Part shown: piece by piece, positions 1 through 64,000 of the stretch
Position numbering within the stretch: position 1 is the stretch's first letter
Layout: each line of letters opens with the position of its first letter
NCBI GenBank assembly: GCA_963969365.1
Contig: OZ017748.1
Span: forward strand, 4,027,001 to 4,091,000
Source: Asterochloris sp. CNOR1
Taxonomy: Eukaryota > Chlorophyta > Trebouxiophyceae > Trebouxiales > Trebouxiaceae
Length of the DNA stretch: 64,000 nucleotides
Direction of reading: 5' to 3'
Position numbers and translations under genes: made by a program
Notes under the pieces: model-generated
What the model saw: the letters and a program-made list of their open reading frames with translations, nothing else
Database searches by the model: none
What the model was told of the DNA's origin: nothing

Positions 1-852
1 ATGGGCTCCTCTGCAGACGCAAGGCCAGTCAAGCTGGCATGGTGGCTGACCACTTCCACCCCTAGAACTTAGCTGGCCCAGACTCTCAGCGCCCTCAGGA
101 ACACCTCCAGGCGCTGCCAGGCGCCCCTCCTGAACAAAAGACAGTCACATACCTACAAAGGGTGCGACCCATGCCAACCTGCAAGACCAGGCTGATGCTC
201 AGAATAGCCCATGTGGTGTGCTTTGCTCAAGTGTGGATTGCAAAGCCAAAAATCTGGCCCAACGAGACCTGTCATGCTGACATGCCCTTTGTCTTGCAGG
301 CTAGCACGCGGTCTGTCTAGTGACAAAGCAACCCACAGGAGCCACTGATCATCATGCGCACAATGTGAGCTGCACCTCACAATCAAAAGTGATAGTGTCG
401 CCTACCTGCAGGAAGAGGCCCTCATCAACCTGCGAGCACCTGCAGACCCATTTGCACAGCTGTTAAGCCCTGCAAACATCAGCACTGCCCAAAAACAGCT
501 GACCACCTCCACATCTGCTGTGACTGCCTGTTGGGACCAGGCCTTTCCCGGCAGAACAGTTGCAAACCAGTGCAAGCGTCCACTGTGCTCTGCAAAAACC
601 CAGTTCAAGTGTCCACTGTGCTCTGCAGCAAACCTGTCCGAGCGTCCACTGTGCTCTGTAAAGAACCCACTTCAAGTGTCCACTGTGCTCTGCAGCAAAT
701 CTGTCCGATGCTCCCCCGTGTTCTGCAAAAACCCAGTTCAAGCGCCCATCGTGCTCTGCAGCAAACCTGTCTGAGCGTCCCCTGTGCTCTCCAAGAAAGA
801 TACAGGGCTTCACACTCTGTGCTGACTCGGTGCACTCTCTCTCTGCCTACAG
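1..852. other. Upstream or intronic sequence before the first recognised reductase exon
   Basis: No exon could be supported here. The ATG at the first base opens only a short frame that stops at the TAG near position 70. An acceptor (ctacag) at 847-852 shows that the exon at 853 is internal, so the true 5' end of the reductase gene lies in this stretch or before the window. The tandem repeat at 573-800 fills part of it. Confidence 0.5.
573..800. repeat. Degenerate tandem repeat, unit about 33 bp (higher-order about 66 bp)
   Basis: The phrase gtccactgtgctctgc recurs about seven times, at roughly 577, 609, 643, 678, 709, 745 and 776. Two linkers alternate: one like aaaaacccagttcaagt and one like agcaaacctgtccgagc. 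This makes a 33-bp unit with a 66-bp higher-order period. Each copy contains a ctctgca(g) run that looks like a splice acceptor core. The array sits just upstream of the real acceptor of the exon at 853. Confidence 0.85.
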
Positions 853-3800
853 GACCAGGCGCTTACCGCCCTGAGAGCAGCCGTGGACACATTCGAGCGC
901 CCAGTCTTCCCCTGCGCCCTCATCGCGGGGGATGTGGCCCTGCTGCACCTGCTGCATGAGCTGGGCTACCTGGCAGACAAGAGGGTCACAGTGGTGTTCA
1001 TCGACACCTTCCACCTGTTCCCAGAGACACACACCTTCCTGCACCAGCTGGAGGTGAGCCAGTGCTGGGGACTGCTGCTGACACTGGCCTGCTCCCAGTG
1101 GAGCACACCCCTTTCGGCGGCTGCTGCCTTTAAGGGTGGTGGGCGCTGACTTGCATAGTGCACACTTTGACAAGCTGGATGTGGGTACCAGAGGTGCCAT
1201 TGCTGTACAAAATTGTGGGGTTTTTGTCAAGAACCCTGGGGTTGGATGGGCTTTTGAGGGGCCCGACTGATCTGGTAGCCTGCTGGGACCAGGGGTGGGG
1301 AAACAAGGGGAGTGGTTGAGTGTGACTGGATCTGCTGCTGATTATCTGTGGGCAGCTGGGTTCAACTGGCCTGCTGGGGGCCAATGCTTGAAAGCTGCAT
1401 CGCCACAGGCCGGGAGCTGCTGGTGCTGCCAAGGACCACGCCCACGTGTATCTGTTGCCTGCCGCAGTGCTTGTCGCAGGCAACAGGGGAATTCTGTTGC
1501 TTGCTACGATGCTTGTGGCAGGCAACAGGGGATGCACTCCGACATGGCAAGCTGCCAGGCTGCAGCTTGGGTGCAGCCTCTGACACTGTCAGCACAGGCA
1601 ACTCAGCTCCCACCAAGCTGGAAGAGAAGGGATGAATCTAGAGGCATCTGGGTCGGCCAGCCTGTCCTGCTTGGGCGGCTGGCAACCTCCACAACCACTG
1701 CTGAGAGGGACATGCAAGGGCACAGCTGGCTTGGTGCAATGCAGACCCGTTCTGCTAAGCTCAAGGATGACAGCTCTGGTCACTGGGTGGTTCGATGGGA
1801 CCATCATGTGGCTTGAGGACACCTTCAGCTGAGCAGAACTAGTTGCGTGCCAAACTTGGCGTAAGCATGTACACTTGCTGTGGAGTATGTGAGCTTTCTG
1901 GCCAGGCAGGTGCAGTTGTCTCGGCATGCACATGGAGCAGGTCAGCAAGCAGTAGCTGCATGATCTCCACGGTTCCAAAGAGGGGGTTGAAGCTGCTGCC
2001 CTGGCTGTCCCATGCAGCTGGATATGGGTTTTTCGAGTCCCTGAACCGATGTCGAGTCGCATGGGACAGCCAGGGGTCTGAGGTCTGTGGACGGCGAGCG
2101 GCCACAATTCAACTTCTTAGCAGGCATCTTGACTGGGCTTGTGGTTCAGGGCTGGTGCACACTTTGACACAGGTCTGGGGATGGCTTGCAGCTGCTCTAC
2201 CGCTCTGCTTCTTGCACGTTGCATATCCCCTGCTGGTTGGTTAGTGCACAGCCCAGGGCTTTGGCGACGCCATGCTGTGCAGGCTGTTGAAGCTGTATGT
2301 GGCCCATCGTGCAGCACGCCCCCAGCTTAAAAGGCCTTGAGCAGGCACCTGTTGAAGCCGGGGGCATGCTGCAACGTTCTTGGGACTTAGGAGGCAGCTG
2401 GGGGTGGGCAGGGGTTGTGAACATGCAGCATGCCTTGCCTGGGTGTGTTGAGCCTGTACTGGGCTACCAGTGTGTGCATCAGCGCCATGCCTGCAGCTGT
2501 CCTGCTGCCAGGTCAGCCACTGGATCCTGCATCCCTGGCAGGCATGTCATACAGGGCCTCTGGTATGGCATGTGTTGATGTCAACATCCATCGGCACCTT
2601 GTGTTACAGCTGCAGTGCTGATACCACCAAGGGGATAGCTTTGGTGCCGTTTGGTGTGCCCAGCATTCTGCAGCTGTGACTGCAGCTGCCAATGGACACC
2701 GTGGATGTTGACGGGACTTGGTGCTGAGGGATCTGGCGATGCAATGCTGCTGTGTTTCAAACACCCCTCCCTGACCGCAGCGGGAAGCCAGTACAGCCGA
2801 GCACAGATGGAGCTCACTGCCTGGGAATCAGTTCACCTGGCTCAACAAGAGCGCAGCGCCCTTCTCTCTGGGCATTCAGTCTCAAGAACTGAGCATGGCG
2901 TTTGCCTTGATGTCAAGTCGGTGGGCAGTTGGCTGTGCCAGCACCCAAGTTGGCCTTCAGCAGTGGGCATGCCTCTGCTTTGCTGTTGAGTGGGTGGGCA
3001 ACTGGCTGTGCCAGCGCAGTTCCTTGATAGCAAAGCTGTCCTGCTGGTGGTGCTGTGGCACCACCAGAGGTGGAGAGTGATGTCAGGGATGCACAGCAGG
3101 GACCGCCTGCAGCCTGTTGTATCAACATAAAGCAATGGGTGACTTCTGAACCCGGGGTAGTTGCAATCACCAGTCACACCAGCTTGAGCTCTGAGGTTCC
3201 ACAAGGGAATCACCCCACACAGGATGGAACCTGCGTGACATAGAGGCCCCACTCTGGGTGCCACCAGGCCCGTAAAACCACAGGCAGGCGCCTCGTAATG
3301 CACACAGTCCTCTGAAGACCATATTAGCTGGTGGCAGCATACGCCTTCACCACCACTGTTACCAGTCCCTGTGAAGACCATTCTAGTCGGCTAGAATGGT
3401 TTTAGAGGGGACTGGAAGCGGTGGTGGTGAAGGCATGCCACCCCCATTCTTGCCAGTTCCTCTACAGACCATTCTAGTCAGCTAGAATAAAGGCATGCCA
3501 CCAACACCGTTACCAGTCCCTTTTAAGACCATATAGCTGACGAGAATAGACTTTTCAGGGAGTGGTAACAGAAGTGATGAAGGCATGCCACCACAATTGC
3601 TACCTATCCCTCTAGAGACCATTCTAGCCGGGGAAGGGCATGCCACCACCATTGTTACCAGTCCCTCTTCTGCAGCCAGAGGCAGAGTGACCCCAGAGCA
3701 GTGGCAGAAGATTCTTCACAAGCTGCTCAGCTGGGCCATTCTACCTGAAGTTGCACAACCTTGCTGGTGGACATGCCTGACGCATGCAGCATGGTGAAAT

Positions 3801-6800
3801 GTGTTCCCTATCTAGCGCTGCACGCTCAACGTGAGAGGGATTGCCCGGTAAAGTCCACACAAGTCCCTGTTGGGCTCCCGAGGATCTGTCTGACTGCTGG
3901 GTGTCAGGTCATGCCAACTCTCAGCGACGCTCTCTTGGGCCTTCTAAGCTCAGTGCTGTTGAGTATTTGCACACAATGATTGCGCACGCGTGCTGGACGT
4001 CTAAGATGCCCAGCTGAGCTCAGTTATATATAAACTCAACAGCTTTGTGTTTTGCTGTGCGTCTCAGAGGTTTGGCGCATCTGTGCAGTCTACATCAGCC
4101 GCCTGAAGGTGCATTGCATGCCGAACCTCTAAGAAGGCCAAGCTGGGCTCAATGGTTTTGAGTATATACTCAATAGCATTAAGTTTAATGTGGGCTTTCT
4201 GGTCAAGCAGGCGCAATACTTCTTGCAGGCAGCAGGGGACGCAAAGGCACAGCTGGCTTGATGCCATGCAGACCTGTTCTGCTGAGCTGTGATGTGTGTC
4301 TGAGATCCATCTCGCTCTGTGCCTACAGCATCAGTGTGGCCATAACGCTGCCATGGCTCCCTTCCGGCCATGTAAAGCTTCATTGGAGGAATCTGAAGCC
4401 AACGGTTTTGTGCACCACCACCTCTTGGAAATCTGAGAATACATTGACAGAATACTCTCACTGCTGCTGCCCCTGCAGGCCAAGTATGGCTTCAAGGCAG
4501 TGACCTACCAGGCAGCAGGTTTGGCAGATGTGAAGGAGTATCGGGCCAAGCATGGCAGCGACCTGTACATCACAGACATGGAGGCATATGACCGCATCTG
4601 CAAGGTGAGGATGGGGGCAAGGGGGTCTGACAGCATCTGTAAGGTGAGCATTGCAAGATGAGCATCTGCAAGGTGCGCATCTACGAGGTGCGCATCTGCA
4701 AGGTGCGCATCTGCAAGGTGCGCATGGGGGCAAGGGGTCTGGTAACACGTTTGGCAGTGGCCAGGGAGGCCTCTGATGGCACATGCAGGGAAACCCTGGG
4801 GACGAGGGATTCTGGCACTGAATTCTGCACATGTGACATCGGTCGTTGCACGGAGGCAGGTGGCTAGAGCTGCAATGGGACTTGTGTGGGCAGGCAAGGT
4901 TGAGGGGTGTCTTGGATGCGTGGGAACCATCAGGCCAACAGGTGTTGGGATGCTGGACGGACAGCAAGGACGTGTGGGCCAGGAGGGAGTCGGCCCAGTC
5001 TTTACTCTGTCGGCAGGTAAACAAACGCATGAAGGCACTGGCAACTGGCAGGTATTAATCATTGCTGAGCAAGGAGTGCACATGGAATGCAGGCCTGTAC
5101 TTCTCAGGGAGTGAGGGCCCTTGACATTGACACCCGTCTGGCTGCACAGATCATGCACAATGTGATCTGATGATCTGATGCTCTCAGCATATCTGCTGCC
5201 ATGCCACCCCATGGAATATGTGTCAGAATGTTCCCTGTGCTGTCTGGCCAGAAGCCTGTGGCATTGACTGTGCTGCCTTGTCACAATGCCTGGCCACCTT
5301 GACATGTGCTGGCATCTTCTGGTATGTCAACATACACATACTGACATTAAGCGCCCCCCCTTGCAGGTTGAGCCGTTCAACCGCGCTCTCAAAGAGCAGG
5401 GGGCAGATGTCATGATCAACGGGCGGCGGCGTGACCACGGCTTTGAGCGTGCATTCTTGGAGGTGCGCTGCTTTTTTGCTAGGCCTGTCAAGGCTGGAAG
5501 GTGCAGCTGGAGGTGTGTTGCTCGCTTGTTGCATCTGTCAAGGCTTGGAGGTGTTCCTAGGGGTGCGCTACTTCCTTGCTGGGTCTTTCAAGGCCTAAGC
5601 TGAGAGCACGCACCTGGCGCTGTCTTGAGCCTGTGCTGGATCTGTCACTCGACACGTTGAAGATGCATTGTGCCGCCTCTGCATCCAGGTCGCCTGTGGT
5701 GTTGTTCCTCCCCGCAACGCTTCTCTGCAGCTTGATCGATGCCATACCGCATGCCAATGTAACGGCATGGCACTTGGGACACTGATGCTTCTGAATGGCT
5801 TGCGGCGCTCAATTGACACTGCATGACCACCGGCAGCCTTTGGTGCACAAATTACCACAATTAGGACTGCAGCCGCTATCTAACCTTTGATTCTTCATCC
5901 TGCATCTAGCTGAGGCTAATTTTGTATTCCAACTAAGATCTGGCATGCCTGACCAAGACTGGTGCTGGTTCATATTCGGCGCCTTTTGAAGCAATGTGTG
6001 CCTCATCGATTTTGGCATTGTCTTCAGGACAACAAGCGTGTTGCCTGCTTGACAATGCCCTTGGTTTCTCTTGACAGCACAGCCACCTCATCCAGGCCCT
6101 GTCAAGTCTTGTCTTGAAAGGGGTCTTACTGAGCACCTTGTATTTGCCCCACAAACATTTGAGCATCATATGGCTGCATGCATGGCTACAAACAGCCAGC
6201 GCAGCATTGCCGTGCTCAGAAGAACAATCCATATCTGTACTGCTCTGGATGCAGGTGTTTGAGGAGGGGCAGCCGGTCAAGTGCAATGCCCTGGCGTACT
6301 GGGAATTCAAGGTGGGCTGCTGGTGTTTGCTGAGGTGTGTCAAGTGCATCTCTAGCACACTAAGATGTGGTTCCTTACTGTCTACACCATTGTTGCCGCC
6401 ATCAATCCCTGTACTTGTAGTGTCAAAACATGCGCTGTGGAACATTGTGATGGCTGGACTGCATCTGCTGGGCAGCCGCATGCCCGATCCTCCTGCTGGA
6501 CTGCTAGGGTTGCCTGCACTTGACAGCTAGATCACCCCTGCAAGACAGGGCATTTCTCACATGTGGGCAGCTGACCCATGCCTCTGCAGGGTGGCCAGGC
6601 CTACCTGCACGCCCGTCAGCTGCAGCACTTCCTCAGCTCTGGGCCATCTCACTCAGCTGGGTATGTACCTGCAGGACTGCTGGGACTACCTGCACGCCAA
6701 CAAGCTAGAGCACCACCCCCTGCACGACCAGGGCTTCCCCAGCATTGGGGATGTGCAGACGACTGTGCCAGTGCCGCAGGACCAGTGGTTTGAGTATGCA

Positions 6801-7016
6801 GGGGAGCGCAAAGGACGCTTCCAGGGGCTGGATCGCACAGAGTGTGGCATTCACCAGCCAGGCGAGTTCAGAGCAGGTTGCATGCATACTCTATGCCTGA
6901 CTACACAGGGGTACGTTGTGGCTGCACAGGAGGGCATGGATGTTGACCAGGACATGTGGAACCACTCGGCTGACTGGGGCCTCCATGTCTTTCTGGCAGC
7001 CCTTGGGGGGTGGTAA
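853..7016 (+). CDS. Phosphoadenylyl-/adenylyl-sulfate reductase, cluster-free (APR-B-like), 5' partial
   Basis: This enzyme would reduce activated sulfate (PAPS or APS) to sulfite in sulfate assimilation, taking electrons from thioredoxin or glutaredoxin, probably in the plastid. Exons: 853-1053, 4479-4604, 5367-5462, 6255-6311 and 6675 onward. The first four are phase 0 and join cleanly. Recognisable landmarks are CALIAGDVALLHLL, VVFIDTFHLFPET, YDRICKVEPFNRAL, INGRRRDHG, YHPL-like HHPLHDQGFPSIGDV, WFEYAGERKGRFQG and the terminal active-site motif TECGIH with its catalytic cysteine. The CC and CxxC pairs that bind the 4Fe-4S cluster in plant APR are absent, as is the C-terminal thioredoxin domain. 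The substrate, PAPS or APS, therefore cannot be fixed from sequence. The last exon is open to a stop at 7014-7016, but a GC-type donor at 6862 (cag|gcgagt) just after TECGIHQP is an alternative end. The N-terminal exon(s) with the transit peptide were not found. Intron 1 is 3.4 kb. Confidence 0.85.
3295..3680. mobile_element. Cluster of fold-back (MITE-like) elements in reductase intron 1
   Basis: The arm at about 3341-3386 and the arm at about 3391-3436 are near-perfect reverse complements around a loop of about 4 nt. The stem apex reads accattctag / ctagaatggt. A second, more diverged fold-back spans about 3488-3590, with gcatgccaccaacaccgtta pairing with the later gtggtaacag...ggcatgcc side. 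A truncated third copy lies at about 3600-3672. All share the motifs gttaccagtccct and aaggcatgccacca. There is no coding capacity. A small non-autonomous inverted-repeat transposon family fits, though local inverted duplication is possible. Confidence 0.7.
4594..4741 (+). repeat. Exon-edge echo array downstream of reductase exon 2
   Basis: The exon end plus donor (atctgcaag|gtgagg) at 4595-4610 is followed by about five more copies of catctgcaaggtgcgcat or close variants, at about 4634, 4662, 4677, 4692 and 4707. A downstream copy of the flank atgggggcaaggggtctg closes the array at about 4723. Each copy carries a potential GT donor. Confidence 0.85.
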
Positions 7017-7655
7017 AGTGAACGGCTGGACCGCACAGTGGCATTCACCGGCCAGGTGAGCTGGGAATATCTCAGACACTGACTGCTTGTGCAGCAATCA
7101 TGTTGGCATCAGCGTTGGCTTCCGCCAGTCAGGTGGGCTGAAGGTATTCAGGCCTCAAATGGGACGTTGTATCAGCTAGCTATGAGAAATAGAGCTGCAA
7201 CGCAGAGCCAGATTGCACTCACCAGCCTGGTGAGCTCCACGTGTACGACCAGCCAGCAGGGCTTCCCAAGGCGACGTGACAGGAAAGGCAGAGATGGCTT
7301 GGTCTCCTGCTGGAAGGCAAGAGCCATCCGGTGTTATAACATTCTTAAAACTCCCGAGCAGCATGTCCCTATGTTTGTGCAGGCACAGATCCTCAAACAG
7401 GGCTTTCAAACATCCGGACTTGACACCGCCTGCCCTCATGAACGGATGAACCTCCCGCTGCAGTGTCAAGAGAGGGCACTGCCTTCCAAGAGACACATAT
7501 GTTGTGAATTGTGCAATTGAATGGTTTGACTTGGCTGCTTCAGCAGTGCCAGTTATGAAGGCAGCGACTTGCACATGAGCATGTGATGCTGAAGCAATGC
7601 ACAGAGAGCAGGGCAGAGTAAATCAAAAGCGAGGGGTGGGCTGAAATGCTTGGCA
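7017..7655. other. Convergent intergenic region with echoes of reductase exon 5
   Basis: This lies between the reductase stop and the NAA30 stop on the other strand. At 7024-7065 there is a close copy of the reductase exon-5 end (ggctgga-cgcacag...cattcacc-gccaggtgag). A weaker copy lies at 7208-7234. In the first echo the donor is the canonical gtgagc, while the real exon has gcgagt. No further coding signal was seen; 3' UTRs are expected. Confidence 0.6.
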
Positions 7656-10601
7656 TCACGGCTCTGGCTGTGCAGCGTTCTGAGCAGATTCCACTGTATC
7701 GCCCTTGGCTGGTGACTTTGAGCTGCTGGGGAATCCTGGCGGCGTGCCCGGCAGGTGCTCTGCATGCTCATGGGGTGCGCCAGGCCCATGGTGGAGGCAG
7801 TTGCAGTCGCCCCCATGCAGGCTGAGCTCTGCCAGCTGCTGGGCAGCACGCTTCTCCTTCTGCTCGGGCGTGAGGGGCAGCAGAAGCTTGAGCCGGTAGG
7901 CGTCCTGGCCATTCAAGTAGTACCTGTGGGGCACAGCATTGACAATCAGGCAATGCCCTCTGGTCAGGCGTCAGGCCTCAGGGGCAGCAGTGGCTTAAGC
8001 TTGTAGGCATCCCAGCCATTCAATGAGTACCTGCAGTGTGCACAGCACAGCTCATGATCTTAGTTCAGGGCATGGCGTTGGAGCTGCAGGTGACTATACT
8101 GCCCTGGCACAGCGGGAGTACTCCTGCAGGTGCACTGTTCGTCGACGCGGACAGTGCCAACAGACATAGCATCACTTGTTATGACTGATGCAAAGCTGGC
8201 ACTGTGGAAACAAGATTTTTTAGCAGGACTTGAGCACACTCCCAATTCTCCCAAGATTGTCAATGGGTGCAATACCTGGTGCTATCAGAAGTATTGCAGC
8301 ACATGTGAGCACATTGTTTGATGCATCGTGCTTCTCACCTGTGCAGCCTCTCATCTTGATACAAAGCCCGTGTTCTGGTTCCCAAAGCATGAACCAGCTT
8401 GTGCACCACGGCAATGCAGCGCCCGCACATGTGCATGCAATTCGTCCAAACGGAAGCCCACTCTTGGGTGTAGATCTCTGATGCCGTGACAGTCCATCAC
8501 ACGCACCCAGCTTTGCAGCAATCTCAGTGGAACTTGGCACCTCACTTGTGAAGCCGCTTGTCCCGGATGAAGCCCAGGTTCTGGTACAGGGCAAGGGCCC
8601 CTGTGTTGGTAACCTCAGCCTCCAAAACCACCTCCTCACAGCCACCCACCACCATCTGCTGAATGGCACGCTTCACCAGCTCAGTGCCTGCAGCCATTAG
8701 GCACACATCCTCAAGGCCCCCTGAACCGCAACCTGTCTCAGCAGCTCTACTCACTCACGCTCAGATCCCTGCACACTCTTCCCACTACCAGCATGGCTGC
8801 TTGCACAATCAGCAGCTGGCCCATATGCACAGCACCAAGCTCACCCACTCAATAGCCCTGCGAGGCTTCCCCAGCGCCAGCACAGCTGCACACGTTCAGC
8901 GCTTTCAACAAAGGAACATCAGCGCATACCAGCAGCCCCGCTAACCCGCACGCAGGGACGAGCAAGGTTTTGCCTCCGCCACCACTAGCATGGCTGCTCA
9001 CAGTCAGCGCAACCCAAGAGCTGTTCACCCACGTTTGGCGCCCTGCAGGGTTCCTGCACCCCACAGGCTGCTCCTGCAGCCTGCCCACGCCTTGTTAGCA
9101 AACAGTGGCTCTATTCTGTGTGTGCAAAGCAACACCTGGTAATTATGGATGAAGGTGTAATGTTTGCCCCAACATCACCACACAGACACGTCCAGGGCCC
9201 CCAGAGTTGTACATTTACGTCACCTGCCCGCTGTTCACACCTGCACCCGGATGCATGCTGTCACATCTACCCTCGTGACAGCCTCACTCACCCACACCCA
9301 AAGCCCTGTAAGGTTTCTCCACCACCAGCATGGCCAGGTAGCCGCGCATCATGTTGGTGCACTTATGGCGGTCCATCTTGCAGACCACAGTGCCGAGGCA
9401 GTGACCGCTGTCGTAGGCCAGGAAGGCTAGTTCCGGCCAGATGTGCAGGAAGTACCTGGATGGGGTGCAGAAGATAGCAAGGTCCACGGTGAGACAGCGG
9501 CGCAGTTGGGATATGAAACAGTCACTCTCAAGAGGAGAACACAAGGTAGCTGAAAGCAGAGGGATGTTCCTCCACAAGTCTGGTGCAGCGTCTTGATGAC
9601 TGAATGCCCTCCCCACACCTGCGCCAGCAAGAAAAAAAATGAAAGGAAACCAACCCTTGGGCCAGGGCCTTAAGGCCTGTCTGAGCCAAAGATGCCGTCC
9701 TGCTGCCCTCAGTGGAGCAGGCGCAAGTGCTTAGCCAGGAAGGCGACTTTATGTCTCCTCGCAATTTTTTAGGGAGCAGCAATGCACGTGCAGCAACTCC
9801 TCACAGGGGTATGCTGTCGCAGCTTTGGTGCTCCCACTCTGAGACAGAGGCCAGAGCCTTCATAGGCAGACTGCAGGCTCTGCTCACAGCATAGCAGCAG
9901 TGGCCTACCTGTATGTGAAGATGGAGTAGGGCTCGCTGAGCTCATTGTCCACCAGCTGCATGACCGTCTCCAGATCCTGCTCCCCGCGGTACTGCGGCAG
10001 AGCAGGGAGCAGCAGATGCTCAGAACATTATAGTGGCGCAACAAGAGGCATCTGGTCAGCAGTGACGCGGCAGAGAGAATCAGCTGCCATGTGTTACACC
10101 GCTTGTCCATTAGATTATAAGGTCCTGCAACGCTGGCCAACTGTCTCACAAGAGACCCTAGCTGACAGCTGGGGGCTGTTATGTATACTGCATCAGAGCA
10201 GGGCCATCAGGTCCATCGTGACTGTGGCGTCCATGTTTGGTAAGCTCAGGCTCTCACGTGCAGACAGCCAGTGCTGCTGCAAGTTTTGGCGGCCTTCAAG
10301 CACCCAACACCCTCCTGCTTTGTGAAGCCAGTCCAAGAATCGCCTGTTGGCAAGTCAGGCAGCAACGCAGTACATTTGCAAGCTGCATAGGATCATGAAG
10401 TAGGTCCGCCACTATCGCTGTGATGGCGGCAGACAATTGACATGCGACCGACAAGGCAGAAATGGCCCTGCTCAATTGCAGCACTCAGCTGACCTGCTTG
10501 TACTCAATGCGGCGCCTCTTGGTCTCATGCCCCTGTTGATCTGCAGCCTGAGTTCCAAATGGGAGAGAGGTCACAGGCAGCACTGCTTCTTGCGTGGCCA
10601 T
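7656..10601 (-). CDS. NAA30: N-alpha-acetyltransferase 30, catalytic subunit of NatC
   Basis: This GNAT enzyme would transfer acetyl from acetyl-CoA to the N-terminal Met of nascent proteins beginning with Met plus a hydrophobic residue, at the ribosome with NAA35 and NAA38. Five exons on the minus strand: 10601-10494, 9991-9909, 9455-9292, 8687-8546 and 7923-7656. They join in phase to 254 residues. Family hallmarks in order: LSEPYSIFTYRYFLHIWPEL (about 55-74), VCKMDRHK, RGYLAMLVV, the acetyl-CoA loop RALGVG (114-119, R-x-x-G-x-G, split by an intron), EVTNTGALALYQNLGF and RDKRLHKYYLNGQDAYRLKL. The C-terminal tail of about 70 residues is low in conservation. The start is the ATG at 10601, giving a 36-residue first exon ending KRRRIEYKQ that leads into YRGEQDLETVM, as in plant homologues. 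It is divergent from the rhomboid gene. Confidence 0.93.
7978..9000 (-). repeat. Exon-edge echoes in NAA30 introns
   Basis: At 7978-8043 there is a copy of the acceptor side of NAA30 exon 5 (shared ggggcagcag, cattcaa, agtacctg and gcacagca blocks) next to the real junction at 7881-7938. Three degenerate copies of the donor side of exon 3 (real site 9284-9345: actcaccca...gccctgtaagg...ccaccagcatggc) lie at about 8752-8800, 8836-8892 and 8945-9000. None extends a usable reading frame. Confidence 0.8.
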
Positions 10602-10719
10602 GCCCAGCTGAGGGATCCCCTTGTCTATGAGACAGGCCTGAGGGACCATTGCAATTGCATGCACACCCCTGGCATGCTTTAGATTTCTACAGGTCAAACC
10701 TTACATCTGCACCGGGGCA
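10602..10719. promoter_or_regulatory. 118-bp bidirectional promoter between NAA30 and the rhomboid gene
   Basis: The two proposed start codons face away from each other across only 118 bp. An imperfect palindrome attgcaattgcatg with a ccatt flank sits near the centre (about 10648-10662). There is no TATA box. A possible acceptor (tttctacag, about 10684-10692) leaves open an extra non-coding 5' exon for the rhomboid gene. Confidence 0.55.
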
Positions 10720-13700
10720 ATGATCATGCAGCTTCAGAGACCAGCTGCCAATCAGCACCGTCCCCGATCTGTGCCTTCAAGTACTCTTCTGGCCTCGCGA
10801 TGGTGTAAACCGTCGCCTGGCCTGCAGCCAAATGCTCTGCATCTGCTTCAGAAGAGCCTGCCAGCAACCAGCAGCAGACATGTACATTGCAGTGCCAGAG
10901 GCAGGAGTGACATGGAGAGGGAAGATGACGAAGTCCTCTACCGGTTTCAGGAGGGAGGGGGGCGTCCTCAGGTGATTGGTGTCATGACAGGCAGCATGTC
11001 TGTGCAGGCCACCTTATCTCTATTGTCTGCAATCCCTGTCTTCTGTTGTTGCCTGTTGTGGACAGGCAGCATGGCAGTGCAGGCAGCGCTGCACGTCGAA
11101 TGTTGCTCTGTGAACTGATCGCCCTCCATTGATGGGACCTCTGACAGTGCCTGCAGCTACATGTGCGGTGCCTGGCCTATAGATTGAGCGGAAACGCAAG
11201 AAGGCGCTGCCACTCTCTCGGCCCATCCTGACACGGCTGGTAGTGCTTGGAATGCTGGGCATCTTCTTCTGGCAGGTGAGCGACATGCAGCACACCTCAG
11301 CCTAGGCTGGGGCAACACACAAGGACCTCTGAGCATAGACTTTGGCGTATGGGCCATGAGATCAGCAAGCATGCACAACAACATAGGCCGCTTTCACTCA
11401 GATTTGATCCTTATTTGGCCAGGCCCCTCTCGCGATGCCATCTCAAAGCTCAAACCAACTTTGCCGGAGGGTCACGTCAACCCTGGATCTTGTAGGGATG
11501 CCTTAGTAGCCTGTGGCAACAGGCCTTGACTTGGCAACACCCTTCCTGATGCAGTGGTGGCCATACCTGCAAAGCGCTGGTGGACAATCTCAGCTCCCAT
11601 TCCTGACCAGCTCAGCCAGACAAAGGTCTGCCTCAGCAGCCTCTGGGGGCCTGGCCGGCGCCCTCAGGTCTCTCACGTTCTCCGTTCCAGCCAGCAGCCA
11701 GTGGCCCCCCCTCATGCATGATTGGGCTCTGGTGAGCTGCGTTCTTCATCCTCTGCTTGACGTTTGCACTGGCCTGCGGCATGCATGCCTTCCTGAGTGA
11801 CAGTCTGCTATCGAGTTGGAGTGCCTGCCTGAGTAAGAAGCTGCAGTTCAGAGTCCTCTCTGCAAAGGCATAGAGGCGGGCTGCCTGTCTCAACTGCCGC
11901 ACTGTCAGTGCTCCTGACAGAAATTTGGGGCCAAAACCCCACAATAGATCTAGCCATGGGCCGGCAAGCAGCAGTCCTGCTCACACGCTTGCTGCGCGCC
12001 TGCAGGAGACGTATCTCATCAGGAGGGGCCAGGTGTACCGCCTGTTCCTGTCCAGCTTGGTTCACGTGAACCTCCTGCACCTGCTGGTGAGTTGGACTAC
12101 TGCATTCCAGATACCTATGCACTCGCAAGCTGGCTGCCAGGGCAACTAGGCGCCATGCCGAGTGCCACCTCATGCCTCGCCCCAGTCCTGTGAAAGAGCC
12201 AGCGCTGCTGCCTGCGCAGGCTGCGACTGTGCAGGCTCCACCGAGGCTCTGAGCATGACATCACTCAGGCACAGCTTGTTTTGGGCTTATCCGCGCAGGT
12301 CCAGTGCCTTCCGCTACCTTAACAGGCCTTCAAAGTTTTACGTGCCCCTGCAGAATCCTAGCAGCACTGATCGCTGCCCAGTCAAGGTCCTCTGCTTGCC
12401 TGTGCAGGCCAACTCCCTGGCCCTGCATGAGTTTGGGAAAGACCTGGAGAGGCATGTGGGCAGCGTGAACATGGCTGCCATCCTGCTGGCTAGCGCTGTG
12501 GGCAGTGGCCTGGCGGCCACCCACTTTGGCCTGGGCCCTTCTGCCGTGCCCCTGGGAGCCTCAGGTGGGCGCTGCCATGTTGTGCGGCGCAGGCATGCTG
12601 CGTCACTTGTACCCATGTGGTCTGGTTGCTTTGGGGAAGGCACCCTCGGACGTAGCAGCCATTCTAGTGGGGTGTGCGGCTTTGAGGCCCGGACGCCTTC
12701 GCCGATCCCTAAGTACCTCAGATATGCGCCAGCCCATTTGTGTTGCTGCAGGGACAGGTCATGCTGCACAGGCATGCACCCTTCTGCCTCATTCCTGGGG
12801 TGCAGCACAAACAGCACGTTGTGCTGGCAACTGAGACAGGCCCTGCTTTTGGACTTAAGGCACTGCAGCTAGAACTCGGCCCCCAGATGCAGGCCCTTTG
12901 TCTTCAGAGGCCTTACTCCAAACAGCGTGCCTGAAGCGTGGTGAAGGGCATGTTGGTCGCAGTCCAGTGCTGTACCTGACCAATATCTTTGAGCCTTGTT
13001 GAAGTCTTCTTCTGTATCTCATATACCTTGTTCTCTGCTGTGCAGGCTTGGTCACAGGCGTGCTGGGTGCAGTGGTCATGTTGTCCCTTCTGTGGAAGGA
13101 GCTGCGGGATCAGGATCTGGCTGGCACTGCAGCTGTGGGCGTGGCTGTCGCCTTCCTGCTGGGTCACTTTGTTCCCCTGCTGGACAACAGGTGGGCTGGC
13201 AGCACCTTGACAGATTGCTTCAGCCAACAGGCATGCACCCCTGTGTGAGGGATGTCATGAGGCCGACAGTCTGCACAGCTGTACTCTTGTCTGACGGTTC
13301 GTGCCCCTGCTGGACGACATGTCATGCACGCTGCATGTTTTGGGGGCAGCCCCAGCATGTGCAGGTGGGTGTCCCCAGATGAGGGACGCTACGAAGTCAT
13401 GATAGTCATGTGGGCGGCTGCTGCCACATGTGCCTGTGCTGGCAACAACTGGTGTGCACTGCATTGCTGGGTCCAGGCGGCTGCTCCCAATGCTAGTGCT
13501 GTGCTGTGCTTGCTACGCACAAGCACGCGTCCTTGCTCCATTTGCCTTTGCTTTGGGGCAGTCCCATCACATGCACATGCGTGTCAGATGAGGGACGTCG
13601 TGAAGTCAACCCTTCATGTGGGTGGCTGCCGCACACTTTGCTGGACACTTTGTGCCCCTGATGGACAACATCTGGTGGGTGCATGTCATGGTGAGTGCAT

Positions 13701-14240
13701 GAGCATTGAGCGTCTTCTTCGATGGACAATGTCAGACATGTGCTGTGCACCACATGTGTAGCTTGGCTTTCCAGCACCTCAAACATGCAGTGAGCTGGTG
13801 AGGACAGAGATGTCAGTGAGGCTCTGCTGCTGCTGCAACTGTCAGGCTTGGCTGAGGGGAGTGCGTGTGCTTGGCCAGGGGTGGCTACAAAGGTGGCAGG
13901 GCAGCTGCCAGGCGAGGGCGGAGCTGAGCATACGCCCTCTGCCTGGTGCGCCACTTGGCCCACTTGCTTGTTGTGGGTTTGCCCATACGGGTGGCAGCCA
14001 GGCATGCTGAACTGAAGTGGTTGCCCAGCTGGCATCGTTGCGCTGTGACACATGCCACGGGCCGCATGCCACACACGCTTGCTGTGCTCAGACATGGTCC
14101 AGGCAGCCCTGCTGAGCTGTGGCCCCTGCGTTTGCAGGATTCACGCTGGAGGGCTCCTCTCTGGCGCCCTCTGCGCTGCGCTTGTCCACTTGCAGAGCAT
14201 GTTGTTGAAGGTCGTGGGTGTTCGGCGGCGAGGCTCCTAG
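10720..14240 (+). CDS. Rhomboid-family intramembrane serine protease, probably plastid-targeted
   Basis: This would cleave transmembrane substrates within the bilayer. Seven exons: 10720-10971, 11183-11275, 11555-11731, 12006-12086, 12408-12564, 13046-13190 and 14138-14240. They join in phase to 335 residues. The first 65 residues are rich in Ser, Arg and Pro with almost no acidic residues and end near HVHCSARGR, a typical chloroplast transit peptide; the ATG at 10912 would drop it. Transmembrane segments are visible at LVVLGMLGIFFW, YRLFLSSLVHVNLLHLL, AAILLASAVGSGLAA, LVTGVLGAVVMLSLLW and GVAVAFLLGHFVPLL. The catalytic Ser253 lies in GASG, split across exons 5 and 6. The catalytic His304 lies in RIHAGGLLSG, so both dyad residues are intact. 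The closest plant counterparts by layout are the plastid rhomboids RBL10/RBL11. Exon 3 (WWPYLQS...MHDWAL) is a less conserved loop and the least certain exon. Confidence 0.88.
13255..13690 (+). repeat. Echoes of rhomboid exon 6 donor side
   Basis: The real exon end reads gttcccctgctggacaacag|gtgggc (13171-13196). Degenerate copies occur at about 13295-13325 (cgtgcccctgctggacgacat) and 13639-13685 (gctggacactttgtgcccctgatggacaac..tggtgggtgc). A larger block beginning atgtg(t)cagatgaggga is also duplicated, at about 13370 and 13585. Both lie inside intron 6. Confidence 0.8.
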
Positions 14241-15124
14241 GCGCTGCAACCATGCTTTGATTCTGACCGATACGCAGCAATAGCATCAATGAACCCAAAC
14301 TGGCCAATCCCTGTTGCCCTGCATGGTTGTGGAGCAGCAGCATCATGGTGAGCAGCAGTGAATATTCAATTTGGCAGAGTCCTGCCAGGATCTTGTGCAT
14401 TCAAATCAGCATGACACGCATGGTGCCCTTTGTAATTCGCTGACTCGTCTTTCCAGAGGGCAGAATTCTCAATGGAGGCCACATCTCTACGTTGCCAATG
14501 TGAGGCATGTAGTCAGTCAAGGGTCCTGTGTTTTCTAACTCAGACCAACTAAGTACCGTTAGAGACTCTGGGCATGAGTTTCTGCACAAAGTCTGTTTGG
14601 CACTGTGGGCTGGAAGCAAGTCACATTGAGGAACTCAAGACCAGAAGGACATTCAAGCTCCCCTGCCCAGTGCAGCACATCCAGGTGGCCTCCCGCTGGC
14701 CTGGCAACATGTCATTACATCACACGCTGTGTGACACCCCACAAAGTGTCACCTTGTTACAGGACAACCTCCCCTCAGAATCAGGCTCAGGCTAGAGATC
14801 AATGACACCTTTGCAGCGTCTGAAGTTCATAGCGGTGCTGTCTGAATTGCTGAGCAGGGTCTTGAGAGCCACCGCACCTTCGAGTCCCCCTCCAAGTAGT
14901 TGCATCTGGCACTAATGCTGTTGTTGCAGTCACATGTAGCACTATTGTCATTTGCAGCTTGTAATGACAGTACACAATGCGACAAACATACGGCCAGTGG
15001 GCTTGAGGTGAGCCCCTGTTGGCACTCATCAAGACAGGAGATGTATGTTGTCTCAGAAGGGCAACATGCATGTCCTGACTTGATGAGTGCCAGACAGGGA
15101 GACGTCCACACAAGATGCAGAACA
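14241..15124. other. Convergent intergenic region between rhomboid and kinase-like genes
   Basis: No conserved coding sequence was seen. The minus-strand frame at 14827-15111 shows no family motif. The notable element is the long hairpin at 15021-15091. 3' UTRs of both neighbours are expected here. Confidence 0.5.
15021..15091. repeat. Long hairpin, about 30-bp stem with 11-nt loop
   Basis: The left arm 15021-15050 (starts ggcactcatcaag) pairs with the right arm 15062-15091 (ends cttgatgagtgcc). There are four mismatches in 30 positions around the loop tctcagaaggg. The flanks cctgtt and agacagg extend the pairing slightly. It lies 34 bp beyond the proposed stop of the minus-strand kinase-like gene, so it would fall in that gene's 3' UTR. 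It could be a small-RNA precursor, an mRNA stability element or a tiny fold-back element. Confidence 0.75.
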
Positions 15125-16408
15125 TCACTGAACTGATGCAGGCTTCACGTGCATGTCCAACAATTGCTTGAACTTTTTCCTTTCCCTACTCATCTTGTCA
15201 GCCTCAGCATCTTGTGCAAACTCAAACTCTATCAGCAAACTGAAACTCAAACTCGTACACAGGGACGGGCAGTATCGCAAAGCAACATCACGTTCTCAGG
15301 GCGTATGTCGCCATGCAGCATGCCAGCGGCATGCACAGCGCTCAGCGCAGCCAGGGCATCCTGCGCAGCTTCCTGGCTGATCAAGCCGTGCTGCGCCAGC
15401 GAGGCGCCTGGCAGCAGCTCTGTGGCCAGCACCAGCACGCTGCTGTTGCAGGACGTGCCCTTGTACCACAACTTGAGCACATGCTTGCTCCAAAGGTGAA
15501 GCTGACGAATGTATGCGCGGACTTTGTTCAGCAGTACCTGCATGCTTATGTAGGCTGTCAGAGCTCTGGTGCTTCTGTGATGGAATATATAGCGCGAAGA
15601 TAGAGAAGCACCATGCACTGCTTCTGTCAAGCAAGGCCTGATGCACCGCGGCTGACAGTCTGGCGGCCCAGCACTTTGGCAGCTACAGGGCATGGCACCT
15701 AGGCTTCTAGGTGTGCACCTTGCCCCTAGCGGAGTTGACCAGAGCTAGCTTGTAGACCACCTCCGCGCTGCCAATGTGCCCCACGCCACAGGCGCCCGCT
15801 TCAGCCGTGGGCGAATGGCTGTGCCTGCATCTCCAGCTTCTCTGCAGGGCAGTCTTGCATTTTTGGATGCAGCCCAGCCTGACTGTGCGTCCTGTGTTCT
15901 GACTGCTGCTTCCTGGTTCTGCTGGAGCGGCTGCCCCCCTCACGGTAGCTGCTTGCGCTTTGCCTGCAGGCAAGCACATGCCAGTGCGCCTGGGAAGCTG
16001 CCAGGCAAGCCTTGACCAAAAGCAGAGCAGCATGCTCAGAGCAGTACCAAAATTGTGTTTTGCTGGCTCTGACTGCACAGGCTCAGCAAGCAGGCTGGCC
16101 GGGCAGCCTTTACTCATATGAGCATCACCAGACAACAGCAGCTGAGCGACAAGCTACTGGGCGCACCATGTGCTGGTACGTGCTTCTGATGGTGTGTTAG
16201 CTCGTCGTCCTCCTTGGCGGTCGCTGTCCATGTCATCTTCTGAACTGGTCCCCGCAAGGTCTTCTGGGCTGCTGTAGCCGACCCGTGGCTTTGATCCCTG
16301 CACCTGGACTGGTGGCTTGGGGAGCAGCCAGCAAGGGGCTGGCAGGGCTGCTGGCAAGGGCTGCTTGCAACATGGCCTGCACAGGGGTCCCTCTGCCGCC
16401 GGCAGCAT
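15125..16408 (-). CDS. Protein-kinase-like protein, degenerate DFG region
   Basis: Minus-strand exons seen: about 15822-15719 (glycine-loop-like GVGHIGSAEVVYKLAL), 15537-15292 (ATELLPGASLAQHG, then AALSAVHAAGMLHGDIRPEN, the subdomain VIb catalytic loop with the Asp of HGD), and a last exon ending at 15125 (AQDAEADKMSRERKKF...HVKPASVQ, stop). The first two join in phase 0. The sequence just before the last exon reads LLIEFEFAQ in one frame, where kinases have a hydrophobic run plus DFG. The junction to it is uncertain because only about 55-65 bp separates the two exons. A 5' exon with an acidic Ser/Asp segment (GTSSEDDMDSDRQGG), starting at an ATG at 16408, is tentative. The C-lobe after DFG appears to be missing or very short. 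The fold assignment is fairly safe; activity is doubtful. Confidence 0.55.
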
Positions 16409-16474
16409 GAGGCGCAATAACTTTGTTGGTGCAGCTAAAGGCTGGTAAGAAGCTTGGCAGTCACCTTGAAGTGT

Positions 16475-17298
16475 TCAAGTGCCCTTGCATGCCCAAGCTC
16501 TGGGCCCTCCGCCAGCCCTGATGGCAGGGTCCTGGACATCGCCTTTCGCCAGGCGCACCACCTTGCAGCCCTGGTCGCGCTCCTCGCCTCCAGCCACCTG
16601 TTGCCTTCAGAACCACAGTTGGCAGTTGCCTACCTGCTGGGTCCGTGAAGAAGCGGTAATCCCCTTAGGCAGTCCGCATGCTGGACTTTGTGACCACAAT
16701 GCCACTGCTGTCCTCCAGCCGGCCATTGATGCTTATTGGGACTAGCTGCTGCCACAGCTCTGCCTCTGGAGTGCCACGCAGAATCCTTGTCAACACGCCA
16801 CCAGTGTTTGCTCTGAAGATCACAAAGTGCTCAGCCATGGGCAGCCTACATGGATGGACTGCAATCATATTGTTGTTGCTAGAGGTCAGCGTTTGGTATG
16901 CAAGGCAGGGATATGAGTGCTTGCCTCCTGCCCTCACCTTTTGGTCAAAGAGGCGCCCCGGCTCAGAATGTGCAGCCCTGGCGGACACCCTGGCTGCTGG
17001 GCTTTACAGTGACCAGAAGCTGGGTGTTGCCTCCCGACCAATTCACCCTTCTGTCTTCTCTCATTTTTCTCTGTCTCAACCACCCTGGAGCACCAAAATG
17101 TCTCATCACTGTCTCAACCACTTCATGCTCCAGTTCAGTCGATCATCACCACAAACACAGGTAGCAGAAACAGGGCACAGGAGCTGCCAAGCTCTGCTGC
17201 GAGACCTGGGACAGCAGGTCTTCATTGATGGTGATGTGGTTGACAACAATCTCAAAGTTGCGGTCTTGCCTCTTGCCGCTGCCTGGCTTAGACTTCAT
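16475..17298 (-). CDS. Unidentified small gene, multi-exon
   Basis: Minus-strand reading frames look like real protein. Exon 17298-17206 is 31 codons and starts MKSKPGSGKRQDRNFEIVV. An exon at about 16840-16700 contains MAEHFVIFRANTGGVLTRIL and PEAELWQQLVPISINGRLED. A short piece at about 16663-16643 reads GDYRFFTDP. The last exon, about 16600-16475, reads EERDQGCKVVRLAKGDVQDP and ends ACKGT-stop. I do not recognise the family. The exact junctions between the first two exons and after VVTKSSM are unresolved, so the protein length (about 130-160 residues) is approximate. It is divergent from the bZIP gene. Confidence 0.45.
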
Positions 17299-17670
17299 CC
17301 TGGCCTGCCTTTCTATGGAGTGAGATTGAATGACTCTAATTAGGCACACAGGCCTAAGCTCACTGATATGAACACTCTCAAGAAGTCTCTTCCGGTGCGC
17401 ATCAACACCATGACTAGGCTCTGTCGCGAAGCAGGCCGTTGAGTTTCACGCCTTGTTGCGGGGCGTCACATGGCTTACTATAGGTCAGTTCCGATCTGAC
17501 AGTATGCAAAAAGCACTGTGCAACGGATGCTGGTGGAGGAAGCTTGTTGCGCTTTATCTGCCCCAAGTGACGTACTTGCACAACCTTCCCTGTAAAGTGC
17601 AGCAGCTGGCCTGTGACCATCTGCACATCTTTATTTGGTTGAGCAGCACATTGCTGGCAGTCCAACCAAC
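17299..17670. promoter_or_regulatory. Divergent upstream region of the unidentified gene and the bZIP gene
   Basis: These 372 bp separate the two opposing start codons. The bZIP start is the ATG at 17671; an upstream in-frame TTG at 17635 is not preferred. No TATA box or clear repeat was seen. Confidence 0.45.
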
Positions 17671-20600
17671 ATGGACGATCTATTCATGCTGGATGATGTG
17701 GACCTGGCAGTGCCACCTGTAGACAACGCTCTCATGGATGATTATATCATGGAGCTGGGCCTGGCAAGCATGAGCACCACGCCTGCCCATATGCAAGGTG
17801 ACAGTGAGGCCATGCTGACAGCAGCTGTGCTACATAGGGAGCAATGTCCTCCAGACTCACCATGCTGCAACATAGGGGAAAGCCAAAGCTACAAGCTGAT
17901 GGCTTGCTGTGGCACCTGCACTCAGGAAAAGGCACGTCTGCGGCTGAGCTGCTGTGCAATCTGGATCCCTTTGCTCAATAATTCTAGGCTGCACACCTAA
18001 AGGAACTGTCATCTGATGCTCTGCAGCCCAGCATCGCAGTCTTACGTCCAACTGCTGAGGGTCCCTCTGATGCAGGCTCAAATCGGGAGTGTGTGTCATC
18101 CTCTTGTCCATTGCTGTGAGGGTGTGTCTACTGCAGGCTCTCAGTGGCGGTCAGTGCCCATGCTCTTGCCGAGTGCTGAGGGGGAGTGTCTGCTGCAGGC
18201 CCGCAGCAGCACTCCATGTGGGGCATGGGCGGCACGGGCAGCCAGAACGCGCCCATGGTCCCCATGCCTGCCCACCAGGCCGGCCAGCGCATGCAGGGGA
18301 TGCACCACGCCGATGGCGGCCTGCAGTTGGCAGCCTGGCCTCCAGAGCTGCTGGAGCACCTCTCACAGGTCCGTCAGTGACCTAGTCTTGCCATTCCCCG
18401 TTCCAGACAACGATTTGCTGCTGGTCCATCCTCAGCAAGGCCCAGCTCAGATGCATCTTGAGCGCCCGTGCACACAGCAAACATATAAGCAGCACAAAAG
18501 CAGCACAGAGACAGATCCGACAGGTCACATGGCGCCATGACTTACCGCCAGCCCATTTGCTGAGCGCATGCACTTCCCCACGCAGCAGCACGCTGCGCCT
18601 TGTGTGGCATGCACACTGGCCAGCCATCCTGCAAATGCCTTGCTCATAGGAGATGCTGCGTTTGAATTGACAGTGTGATACATGCAGCCTCTGAAGAGGA
18701 TGAGTTGCTGCTGGGCTGCCCCTGGCCTTGCCAGGGGCATATGCTCAGTCGCTTGGATCAAATCAGATACGCTCCTGCCCAGAAGGAGGTTGGATGTTGC
18801 ACCCAGCCTTGCTCATACAGAAACCTATTTACCTGTTGACGGCTGACGGCCTCAGTCAATCTGCCTCCTGCAGATGCAGCAGGCGGTCCCGTCCCCCGCA
18901 GCTCAGCTGCAGATGGGTATGGGCCTTGGGCCTGCCCCCCTGCCTGCCAGGGCGCTCATGCCCCACCCGCAGCAGCAGGAGATGCAGCAGCCGCTGCCGG
19001 AGGCTGCCCTCGTCAGCAAGCTGGCTCAGGACTACGAGCTGCCCCCAGCTCTGCAGGTGTGTGTGGCCTGCCAGTATGTGAGGCTGTGCAGCGCGCACAC
19101 GGATGTTCAAGGCTCAGGGGTTTGCAGTGATGCTGCTTGTCATGCTGCCAGTTGCTTGGCAAGCGGCCCTGCAGGGTTTGCAACCAGATTCGGTGTGCTC
19201 CGGTATGAGCACAGCTGCTGGGGGTCTATGGCTGCACAGGCGCTGCTCCAGTGTTGAGCTGTCTGCCACTCAAAGGAGTTGCTTCCTCTTTAGCCCGCTC
19301 TAGCCTGCTAGTGGTGATAAGCAATGAAGCGTCTGCTTGCAGGCCCAGCTGCTGACCCACATGGCCAAGAAAGGCGGCGGGCGCTCCAGCGCCATGCAGC
19401 AGCAGCCTCAAATGCCCCCCATGGCGCCCCAGCAGGCGCAGCAGGGGCTGGCCAGCCTGCTGGCCCAGCAGCAGGGCATGGCGGGCGTGCCAGCCCCCGT
19501 CCACCAGTCTGCAGGGGGCTCCCTGGGGAGCGCGCTAGGGACCACAGGTTTTGGGCAGGACCTTGGAGGAGGTTTCGGCTTTGGGGGCATGCACCAGCAG
19601 CAGCAGAGGCAGCAGCTGCCCATGCAGGCGGCAGGGCACCCCATGCTGCAGCAGCAGCTGCAGATGGCTGGCGGGCTGGCCCCTGCGCAGCAGCAGTTGC
19701 TGCAACGGCTGCAGGCTGCGGCACAGACCAACCCCCAGGCAGCCCAGCTGCTGCAGTCGGTCGTGGGGGAGGCAGGCTCGAGCAACCTGCAGCGGCATGT
19801 GGAGGCTGCATACCCTGGCCAGGGCATGGGGCACGGGCTCGACCCAGGGTGCCTGGGCATCCTTCAGGCGCTCAGCCAGCAAGGACTGGCTTTGCAGGCA
19901 AGTTCTTTGGCAGAGAGGTGGAAGTACTGCTGTATGCTGCAGGACAGATGGTGTAAGTGGTCAGTCAACAAGGACTAGCTTGGCGAACAAGGACCAGCTT
20001 GGCAGGCATTTAGCTGTGCAGAGCTGTCACGGTGAAGTTCAATGCTGCACTGAATGTGGTGAATAGTGCCACTCAGCGCTATCTTGACGATGTCAGGATA
20101 TGAGAGTTGACACTGAAATCTGCTGCACCAGCGCTAGCTGGTAGGGTGGGGCATTGGTCAGACTCTGACCAGCGTCATGACGCCAGATCAGGTCCCCCCT
20201 GAAAGCTTGCATGCCAATCTGTGCCTCCGCGGCTGTCACCCACACCTGTCCTGAGACTGCTCTGCAGACCAGCAGCCAGCAGCAGATGGCTGCTCCCCTT
20301 GGCTTTGGCGGCGCCCAGTTGGGTCTGCTGCAGCAGCAGCAGCAGCAGCAGCGCTTGGGCGCAATGCTGCCTCAGATGCACCACCAGCAGCAGCAGCAGG
20401 GCATGGGCGCAATGCTGCCCCGGATGCACCAGCAGCAGCAGCACTTCATGCCGCCAACCAGCCAGGGGTCTGGGGGCAGCCACATGTCCCACCCTGCCCC
20501 TCACGGGCCCAGCCTGGGCCTGCTGCAGAGGGGCCCGACCCCTGCGGCAGCGGCCCAGAGGCTGCTGCAGGAGTTTGGCATGGGGCAGCTCTCATTGCCA

Positions 20601-23600
20601 CAGCAGCAGGGGATGCCGCCCAGCTCCTTTGCTGCGGCTGCAGTGCAGCAGGTGCCCGTGAGCGGCACTGGGGGCAGCAGCAGTGGCGCATCCCAGCCGC
20701 AGCAGCTGGCCCCGCCCGATCTGGCGGACCTGCTGGTGCACGCTGCCAGCGATGACCTCCTGAACAATGCTGTCGAGCTTGAGGAGCGGGTCGGCAGGTA
20801 AGCATGCTGCTCTGTCCTTGTCCAGCAGGCACTTCTAGGGATTGTTGTTACAGTTCTTCGCATGCGGGTTTTTGATGCATCACTGGCTGCACCATGTGCC
20901 CACAGCACGGGATGAACAAGAAAGCCTGCCTTGCGCTGCCTGTCAAGCAAAGCCCCCTCAGTTGGGAGGAATCACTGTAGTTGCCCCATTACAAGGTCCA
21001 ACCCCCCTCCCCTTTCCCAACTAGCTATGACCCCAATCTGCCTGCCTACCTGCAGCTGACAGCCCACTTACCTGTTGGACTCTTGCCGCTGCCATGACGG
21101 ACCTGCCTCACAGCTCGGCAGTCTTGATGACCCCAGCAGAAGCAGCTGCCCCGCAGGGTTCCTGATGCACCTGCCAGCGTTTGATGATGTTCTGCCAGAT
21201 TTCCACTTCATGTTCCCTGCCTGCCTGCCTACAGCTACAACGTACCGGACCGCGACATTCTGCTGTCTGCTGTTGGCCTCCTGGCACCGCCACAGCAGGC
21301 TGTGCCCCCACCTCAGCAGGCCCCCCAGCAGGCCCAGCAGAGGCAGCACAGGGGCGCCCACCACCCCAACCAGCTGCAGGACGCACACTCCGACGCGCTG
21401 CACCATGCCAGCTCGGGGACCCTGGTCGTCCAGGTGTGCTGCCTGAGCCTACCACGGCCGCAAGCTTGCGCCTCCTGGCATCCACTTTGGCAGCGCCTCC
21501 TGGGATCCACTGTGGCAGCGCCTCCTGGGATGCACTGTGGCAGCGCCTCCTGGGATCCACTTTGGCAGTGCATGTCACGCCCTGCTTGGCGTCCTTGGGG
21601 CTGTGCTTGGCATGACGGCATGTGTCAGCGGCCTTGGCACACGGCACAGCGGCCTTGGCACACAGCACAGGGCAGGCCGTCCTGGGGCCACATTGGGCCT
21701 CATCCCAGTCCGCAAAACCACTGGCCGCCTGAGAATCGCAATCCTTGACCTGCAGGTGTCTGAGGCACCAGCTCCAGCGCCAGCGCCAGCTCCAGCACCA
21801 CCAAAAGGCAGGGGGGCGGCGCTTGCGCAGATCGCCTCGGCCACAGCTGCAGCCCAGGCACAAAGGGCGGCGGCTGCTGCTGCCAGACCAAGCAAAGACC
21901 CCTCTCCCCTGGGCAGGGGTCGGGGTGCGGCTGCTGTACCGCCCCCCGCTGCGGCAGCTGCACGACCACCAGCACTGGCGCCAGCACCGGCGCCAGCACC
22001 GGCGCCAGCACCGGCCCCGCTGCCTGCCGCGCAAGCCCCCAACACCAACCGTGCCAAATTGCCCCATGAGGCAGTGCCCCAGGCACATGCACAGGCCATG
22101 CCGCAGGGTCTGGCGCAGGCCGCAGCAGCTGCAGCTGCAGCGGCAGCCCCTGAGGCTGCCCCTGCAGAGGTGAGATGTGCACCCGTTTGAGGCTGTGCGT
22201 GGCAGAGCTGAGCCTGCATGACAGTCAAGACACTGTTCCCCCTGACTTTTGTGCTTGTGTCCTGCATGCCAACCCAGCAAAAGCGCGAGCCCATGGGGCT
22301 GCACCTGCACTCGTGAGATCGGCGCCTGTCAAGGCTGCGCAGGTGGCAAAAAATTGCCTGGAGAGCAGCCAACAGACTATGCCTGCAGACTCTTGATGCC
22401 TGGTCCAGGGATGGGCTGCAGTAGCAGCGGAGCTGTTCTTGCAGAGTTATAGGTTGCACACCAACAGCCGTCCACCTCACTACTCCTTGCGGGTGTATGT
22501 GCAAGTTATGCTACGTGGCCCACTTGAACTGGCTCTCCCGATGGCATTTCAGTGCTGCTGCCAGGGGTGGTGACAAGGGCAGTGTCATATACACGGGCCA
22601 AGAATGTCATGAGCCAACTTTGGGACAGAGCAGCAGCCTGAAGTGATGAAACTGTTGCTGCAGGAGGGGAATCAGGACGAGGATATGGAGACAGATTGCA
22701 GCGACTTTGAGTCAGAGGATGATGGGCCTCAACAGCCAACCAGGGCACGTCGCACAGCTGGGGGGGCAGCCGCTGGTGGAGGTGTAGGTGCGTGGCGGTG
22801 TTCCTGTCCAGCATACTACAAAGTGCTGGCATGATCCGACTTGAGCTGCAGCAGCCGGTCATGGCATGCCGTGCAGCTAGGGGTGCAGTTGTGCGAGGTG
22901 CGCATGTGCATGGGATCATTTGCATGCCTGGTAAGGCTGATGGGGTTCAGCAAATGCACGCACCCACCACCAGCACTCATTTTTGCACAGATGCACCAGC
23001 AGCAGCACTCAGGTCTGCACAAACCCACCACCAGCACCCAATCTGCCCATACCTTGACATGTACTCATCCTGGACAGAGCTTGTTGGTGACAGACTTGGC
23101 TGCCATGGATGGGTTGTGAGCATGCATCTGCTCAGAGTCCCGCCTGACAGCAGGATAGAGCTTGCATTGAAAAGGTGGTCAGCAGCCAGTCAAGGCGTAG
23201 TGCTCTGTGGGATTGGGGCTGAGCTTTCTTAATCAGCAGTTGCCTTGCCAAGGGCAAGTCTTGCCTGCGAGGCTGCATCTCCACACGTCTCTGTCTTATC
23301 TGCAGGGGGGCAGCCGCGGGCGGCACCACGGCCTGCGGGGGGGCATGGCCGGCCGGCAAGGGAGGACTTGGGCCCAACTGCTGGAGGCAGGCCCAAGCGC
23401 CGCCGAGTGCGGGACTCGCGGCAGCAGGAGCTGAACAAGCTGGCGCAGCATCGCTACAGGTGGGTTGTGTGGCAGTGGTTTAGCGGTGGGTTTGTGGCAG
23501 TGGGCTAGCTGTGGCGCCCAGAGTGGCAGGGTGGACCAAGGTTTTATGGCAGCATGCAGGACAGCTAAAGCAGCACCGCTGCGGGTGTTGCTTGAGTTGA

Positions 23601-26600
23601 CACTGCTGCAGGTTACGTCCGGGAATTTTGTGCAGGGCTGGTGCAGTCATCACCAACATGAAGTTGTGCTCTCGACAGACCCTTGAGGTGCCGCTGCAGG
23701 AGAAGTGCCTGAGCAGCCTTGTAGGTGGGGTCATGGAACTGGCGGGCACCTGTCAACTGATCCCATGCTGGTGCATGCTCTGCAATTGCAGCAGGTGGTG
23801 GCACGATGTTGCGTTGCTGCAGCAGCTTGCTCACCACCATCACTTGCGAGTTGATTGGCATGCATGGCACTGCTAGCTTCATCCACGCTGCTGCCTGCAA
23901 GTGGCAAAACTGGACTGGCAGGAACGAAAAGAAAATCAATAGAGGAAACACACATAACCCTGCATGGCACCTGCAGGGAGCGCAAGAAGGCTGCCGCGCG
24001 TGAGCTGGAGGAGAGGGTGCAGGCTCTGGCGGACGAGGCTGCCAAGTTGGAGCTGGTCAAGACGCGTCACCAGGAGCTGCAGGTGGGGTCTGCTGGCAAT
24101 CACATGCACACCTGGGTCCGTCCATCCTTGCTGTCTTGTCGCGCTACTGAGGCCATGCCCTTTGTAGGCTCTGCCGGGTATGGTGGGCCTCCTGGTGAAC
24201 ACCTGCCCCCTTCTTGGACACAAGCAGTGACATGCACAACTCTTCAGTCCGTGCTGTCCTGATGCGCTACTAAGGCCATGCCCTCTACATGCTCTGTTGG
24301 GGATGGTGCAATCCTGCTGAACACCTGCCCTCTTTAGTCACAAACAACCCACCCTTTGTCTGCATCAAGTAGCTACACAACGCTTAGGCACACAGCTGGC
24401 TCCCTGGTTTCAACGTGCTGCTGCTGCCGCTGCCACCTGGATAAAGCCTTCAAAGCATGAAGATAGGACTTGGTCCACACATGCAGCTCATCACCCTCAC
24501 CTTGCATGTTCTCAAGGTGTCATGCCCTGCAGGCGCGCAACATGGAGCTGCAGAACCTGCTGGGGGAGCGCGACTCCCAGTTGGCCAAGCTGGGCACCCA
24601 CGAGCCGGCCAGCAGCAGCCGTCAGCGTGGGGGGCGTCCCAACGCCAGCAAGGAGCACAGCAATGACCCAGATGCCGAGGCCAGGTCCTCAGTGAAGCAG
24701 GAGGCCGAGACGCTGGCCATGCACATCCACCAGCAGGTGCGAGGCAGGCAGCCTCAATTTCTATTTCTAGTAGATGCTGTACACAGCAGTGCTGGCAAGT
24801 TTGGCTTTTCTGGGACTGCAAAGGGTCTGGCCAGTGCACCAGAAGTGCAGTAAGGGAAGTCCTCATTTGCATTAGAGAGTTTGTGGTGCAGTGATCTCGG
24901 CTGCAGCAGGTGTTCAAGGACGCTGCTTTGCGTGAGTGAGAGGCCCTGCACACCATCAGTGTCATGAAAGGGGCCTGCAACCCAGCTCCTCCAGGACAGC
25001 AGGTGCTGAAGGATGCGCCCCCTACCCCAGGTGTCTGCCCCGCAGGTGTTCCAGCTTCAGCAGGTGCTCAAGGACGCGGGCCTGGACAAGCGTGAAGACC
25101 TGCACACCAGCGCAGCTGACCTGGATGAGGACACACGGCGCAGTATCGTGCAGCTGGTGGGCGAGGTGTGCGGGAAGATGCTCCGGGCGGCTCGGGCTGA
25201 AGGTGGGTTGAGGTGCACCTTTCTGCCCAGTTCCCAACTTTGTGCATGCAATTGAATGCGCAGCAGAACTGCATTTTGCATGCTGCAGGCTGCTCAGGGC
25301 GCTTGTTGTGGCAGCAGCTGTGTGCTGCATGAAGTAGCAGAGCAGCTGAGTGTGTGGGTGGTTGCTGGGGGCAGCTCGGGCTGAAGGAGGGTGTCCGAGC
25401 TCTTGACTGCTCGGTGACATGGTATGCTGTGGCATCCTGGTCAGCATCAAGTCGCGAGTAGTCTGGATTGGGGAAGGGGCGCTTAGGGTTTAGGACTGAG
25501 GGGTTAGAGTGCTGGGCAAGCCCAGAGCTGCCTTACCAAATGCAGCAGGCTCCCATGTAGGCTTGCAGGTTGAGGTGCTGGCGTGTTACAGCATCACATG
25601 CGGCGCCCTGTACCCAAACCAGGAGCGCCTCTTGGACTCAGTTGAGTGATGCTGCCTTGCATGCTGCTGTCATTTGCTGCCCTCCTGTCTGCAGGCAATA
25701 ATGTGTAGACCAAGGTTTGGCAGACCATACCCCACCAGGAGTGCATCTGGGATGTAGGAGTGTTGCTGCTTTGCTTGCGGCTGTCACTTGCTGCCCCCTT
25801 ATCTGCAGGCGCTGACGTGTGGGCCATGGTCGGCAGACTGTGCCCATCCAGAATGCCCCTCGGACTCACCACGGATGCTGTTTTGTGTCTGGCGGTCACT
25901 TGCTGCCTCCTCGTCTGCAGGCGCTGATGTGTGGGCCATGGTCCGGCGAACTGTGCCCAACCAGGAGTGCCCCCTGGACTGCGACTGCATGATGTGCCGC
26001 GACAAGGAGGAGTGGACTGCGCTGGTGCAGATGATCTCGCTGACTGAGGAGCAGATACAGAAACTGCTCTTTGTCAGGTGGGGCCTGGGGTCACCCACGA
26101 TGTCGCTCTGCATGCCTGACAGGTATCAGCGCTTCACAAACGAGGAGCAGCAGCCCTGCTGCTGCCAAAGCAAGTGACGCGCTGAAGGCATTATTCTGCA
26201 GTTGCTGACGGTCACAAGACTCTGCATTACATGACCTGTCAACACCTGCAGGCTGCGTGTGAGGTCAGGGTGTTGTCGCGCCCAACCCATGACCCCTTTG
26301 TTTTGCCTAGGCATATGCACGCTTGACCTTTGCGCTGAGTCCACAGCTAGTCACCAAAGCCAGCTTGTGTTCCCTCACGCGCATAACCTACAGCAGGATC
26401 CCTTTGGCAGTCAGCTTAAAGATCTACCCAGTAAACATTACACCCTCACAAGTCATTGTCAAGTTCCTGCTTGACTTGACAGTTGTGTGCCTCTTCCAGA
26501 AGCGCCCATCTGAAGAAGCTGGAGCATGTCTTGCAAGAGGGGAACACCCTCACAAGTCATTTCGAGGCGTTCGCCTGAATTGTGCAGTGTGCCTCCTGCA

Positions 26601-27935
26601 GGAGCGCCCATATGAAGAAGCTGGAGCACATCCTGCACAGCCGTACAGAGCTGAACCTGGAGGCCATTGCGCTGATGGGCCAGATGCAGGCAAGCCAGCC
26701 TGGCTGCTCTTGCAGTGACCTGTGGGGTTTCCAGCCATTGCTGGGATGCGATAGGGTTAATGGGGCCAGTTGCAGGCAGGTGGATGAGGCTGTATGGCTG
26801 CTTGCACTTCTTTGTGACAGGTGCAGCGGCTGTGCCCGGCAGTGGCCTCACCACGTATTGGGGCAGATGCAAGCAACCTGGGGGTTGCTATCTCATCGGT
26901 CATGACAGGATGCCTGACGCCAATGCCATGGATGAGAGAGCTGCATGGCTGCTTGCACTTTATTGTGACGGGTGACCTTCAGGGGCTCTATGACCTACTT
27001 CTGTGTATCGGTGGCTGGCTGTGAGTCTGACACCTGCTGTCGCCGCTGCTGCAGAGCGCTCCCGGGGACATCACCCAGCTGGTGCGGTTCGCCACCATGG
27101 GCTTCTATGAGCGGGCGCGGGGGAGCCAGAGCATTGCCCGCGTGCTGGAGCAGCTCAGGGAAAATCTCAAGTGAGGCTGCAGCCCTTGAGCCTTCAGGAA
27201 GGCTGCTGAAAGGCCCAGTGAGCCTATGCCCTTGCACTTGGAGAAGGCTGCTGGAACCCCTATGCCAAAGCACATGACTTAGTGCTGGTCCTGGCCCTGC
27301 TCTTTTGGTGGCGGCAGTATGATCAGGTGTCATGTAACTTGGACAGGGTCTGCCACTTGTGCTACGTCCACCCGGAAGTTGAAAGCCTGTGGCACAAGGG
27401 CTTGAGGCCAGTATGTAAAGCGCAGCAGCACACTCTTGTATCTGGGACTGCCACCAATGCAATTTCTGAAGTTCCCTCTCTGAACATGCCCTGCAGAGAG
27501 GAGGCCAGCAGCACAACTGACATCGATTCGTGCGACGTCTTCACCCCATCAGCTGCTGCGGACTGCACACAACTGACGGCCATGCTCCTACTGATCTGCA
27601 GGGAGGAGGCCCGCAGCACAGCCGAGTTTGACTACATCATCTTCCGCCGCGTGTTCACGCCCGTGCAGGGCGCCCGCCTCATCATCGAGGCCTACCCCCT
27701 GCGCTGCGACTGCCTGGCCTTCACAAATGCCGTGGTGCAGCTGCATGGCCCCCACTTCACTGTGCCGGAGCATGGTGCCAGCGCAGGCTCCTCCATGGGC
27801 CCCAGCGGTGTGTCCAGTGAGGGTGGCACTGCCAGCAAGGGGAATGCAAGCCAGGGGTTTGCTGTCAGCACCAGCATGGGCGGGGTGTCTCAGGCGACAA
27901 GGCCTGACGCGGCCTTGCAGCGCGCCAGGGGCTGA
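17671..27935 (+). CDS. bZIP transcription factor with glutamine/alanine/proline-rich N-terminus
   Basis: Sixteen exons: 17671-17797, 18199-18368, 18874-19056, 19343-19897, 20268-20797, 21235-21433, 21756-22169, 22664-22787, 23306-23459, 23977-24082, 24533-24736, 25046-25202, 25921-26077, 26602-26689, 27055-27170 and 27602-27935. All phases agree, giving about 1,205 residues. Residues 1 to about 740 are low-complexity Gln/Met/Ala/Pro tracts (polyQ at about 20331-20352), with an acidic patch NQDEDMETDCSDFESEDD near 730. The basic region, about 798-822 (KRRRVRDSRQQ then NKLAQHRYRERKK), has the invariant Asn and Arg spaced N-x7-R (811, 819). It is split by an intron between the two halves. Leucines at about 829, 836, 843 and 864 form the zipper. 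A conserved-looking C-terminal domain follows (LTEEQIQKLL..HMKKLEHIL and MGFYERARG), plus a Cys cluster ECPLDCDCMMC. The donors of exons 4 and 14 are GC. Exon 8 could end 6 nt earlier in the same phase. DNA target and pathway are unknown. Confidence 0.88.
18035..18215 (+). repeat. Acceptor-side echoes of bZIP exon 2
   Basis: The real acceptor region gtgctgagggggagtgtctgc|tgcag|gcccgcag (about 18172-18206) is preceded by two copies about 60-70 bp apart. One lies at about 18051-18080 (ctgctgagggtccctctgatgcaggctc). The other lies at about 18112-18143 (gctgtgagggtgtgtctactgcaggctc). All three have a usable-looking polypyrimidine/AG. Confidence 0.8.
21470..21571 (+). repeat. 30-bp minisatellite in bZIP intron 6
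   Basis: About 3.4 tandem copies of a 30-bp unit built on cgcctcctgggatccact(t/g)tggcag lie between exons 6 and 7. Units differ by only one or two bases, so this array is younger than the other intron repeats here. A separate 21-bp doublet (cggccttggcacac) follows at about 21631-21668. Confidence 0.9.
25680..25935 (+). repeat. Acceptor-side echoes of bZIP exon 13
   Basis: The real junction cgtctgcag|gcgctgatgtgtgggccatggt (25912 onward) has two upstream relatives. The copy at about 25799-25875 (tatctgcaggcgctgacgtgtgggccatggtc, then tgtgcccatccagaatgcccc) is very close over about 75 bp. An older copy lies at about 25686-25752 (gtctgcaggcaataatgtgtagacca...accaggagtgcatctgg). Indels break the frame relative to exon 13. 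Confidence 0.88.
26455..26640 (+). repeat. Echo of bZIP exon 14 (about 100-bp direct repeat)
   Basis: The segment at about 26450-26545 (acaccctcacaagtcattgtc, then tgtgcctcttccag, then aagcgcccatctgaagaagctggagca) repeats at about 26547-26640, where the second copy is the real exon 14 with its acceptor. The echo keeps an open frame through the copied part, so an alternative exon cannot be excluded. A similar echo of exon 16 (ctgcagagaggaggccagcagcacaactga) lies at about 27492-27521. Confidence 0.85.
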
Positions 27936-28751
27936 AAGTGCTGTCAAGGACCTGTGGGTCTACTCTGCAGTTACAGTGCAGAGGAGACTTGCAGCAGAGC
28001 CTGTGTGCACAAGGCTGAGTTTTGCGCATTGCCTGTAGCTTGGCACCTGCTGGTAATGACATCGTGCTGCTCTGGCAAGCCAGCAAGCCATACTTGAGAG
28101 CGACATCGGCCGCTGTAGGCGAACTCTCAGCAGCTGACATTGCTAGGCTGCATCACTGAGTGCAAGCTGATGAGCAGTGAACCCACATGTTTTTCATTGA
28201 GGATTTTAAGTGCTTTCCAAGCTCAGTGACTTCGACCCAAGTCCATCCACCTGGCAGGCACTTGCCGCCAGCCTGATTCTCATGATCAGCAGCTGTTGCG
28301 CATGAATCACAACAGTGCTGAGCCAGGTCGTCTGCCCTTGCAAAATTAAGTTGGTCTGGATGTTGCCTGCACCTGCTCAAATTGTTCCTGACCTGCCAGA
28401 TAATGATCTATGGGCTTATAAACATATACATTCAAGCAAAAACCAGCATCTAAGAACACAGGGGTAAGAGGGATGCAACAAGCGAGCAAACAGGGATACA
28501 TCACGACTGCTCAACCAGCTGTTCATGAGCTGCAACATTCAATGAGCCATGCGCTGTATTCCAAGCACAGAGGGCCTCAGCAATGGGGTGTCTCAAAAGC
28601 TTGCGGAGCAAGCATGCAGCTAGTTGGTTCTCAGGATTGGCAGTTCTTGAGGGTCAGAACCAGTTTCTACCTTGCGCAGTGGCCTTCACCATTGTTAGCT
28701 GCCCTGACAGATGGTTGCAACTGCGGTGGTGAGGCAGTGTGAATGCACAGC
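27936..28751. other. Convergent intergenic region between bZIP and Tudor genes
   Basis: This region runs from the bZIP stop at 27935 to the stop of the minus-strand Tudor gene at 28752. No conserved coding sequence or repeat was seen. Base composition becomes more AT-rich around 28390-28460. 3' UTRs are expected. Confidence 0.5.
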
Positions 28752-31700
28752 TCACGCCTGGGCCTTGACGGGCTGGATGCTGTCTGACAGGGAGTTGCAC
28801 CCTCGGTGAATGGACTCCAACTCATCTGGGCTCAGCTCAGACAGCTCTGCCCCTGAAGCTGTTCGCCGCAGGGGGCTGCATGCCCTGCAAAGGAGTAGCC
28901 TTGAGCTGCATGTGCGGACCTGAGACAAGGCACTGCAGAGCAAAATGCAATGCAGAGCACACTGGGGACCACCATTGATGTACCTCAACAGGAAGATGCT
29001 ATTTGCTGTTTCAACAAGCAGCCCATGCAGACACCAACGGAGCCCAGCCTGCCTCCCTTCCCAGCACCACACAGACAGTGAGGGCCCTGAAGCCTTCCTG
29101 GCATCATGGACGCAGTGAGGGCGCCGCAAGACAGCACATGCCTAAGCCAGCGCAGCATGCTCCAATCCCAGCCAGCCCATTTCAAGCCAAGACGGCGCAC
29201 CTGCTCCCCAGCTGCTCGCTGAGTGCTGCAGCAAGCTTGTCGCGGTCCTCCCCCCCAAGGGAGGGCGTGTCAGGCAGGCCCACGCTGTCCTGTGCCAGCA
29301 GCTGAGCCGCCGCCGAGAGGGCACCCTTGCGCAGCGCGCCCCCGCCGGGGTTGACCCGTGCCAGCACGTCTGCAGGCAGGGTTCAAGAGGGTTGGGGGTG
29401 TGCGTGTCAGCCTGCATGACCCATGCCAGCACGTCTGAAGGCAGGGTTTTGTTAGGGTTTGCATGTGTGCATGAGCCGTTACCAGCCCTTTTACAGGCAC
29501 GTTGAGGACAGCTTGGGTGTGTGCATGTCAGCCTGCATGCGGATGCAGGCCATGCCTTTAGGTCTCATGTCAGGCTGCGTGAGGACTGCGCAACAACTGG
29601 GTCAGTGTCTGTGTACATGTTGCGACTAATATGAGCATTGCAGCCGCGCCAGCATGTGTGCAGGTGGTGGGCAGAAATCTGACAACTTGCAGCATCTTGC
29701 GCCACTTCTGCAGGCAGTGTGCCAGAAGGCCATTGTTTGGAATGACATGAACCAAGGGGTCAGCCATTCTAGACTGTGTCAAATCGTGCTGCAATATCTT
29801 CCCAGAAATGAGATGAGGCAGCACGTCTTCAAGCAGAGGGCGTGAAGCACTGTTGCAGCAGCATGGCATGACAGCAGATGCCTGCCATCACGTCCCACAC
29901 GAGCCAGCAGGGCTGGGGTAAGGTGGGTGCATTTAGCAGTGCTTACGCAGTCGTTTTTGGTGCCGACCACACTGGAACAAGCACTAGTGGTGGGCTATGC
30001 TACCCAGCCTTTGAGCAAACAGCTGCTTGAAAAGAACTCCTTGACAAGCAGGCAGCGCTGGGTCACAAAGCGTGCCATGAGTCTGCAGCCAGCCAAGTAG
30101 GGAAGCCAGCAGTAGTTTCGGTCTGGGCTCAAGGAGGATGCCCACTTGTCAGACAAAGCAATTGGCTGCGTTGATGTCATAACCTGGCATGTCCAGGCTG
30201 GCACAGACAGACTAAGAAGCCCAGAGCACAGCCCAGCCTCACCAGCAGCAGATGGCATCCCATTGAACCCCTTGTGCTGGAAACAGCCTTCCTCAGCCAA
30301 CTCCTCAGACTTCATCTCCTCACTCTTGAGGCCGCCGTTCAGATAGCCACTGGACCAGGGACTGGCCTGTAGGCAGGTTAATCCAGCATTGGGGTTTATG
30401 GGCGCAGCATTGCAGGGTAGCAGTGTGCTAAAGGCAGAGGGTGGAGTTTTGCGCCCTGGCATGGGATCTCAACAGCGCAAAGTGCTGTCATGTGCTGCCA
30501 CAAACCTGCTGCACATCACAGCAGAAGAGAAGCCATGATTCGTCGGGGCAGAAGACGTTTGAAGCTGTGCTGCCATAGGCAGCAAGGTGCCTACCTCATG
30601 GTGGACTGCCTCCAACAACTCTACTGTCACCAGGAAGTGGGTGCACATTTGAGCAGCCATGCACCAAATTGCCCCAACTCTCTGACAGAGCAACCCTCGC
30701 GAGTTCTACTGTCAGCAGGTGCAACACTGGGCAATCATGCTGCCAGCTATCACCTGCATGCTGCAGTCGCTGAACAGCACAGTCAACCCTGGGCCTTCAT
30801 GCAGCCAGCTGTACAAGCCACAAAGGTGCACACCTGTTAATGACCCGCAGGGGCAACAATGAGCAGCTATGCTACCACGTGCCCAGAGGCGCGCACCTGC
30901 ACGCTGCTGTCGCTGAACAGCAGGAGCAACAGTGGGCACCCTGGTGGTACTGTAGAAGCATGCAGGAGCAGATGTGCACTGCAATGTCACCAGTTGCAGG
31001 GCAACGGCGGGCAGCCATGCTTATGTGCAGTCAGGGCCCGACACCCGCATGCTGCTGTTGCCGAACAGCAGCTGCAAGACTGAGCAGCCATGCTGCCACC
31101 AGCACAGGGGCCCGCACCTGCACGCTGCTGTCGCCGAACAGCAGGTGGGCCTTCTCCCCCCGCCTCTGAGCAGCAGTCACCACCGACAGCCGCGAGGGCT
31201 GCTGCAGCAGGACGCTGCTGAGGCTGGAGGAGCTGCCGCTGCCGCTGCGAGCTGTGCTCTGAATGGACCCCCCGAAGGACCCCCAGCTGGCGGAGCCCAG
31301 CCTCTGGAAGGTGCCAGGCGTCCGCATCGGGCCCCTGCTGCTGGGGCTGGGCAGGGGACTGAGAGGGGCTGGAGAGGCGTGGCCTGACCCCCTGACCCTC
31401 ACCCCCAGCAAGCCCTGGGAGGCAGGGGGTGCTGCCACTGCCACAGCTGGCCTCCTGGCGGGGGCTGCGCTGCTGGGGGCGCTGCAGGGGCGCAGCTGCG
31501 GCACTCTCTGCAGGGGCGCGTGTGGTAGGGTCAGCACAGGCAGGGGTGTTTGGGTCAAAGTGGCCACCAGCGCCTGCAGCAGTGCAGCTGCAGCACTCTC
31601 TGCAGACGCCTGGGACCAAGTCAGCCCAGCCAGGGCGCTTGTTGAGTTTGACTAGCTACTGGAGCCCACAGGTGTGATGCTCTCTACAGGCGTGGGGTTT

Positions 31701-34700
31701 GGGGTCAGCACAAGCTAGTGGAATAAGCTACTGGCCCTTGCAGGGGGGCCAGCTGCAGCACTCCCTGCAGGCGCGTGAGTCAGGGTCAGCACAAGCATGA
31801 GGTTTTGTTTGAACAAGCGTCAAGTGCTGCTGCCCTGGGAACCACAGCCAACGCACTGCACCAGCTTACCTCATGCGAGACACTGCACTTGCCGTCGCCA
31901 CAGGTGTACAAGAGAGTACTTAGCTTCATCAGCAGAATGCCAATTCCTGACAGTCGACACGTGGCAAAGCAGCAGCCCTCAACAGTGTAAGATGCCCCCT
32001 GCAATTCCCAGCGTCTCTGCTGGTGAGCATGAATCGTCCCAGGCATCTACTGATAGCCGCGTTTGCTTTGGGCCGGGCTGGAAGCAATTTGGACAACACT
32101 GGGCAACCTTGCTCCAAGGGCAGTCGCCCGGTGCAACTGCAGGGCGCCCTGTATTCTAAACCGTCCGATGTGCAGCAATCCTGATCACAGGGCAGTGCTG
32201 TGACCAGGTGAGGCTGCAAGTGAGCACTTGCACATCCTTGTTGACCTGTGCAGCGTTTACAAAGAAAGTGAGGGACCCCAAACATACCTGGTGCAGCTGT
32301 GGGACGCCCTGCAATGCGCAGTAGTCGCTGCTGCGCCCTGAGGGGGTCTGCGCCGACAGAGGAAGCAGCAGGGGAGAGTCCTCCAGCCCCAGCGAGCTGC
32401 AGGCACAGGGTTTGGTGGTCGGGCAACAGCACCTCACTTGACTTTGAAGCCAGAAACACTGCCACAGACCTTTTGCCGTCAAGCCAAGTGCACACCTGAA
32501 GCCCCACAGAGCTGCAGGCGTCAGGGTCAGTCCACTCACAGCTTCTGACCGCTTCCAACAAACAATGGGTTACCTAAGGACGCATGCATGCTTGCCACAG
32601 CAACGACATTCAGATACCACATCCCCAGCAGCATGGATGCACGACTGCACAGTCAGCTCTGCTGCCTTGCCCCAGGCTGCGGGATGTCATCTGCCTGTGC
32701 TGGTGTGCGCAGGGCCAGGCACGCCTTGTGCTGGCCCTGCTGGCCAGCTGCTCCATTGCTGCTTCCATGAGTGCTGCCCAAACAGATCCTGATTGGACAA
32801 GCCTGCGCTCTGGCAACCACACACTGCCAACTGCACACCTCGTTGCTGACTTGCCGCTGCTTCACTGCCAATTTTATCCACATCCTCATAGACACCTGTC
32901 CTGGGAAAGCCAGGACTAGCACTTTGGCACCAGCAACACACCTCTGTCTGTCCCGCTCGCCACTGCTGGCAGAGGCCCCTGCGCTGCCAGCTGGCTGCTG
33001 GTTGCGGGGGCCCTCAAACAGCACTCCAGTGACCTCGAAGTCCATCTCCTCATCCGAGTCGCGCTCGCCGAGCGCGCGAGTCGAGTCGTCTGCGCAGGGC
33101 AGCCCGCAGGCCAGGCTGGCCTGAGCTGTGCTGCAGCGCGCCAGCATCAGGTCGCAGGCCAGCAGCCTGCGGCGCAGGCGGCGCTGCATGCTGGTGCTGC
33201 GGGGGCTGTCTGAGGGGCGCTCCCGCTTGCCCTCAGAGGCAACGCTGCTGCAGGACTCGCCCGACGCGCCCTGCACCGGATGCATCAGTCACTTGAGGCT
33301 CTGCAGTCAGGCCATTGCAGGCCTCTTTAGGCTGGTGCGGCGGGAGCTGTCAGGGGGGGAACAAGTAGGCGTGGCACAAGCAGCCAGGGACGCCTTGCCC
33401 AGACACAGGGCACCATCACAAGTTGTTTCAGGCTGCCCTCTAGCATGTAGCCAGGCGCTCTGCCTAGCATGCACAGACTGCTCTCCATTGGAGGCTGCGC
33501 TTGGCTGAGATGAGGAAGACTGCAAGGAAGAAGAATCTGGCCCGCGACCTGGGATCCCTACCTGTTGAGGCACAGGCACACTGTCTGGCCAAGTCCTCTG
33601 GGCCCCCTCAGGGTCTGTCTTGATCGCTGAAGCAGCCCCCTTGTTGGCTGCCACAGGAGCCTGCATGTGCATAGCGACTGGACCCAGGCTGACCTCCCTG
33701 CCTGCCACCGCAGGGCTGACGCTCCTGGCTCCCTGCGGTGCACCAGCAGCCCCAGGTGCAGCGCTGGCAGAGGGACTGCTGTTGCGCGCCTGTGCCTGGG
33801 GCCCTGCTGGCCGCGCCTCAGGGACTGCCAGAGGTGCTGGCCGCGCCTCAGGGACTGCCGGAGGTGCTGGCAGCTCTGTGGGGGCCTGTCCTGCAGGTGC
33901 CTCACCACCAGCAGCAGCAGGGGCTGGGCTTTGCCTGCCCACCACAGCGCAAGCTGCGCCGCCGGGAGCCTGCGCTGCCGCTGAGGAGTCCACAAGCGCA
34001 GCCAACCCAACAGCGCTGCCGCCGCTGCCGGCAGGTGCAGCAGGCGTGGGGCCGTCAGGCCCCTGCACAGCAGCAGCCGCTTCGGCAGGCGCGGATGGCT
34101 CATGCGCGCTGCTGCCGCCAGCAGCAGCAGGGGGTCTGCAGTCGCCCCCTGCTGCTGCTGCAGCCGCCTTCCCTTCTGCCACAGCCTTGGCAAATTGGGC
34201 GGCAGCTGCGGCCGCTTCGTCTGGTCCCAGGCTCACCCTCCCTGAAGCAGCAGGGCTTCCCTGGCTAAGGGACTGCAGGTGCCTGCTGCCATGTTCCTCT
34301 GCCAGATCCGAGCAGTAGATCCTGACCACTGTTCCCCCCAGACCCTCCAGGCGGCGACTTGCAGCGGCTAAAGGGACAGTCATCTCCAGAATGGGGGGCC
34401 CGGCCGAGGGCCCCATGAGCGGCGTCCGCGGCCGCACTGGGAGCGCGCCGGCAGCGTAGGGGCTGAGAGGCACCAGCGGGCTGCCTGCCAAGGGACTGGC
34501 TCTGCAGTTGCAGATGAGGGCTTTGCTGAAACAGCAGAATGGGCGCAGCAGGGTGTGGGTGATGTTTGGTGCAGCAAGTGTTGCTTTGGGATGCATAGAG
34601 GAACGCTGAAGGCATGCCCCCACAGTGAGCAATCCTGCTACTTAGCTGGGGCAACAAGAGTTTCACAACACAGACGCAGCCCAGCCACTCAGGTGGCACC

Positions 34701-37700
34701 ATCAAGGACTGCACTGCAAGCAGGGAAGATAACAGATGCCAACAATGCAAAGGCAGGCACCACAGGGGTGTTGCCACTCACACAGCTGTGGACACGCCTT
34801 GCAGCTACAACAGAGCCAAAGCCTACCTTGCTGGGATGGTCAGGCTCCGGTGCAGGTCTGCCTGTGCGCCAAGAGCGCTCACATGTCCCACAGGCAGGGA
34901 TGCTGACTTGAGGGACAGCCCCACCGCAGCTGGCGACACTCCGTGGCCGCCAGCACCAAATAGGTCTGAGCGACCCTGCACCTGAAGGGGAGCAAAGGTT
35001 GCTGTGGGCCTTGTCTCACAATTGTGCACCGGGCGGGGCAGCACTCCCGTCTGCAGTGCCACCACCTGCCCCTTAAACAGGCGCAGAGTCCGGCAGTTGC
35101 GCCGCTGCAACAGCGGCCTGACCTTGCCCATGCTTGCAAGAGTTGCTGCTCTCCCGGTACAGGCAGGCCCTCAACCTTTTGAAGAGCAGCGCAGGCTGCT
35201 GAGAGCTACGGCAGAGGACCAGGGGACCAGCAAGCACATTTGTTGCCAGCTCGCATTCAGGCAGGCAGGCCTTGTGACCACAAGCACTCGCCGCCCTGCA
35301 GGCGCACTCGGGCGCTAGCACTCCGACAGGGGCTTTACTTGGCATTTTACAACGACACCAGACACTGTACAACACCCTCAGCAGGCCCCAGCACACAGCA
35401 CGCAGTCACTGAGAGCCAAGCGTCACCTGGCTGAGGCAGCCAGTGACCAGCAGCTTGTCACCTGCCTGCTGGCAATCAGCCAGGGGACCAAAACCCGAGC
35501 ATGCAGCTTGATCAAAACAGGCAGCAGAAGTATGCTGCCGCTCACCCTGCCACGGCAGCCACTGCCCATCAGGCGCCCCCGACTGCTAGGATTCAGACAG
35601 GGCCGGTACTCCCTGTCGCTCTCATCCATGAGCTCTGGTGCCATCGTGGACCGCAGCCCGGGGGGCAGGATCCACTTGATCACGTCTGTGACCAGGTTGA
35701 CCTCGCAGGTCTCCCCTGCACAGCAGGGAAGTGTGTCATGAGCGATTCCAAGGCCTTGCAGAATCCTGGAGTGCAGTCAATGCAGCTGTGTGGGCTCCAG
35801 AATGTGCCCTTGACATGGCGCATCAGGCCCTTGTACCAGCATACTTGGCAAGCTGCTGCTAGCGGCATGTTGCGACAAGGCATGGCTCTCCAGGCCAAGG
35901 CACCCTGGCGATGCTCTGAAAGTCCTCTTTTGTGACAAGCCATGCTGGCTCTCAAGCCATCACTCGACATCGGCAGAACCGACACCAGCTCACCATCATC
36001 ATAGTGAACCTCGTAGACATCGCTCTCGGGGTCATAATTCACAATGTCCCCCATGAAGAACTCCTGCTCCTTCCTCCAGAAGACGGCAATGCGCCAGTGC
36101 ACTGCCTCATGCATCGAGGGCGCGATCTCCCCTGCAGCAGGCAGGCATCGTCCTGTTCTGAGTACTGCAGGCAGGAGCCTGACCACAAAGCTGACGGACC
36201 GGTGCCTCACGCGAGCACTGCGCAGTGCATGCAGGTGCCAGTGGTGTACATGGAAAGCATGCGATGGTGCCCACAAGCAGAGCAGCACCCTGCAACAGGT
36301 GACGCTCAGGGATTGCAGCGCCCTGTAAGCAGCTCGCACCTTCAGGGAGGCCCACAGTGTAGCACCGACGCTCTGGCTGCAGCTCGTGCCACTGCACGCT
36401 CTCCTGGTGCAGCAGCAGGCGCTCATCCTCCCCATCGCTGTACAGCACGTGCTGGCGGCCTGTTGCAGCATCGAAAGCCAGCACCTCGCCCTGGCAGCAG
36501 GGACAACACTGATGGTTCAATGTTTAGCATGGATGTGCATCGGGGCAGCGCAGGCGATTAAGCTGTTCAGCATGTGCATGGCTCCGCATCAGGGACCAGC
36601 AGCTTGCCCTAAAACGCATGCAGCAGCACTATGTACAGGTGAAGGTGCAGGCCCAAGTGTTGCATGGAGCAGAGTGTATTGGTGCGCAGTGTCAGCATCC
36701 AGTCATAACAATATGACCCCCTCGCCTTGCAGGAGGGCAGCAACAACGCAAGGCGTTCGGCCTGCAGGGCAGCAGCATCTGGCACCCCGCCGCAGCAAGG
36801 ACACATGCAGCTCAGATGCCCCACACTGGGCACCACATGCTGCCCAATTCTGCCAGCGGTGACGGCCCTGCCTTGACAGGGAAACGTGAATGCAGATCAC
36901 GGTGGTGAAGATCAGCACCTGTGAAGCCATCTATGAGCATGCCAAAGGCAGCTGTAAAGGCCCTGGCGATGGCATGCAGCAGACTCTGCTGTACCCTCAA
37001 GGCAGCCACCCCATGCGCAGTGACACGCAGCAGAGGCTATGCACAGCTCATGAGGCACCAGTGCCTCACCTTGTGGTGCGCCCCGTCCGTCACCGACAGA
37101 ACAGACACAGTCCAGCCCACAGCCGCCGCTCCTTCTGGGAAAGGTCTCTCCTCCCCAGCAGGCAGTGCAGCCACAGCTTCGCCGCCTGCCGCAGCCTGCT
37201 GAGGAGTGCTGGTGAAGCTGTGGCATGGGATGTGCTGAGCAGTGGGGACGGGAGGGTCTGGCAGGAGGTCTATGGCGCCCAGCTGGCGCATGGCCTCCCA
37301 GATCTGTGGGCTGAAGGCCTTGTTGGTGCGCCCACGGGGCAGCACCCACCTGCAGAGGCCAAGCCTTGTTTTGCACTGGATGACTTCAGTAATGCAGATG
37401 GCTGGCCGTCTTGCAGGAGCTGCTGCCTGACAGCTGCACTGTCTCTTACAAGCCATGCCCTGTTGCAGCTCTTGAAGCGCTCAGCACAATGCCTGGCAGA
37501 AGTCAGGCACAATAAGCGCAGGCGGCCTGTCAGCCTGGGAAACCTGACAGGCAGCCCCACGAAGACACACCACTTGTAAGTCAGCGCATGATGACGCCAT
37601 GCTGGTCGCTTGTGCTCCCTGCTATGCAGAAACAACCGAGAAGGGAAGACAGGCCACTGGATCCCCTCCCCATGCGCTACTGCTGTCAAGGACGACATGT

Positions 37701-40700
37701 ACTGCCAAATGCATCACACTTCAACTCTGCAGTGCCTCTGCTGCACCCATGCTGTGCTTATGACTGAGGCCGTTGCTTTTTACTGGGCAGAGACACCAGG
37801 GCGTGGCAGATGAAAGGGAGCCCACCTGAAGACCTCCTTGTGCAGCGAGGTCCATTCATCCTCCCCATCATCGTACATGACCTTGAAGTTTTTCTGGTAG
37901 TCATTGTATGAGATGAGCTCACCCTGCAGGGAGGCAACAGGAGTGGTGAGCAGACAAGGCACAGGCAGACTGCTGGGAGCCCTAGACAGCAGGCTGCTGC
38001 AGGGAGGCAGCACCTGTACCAGGGTGTAGGCTGCTCCATGCAACGGCCGGCAAGGCATAGCCATGCTGAACCCAGCAAAGCAGATGTGCAACCTGCATGC
38101 CTTGTGTAGCTCACAGCAAACTTGACATGCCAGGCGGGACATCTGGGAGTCTCAGCACCTCATGCCAGCTCAGCAAAACGAGAGTGCACAGGCAAGGGGC
38201 CCTGTGCTATGGGCACCAGGGACAGCACAAGCTAGCCCCATAGGGTGGGTGGCCCCCATTTTGCCTCAGGCATACAAGGCAACCGAGCAGCCTTAGAACA
38301 TCAAGAATTGCTGCGCAGTCAAACCCAACGGCAAGTTTCTGTGGGCACCCACCCTATAAAAGGTCTCATCGTCCTCCCAGTGGATGGCAACCCTGATGCC
38401 CTTTAGACATTGCGCTAGAGCAGGGTCCTGGATGCCCTTGGCAGTGTTGCGGGGCCTGGCAGGGTTGCAGACCTGCAGCAAGCAGCAGTGTGTCTGCACA
38501 CTATCGACATGATAGAAGGTGCTGGTGTGACAGCGCACTGCCCTGCCTGACAGCCATCTCAGCAGGGAGCCTCACAAAGCCAACTCTGCAAGGAAGCATT
38601 GCCAGCTTCTGGAGCAGCAGTGCCATGCAAGAGCATACCCAAGATGGTTGACAGCAGGTTTGCATTGTCCAAACTTCCAGCAGGGAGCAAGCAGCTGTCA
38701 GACAGGCTGCCCAAGGTTGTCTAAACACACAGCAGTGCTATGCATGCAGGTGAGCTGTGACATCATCACTCACCATGGGCTGGCGCCCACACCTGCTGCC
38801 GCTGTTTGGAAGCTCAGAGCCTGCAGCGCCAGAGCCTGATGTTAGCGCAGACACTGCCAGGGCCGCCGGGGCATTCAGTAGAGCGACGAACACTCTGTTG
38901 AGGCAGACAGCTGTGCTGCGCAGCTGGGGAATACAAGTGTCCCTTAAAGGGGCTGCCAGATGAGGGAATGCAACGGCAGGTGCTCAGTACTGTACCGACC
39001 AGCGCAGGTCCTCAATGCAGATCAGTCAGCCTCATGCAAAGCTTGTGGGAAGCTCATGCAAGGTGCCTGCCTCACAGCCAGGGAGCAGTGTGCCTGCAGA
39101 TGCCGACGTTTGCGCCCTGCCTGCCAGTCAGCCAGCAGGAAGCGCTGACAGACAGCAAGCACTCCAGCCACAACGCCCAGCAATACTGCCACCAAGCATT
39201 GCAGCAGCACAGGCTCAGCACCCACCTCTGCTCTGGATGAGCTCCTCAAACTCGATGCTCATGTCGCTGAAGTCATCATCAGACACGATGAACTCCTCCT
39301 CGGGGGACTCAAAATCATCGTCGCTCAACTTCTGCGCCCTCCGCCGACTGGCGACGGGCTTGGAGCTCCTGGGGCCGCCAGCTTTCCTCCCTGGCGGCCG
39401 CCCAGGCCCTGCACAATGCAGCAACCTCTGGTCAGGGACACTAAGCAGGCAGGTACCAAGATAGGCGCACACTCAGGGGGTAGCAGACAGCATGTTGCAG
39501 CTGGAGCGCTGCCAAGACATAGTGAAACACAGCTCTGTATGTCCAGAATATGGAAGAAAAAATTCTGTACATGCAGTGGAGGTCAAGACGTGCAGGCCCT
39601 CTTGAGGGGTGCCTGCAAGGCAGCACATGCTGCAGCTGGCGCTCTGCAACAGTAGAAATGGAGTCAAGGCCGAGACATGCAGGTTTATGACGGACCATGC
39701 CCCTGTCACATATAAGAGACATGCTGTGCTGCTGCTGTCTGCCCTGCACCACAAAGCTTTGCTGCCCAGCACAAGACCAGCTTTCCTGACATAGATCACC
39801 ACGGCGCATGCGCAGTCCCAATCAAGTCTCAACTAGTTGCTGCGCTGCAGACGCAGCACTGCCTGCAGTCAGCTCCACAATGGTGACGCTCGTTGCCACC
39901 TGACTCCTTTATAGATCAGCACACATTTACCAGGGAGGCATGCAGAGGCCCAGGTTGAGGCTCACCTCGCCGCGGCGCTGCAGGCGCAGCACTGCCTGCC
40001 GTCAAGTCAACAACAGTGATGCCTGCTGGCGCCTCGCTGACAGCAGCAGCCTCCACAAGGGGGGCAGCTGAAGTGGGGGCTGCCACAGGCAGCACTGCCT
40101 CACCGCTGTCCTTGCCACGCCTGCTGCGCTGAGACCCTGGAGAGCAGCACATATACTGTTCAGGGGAGTTTGAGGCAGTGCCATGTAGAGCCAGATAGCT
40201 GCACTATGCTGGGGGTCGCACTCGAGACCCTGGAGTAGCAGGCAGGGGCAGGAATGGGCAGATATCCCACTCAAACATTGTGTCAGCAGTCCTCCAGCAG
40301 AACACCAATGCATATGGCATGCAGCAACTGTGATTGATGAAGTGACCTCTGCCCGGCAAGACATTGCGATGCTGATCAGCTGCAGCATGAATGCGATCAG
40401 AGAGGGTCCTGTCTTGTAGGCAGCCATGCTGCAGACTACCAGATGCAGGGAGGTGCCCATGCATCAGCGTAGCAGCAGCAGCAGCCTACTGCATGCCCTG
40501 CATGGGCCAGACTGCATATCTTGCAGGGAGTTGCCTGCACGCAGCACAGCAGCAGCAGCCCACTGCTTCCCCTGTAGGGGGGGCCACTTAGCTGCCTGCA
40601 CCCATGCTCTAGTCTGTGCCCTCTGTAGCAGCTGCCCTGAATGCTGCAGCATCATGTCCTATGTATGTGACTATGCATGCGCCACATGCACTCCAATATG

Positions 40701-42374
40701 TTAGAGGCAGCTCAGCTGTGAGATTGTACAGGCAGTGCCAACTTGCAGACCCGCCCCCTTGCAACCTCATTCCCGTGTGTACAATGCAACAGCATGTCCT
40801 CAACGATGTAGGCACCTGGTGCAGCACCACATACACGTGCACATCCTGCATCCCAGCAGAGCAGCAAAGGACCCACCTGTGGCAGATCCTCGGGCGGCAC
40901 CAGTTACAGCGCCGCCTATCCGCGCCTTCGAGCCTCCCCTGGCCGGCCGCCGCCTGGCACCCCCTCTGGCCTGCGACCCTCCCCTCTTGGGGGACTTGGG
41001 CTGCACACGCGGGGCGGCTGCCTGGTTCAGCCAGACCACCGCCTCATGCTTGAGATCGTAATCTGCCTGATCGCCGTCCTTGAAGTGCACTACGTGGTGC
41101 TTGGTGGCTGCGTCGAAGGACACTATGGTGCCCAGGTACCACTTCTGCATGCTGGGCCACAATATGCGGATGCGCATGTTCACAATCTGCAGCGCAGGCA
41201 GGGCTCCACTCAATCCCCATGCATGGGAGATGCTGGGCATGTGCTGCGGGTCTGTGCATGTCAGGCAGCTGCAGATGATCCTCCAGAGCTGGGCAGGGGA
41301 GTGCGGGCCAATGTGGGCAGCGTGGGCGCCACGTCATTGCATGAGAGTATGCGTCTCTGGGCCGCAGCTGACGCTCCCAGGCGTCCCTTGACGAGGGGCC
41401 CACTTCCTGACATAGCACTCAAATTTGAAGCAGGGCTTGACTTTGCCTCAAGGCAGGCGTTCCGTGCTTCATGGCATTCCTGCAGTGAGGTGCACCCTGC
41501 CCCAAAGACCACGCTAACTGCCTCAGCAAAATGCATGCAGGGCTTGGAGGTCGGCCAACGACATGTGCGGCGCCCTTCCCACAGGCCAGGCTCCTTCGTC
41601 ATCATGACAGCAAGGTTGCACTGCTTCGAGGCGCTCACCGACTCGTCGAACACTCTGCCCACAGAGGTGGGGTTGGGCTCAGCATCGGACGCCCGCTCAT
41701 CTAGCCACTGCCAGGGGCGCTCCGAGCACAGCCTGAGCCACTCTGGTGCAATCTCCTGCCCCTCTGTGCAGTCATACTCCACCAAGTGGAGGGACAGCTC
41801 TGGGTCAAATTGAGTTACACGGCCCTCCAACCAGCCGCTGAGGGCTTTGTGATACACTGAGATTGCCCGGCCGCAGACCTGCACATGGGGGGACAGCAGG
41901 ATGCTGGATCGTTTGCCAACTTTTGCCTGGCTGCAGCACAGCCCCCTGCAATGGGCTGCTAGCCGTGACCAGCCTTGGGCTGTGCTGCCTGCTGAGCAAA
42001 GTCAGTCACATGTGTGCCAAAACATTACCGAGGCCTGCCTGTGAACCCCTCAGCAAGCTGCACAGGCGCAGCACGGACAGCCAGCCCCAACACCAGCTCC
42101 TTGCTCCGGCTCTGCAAAGGGCGGACTGTGACCAATGACATGCTGGCATGCCCCATGTGATGGTCAAGCCCAGGCTGACCTCTGGACCTGCGGCTGAGGC
42201 AGGCTCATCAAAGGTAAGTGCGTGCTGTCGCCGCGACACGCCTGTGCAACCGGGGCGGGTGCTGGTCTGCACCATGCTGCTGCACATGCGCCAGCTGATG
42301 CGGCGGGTCAGGTGGCGGGGGCAGCGCGGCGGGGGCTGGTCCTGCTCCCCGCGGAGCGCATGCTGCGCCAGGGC
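28752..42374 (-). CDS. Large chromatin-type protein with five Tudor-like domains
   Basis: Minus-strand exons in order: 42374-42240 (tentative), 41878-41663, 41186-40877, 40136-39966, 39408-39226, 38820-38774, 38472-38353, 37923-37826, 37349-37070, 36490-36340, 36131-35994, 35715-35546, 35104-35066, 34981-34827, 34501-33562, 33270-32942, 32396-32288, 31507-31118, 30366-30243, 29369-29201 and 28884-28752. Without the tentative exon the phases close to 1,423 residues. Tudor-like units, each a W/Y-rich strand, GxVxxFD turn and DG(D/E): SVYHKALSGWLEGRVTQFDP, RILWPSMQKWYLGTIVSFDA, HWEDDETFYRGELISYNDYQ, GAHHKGEVLAFDAATG and FWRKEQEFFMGDIVNYDP. Between units 2 and 3 are an AT-hook-like GRPPGRK and an acidic stretch. 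The C-terminal half is low-complexity Ala/Pro/Ser with no recognised domain. Single Tudor domains of this style occur in plant PDS5 and trithorax-type proteins, so binding to modified histone tails is an inference. The N-terminus is unresolved. Confidence 0.75.
29362..29665 (-). repeat. Echoes upstream of Tudor-gene penultimate exon
   Basis: The acceptor side of the exon at 29369-29201 (plus-strand ccgtgccagcacgtctgcaggcaggg, then gtgtgcgtgtcagcctgcat) is repeated at about 29420-29447 (catgccagcacgtctgaaggcaggg). It is partly repeated again at about 29494-29540 (cacgttgaggacagc..gtgtgcatgtcagcctgcat) and about 29646-29672 (cgccagcatgtgtgcagg). Confidence 0.75.
30570..31145 (-). repeat. Donor-side echo array of the Tudor-gene exon ending at 31118
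   Basis: The real exon end plus donor, read on the plus strand, is gggcccgcac|ctgcacgctgctgtcgccgaacagcag (31108-31143). At least three degenerate copies with their flank (gagcagccatgctnccac) lie at about 31038-31078, 30885-30925 and 30735-30775. A weaker one lies at about 30610-30660. Spacing is irregular, about 70-150 bp. This is the longest echo array in the window and fills most of the intron between 30366 and 31118. Confidence 0.82.
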
Positions 42375-44243
42375 CTGCAGCACAGGTGAGACCGCTTGGG
42401 GCTCAGCCAAAGTACAGCTTGGCGTGGGCTGCCAGCATGGCGCGTGAGGGCCTGCAATCATCCTTTGCTCCTCGTCCCTGTGTGCATCCTTGGTTGGAAA
42501 GGCTGCTGCTGGGGCTCAGCCGCCCATGCAGAGCTGCTGGAAGCAGCACCGCATGTGCCTGCCCCAATTGGAAACACTCCGTATGCACAGGTAGGCTGAG
42601 CCAGGTGCACCAATGAGTCATGTCATCCCACGTCACAACGTATCAACATGCAGCCTGGCAGCACATTCTACAACAGGTGCTGCTGAAGCCAGCAGCAGGG
42701 CTGCATTGCGTCACTGATGTCTTCGCCATCCATTGCAAGTCCGTGGGCAACATGCATGCCTTAAGCTCTGGAACTGATCTGCCACAACTAAGACAAGCTG
42801 TGGCGGAGCCAGGTAGCAGGTCACAAGCCCCGGGCCATGAGCGCACAATGAGACACGCCACCAAAGAGATCAATTGAGTGATCAAGGATTTGGGTCGCGC
42901 TGCTCCTCACGCTGTGATCATCTGTCCCGCCGTGGCAGCAGACGGTTGCAGCATCGCCAGCCTCACAGCAGCCAATAAGCTGTTCTCGATCGCTGCTGAC
43001 CTAAGCAGGTGTTGTGGTGAGCCAGGCCCCCCCAACAAGGAGCTTGCGAACAGCTGTGACTCAATCGGCTTTGTGTGCCGGTCATACGGTGCCAACTAGG
43101 CCCCAAATCAGGCGTAATATGAGCCAGCAACAGCCTTGCTGTGTCTGCATCCCCTTACACACGCACAAAGTCCCAAGGGGAGCACCCCTTCTCCTAGCCA
43201 CACAAAGTGAACGAGTGCCCTCCCGAAACGGAAACTGCACGTTGCAAGGGAGTTGGCAGCACGCCCGCAGGGCAAATTTCAAAGATTGGCCCACCTGCAC
43301 ACGCCACTCCGCGGCTCTTTCGCTTCGGCTCACGCCCCTCCTCCCTTCCGCTTGACCGTCACGGGTCCTGACACCTGTGCCGGTCTACTCACGCCCAGAA
43401 ATATAGTGTCCTGGTCTCCTGCCGATGCTCTGGTTGTGGCGCTCCGAGCTGTGCTGGGTTCTGCTGGGCCATGAAGGTGCAGTCCTGTACTGAACCGAAG
43501 CAACGCAGATACGGAAAGTTGAAATAAATCAGAGGCTGCCAGACCACATCAGCGATGCTGTGCAGGGGGGCTCGCTATGCCCAAGCATGGATCCTGCTCT
43601 GTCTGGGACTTCGCGTATATTTCTCGTCTGCAAGCTGAATCAATAGAGCCTCGTCCTTGCAGGCAGTGCAGCCTTTGCCTGTGGGCTGTCACTAACTGCC
43701 TCTCAGAACTGCTGACCTGCAGGTGAACAGAATCTGTGTGAAGCTGGAGCGGAGCAGCATTGTAGAGCAGCATGCAGATGGCACGTGACTCGGCTGCAAG
43801 CAAGTGCTGCTGGGGCAGGCCAGCAGGCAAGCAGCAGCCCGGCAGCATTGCAGGTCAGCAACATACAGGCAGGGTGGATGGGTACCACGGTGAGAGCGCC
43901 TGGAACACGCCACAGGCGCTCTGGCCCAGCACCCGGCAGCCAGCTCTGGCCATATGTCAAGATGTGCAACAGCATCTTCAGAAAGACGCGTCAGGTTGCA
44001 GATTACCTAAGCATTGCCGCCCATCCAGCCAGCCGCAGCCTGTGACTCCTGAATTTGGGCAGCATGTCTGAAGCTGCATGCCTCATATCTCAAGCATTCA
44101 TGCTGCCATCACTGCCGTTGTATCATGTGAATGTTCATGAGCTCTGCAAGAAGGCTGCTGCATGGTGAGACATGAAGACCACCTGTTCTTTTGCTTTCTA
44201 GGCGAGGCCCGAAAGCTCTCGGCACAGCTTAAGCTTGCTTGAC
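42375..44243. promoter_or_regulatory. Divergent upstream region between Tudor and DCAF8-like genes
   Basis: This 1.87-kb stretch holds the unresolved 5' exon(s) of the Tudor gene and the promoters of both genes. Minus-strand frames at 42907-43095 and 43082-43333 have no recognisable motif. I see no repeat array here, unlike the introns on either side. Confidence 0.4.
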
Positions 44244-47200
44244 ATGTTTGCCAGCATAAGAGATCGCTCAGTATGGGGCCCTGTAGCATTCGAACGATCT
44301 GTAGCCAGTCCTGGGCTTGTGCACAGGCTGGAGCTGGCCAGAACCCTTGATGGTCACGCTGGATGTGTGAACACGGTGTCCTTCTCTCCAGAAGACGGAC
44401 AGGCAAGAGGACAGCCTTGAGCACCTGTGCGCCCTACCACCATGTTTTTGAGTGCGCCCAAGTCTCTCTCCCAGCCCCATGTCTAGCTACACCACTGCGG
44501 CAGCTGCTGCAGGTGCTGGTGTCAGGCTCAGACGATCAGTATATTGCCTTCTGGGAGTGGCAAACAGGTCTGCCCCTGCCCCTGAGTATGCTGTAACTGC
44601 AGCTTTCTGGCTTCCTTGACAACTCAAAAGCTCCAACAGTGGCCGAACATGCCTGCTTGGTGCAGGCCGGCAGATGTTGAGGTATCCGTCCGGTCACAGA
44701 GATAATGTTTTCCAGGCCCGCATTCTGCCAGCAAGCTCCAATCAGACAGTGGTGTCCTGTGCAGCGGACGGGCAGGTACGACATACCGGCTTGCACTGCA
44801 TGACTGAGAGTTGCATGTCCCTGCTCCTGCAAAGCAGCAGCACGTTGAAGTTGGGCTGTCAGCCTGAGCGGCATGAGCTGCCGTTCCCTTTGTAGATTGG
44901 CGTTTTGTTGCTGCACTCATTCAAGCCAGTCAAGGCTAGCATCAAGAGAAAGTCCAGTGCCTGAATGCAGCGTGCTCCATGAGCAGATAAAGTTTGCCAG
45001 AATACATGCAGGCCTGGCGCTGCTGTTTGCTTGCTGTAGTGTGTTCCCCTTGTGGCAGTGCTGTCCGCTGTCTGCGCGTCTGATGCTCAGCTGCGTGGAA
45101 AGACATGCTGCAGGTGCGGGTTACATACTTCCGGGAGTGTCTGTTGTCTGCGCGTCTGTTGCTCAGCTGCCTGGAAAATCACATGCTGCAGGTGCGGGTG
45201 GCCTACTTCCGCGAGGGCGAGCCCCAGCCCGAGACCTCCAAGCTGGCTCAGCACTCGGGCAGAGCCCACAAGCTGGCTCTCATTCCTGAGCAGCCAACAT
45301 GCTTCTACAGGCAAGTGGCAGGGCTCACAAGCTGACTCTCATTCCTGAGCAGCCCACATGCTTTCACAGGCAAGTGGCAGGCAGGTGCAGCCTGGCAGTT
45401 TGGAGCAAGCATGTCTAGCCGGACAGATCACAATCTGCTTGTGCAGCCTGTCTGCACAGCACCATATGGACTGCAGCACACCTTGAGGATGGCCTTTCCT
45501 CTGCTGCTGCAGGCGTGGAGGTGGTACGGAGTGTGCTGCAGTGTGTGATGCAGCAGTCTCTGCCTGTCTGCACCTGGGCATACCCCAAAGTGCAACCACG
45601 CTGTACTCAGTGCTTGTGTGCAGAGGGCTCCTGTCTCTGCTGCTGCAGCTGTGGGGAGGACGGCGAGGTGCGCCGTTTTGACCTGCGGGAGCGGGGGAGC
45701 CAGCAGGTGCTCGTCTGCAGGAAGCCATGGATCATGATCTCCCGCCAAGTGAGCAGCGGTGCAGCTGCATCTGTGCAGGCTGCTGTTGGTGGGTGAGCGG
45801 CTTGCCAGGCGAGCGGCTTGTAGCGCCCTGCGGCAAGAAGAGGGCGAGCACTGCCGCGCATCCATGCATGCTGCTATTGGTTGGTGAGCGACTTGCTTGT
45901 AGCGCCATGTTGCAAGAAGGAAGTGAGCACTGTAGCTGCATCCATGCATGCTGCTGTCGGCGGGTGAGCCGCTTGCTTGCAGCGCCCTGTGGCAAGCATG
46001 CACCTGTCCCATGCGCTGTGGTGGGACCTGCAAGTATGGGTGCACTAGATGGCAGCAGCTTGAACCGGTGCGCCACAGCAGCCTTCGTCTCTCTGTAGGG
46101 CACAGAGCTGGAGGAACCCCAGCAGCCTGTCACCGTTGTAGAGGGCCCAGAGCTCCTGCAGCCTCCCTGCAGGGCTAGAAATGAAACCTAATCAATAGCT
46201 CTGCAGGGGTCAGAGCTGGAGCTCAACTCCATCCACTGCAACCCAGTGCGGCCGTGGCAGTTTGCTGTGGCAGGGTACGATGCCTTTGTAAGAGTGTACG
46301 ACCAGCGGACAATGCCCAACACTGTGCCGGTGAGTGTAAGACCCAATTTGTTGTTGCTAGTGGTCACTAAGCGTGGCAGGGATCAGCGACGACATGCTGC
46401 TTGCGCATGACTGGAGGCACTGGGGCCAAGCACCTGCCGTGCTGGTGAGCATCTGCACATTTCCTGTGCATGGGCATCAAGGTTGCTCAGATAGTGGCAG
46501 AGATGCGCGCAGCCATGGCGACAGGTGGCCCCGCAGATGGTTGTGCTTTTCGGGCTGGCTCTTCGTCTCAGGGCCTTTGAGGCTGAGGCTCAAAGAACTG
46601 CCTTGCGCTTGACACTACAGCTGGACACTGCCTGCATGGCAGATGGTGGCCATTCCACCTGTTGCAGTGAGCAAGCTGCAACACACATGCAGAGCGCAGC
46701 AGACACACCGCCTGGCAAGTGGCCACTGCAGTGCTGCGCTTGCTGCGGCAGCCGCTGGGCCCAGCACCCCTGTGTCTGCCCCCGCAAGCTTCCATAGCTG
46801 GCGTGCCCCACCAAAGCCCCCAGGAACTGGTCCCTGCGGGTGTTCACAATGCTGCCATCAATCCTCTCGTCTCAGCCGGGGCTTGTCTGTCTCAGGCCTC
46901 TGCCAATGCTCACATTGTCTGGTGTCTGCAGGCGCGCATGCTGGCGCCGGCCCACATGCGCACGGGGCCTGATGGTGACCCGAAGTCCATGCACATCACG
47001 GCCGCCCAGTTCTCATGTTCGGGGGAGGTGGTGGCCACCTACAGTGGCGAGGTGAGCCAGCACAGGTCACAGCAAAGTGAGAGAGAGCACTTGCACCCTT
47101 AACAATGCATGCAAATGTTGGTCTTCAAGATTGCTAGGCTGGGCACAGTATGAATAGGCTTTATGCAGACTGGCTGTGACCATGTACAAATGGGAGGTGC

Positions 47201-50200
47201 CAGACTCATCTCACAGCACAGTTGATGTGGCAGCCCTTCAGCCACAGCATGCCTGTTGGTTTATCCAGTAAGAGGTGCAAGCATGCCTTGCGGTGATTCC
47301 CTGGAAATTAGCCTGTCATTGCGGGGCTGCAAGGCACAGCGTGAGATGAGTCCACCTTTCCCAGTGGCCACCAACCATGATGAGGTGGAGAAGGCTCCAT
47401 GTTTCCTCAAGGCAATTGTTCAAAGTTGCTGGGGCAGTGATGACGCAGGTGCACTGCATGCTCCTGCCAAAGTGGGCAGCAGTGGAGTCCTGCTGAGACA
47501 TAATGATGAACGGGCTTGCCTCAGCAAGGCCTGTCATGCTTTATCTTTGTCGCCCCTGCTTAGACTCTTGCCCCAGGGCCTGCTGCCTGTTCTGTCTATG
47601 ATTGCGGGAGCGGCCACTCTAAGGCTTCTCTTACTCTAGGGTTTGCTGCTGCTTCAAGTCTTTGCCGCAAGGTGTGCAGCTTGTGCTGCCTACCAATTGC
47701 AGTAGGCAGCTAGTCTTAGGTATTGGGTCCTTGAGGGTCTTCTGCTGCCCAATCTGGGGCTCCCCCAGGTCATCTGTCCCTTGTGTGTGCAGAACATCTA
47801 CCTGTTTGCAGCTGAGGGGGACACCTCACGCAGCCGACCAAAGCCTCAGCGCTCACGTCCAAACGTTGGACCAGAGGTCGGCATCAGCCCAGCCAAGCGC
47901 CGGCGGCATATGCAGGGGCAGGCATCGCGTGCTGCAGCTGCAGGCAAGTGTGTGGCATGCAGCAGTTCTGTGAAACCAATCCAGAAACATGTAGCCTGAG
48001 CGCCTGTGGCACATGCGGGAGCAGGACCTGCACACTGCAGCTGCAGGCAAGCTGGATGCGACACCCATGCAGAAGGTTGTGTTCGCCCCACATCAGGTGC
48101 AGCGGCGCCCCGCGGCTGCTGGCACCTGCGTGGGCAGGCTGCATGATCGGCCTGCAATCTTCTGGGCAGGCCTGCTCGTGTCACATCCTGGTCGGCGGCC
48201 CCTTCAAACACCAGCACCATATGCAGGCACGGTGGACCACACTTGTGACCGAGCAGGGCTGTTTGACACAGTGGCGCCCTGCATATCTGGTGTCAGATGG
48301 CGGTCTCTTTGGATACTGCAGGCCTGCCAGCCAGCAGCAACAGGGTACACCACTACTAAGTGTTGATCTGCACCAAGGTCATGTACGCCTTGCGATAGCA
48401 GCGCATGCCGGCTTGTTGCAGGCCTGGCAGCAGCAGGGCAAACCAGCATGTTATGCTGCACTGGCTTCACGGGCCTGCCTGTGCAGGGAGAGCAAAAGGT
48501 TGCACCCAACAGGCTGGCAGCAGCACTGGCATGCCTGCTGGCTAGCTTGCTGCAGGCAGCACAGTGGGTGGCAAAGAGAGATGCTTATCAAACCCCCAGT
48601 GCCCTGTGCAGAGGCAGCTGGACCGAGCGGCAGCACACATCCCTGCTCCAGCAGCGAGCAGGGGCAGAGGGGCCCAGATGATGAGAGAATAGCAGGCAGC
48701 GACTCTGAGGAGATCATGGAGCGGGATGTAGACTCAAATGATGAGGAGGATGTTGACCAGGAAGAAATCGGTGAGGCCGCAACCTTCACCTATCAGCAGA
48801 CATTGGGGCAGCTGCACATGCTCAACAGAGGAAAGCACTTCAGGGGGCATAGCTGCATGTTGCACAGGGCACAGTTGCAGAGAGCTACTGGTCTGCAGAC
48901 TTGGGTTTTGTGACCAAATTCTGTCCTGGCAGCGGCCGAGCAGCCGCCTTTTCCACAAGGGCACTGTGTGTCTCTTAGTCTGAGTACCCTATGCTGGCGA
49001 TGGCTACGCAAGCAACGGCCTGCTGCATGCAGGCAAAGTGCTGTTGTCTAGTTCGCAAGGTCCCTGTCATATTTTGGCTCGATTGAGAGTCCCGCTTGCT
49101 GCTCCAGCATGCGAAACAGATTGATGGCATGAGGCTCCTAGCTGCTGCAACATGCCAATTGGGCGCCTTGTCAGCAGGCTTTGGCCCACTTACAGTGAAT
49201 GCAGCAGGGTGAGGCTTGCAAATGCAGCTTGCAAATGGAGTTGCTGCTGCTCAGCAGTGCTGATGGGCGCTGCCATCTTTCAGACCCGTCCTGCAATTTG
49301 TTGGTGCTGCTCAGCAGGGATCCTGGCCTGCCTTCTGCAAGACGCTGTGCTGAAAACTGCTCAACAGGCATTCACAGCCCATGGCCAGATGCCTTGCCTG
49401 CAGATACATGCACGTTCCTCTTCCTGCTGTGACGCCTGCTGGCTGTGCATGCAGCTGTGGAGGCTCGCCCACGTGGCTGCTGCTGCTCAGCTGGGGGCCT
49501 GTGTGCTGCCTTCTGCCAGCTGTGCCGTGACCTGAGGGATGTGGACCCTGACCTGCCTGCAGAGGCATGGCCACCAGAGGAACCAGATGAGGTTGTCATG
49601 GTCTTCAAAGGTGGGCCACATCTGTCAGCAAAAAGTCCTAGGAGGGCCATTTTGTTTTATGGTGTGTGAGCTCTGGGGCCTTGCAGCACTCAGCAATCTC
49701 TCATACAGCTTGACGCATTCTACATGAAGATTGTGCCATGTACCCTGCTGCCTTGCAGCGTGTGCACCCAGCAGCGCCCAACTTGCTGGCCTGCCTTTTT
49801 AGCCAGACAGCTGCCGTGCTGGCAAAGAATCTGACGTGCATGCTGCACGACCTGCTTCTGCGCTGTTCACTGCTGCCTGATCTTCTTCTGGTTGATTGCA
49901 GGTCACAGGAACCTGCAGACGATCAAGGGCATCAGCTTCCTGGGGCCCTCAGACGAGTATGTGGTGTCAGGCTCAGATGATGGGCACGTCTACATCTGGA
50001 GCAAGCAGGATGGCAAGCTACAGCAGTGGCTGAAGGGTGATGACTCAGTGATCAACTGCCTGGAGCCCCACCCCCACCTTCCCTGCACCATGGCCACCTC
50101 AGGTGAGGCCGGTGCCTGCCAGCGGGTTGAGAAGAACTCCCTGGCCTGCCATCATCGTTGTTCAGGGATCTAGTTTGCCAGGCGTGGCTGGAGGCCTTGA

Positions 50201-51452
50201 CCTCACCTCCCATGAACTGCGGCCACCACAGGTGAGGCCTGTGCACAGCAGGGGCTCAGACAGATCCTTGGCATGCCTTCACGGGGTCGAGCGGTGATGA
50301 CTGCCAGCTGAGGCAGTACTATGAAGCCTTAACCCGGCCTGATCTGAACACGGCCACTGCAGCTTTGATCAGTACCAAGCAGCATCAGGCGGCGGCCCCA
50401 GCTGTCCCAGCAGGTGAATCTGGTGGTGGCAACTAGCAAAGTGCATGTTTGCCTTATAGAGCCCTGCATTATGGCCACCTCAATTCGAGGTGACTAGAGA
50501 TATGATGCGTGCCCCTGTCAGGGTCATCATAGTCGCCCATGCTGCAGCGGTCTCAAGAAATGGGTGCCAGGAAAACTCAGCAGATGCCCTCAGCCTGTCG
50601 TGTGCAACTCTAGGTGAGGGCTTGGGGCCTTGCATCGCTGGCTGAGCAGAGTAAGATGGGAAAGCCAGCCTCTCCAGGTGAGGGTGCTTGCAGCTTGTCA
50701 TGAGGGCCGGCTGCTGTCGCATGTTGGGAGATGCCTCCTGCTCAGGCAGCAGAGGCAGACAGCTTAGGGGCAAGAGCAGGACACTGTGCTCGACACTGCG
50801 CTCGAAGCTCTACTAGAGAGTGTTGTTGCTGTGAGAGCAACCTCTGGCCTGGTATGACAAGACCCTTGACCCAGGTCTGGGGTTTCCGATGAGGCTAGGC
50901 TGGGAAGGCGGTTGGTAGCCTGCTAAGGACAACCTGCATGGCCCTGCCCGGGCTGCAGCGCGTCACTGTGCCAAGTGTCTTCGCCAGTCTGCAATGCTGG
51001 CGCGTAGCTGGAAAATGTGCTGTTGCCTCCGTCTGAGGCTGAGGACTACGTTGCTGCTTGCTGGGGGCAGCGGCTGTCGAATAGCTCAACACATCTGCAC
51101 CAAGTGACGTGAACAGCTCCTGCTTTCGTAGCTCTGCTGACCACAGCGCAGATGCCCCCACCCTCGTGCACCTGCAGGCATCGATCATGATGTCAAGATC
51201 TGGACACCCACACGCGCTGAGCCACTGTTACCAGGCGCTCAGGCAGAGTCCCAGATGGAGGAAAATGAGGAGCGTCAGGGGCGGATGAGGCCTGAGCTTG
51301 ATGGCACACACATCCTGCTTACCCCTGACATGCTGTCGCGGCTGCTACAAGCAAGGGTGCAGCGGGCTGCAAGGATGGCAGCTCTGCGCAATGATGGGGA
51401 TGCAGAGACTGACATAGAGGAGGAGCAGCCCCAAGACTGTACCATCTCCTGA
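44244..51452 (+). CDS. DCAF8-like WD40 protein (putative CUL4-DDB1 substrate receptor)
   Basis: Twelve exons: 44244-44402, 44513-44567, 44666-44775, 45192-45310, 45649-45748, 46207-46329, 46932-47051, 47793-47943, 48612-48770, 49563-49610, 49902-50102 and 51178-51452. All phases agree, giving 539 residues. Family landmarks: LDGHAGCVNTVSFSP, VSGSDDQYIAFWEW, SGHRDNVFQARILP, CGEDGEVRRFDLRE, FAVAGYDAFVRVYDQR (a DWD-box-like WDxR motif for DDB1 docking), GHRNLQTIKGISFLGP, VSGSDDGHVYIWSKQDGK, NCLEPHPHLP and DHDVKIWTPT. As in animal and plant DCAF8 proteins, a disordered insert (basic KRRRHMQG, then acidic SDSEEIMERDVDSNDEED, about residues 265-365) separates the early and late blades. The start ATG at 44244 is the first in frame; the upstream TTG is not used. 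Three donors (44403, 45311, 47944) are GC and are forced by phase. The substrate is unknown. Confidence 0.92.
45088..45395 (+). repeat. Echoes on both sides of DCAF8-like exon 4
   Basis: Upstream, the acceptor side acatgctgcag|gtgcgggtggcctacttccg (45181-45210) is copied about 80 bp earlier at 45103-45132 (acatgctgcaggtgcgggttacatacttccg), along with its flank tctgcgcgtctg..gctcagctg. Downstream, the donor side (cacaagctggctctcattcctgagcagcc.acatgct.t.acag|gcaagtggcag) is copied at 45327-45381. A similar acceptor echo of exon 6 (ctctgtagggcacagagctggag) lies at about 46092-46114. Confidence 0.9.
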
Positions 51453-51599
51453 CAAGCACCCACCCCCAGACCGTCCGTTGAGCAACAATATGAAAATTTT
51501 CTTTTCAGCAGGTTCGCGCTGACATGCAATCGCTTTCTTTGATCTGCTGAGGTGCATTGGCCTGCTAATCAATAACGCTGGCCGGAGGACGTTGAGCCG
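51453..51599. promoter_or_regulatory. 147-bp gap between DCAF8-like stop and SPS start
   Basis: The two genes are in tandem. The gap holds an AT-rich run (caatatgaaaattttcttttc, about 51485-51505) and no obvious repeat. The 3' end of the first gene and the promoter of the second must share it, unless the SPS transcript starts inside the upstream gene. Confidence 0.5.
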
Positions 51600-54500
51600 A
51601 TGTCCGATATTACCTCGGCCAACAATGGCTGGGTGGAGAGCTACTTGGACGCTCTGGTGGGTGCCCATGCCCTGTGCATATATCAATCGATCGCCCTAGC
51701 TGCATCTGAGATGCAGTTGCCAAGATGCAAATTGCCGGCAACACTCCATCTGCTGTAGGCCTGGCACATCTGAGATGCTGTGCTGCACAGGCAGCTGCCT
51801 GACAAGCAGTGCTCCCCTGCCTGCAGCTGAGCGAGGGACTTTCATCAGAATACATCAAGCGCTCAGATCGTGAGGGTGATGAAAAGGCTGCCAAGTTCAA
51901 TGCTGACAGGCAAATCTACAGCAAGTACTATGTGCACCAGGTCCTGCAGCAGGGCGAAGAAAGCCTGCGCGATGCTTGGACGAAGGCAAGTCACGCTGCA
52001 CGATTCAGTGCGTTCACTCAGTGGCTTGTGGTACCAGCGCCCTTGGCAGCAGTCGGCCTGGTCATGGCTTGGGGGGATGGGCATCAGAGGAGTTGGTCTG
52101 TGAACCTCAGCAGGGCTGCGCCTTATCACCTCTCACCCCAGTGAGGGCAGCTGGCATCTACATACCGGCTTAACATGCTGCTGCACGTGTATCTGTGATG
52201 CCAAAGGGCAGTTGGGAAGCACCCTGCACGTGCTGCCTCTTCGGGCACGTGCTGCCTGCATGAGCCGCTGCTGCCACACTGTTACATGCACTCCAGCATG
52301 CCAGTCGGCAAGCAGGCAGTCAAGCATTCAGCAGGCCAGGGTGAGCTCTGAACGCATGGGCCAGCCAGCTCACTTAACAACCGTTCTGCTGCGCAGCTGT
52401 CTTTTGCTCACTGTGCTGGTTCCAGGCCAGCCCTGCTGCAGCAGACATGTGCAGGGGCACCCTGGAAGGCAGGCTCATATAGCTGTACCGCATGGTACTG
52501 CCCATCTGGATCATCTTTATGTAGGTGCAATTTGTGACCTAGTCTGCAGGATGGGCTGGCTTGATTAGCTCAAGCATTGGCAGAGCACGCTCTGTGGGCT
52601 TGTCTTGGTGGGCTTATACTCAAGTTTGAGCAGGCCGCTGCTGCTCACTTTGCAGGCTCTCAATTTGTGGCATAACCAGAGGACATAGCTCTAAGCACTG
52701 CTGCCCACTAAGGTCTGCTATTGTATCCCTGACCGCATTTTCGTGACGCTACAGAGGCGCTGCTCCATTGTGTGATTGGCATCTGCAGGCCAGAAGGATG
52801 CCGGCCACCCTATGGTGTAGGCGACATGAGCTGCACATTGCACAGTGCTGACAGTCCTGCCCGTGCAGGCCACCAACGCGCGGCACTATGAGGAGAAGGA
52901 TGCCCGCCTGGAGTACCTCAGCTGGCGGGTGTGGTTCATGAAGCGTAACAGGGCGCGCGTCAAGAGGGAGGATGCTGCCACTCTGGCCGCTGAGCAGGTC
53001 AGAACAGCAAGAGGCTCTCCAGTCAGCATAAAGTCCATTTGATGAATGCGGGATGCCAGCCAGTCCTTGCAGGCAGGGAAGGGAATGTTTTGGGGTGCCC
53101 TTGCTGCCATGAACAGGCAAGCAGCGACGCACACATCATTGTAGAGGTGCATGAAGGGCAGCACAGCGTGCTTTGAGGGGGACGATGCCTCCAGTCTGAC
53201 CGCTGTATGGGTGGTGTGAAAGATCCAGTGGGCTCTGGGACCAGCTCACTCTCAGTTTGGTGCATGTGAGGTGCCAGTTGTTGGCCTAGGCAGCCGAGGG
53301 CACCGTTGGGCCCACCAGGTGAGCTGCAGTCTGAGACAAACCAAGCTCAGTAGCCGGGATGCATGATGCGCAACAGGGTGTGCGTCAACGAGCAGGGAGC
53401 TGGCACTCTCGCTGTCGAGCAGGTGGAGCGCAGAAGACTCTTGGCTAGACAGGAGTACAGCTGATTGTGCCCAGGTACTGCTGTGTTCGATGTTGACCAG
53501 GTTTCAAGTGCTCTTGGGGTGATTTGGCACAGCAAGGGCGCATGCAGCAGAGGGCAGCCTGCAACAGCTTCTTTCTTGAGGGTGACTTGCAGCCAGGCAC
53601 TGTTCATCTCTGCTCACAGGTGGATCTGCCCCCAATCACAGAAGAAGAGAAGGGCGAAGTGGAGGACCCCGACCGCGATGATGAGTCAGACAGCCCCAAG
53701 GACCACACCCCTGAGGCCATGGGAGCAGCTGCGGTGGCGCGGCGGCCCTCGATGGCGCTGCCACCTGCGCCGCAGCGAGCCAAGCCGCCGTCAGGTGGGC
53801 GCATGCTGCCAGTGGAGAAGTGCTTGTGTCAGAATGCACTGTCAAATCTGTCGACGTTTGGAGTGTATGTGGGTGCATTGCATGACAGCTGGGCATACCT
53901 CGCACCGTCTGTCTCCGCTAGAGCTGGGTGCAGGGCTCTGTTGCTGACCTCAAGCCTGTTAGGGTAGCTTGTGCAGCAGGACTGAGGCAGAGCCCCAGCA
54001 AGATGCACAGCAATGAACCCTGAGGGTTGTGCCCTGCAGGGAAACCGCCCAAGGCCGCCGGCGCTGAAGACATTGCTCCCAGGCCCATCAGAACCCACGA
54101 CGCAGATCAGGTGGGTCAGAAAGCCTTTATTTCCACTGTCTGATGTTGCAGCCAGTGCAAGGGTCAGGCATTAGCAACAGCACCCATGAGCACAGGTGCT
54201 CTGCAATGGCAAGCCGCTGCCTCACATGTGAAAGGGACACCCACCACTTTTGAATCTGTGCCCTGCTTTGCCTGGCTGGGGAGGCGCCTTTGATTCAGTC
54301 AACTGCTTCCTGTGCTGCATCAAGCCAGCCACTGCAGCCCTGCACGCCTCCCCTGCCCTGTGCAGGTTGCAGGGCTGCATTTGGTGCCAGCCAAACTCGG
54401 CCAGCACGTCTGCTGCCCCGGTTGACACTTCCGCTTGTATATTCCTGCAGGTTTCTGAGAACCTGAGGGAGCTGTCCCTGGCGGATGATCTGTCCCCCTC

Positions 54501-57500
54501 AGCTGAGGCGGTGGGGGCCGATGTGTTTGATGGGCGCGTGGACGGGCTGTACATCATTCTCATCAGCCTGCACGGGCTGGTGCGCGGGGACAAGATGGAG
54601 CTGGGCAAGGATGCAGACACCGGCGGGCAGGTGTGTGGTGTTTACTGTTGGCAGCCTAGTGCACCTGGGGGTGACGCGGGCAGGCTACTGACCTGCCTCG
54701 GGCAGGATGGGCTCTGGGGATCAGCTGGTGGCAGGGATCCAGGCAGCCAGGTGGCTGCCTTGCTGGACTGGCTCAGGGGAGTCAGGTGAAGCCTAGCAAG
54801 GATGCAACACAGGCAGGAGGGTGTCCCATGGTGGCAATGATGCTTTAGGGCTGTAGTCCAGGGCAGCTGAGGTGCACAAGGGAACAAGATGGGGCTGGGC
54901 AGGGATGCAGGCACCAGCACGCAGGTTGTTTTCACAAGGACTCGTGACGGCAGTCAGTTGAGCACCATTTCTGCCAGTGTCACCGGCAGAATGCTTGGTT
55001 GGAGCTGTGGCGTGGGGAGTGTGCGAAGATGGTCAAAGCAGGCACGTATGGGTAAATGAGCAGCTTGGGTGGTGATGCCTGGAGACGCCTGCTGCTGACT
55101 TGCACCTTGGTGGTCAGTGGCAAGTTGCATGTGGTTGCCAGCAGTGGGCTTCAGTGGAGACCAACCTCCTGAGGAGATGTCTGCAGGTCCTTCATGCATG
55201 CTGCTGTGGATGTCTGCATCTTCCCAGTGCCCCTCAGGGCTGCAAGTCATCCACTGCATGCCGCCACTCCACTGCGTGCAGGTCAAGTATGTGGTGGAGC
55301 TGGCCCGCGCACTGGGCCAGCACCCGGCTGTGTACCGGGTGGACCTGCTGACCAGGCTGATCAAGGACCCCAAGGTCAGCAGCAGACCTGGTCTTCTTTG
55401 CACAATGTTGTTCTCTGAGTGTGTCTTCCAGGGCTGGGTGCTGCTCTTTGTAACTTGATGTCCACGTTACTGTTTTCTGTGATCTCCTCCTTGGCAGGCT
55501 GTCTGCTGCCATGAAGCGATTCAGCATTAAACACGATTCTCAGGGAGCAGCTGCTTGTCTGGCATGGGAGAGGCCCAGGCATGCCGCTGCATTGAGAACA
55601 CGCAGCACACCATAGCAACCGCTCAGCCTGCTGTGGCGCAGGGTGCATAAGTGTTGTGTGCTGAGAGCTGCGCCTGTAGTGCAGGTCGACAAAACCTATG
55701 GGGTGGAGGAGGAGTGCATTCTGCAAGCCACTGGAGCAGAAAATGATCTTGGGGGGACCTACATTGTACGCCTCTCTGCAGGGCCAGACGAGCAGTATCT
55801 CAGGTCAGGCTTTTTTGACTGTATGCACCGTAAACCTGAATGCGCTGATGGGTGCACCATCAGACTTGCCTACTTCAGCAACATGATGAGCCAGGCCAAA
55901 AGACACCTTGGTGTCAGAAATCCAGACAAAGCATTGTCTGAGGGCAGGCGCTGCCACTGACAACGCTGTGAATCGCCAACATGGCACCAGCTTTGCCCAG
56001 CTGAGAAATGCTCTACCTGTCAAGCAGCTGCAGTGACCGTCAAGCAAATCCAGCTGCTGCAGAGGGATCTTCAGGCTGGCATCACTGCCAGCGGGAAAGT
56101 GCTGCTGGACATTCCTCACAGAAAGCACAATCATCAATACAATGCTTTTAGGATCAGATGCAATGCATGCTACGGCCCACGTGCTGCCAGACCTGCCTCT
56201 TTCCCTATCGCTGATCTGATGCCGGCCCTGGTGCAGGAAGGAGAAGCTGTGGCCCCATGTGCGTGAGTTTGCCGATCGCGGCATTGCCCATGCCAAGCGC
56301 ATGCTGACAAAGCTGGCGGAGCAGAAGACGCCCTGCGAGCTCTATGTGGTGCACGGGCACTACGCAGACGCAGGGGAGGTGGCAGCGCTCATGAGTGCCA
56401 CCCTCAGCGTAGACATGTGCATGACGGGGCACAGCCTGGGGCGCAACAAGCTAGAGCATTTGCTGGCGTCAGGCACTGTCAGCAGGTGAGGCTGATGAAG
56501 CTGTTGCTCATGTGGGGCTTGTGCTCTGCGCTGCAGTGCAAGAATGCTCCTGACCTTGGGGCCTCTTTGCACAGCCCCTATATGAAACTGCGTGAAGAAG
56601 TCCCAGAGTGAATGGCTGCCCGGCCTGTACAGCTGATGGGCAGGGTTTGCTGCTCCTAGGCTGAAGCTTTAAAAACGTCTGCAGGTCTGGATTTGGGCAC
56701 ACCTACAGGATTGACCCGCAGCTTGGCTGGTGCAGCTCACAGGCTAGAGTGGCTGAAGCGCGTATGCTCTCGCAGGACTCATTTGAGCACATGTACAGCA
56801 TCAACTTGCAGCTCATATCGTGCAGGGTTGGCTGCTCTCATGTTCAAATGTTTGGGGCTCCTTCGGGTCTGAGATAGAATACACCTATAATGTGCGACTA
56901 CAAGAACGTCTGCAGTGGTCGAACTGCAACTTCTGTTCCTGCAGGTCAGTGAGTAGTCAGCAGCCCCTGCACACACATTTCACACCGGCCGCTTCACCTC
57001 AAGCCATGATCAGACAGCTTCTAAGCTGGCTGCCTCTTGTGCAGGGCTGAGATGGAGCACACCTATATAATGAACCAGTAGGAGGAGTCTGAGGTGCCAT
57101 GCATACGCAGGGTGGCTACTTCTACTTAAGTGTCATGTTCCCTGCAGGGCTGAGCTTGAGCACACACAGAGGGCAACTGCCAAGCAGTCTGCAGGAAACC
57201 TGAATCCTAACTGGCTCTGCAGGGCTGAAATCGAGCACACCTACAAGATCAACAGGCGGGTGGAGGCTGAGGAGCGGGCGCTGGACTCAGCCATCATGGT
57301 CTTCACCTCCACTGAGCAGGAGATCGACGAGCAGTGGGGGCTGTATGATGGGTGAGTAAGTTTAGTATCTCAGCTGTACATGCCTTGATTGTCTGCTCAT
57401 CCTATGGGGCTGCACAGTAGTGAGCACACCTTGAAATGAGCTGAAGAGGACTGCATTCCTGTATATAGACGGGGCTGGCCATCAGCAGCAGAGCCTGCAT

Positions 57501-60500
57501 GTTGGGTGCAACGGCGCGTAGCCCCATCCATACCTTGTGGGCAGCAGAAGATGCTAGCCCTGCTGACGCCTCCCAGATGGCATCTGCGCTTTTACCATAT
57601 GTGGCAGCATGCACACGAGCAGGGCACTCTTAAGGATTGCAGCAATGTGATGACGTTGCCTCCAGCCCTTCAGCTGACCACATTGAGCTTTTCTCATGAA
57701 GACACTACCAGGGGAGTGCACTGCTCCTCAGAGAACGTCAAAGAGACATGCTTGCTCTGGAGCCATGAAACAATCTCATGAGCGCCCGAGGTGTTGCCAG
57801 ACACCAAGCTTGACTTGTACCCCTGCAGATATGACAGCAAGCTGGAGAATGTGTTGAGGTACCGGAGGCGCACGGGGAGGCACATGCCCTTCATGAACGT
57901 CATCCCACCTGGGCTGGACTTCAGCAGCTTGAAGGTCAGTGGCTGGAGCCTTTGCCCAATGGCTGTGAAGAGCAGCTTCCTTTTTGATCTAGCCTGTGCC
58001 TAACACACAGGACACAAGCCCGGCTGATGACTTCAGCAGCTGGAAGGTACATCCGAGACGGGGCTGTGCCTGGTATGCATACTGTGTCTTGGCCATGCCT
58101 GCACCCCCCGCATTGGAAGCATCAAGCACCCCACCCTCTCTCAGCCTACAGAGAGGCATGCCATGGCTACCAGCTGCAGTTTCGCATCCCTGCTGGCTTG
58201 TCGGGCTCTTCAGCGTGCTGCATGTTGCCTGCCTGCTGTGCATCCTGCAGTCTTGCACAAGTTGCAGCGCCAAAGCCTGCGCACTCTGTGCGCAGGTGGA
58301 CCTGCCTGAGGACCCAGCCGTGAAGGAGATGCTGAGCCACAAGCCAGCTTATGGGGCTGTCACCACCCCCAAGGCAGATGCCAATGGCAAGGACGGTGAG
58401 CCCTATGCTCTGCAGCCCTGGTGCATCAGCTGCAAGCAAGTGGCAGCAGCTGCCCTGGTCACCCCATCCAGAGGCAAGTCTCAGGCAAGCAGGCAGGCAC
58501 ATCTGAGCCTGCCAGCCCCTGCTGCAAAGCCTCGCCTGTGCTGGACCTCAGAAAGACGACATAGAAACTCTTTGCAGTTGCCCAAGGGGCTGGGGTGTCA
58601 CTGAAGGCCAGAAAGTTGCCCCAGGCAAGCAGCATCAGGTCTGGCCCAGCCCCCAAAGCCCTCAAGCTTGGAAGGGAAAGCCATTCTCTCCCCTGCACTC
58701 TGGCTGTGCACCTCTTGAGAGCCTCACTAGCTGCGCCTGCACTGGACGCCTGCACACTGGGTCCCCAAGTGCTCAAGCCCATCGTGCTGGACAGTCCTTG
58801 TTAGTGCTGTTGTGTCCTCAAGAGCGCCTACCTGCCCACTTGTGCTGCTCCCTGCTGCTGAGCAGATTCCTTTAACTCCTCCGGGTCCATGGGGAGCCCC
58901 AGCAGTCTCGAGAGCCTTTCCCCAAACTCCCTGGAAGTGCATTCCCCATTCTACCTTCACGCGTACCGTGGTAGGCTACCCTTTCCTCCCATTCTGCACC
59001 ATGCCTGGCTCAATGCCTTGGCAGTGGCAGTCTGATGTTTGAGGCCAGGCACAGCTGCAACCTGTGCAGGTCCCATTATTTCAGGGCCCGTTGCCTGTCC
59101 ACTCTCTCTCTCACAGGACTTGACTCACCTTGCAGTGCCACTAAGGCTGCTCAGTGGACGCTTCCCTGCTGCTGTGTGACGTGTCCATTCTGCATCTGCT
59201 GTGACCACTCTCTGCCCGCTCAGGGCCCTGAGGGGTGAGCTATGCACACACCTGCTCAGCCCCAGCCCTCGCATGTTCACAGCTGCTGCATGGGTACTGT
59301 GCTGGGCACGCTGGGAGCTGTGCTCGGCATGCAGGCATCTCCCTCGGGCATCTAAAAGCATCAGTGATCTGTACTTTCCATCAACAGCTATCCTTTTGTC
59401 ACCCAAATCACACTGCTAAGCTCAGCCATGCACACCAGCATGTTGCCTCCTCCAACTGTCTACTCAATCCGCCTCTGAGTCTCGTTCTTTTCTGACTCGC
59501 ATGCCCGCCCCTGTCCCTGCAGCCAGCTTCGATGAGAGGAAGCCCCCCTCCCGCGGCGCCTCTCTGTCCAAGATTGGCAGCGGCATCCCCTCCCAGAAGC
59601 AGCTGAGCATCCCCAAGCCTGGCGTGCACCACCACATGAGCGGCGTCAGCATCCTGGGGAATGCCCAAGAGGAGCCTCCCATCTGGAAGGTGGGCCATCT
59701 TCCTTGAAGTGTTGGATTGGAGAACTCTCGGCTGAGTCTCACACAAAATCTTGCTGTGTCTGTTTGAGGTGTGCATGGGGCCACCTGCCCTCTGTGGGAG
59801 GGAGGGCAGCCGTTCCTTCTCAGATGGTCTTGTGCATGCTGCATGTTGCCATTCTTAAAAATTGACTTAATCAGGTGACAGTTGTGCAGAGGTAGGAGGT
59901 TGGACCATACATAGCATCTGGCTCATCGTATAACAGTTGCGGACATGCTAGAGAGTCCTATTCAGTCCTGTCCTTGCATGCGCCCTAGCCATGGCTGATG
60001 ATCAGCATAGTGAGAGGTTCAAGCTGCAACTAGAGTTCAGGGCTATTGTGGAACCATGACATGACCCAGCTGCGCTACAAGCATATGATACTCCTGTCTT
60101 GGCTTGAACATCTGGAACTTCACTAGCCTGGCAGCAAACGACTGCAGTGGTTGACCTCTGTCACCTGGTGCTCCCTATGGAGCCTCTCAATGCATCTGCT
60201 GAATCTGGTGTACCTTAACAGATATGGCTTCCTACATGCTTCTGGATGGTATGCAGCAAAGTTGCAGATGCTGTGGCCATGCATGCTCCGACTACGTCTT
60301 GACGTTCCACAGCTGCACTTTGATTGTGCTGCGCAACTCCTGCAGGCCAGCCATCCTGGTTGATGGCCGCCTGTGCTAAGTTTAGTTTCTGGGTCCCCTG
60401 GGGGACATCACACTGACTGATCTCCACCTCCCTCTCCTGCAGGAGATCGCTCGTTTCCTGCGCAACCCGCGCAAGCCAGCCATCCTGGCCATGAGCCGCC

Positions 60501-63500
60501 CAGATGCCAAGAAGAACATCACCACCCTCGTAAAGGCCTTTGGGGAGAACAGCACCTTGCGGGAGCTGGCCAACCTGGTGCTCATCATGGTGAGTTGCAG
60601 TGGATGTGAACAATGTGGGCGGTGAGCAATACCTTTAAGGAATTGGCCAGATCTGCCCCTAAACAGGGTAAACTATGTGTGCCCAGCAGCAGTGGTTACG
60701 CTGGGATTTTTGAATCGAACAGCACCGGTGTCTTTGGGGAGCATGGCACCCCCTGCAGGGGCTGGCCAGCCTGGTGCTCTTCATGGTGCATTGTCTGCAG
60801 TTCTTGGAAGTGAAGAGGAGCACAGGGCTGTACAGGGCACAGCCCTGCAGCTCTAGCCATCTACAGGTAGCCTCATGGCCCGAGCTGGCCAGGGCCTGCA
60901 AGACTTGAGCAAAGCCTGGCCCAAGCTGAGCAGGGCCTGTCTCACACTGCTGGCGCTGCAGGGAGGCACACAATATGGCTGCTGCTCAAGTAGCATGCAA
61001 GCATTTGCCTGGAGCTTTCAAGCAGGCGTCAAGCCTGTCCGGCCCCAGCATGCATGCCCCAATTGCAGGTCCACGCACTGTAGCCAGGGGCATCAGGATT
61101 CCCCACCCCTCGTGCACAGCAGCTGACATGCATGCCCCCTGCACTGCAGGGCAACCGGGACAATATCGATAGCATGGCGGGCGGCAGCCAGAAGGTGCTT
61201 AACCAGGTGCTCAAGCTGATCGACATGCACGACCTGTACGGCAGCGTGGCCTACCCCAAGAAGCACCAGCAGAAGGACATCAGCGACATCTACCGGCTGC
61301 CCCTGGCCACACGGGGCTGCTTCACCAATGTCGCACTGCAGGAACCCTTTGGACTGACAGTGATAGAGGTGAGCACCCTTATCGCGGGCTTTGGGGTCGA
61401 GAGTTGGGTGCTGCAGCATAACACATGATATTGTGTATTGATATGGTGGACACCCTACAGTAAAGGCTTTGGTCGACTGACCCTGGGCGTGCAGGGCTGC
61501 TTCAACCAAAGTGGCGCTGCAGGGTCCCTACGTGCTGACTGTTGGCAACAAGGGGTCAACAGGGGGCTGGTGCTGGCCATGGAGTTGCTTGCTGGTGCAG
61601 CGCTCAGATGGCAGGGACTGCCAGGGACCTGCATACCCATCGCACAGCCTCTGCAGGAGTGCATGCTGTTTGTCGCCATCCTATGCGGTGTGCCTGACCT
61701 TTGTGAAATCATTGAATGTAGCCTACTGTGATGCAGATCAGTCACGACTGCCACCAACACCACAAAGGGTGATGCTTAGAAAACATTGGTTGGTGTGCCT
61801 GGTCCTTCGTCCCTGGTTGCATCCTCTGGTGAGGATTGTCCCTGTCTGCAGGCAGCCGCCCATGGCGTGCCCACAGTGGCCACAAAGAATGGTGGCCCTG
61901 TGGACATCATGGCGACGCTGCACCACGGCCTACTGGTGGACCCCACCAGCAGCACAGATGTGGCAGACGGCTTGGTCAAGTGAGTCAACGTACTGCTTTG
62001 GAAGGAGCTGCTGCTCCAGGGCAGATTCTTGCTTGAAGTCTGCACAAGCAGGCCGTCTCAAACATCATGCTGGGCAGCTCATTCAGCACAAGGGCTGTCC
62101 TGGCAGGGCAAGCATTGCATGGTGCCCACAGTCCTTCTATTTACCAGCCATCAGACAACAGGACTAGCCTCATGGCACTCTGATGAGCCCTACCAGCGGT
62201 ACAATTGCAGCAGATGTCCTGGTCAGCTGACTCTGATGCAAGAGTGTTGCCTCATGCTCTTGGGAGGGCGAAATTGTGCACAGAAACATCATGCGCCCCC
62301 ACTTCTGGCAGCGCTGTGTTGCCTGTCCACCTCTGATCATCAAAGGGTGTACATGGTCAGCTGGCAATATGTGTGTGCTAGCTCAAAGCCTCACAGCTGA
62401 AAAGTGAATGTGCCTTTGCGCAGATGCTTGGACTTGGGTGGAAAAGGTACATGGGACGAGTTCTCGCGCAACGGCGTGAAGAACATCATGGCCTACAGCT
62501 GGCCCAGCCACTGCAAGAAGGTGCTAGAGTCGCTGGAGAGTGAGAAGCGGTTCTTGCAGCAGCACAAGGTGGGCTGCCATCTAACTTCACAGCACTTTCT
62601 GGGGGTGAGGTGTACTGCGCCCAGTAGTGGAATGTCATGGGAGTGCAGAGCTTTACCCCGTTTGGTGTGCGGGTCCTGGCGAGCAGGCCGACCTTTTGCA
62701 GCTAAGGTGGGTTGTTCTTATTCCCCCATAAGCAGCTGATTTGGCTGTGGTGCACAGAGCGTGCTGGCAAACTGGAAATCAGCTGGTACAAAGGCGACGA
62801 AGCAGTTGCGCCTTGTGCAACATCATAAGGGTATTGGCAAGTTTAAGCAGAGCTCTTGGTCTTGAGGTGTCAGCATACATTAGGGGCCAAGCCTTTGCAG
62901 AGGGTAAGAAGTGTCTCCTTCAGCAGCACCAGGTGGGTTGCACCCAGGCACCAAAGTGCAACAAGGGACAAGTTATAGTCAGGGTGCACCCATCACAGGC
63001 TGCTGTATGCTGAGCCAGAGACAGATTGTCCGCAGGGTGAGGACGCATCTTCAACCCTGAAGCATTGTGCCATCCGGCCCGCAGGTGCAGCAAATGCGTT
63101 TGAGCAGAACATGAACTGCCTTGGGCAGGGCCTGCCCTGCTCAGGGCGCATTCACTTATCCAAAGTCATTCCATGCACTTAAAGTTTGCCTGCAGATATG
63201 GATGTGGCTGAGCAGCAGCTGGGAAGCCTCCACAGGCTGCTGCTGTGCCTGCTCTGCCAAAGCTGGGGCTGAGCGCCAGCACTCCCGTGTGTTGTTGCCT
63301 TGAGCACACGCAATGTCCGACTTTGCTATGCCTTTCAACCTGAGGATGCACATAACTTGGCTGATTGGGAGCCGGGATTCAGCTCATCAGGTTCAGCAGC
63401 TTTGCTGCTGACTTGCCCACTGCTTGAGCTTTTTTCTTGTGCAATGCTGCAGACGCACGAGACTCAGCTCAGCGGGAGCTGGGATGCCGCTACAGGCTTT

Positions 63501-64000
63501 TTCAGTGCCCCTGACAGTGTACCAAAATTGCCATGGCACAAGCTGGGACTGAGCATTAGGTCTTCCATGTGCTGGGTGCTCTTCCAACAGTGTTGTCAGT
63601 CTGCCTGCCATCCCGTGGTCATGAACAGGTTGTGCCTCTTTGCCCACAGATGCACAAGACACGGCTGAGTGGGAGCTGGGACGCCTCCACAGGCGGGGGA
63701 TCGACGATGGAGCGCATGGGCAGCACGCCCTTTCCCTCCAAGGACAAGCCTCTCACCCACAGGGTGTCACGGGACAGGGAGGCCTTCTGGAAGGCGGCTG
63801 AATCAGAAGCGACCCCTAAGGGCGGGGTGGGCACTCCTAGGGCACCAGAGGCAGGTAGGCTCCTGAGGTGGTCCATGGTCAGTAGACATGCTTGCTTGCG
63901 GGTACAGGCGCAGTCGATGAACAGTTTCGAATTTTGAAAGGCATTGATGTATGGATATGCAGCTCCTCAGGGCCTCGGCGTTCCAGCGGCTCTCAAGTGT
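51600..64000 (+). CDS. SPS: Sucrose-phosphate synthase, 3' partial
   Basis: This GT4 retaining glycosyltransferase would make sucrose-6-phosphate from UDP-glucose and fructose-6-phosphate in the cytosol. Visible exons: 51600-51656, 51827-51985, 52869-52997, 53620-53794, 54040-54110, 54451-54630, 55282-55374, 55685-55803, 56237-56485, 57223-57351, 57829-57934, 58296-58395, 59523-59689, 60443-60589, 61150-61368, 61852-61979, 62424-62568, 63650-63854 and 63963-64000 (cut by the window). All phases agree, giving 872 residues. The start [19 protein letters not shown] matches the NDWINSYLEA-type N-terminus of plant SPS. Catalytic landmarks: [31 protein letters not shown] (about 367), [35 protein letters not shown], the PPIW linker, [29 protein letters not shown], the E-motif [17 protein letters not shown] (about 690-706) and [14 protein letters not shown] (in exon 4) is a possible regulatory phosphosite. 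The donor at 51986 is GC. The C-terminal phosphatase-like domain is not reached. Confidence 0.95.
53350..53435 (+). repeat. Echo of SPS exon 3 donor side
   Basis: The end of exon 3 (atgaagcgtaacagggcgcgcgtcaa...gccactctggccgctgagcag|gtcag, 52938-53001) recurs about 430 bp downstream at 53364-53425 (atgatgcgcaacagggtgtgcgtcaacgagcaggg..gctggcactctcgctgtcgagcaggtggag). Indels break the frame. Confidence 0.88.
54780..54935 (+). repeat. Echoes of SPS exon 6 donor side
   Basis: The real end is aagatggagctgggcaaggatgcagacaccggcgggcag|gtgtgt (54592-54636). A close copy lies at 54887-54930 (aagatggggctgggcagggatgcaggcaccagcacgcaggttgtt). A weaker one lies at 54793-54825 (agcaaggatgcaacacaggcaggagggtgtcc). 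Confidence 0.88.
57030..57250 (+). repeat. Acceptor-side echo array of SPS exon 10
   Basis: The real junction ctctgcag|ggctgaaatcgagcacacctacaagatcaac (57215-57252) has two copies upstream, with the same acceptor-like lead: 57041-57080 (tgtgcagggctgagatggagcacacctatataatgaac) and 57144-57175 (ccctgcagggctgagcttgagcacaca). An older partial copy (gggtctgagatagaatacacctataatgtg) lies at about 56863-56895. Confidence 0.9.
60340..60800 (+). repeat. Echoes on both sides of SPS exon 14
   Basis: An upstream copy at 60341-60371 (ctcctgcaggccagccatcctggttgatggccgcc) resembles the interior of exon 14 (aagccagccatcctggccatgagccgccc) fused to an acceptor. The downstream block 60715-60800 (cgaacagcaccggtgtctttggggagcatggcacc...ggctggccagcctggtgctcttcatggtgca) resembles the exon end and donor (60540-60596). 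Confidence 0.82.
61480..61545 (+). repeat. Echo of SPS exon 15 interior
   Basis: The segment gggctgcttcaaccaaagtggcgctgcagggtccctacgtgctgactg (61494-61541) copies the exon-15 stretch gggctgcttcaccaatgtcgcactgcaggaaccctttggactgacag (61314-61360), about 180 bp downstream. The copied exon contains an internal cactgcag that resembles an acceptor. Confidence 0.85.
63190..63700 (+). repeat. Acceptor-side echo array of SPS exon 18
   Basis: The real exon start atgcacaagacacggctgagtgggagctgggacgcctccacaggc (63650-63694) is preceded by two copies. One lies at about 63452-63500 (acgcacgagactcagctcagcgggagctgggatgccgctacaggc, with gctgcag before it). The other lies at about 63197-63241 (atatggatgtggctgagcagcagctgggaagcctccacaggc, with cctgcag before it). 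A related echo of exon 17 (gagggtaagaagtgtctccttcagcagcaccag|gtgggttgc) lies at 62899-62941. Confidence 0.9.

Follow-up and report, generated by a model that had tools for sequence, protein, structure and literature searches.

Introner elements are dispersed families that add intron sequence genome-wide. Tandem duplication is reportedly the main source of short insertions, a view associated with Messer and Arndt in 2007 and Vaughn and Bennetzen in 2014. In sets of primate and fly insertions, the accessible part of a 2008 report classes ~80 to 90% as simple or complex tandem duplications (PMC2374710). Intron gain through duplication across an intron-exon boundary has already been published, and the accessible text describes a potato RdRp gene in which one such duplication makes a new intron (PMC4974935). 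In rice, error-prone break repair leads to tandem insertions of 10 to 1000 bp, according to the accessible part of a review (PMC7407515).

Here, we describe recurrences of exon-edge sequence inside the neighboring introns of the lichen alga Asterochloris, which we call echoes. As far as the accessible parts of those sources go, the comparisons are as follows. Like the primate and fly insertions, the echoes include local direct copies that abut their template, but their units are mostly 60 to 220 bp, some are in arrays, and they are seen at large divergence by way of conserved exon edges. As in the potato gene, the duplicated segment spans an intron-exon boundary. However, existing introns seem to have been lengthened here, repeatedly and in many genes, rather than one new intron made. 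The echoes share with the rice insertions their size range and their local, tandem or partly tandem arrangement. Introner elements also add intron sequence genome-wide, whereas five of our echo queries matched only themselves or a neighboring copy, in a search that diverged copies could have escaped (see below). Among the matches listed in a literature search of titles and abstract openings, with subscription journals mostly outside it, we found none in which arrays of duplications across junctions were described as supplying intron length genome-wide.

The window is a stretch of 64,000 nucleotides (G000:C3:4027001-4091000) from a 56.4-Mb genome in 21 contigs. We added 200 kb from a second contig, C1 (C1:1000001-1200000), and 50 kb from a third, C7 (C7:600001-650000), for a total of 314 kb with a GC content of ~58%. 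The accessible part of a published description of Asterochloris gives 56 Mb, 56 to 62% GC over 98% of the genome, and nine introns per gene (PMC6652019). A self-trained hidden Markov gene finder with length models, predicting without RNA, produced 46 models with 585 introns (median, 278 bp) in the 314 kb, and the predicted introns had the splice consensus TGCAG at acceptors and AG/GTGAG at donors. Seven pieces of the window models, hand-split where genes had been fused and taken in whichever frame had the fewest stops, gave open translations with either no stop or a terminal one alone. A domain scan of five of the seven found PAPS reductase, GNAT acetyltransferase, rhomboid, WD40 repeat, and sucrose synthase GT-B domains. 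Part of the GT-B piece matches sucrose-phosphate synthase at 406 bits, which is below the whole-protein cutoff of that model. Throughout the 314 kb, 59 of 584 predicted introns (~10%) have a GC donor rather than GT, as in the donor after 51985 in the window. The GC-donor consensus differs (A at +3 is 0.61, versus 0.13 in GT donors), which suggests that these GC-AG introns are real. To our knowledge, ~10% is an unusually high share.

The original prediction, made from the window, had listed 15 ranges in which exon-edge sequence recurs in an adjoining intron, and in all 15, an exon edge close by recurs as a copy that extends across the predicted junction. For each range, 0 of 1000 intron pieces from C1 and C7, of up to equal length, reached its score; the five nearest edges were tried and the best one kept as the query, the null carries no correction for that choice, and some null pieces were shorter than the long ranges. 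The loci are on the forward strand unless stated otherwise. In the PAPS-reductase-like gene, the donor edge of exon 4479-4604 (source, 4593-4629) is echoed 113 bp away at 4706-4741, in a locus (4593-4741) with a 15-bp subrepeat at 4633-4725, and the donor edge at 6861 (source, 6826-6868) is echoed 198 bp away at 7024-7062 (locus, 6826-7062). A tandem array of 33/66-bp units (562-797) lies directly upstream of the first predicted exon of this gene. Three inverted repeats with short loops (1999-2075, 3343-3434, and 15020-15092; arms of 31 to 44 nt, 82 to 90% complementary) resemble small hairpin elements in noncoding DNA. In the GNAT-acetyltransferase-like gene, on the reverse strand, the donor edge of exon 9292-9455 (source, 9278-9334; locus, 8742-9334) has echoes 261, 340, 448, and 537 bp into the intron, and the best echo inside the range first given as 8745-9000 is 8829-8886. 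The rhomboid-like gene (locus, 13134-13679) has a copy of 13134-13195, at the donor edge of exon 13046-13190, at 13617-13679, and a second pair at 13336-13442 and 13549-13644. The best-matching edge for the listed range 13295-13685 came from a predicted exon, 13365-13451, that is possibly false; the pair 13134-13195/13617-13679, found at 78% by blastn of the window, backs that range independently.

In a putatively bZIP-like gene, the acceptor edge of exon 18199-18368 (source, 18159-18205; locus, 18056-18206) is echoed at 18097-18143, with a period of ~62 bp. Farther along, a tandem array with a period of ~114 bp (25618-25980; copies at 112, 226, and 346 bp) has as its last unit the acceptor and start of exon 25921-26077, and a near-complete tandem duplication (26440-26535/26544-26637; locus, 26440-26637) lies over the acceptor of exon 26602-26689. 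A reverse-strand, multicopy array (30713-31147) has echoes of the donor of exon 31118-31573 at 73, 221, and 364 bp. Two duplications are exactly adjacent: 45062-45137/45138-45215 (86%; locus, 45062-45215), over the acceptor of exon 45192-45310, and the 59-bp pair 45264-45322/45323-45381 (92%; locus, 45258-45381), over the predicted donor 45310. The remaining loci are in the sucrose-phosphate-synthase-like gene. Donor 52997 (locus, 52931-53424; source, 52939-52999) is echoed at 213 bp and at 425 to 429 bp (53364-53424), donor 54630 (locus, 54586-54929) at ~292 bp (54887-54929) and more weakly at 191 bp, and donor 62568 (locus, 62536-62941; source, 62536-62577) at 62900-62941. The acceptor of exon 57223-57351 (locus, 56678-57275) has echoes at 75, 181, 448, and 539 bp, and that of exon 63650-63854 (locus, 63206-63696) has them at 197, 304, and 454 bp. 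Exon 60443-60589 (locus, 60329-60793) is echoed at both edges, with an acceptor pair at 60329-60359/60458-60488 and a donor echo at 60730-60793.

We compared 928 edges with their own introns; these were the edges of 464 introns of at least 150 bp, leaving out one intron of more than 3000 bp and the 120 of 584 that were shorter than 150 bp. At a score of at least 110, 88 edges matched their own intron, compared with 1 for the reverse complement, 1.6 for shuffles, and 1.0 for introns of other genes, so the predicted preference for the adjoining intron over swapped ones was clear. At a score of at least 140, the numbers were 50 versus 0, 0.0, and 0.0, and at least 90 gave 141 versus 21, 21.2, and 21.6, respectively. 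These controls rule out chance or base composition as the source of the echoes. A donor query of 60 exon and 40 intron bases scored at least 100 in 26 of 82 introns in the window, 24 of 304 in C1, and 8 of 78 in C7, and the acceptor query did so in 16, 21, and 11 of the same introns. Therefore, echoes occur on all three contigs sampled and are not confined to the window. Duplication loci numbered 6.9 per 10 kb in the window, 4.2 in C7, and 2.3 in C1. Echo counts are uneven among genes beyond chance (0 of 2000 shuffles were as uneven).

The copies had also been described as local and exon specific, unlike an introner-like family, and this held as far as we searched. Five queries run against the whole 56.4-Mb genome revealed no dispersed family, returning themselves and, for three, a neighboring copy; this search scores only the best candidates and missed known local copies (~76 to 78%) for two queries, so diverged distant copies could escape it. 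Self-comparison of the window by blastn gave 47 direct pairs, 44 of them at 50 to 500 bp, and 1 inverted pair; C1 had 0 inverted pairs. One 55-bp direct repeat (1707-1761/4236-4288; 87%; 2.5 kb apart) is the only one in this comparison whose copies are separated by 500 bp to 3 kb. Direct ungapped segments scoring at least 110 numbered 213 at offsets of 20 to 800, 3 at 2000 to 2780, and 1 at 5000 to 5780, a ratio of near to far of ~70 to 1 (213 versus 3). Junction echoes were 60 to 220 bp from their source in 80 of 96 cases. Among 38 pairs with at least 80% ungapped identity, 7 abut with a gap of 0 to 1 base after gapped extension (two come from one array); an abutting pair in C1 (112572-112650/112651-112729) is 94% identical. 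The rest of the 38 have decayed, contain gaps, or are not in tandem. After extension, 21 of the 38 align over at least 75% of the period (some at an identity of 0.55 to 0.7), and 17 align over less. Some echoes may be nontandem local insertions or arrays that have lost middle copies, given alignments well under one period. Spacing is nearly regular in some introns, as in the 112/226/346-bp array of the window and in another at 89/178/261 bp, and an array in C1 has copies at 110, 223, 407, and 517 bp. Of 112 junctions that have an echo, 79 have a single copy.

The echoes were expected to be anchored on junctions rather than on exon centers, and when whole exons were used as queries, 95 of 101 echoes came within 5 bases of the junction. 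However, a tandem copy of exon DNA can enter an intron only across the junction, so such echoes fit random tandem duplication, and this anchoring cannot separate duplication targeted to junctions from duplication at random. For the 95, exon depth divided by the smaller of period and exon length had 10th, 25th, 50th, 75th, and 90th percentiles of 0.20, 0.32, 0.48, 0.63, and 0.87. This is close to what uniform breakpoints give, with breakpoints spread through exons. In 403 introns (those under 200 bp were left out), 50-base tiles centered from -25 to +12 of the junction matched the adjoining intron at a score of at least 95 in 5 to 9% of introns, compared with 2 to 5% for intron-interior tiles and 0 to 0.5% for exon tiles at least 100 bases in, with 0 to 2 control matches per row at this threshold.

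Recurrent local tandem duplication, in units mostly of 60 to 220 bp and not aimed at splice sites, probably produced the echoes, and conservation of the exon would make them seem bound to junctions. Among echoes scoring at least 115, the match rate by source column was 0.71 at codon position 1, 0.76 at position 2, 0.66 at position 3, and 0.68 in the intron (position 2 versus 3, P = 3e-7). This order, 2 > 1 > 3, indicates that selection preserves the exon copy as the echo decays. We classified 179 duplication events, kept from 222 merged pairs after scores of 100 to 109 were dropped (the locus counts below have the same basis). Those joining a junction to noncoding DNA numbered 75 (34 at random), and the others were within introns (49; 74 at random), between pure exon and noncoding DNA (21; 30), with both copies partly exon (6; 24), within exons (20, many of them diverged repeats; 11), or intergenic (8; 6.5). 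Merging gave 111 loci, of which 78 were junction, 25 noncoding, and 8 exon, compared with 60.3, 43.4, and 7.3 at random. The evidence for purging of duplications inside exons is mixed: pairs with both copies partly exon are scarce, wholly exon pairs are in excess, and exon-only loci are as expected.

An excess at junctions could mean that some feature of splice sites, such as breaks linked to transcription or R loops or a sequence preference, starts duplications there. The peak of the tile profile at the junction favors this, as does the event-level excess of 75 versus 34, since in a constant-rate simulation junction events were only 1.23- to 1.35-fold more readily detected. The remaining excess calls for either a formerly higher rate of duplication or a degree of preference for junctions. 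However, breakpoints are distributed throughout the exon, and the excess is absent from the most similar copies. Loci with a best identity of at least 85% comprised 12 junction, 9 noncoding, and 1 exon, versus 10.2, 9.9, and 1.8 at random; the junction share of nonexon loci was 0.57 versus 0.51 ± 0.10 in this small class (22 loci), with identity an imperfect clock because junction pairs set a conserved copy against a free one. The share then rose to 0.76 versus 0.60 ± 0.08 at 75 to 85% identity (35 loci) and 0.83 versus 0.60 ± 0.07 below 75% (54 loci), a trend that survivorship predicts. Therefore, the proposal that junction anchoring marks a special junction-spanning process is not supported, and we give targeting of junctions little credence. 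Two other parts of the original prediction fared no better. Copies were said to diverge increasingly in order, but the nearer copy outscored the farther one in 38 pairs and was outscored in 30, which is not significant (by identity, nearest versus farthest was 21 versus 15). An ongoing process had also been proposed, but the simulation, with its constant rate, expected at least 85% identity in roughly one-third of detectable events, if not more, and we saw this in 8 of the 75 junction events and 10 of the 49 within introns. A copy this similar is present at 22 of 111 loci, again below the simulation, so a steady rate does not fit.

It had also been suggested that decoy splice sites accumulate as a by-product, and they do: GT is kept in 29 of 43 spanning donor echoes and AG in 24 of 36 acceptor echoes. 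Echoes might even persist because these sites serve as alternative or decoy sites, a reading that we consider less probable still than junction targeting. The junction GT or AG was kept in 48 of 68 echoes, versus 118 of 246 for the same dinucleotides elsewhere in the alignments (P = 0.001), and acceptor TGC columns match at 0.88 (89 of 101), a figure that includes any source-column effect. However, much of this retention follows from the unchanging source column: GT/AG match at 0.82 versus 0.76 for codon position 2 (P = 0.085), so the retention may be no greater than the neutral level. In addition, periods that are a multiple of 3 are no commoner than chance, with the three remainders modulo 3 at 29, 36, and 31 of 96. 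The introns themselves could instead have been born by duplication of AGGT-containing exon segments (Rogers-type intron gain), and the duplicated units do include exon edges with GT or AG. However, both edges were echoed in just 9 of 87 echo-bearing introns (4.9 expected if independent), and subtracting the arrays leaves an intron of normal size, so the duplications seem to enlarge preexisting introns and we regard this origin as highly improbable. As had been proposed, the duplications do lengthen introns: 102 of 584 have arrays, and junction arrays scoring at least 100 make up 21,880 of 196,228 intron bases (11.2%). The median echo-bearing intron is 479.5 bp, or 252 bp minus arrays, versus 245 bp for introns without an echo (P = 0.35), in a subtraction that is partly circular because longer introns offer more room. 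At its threshold, there were 10 matches in swapped introns versus 112 in own introns, so about a tenth of matches would arise by chance.

Under recurrent local tandem duplication, duplications would arise wherever they fall and be tolerated inside introns. When a unit lies across a splice junction, the copy next to the exon would keep working and the other would become intronic. Each such duplication would lengthen the intron by one unit, and repeats could leave up to four recognizable copies. The exon copy, under selection at the protein level, would be a lasting master copy, whereas two purely intronic copies would drift past detection sooner, so that diverged echoes would look junction specific. 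We infer a repair or replication error behind the duplications, splicing of the exon-bordering copy, the history of the rate, and the extent of selection against exon-internal duplications. What is new here is the prevalence in one genome, the repeated copies at exon edges, and a sign that exon edges, being conserved, can serve as rulers by which old intron growth becomes visible.

Roughly one in six introns in the 314 kb (102 of 584) carries an echo. A more ambitious reading, which we think unlikely although less so than the alternatives above, is that introns in this lineage owe most of their length to recurrent tandem duplication. Junctions would then be mild hot spots, exon edges the master copies, and introns a readable record of growth, and the competing splice sites left at each step might affect splicing. 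As a caution, intronic repeats can become enriched at splice sites through geometry and survivorship. Where most intron sequence came from can usually no longer be read, since after an old duplication the two copies both drift. When a unit crosses an exon edge, selection keeps one copy from changing, and this provides a ruler with which intron growth may be detected and dated past the usual horizon.
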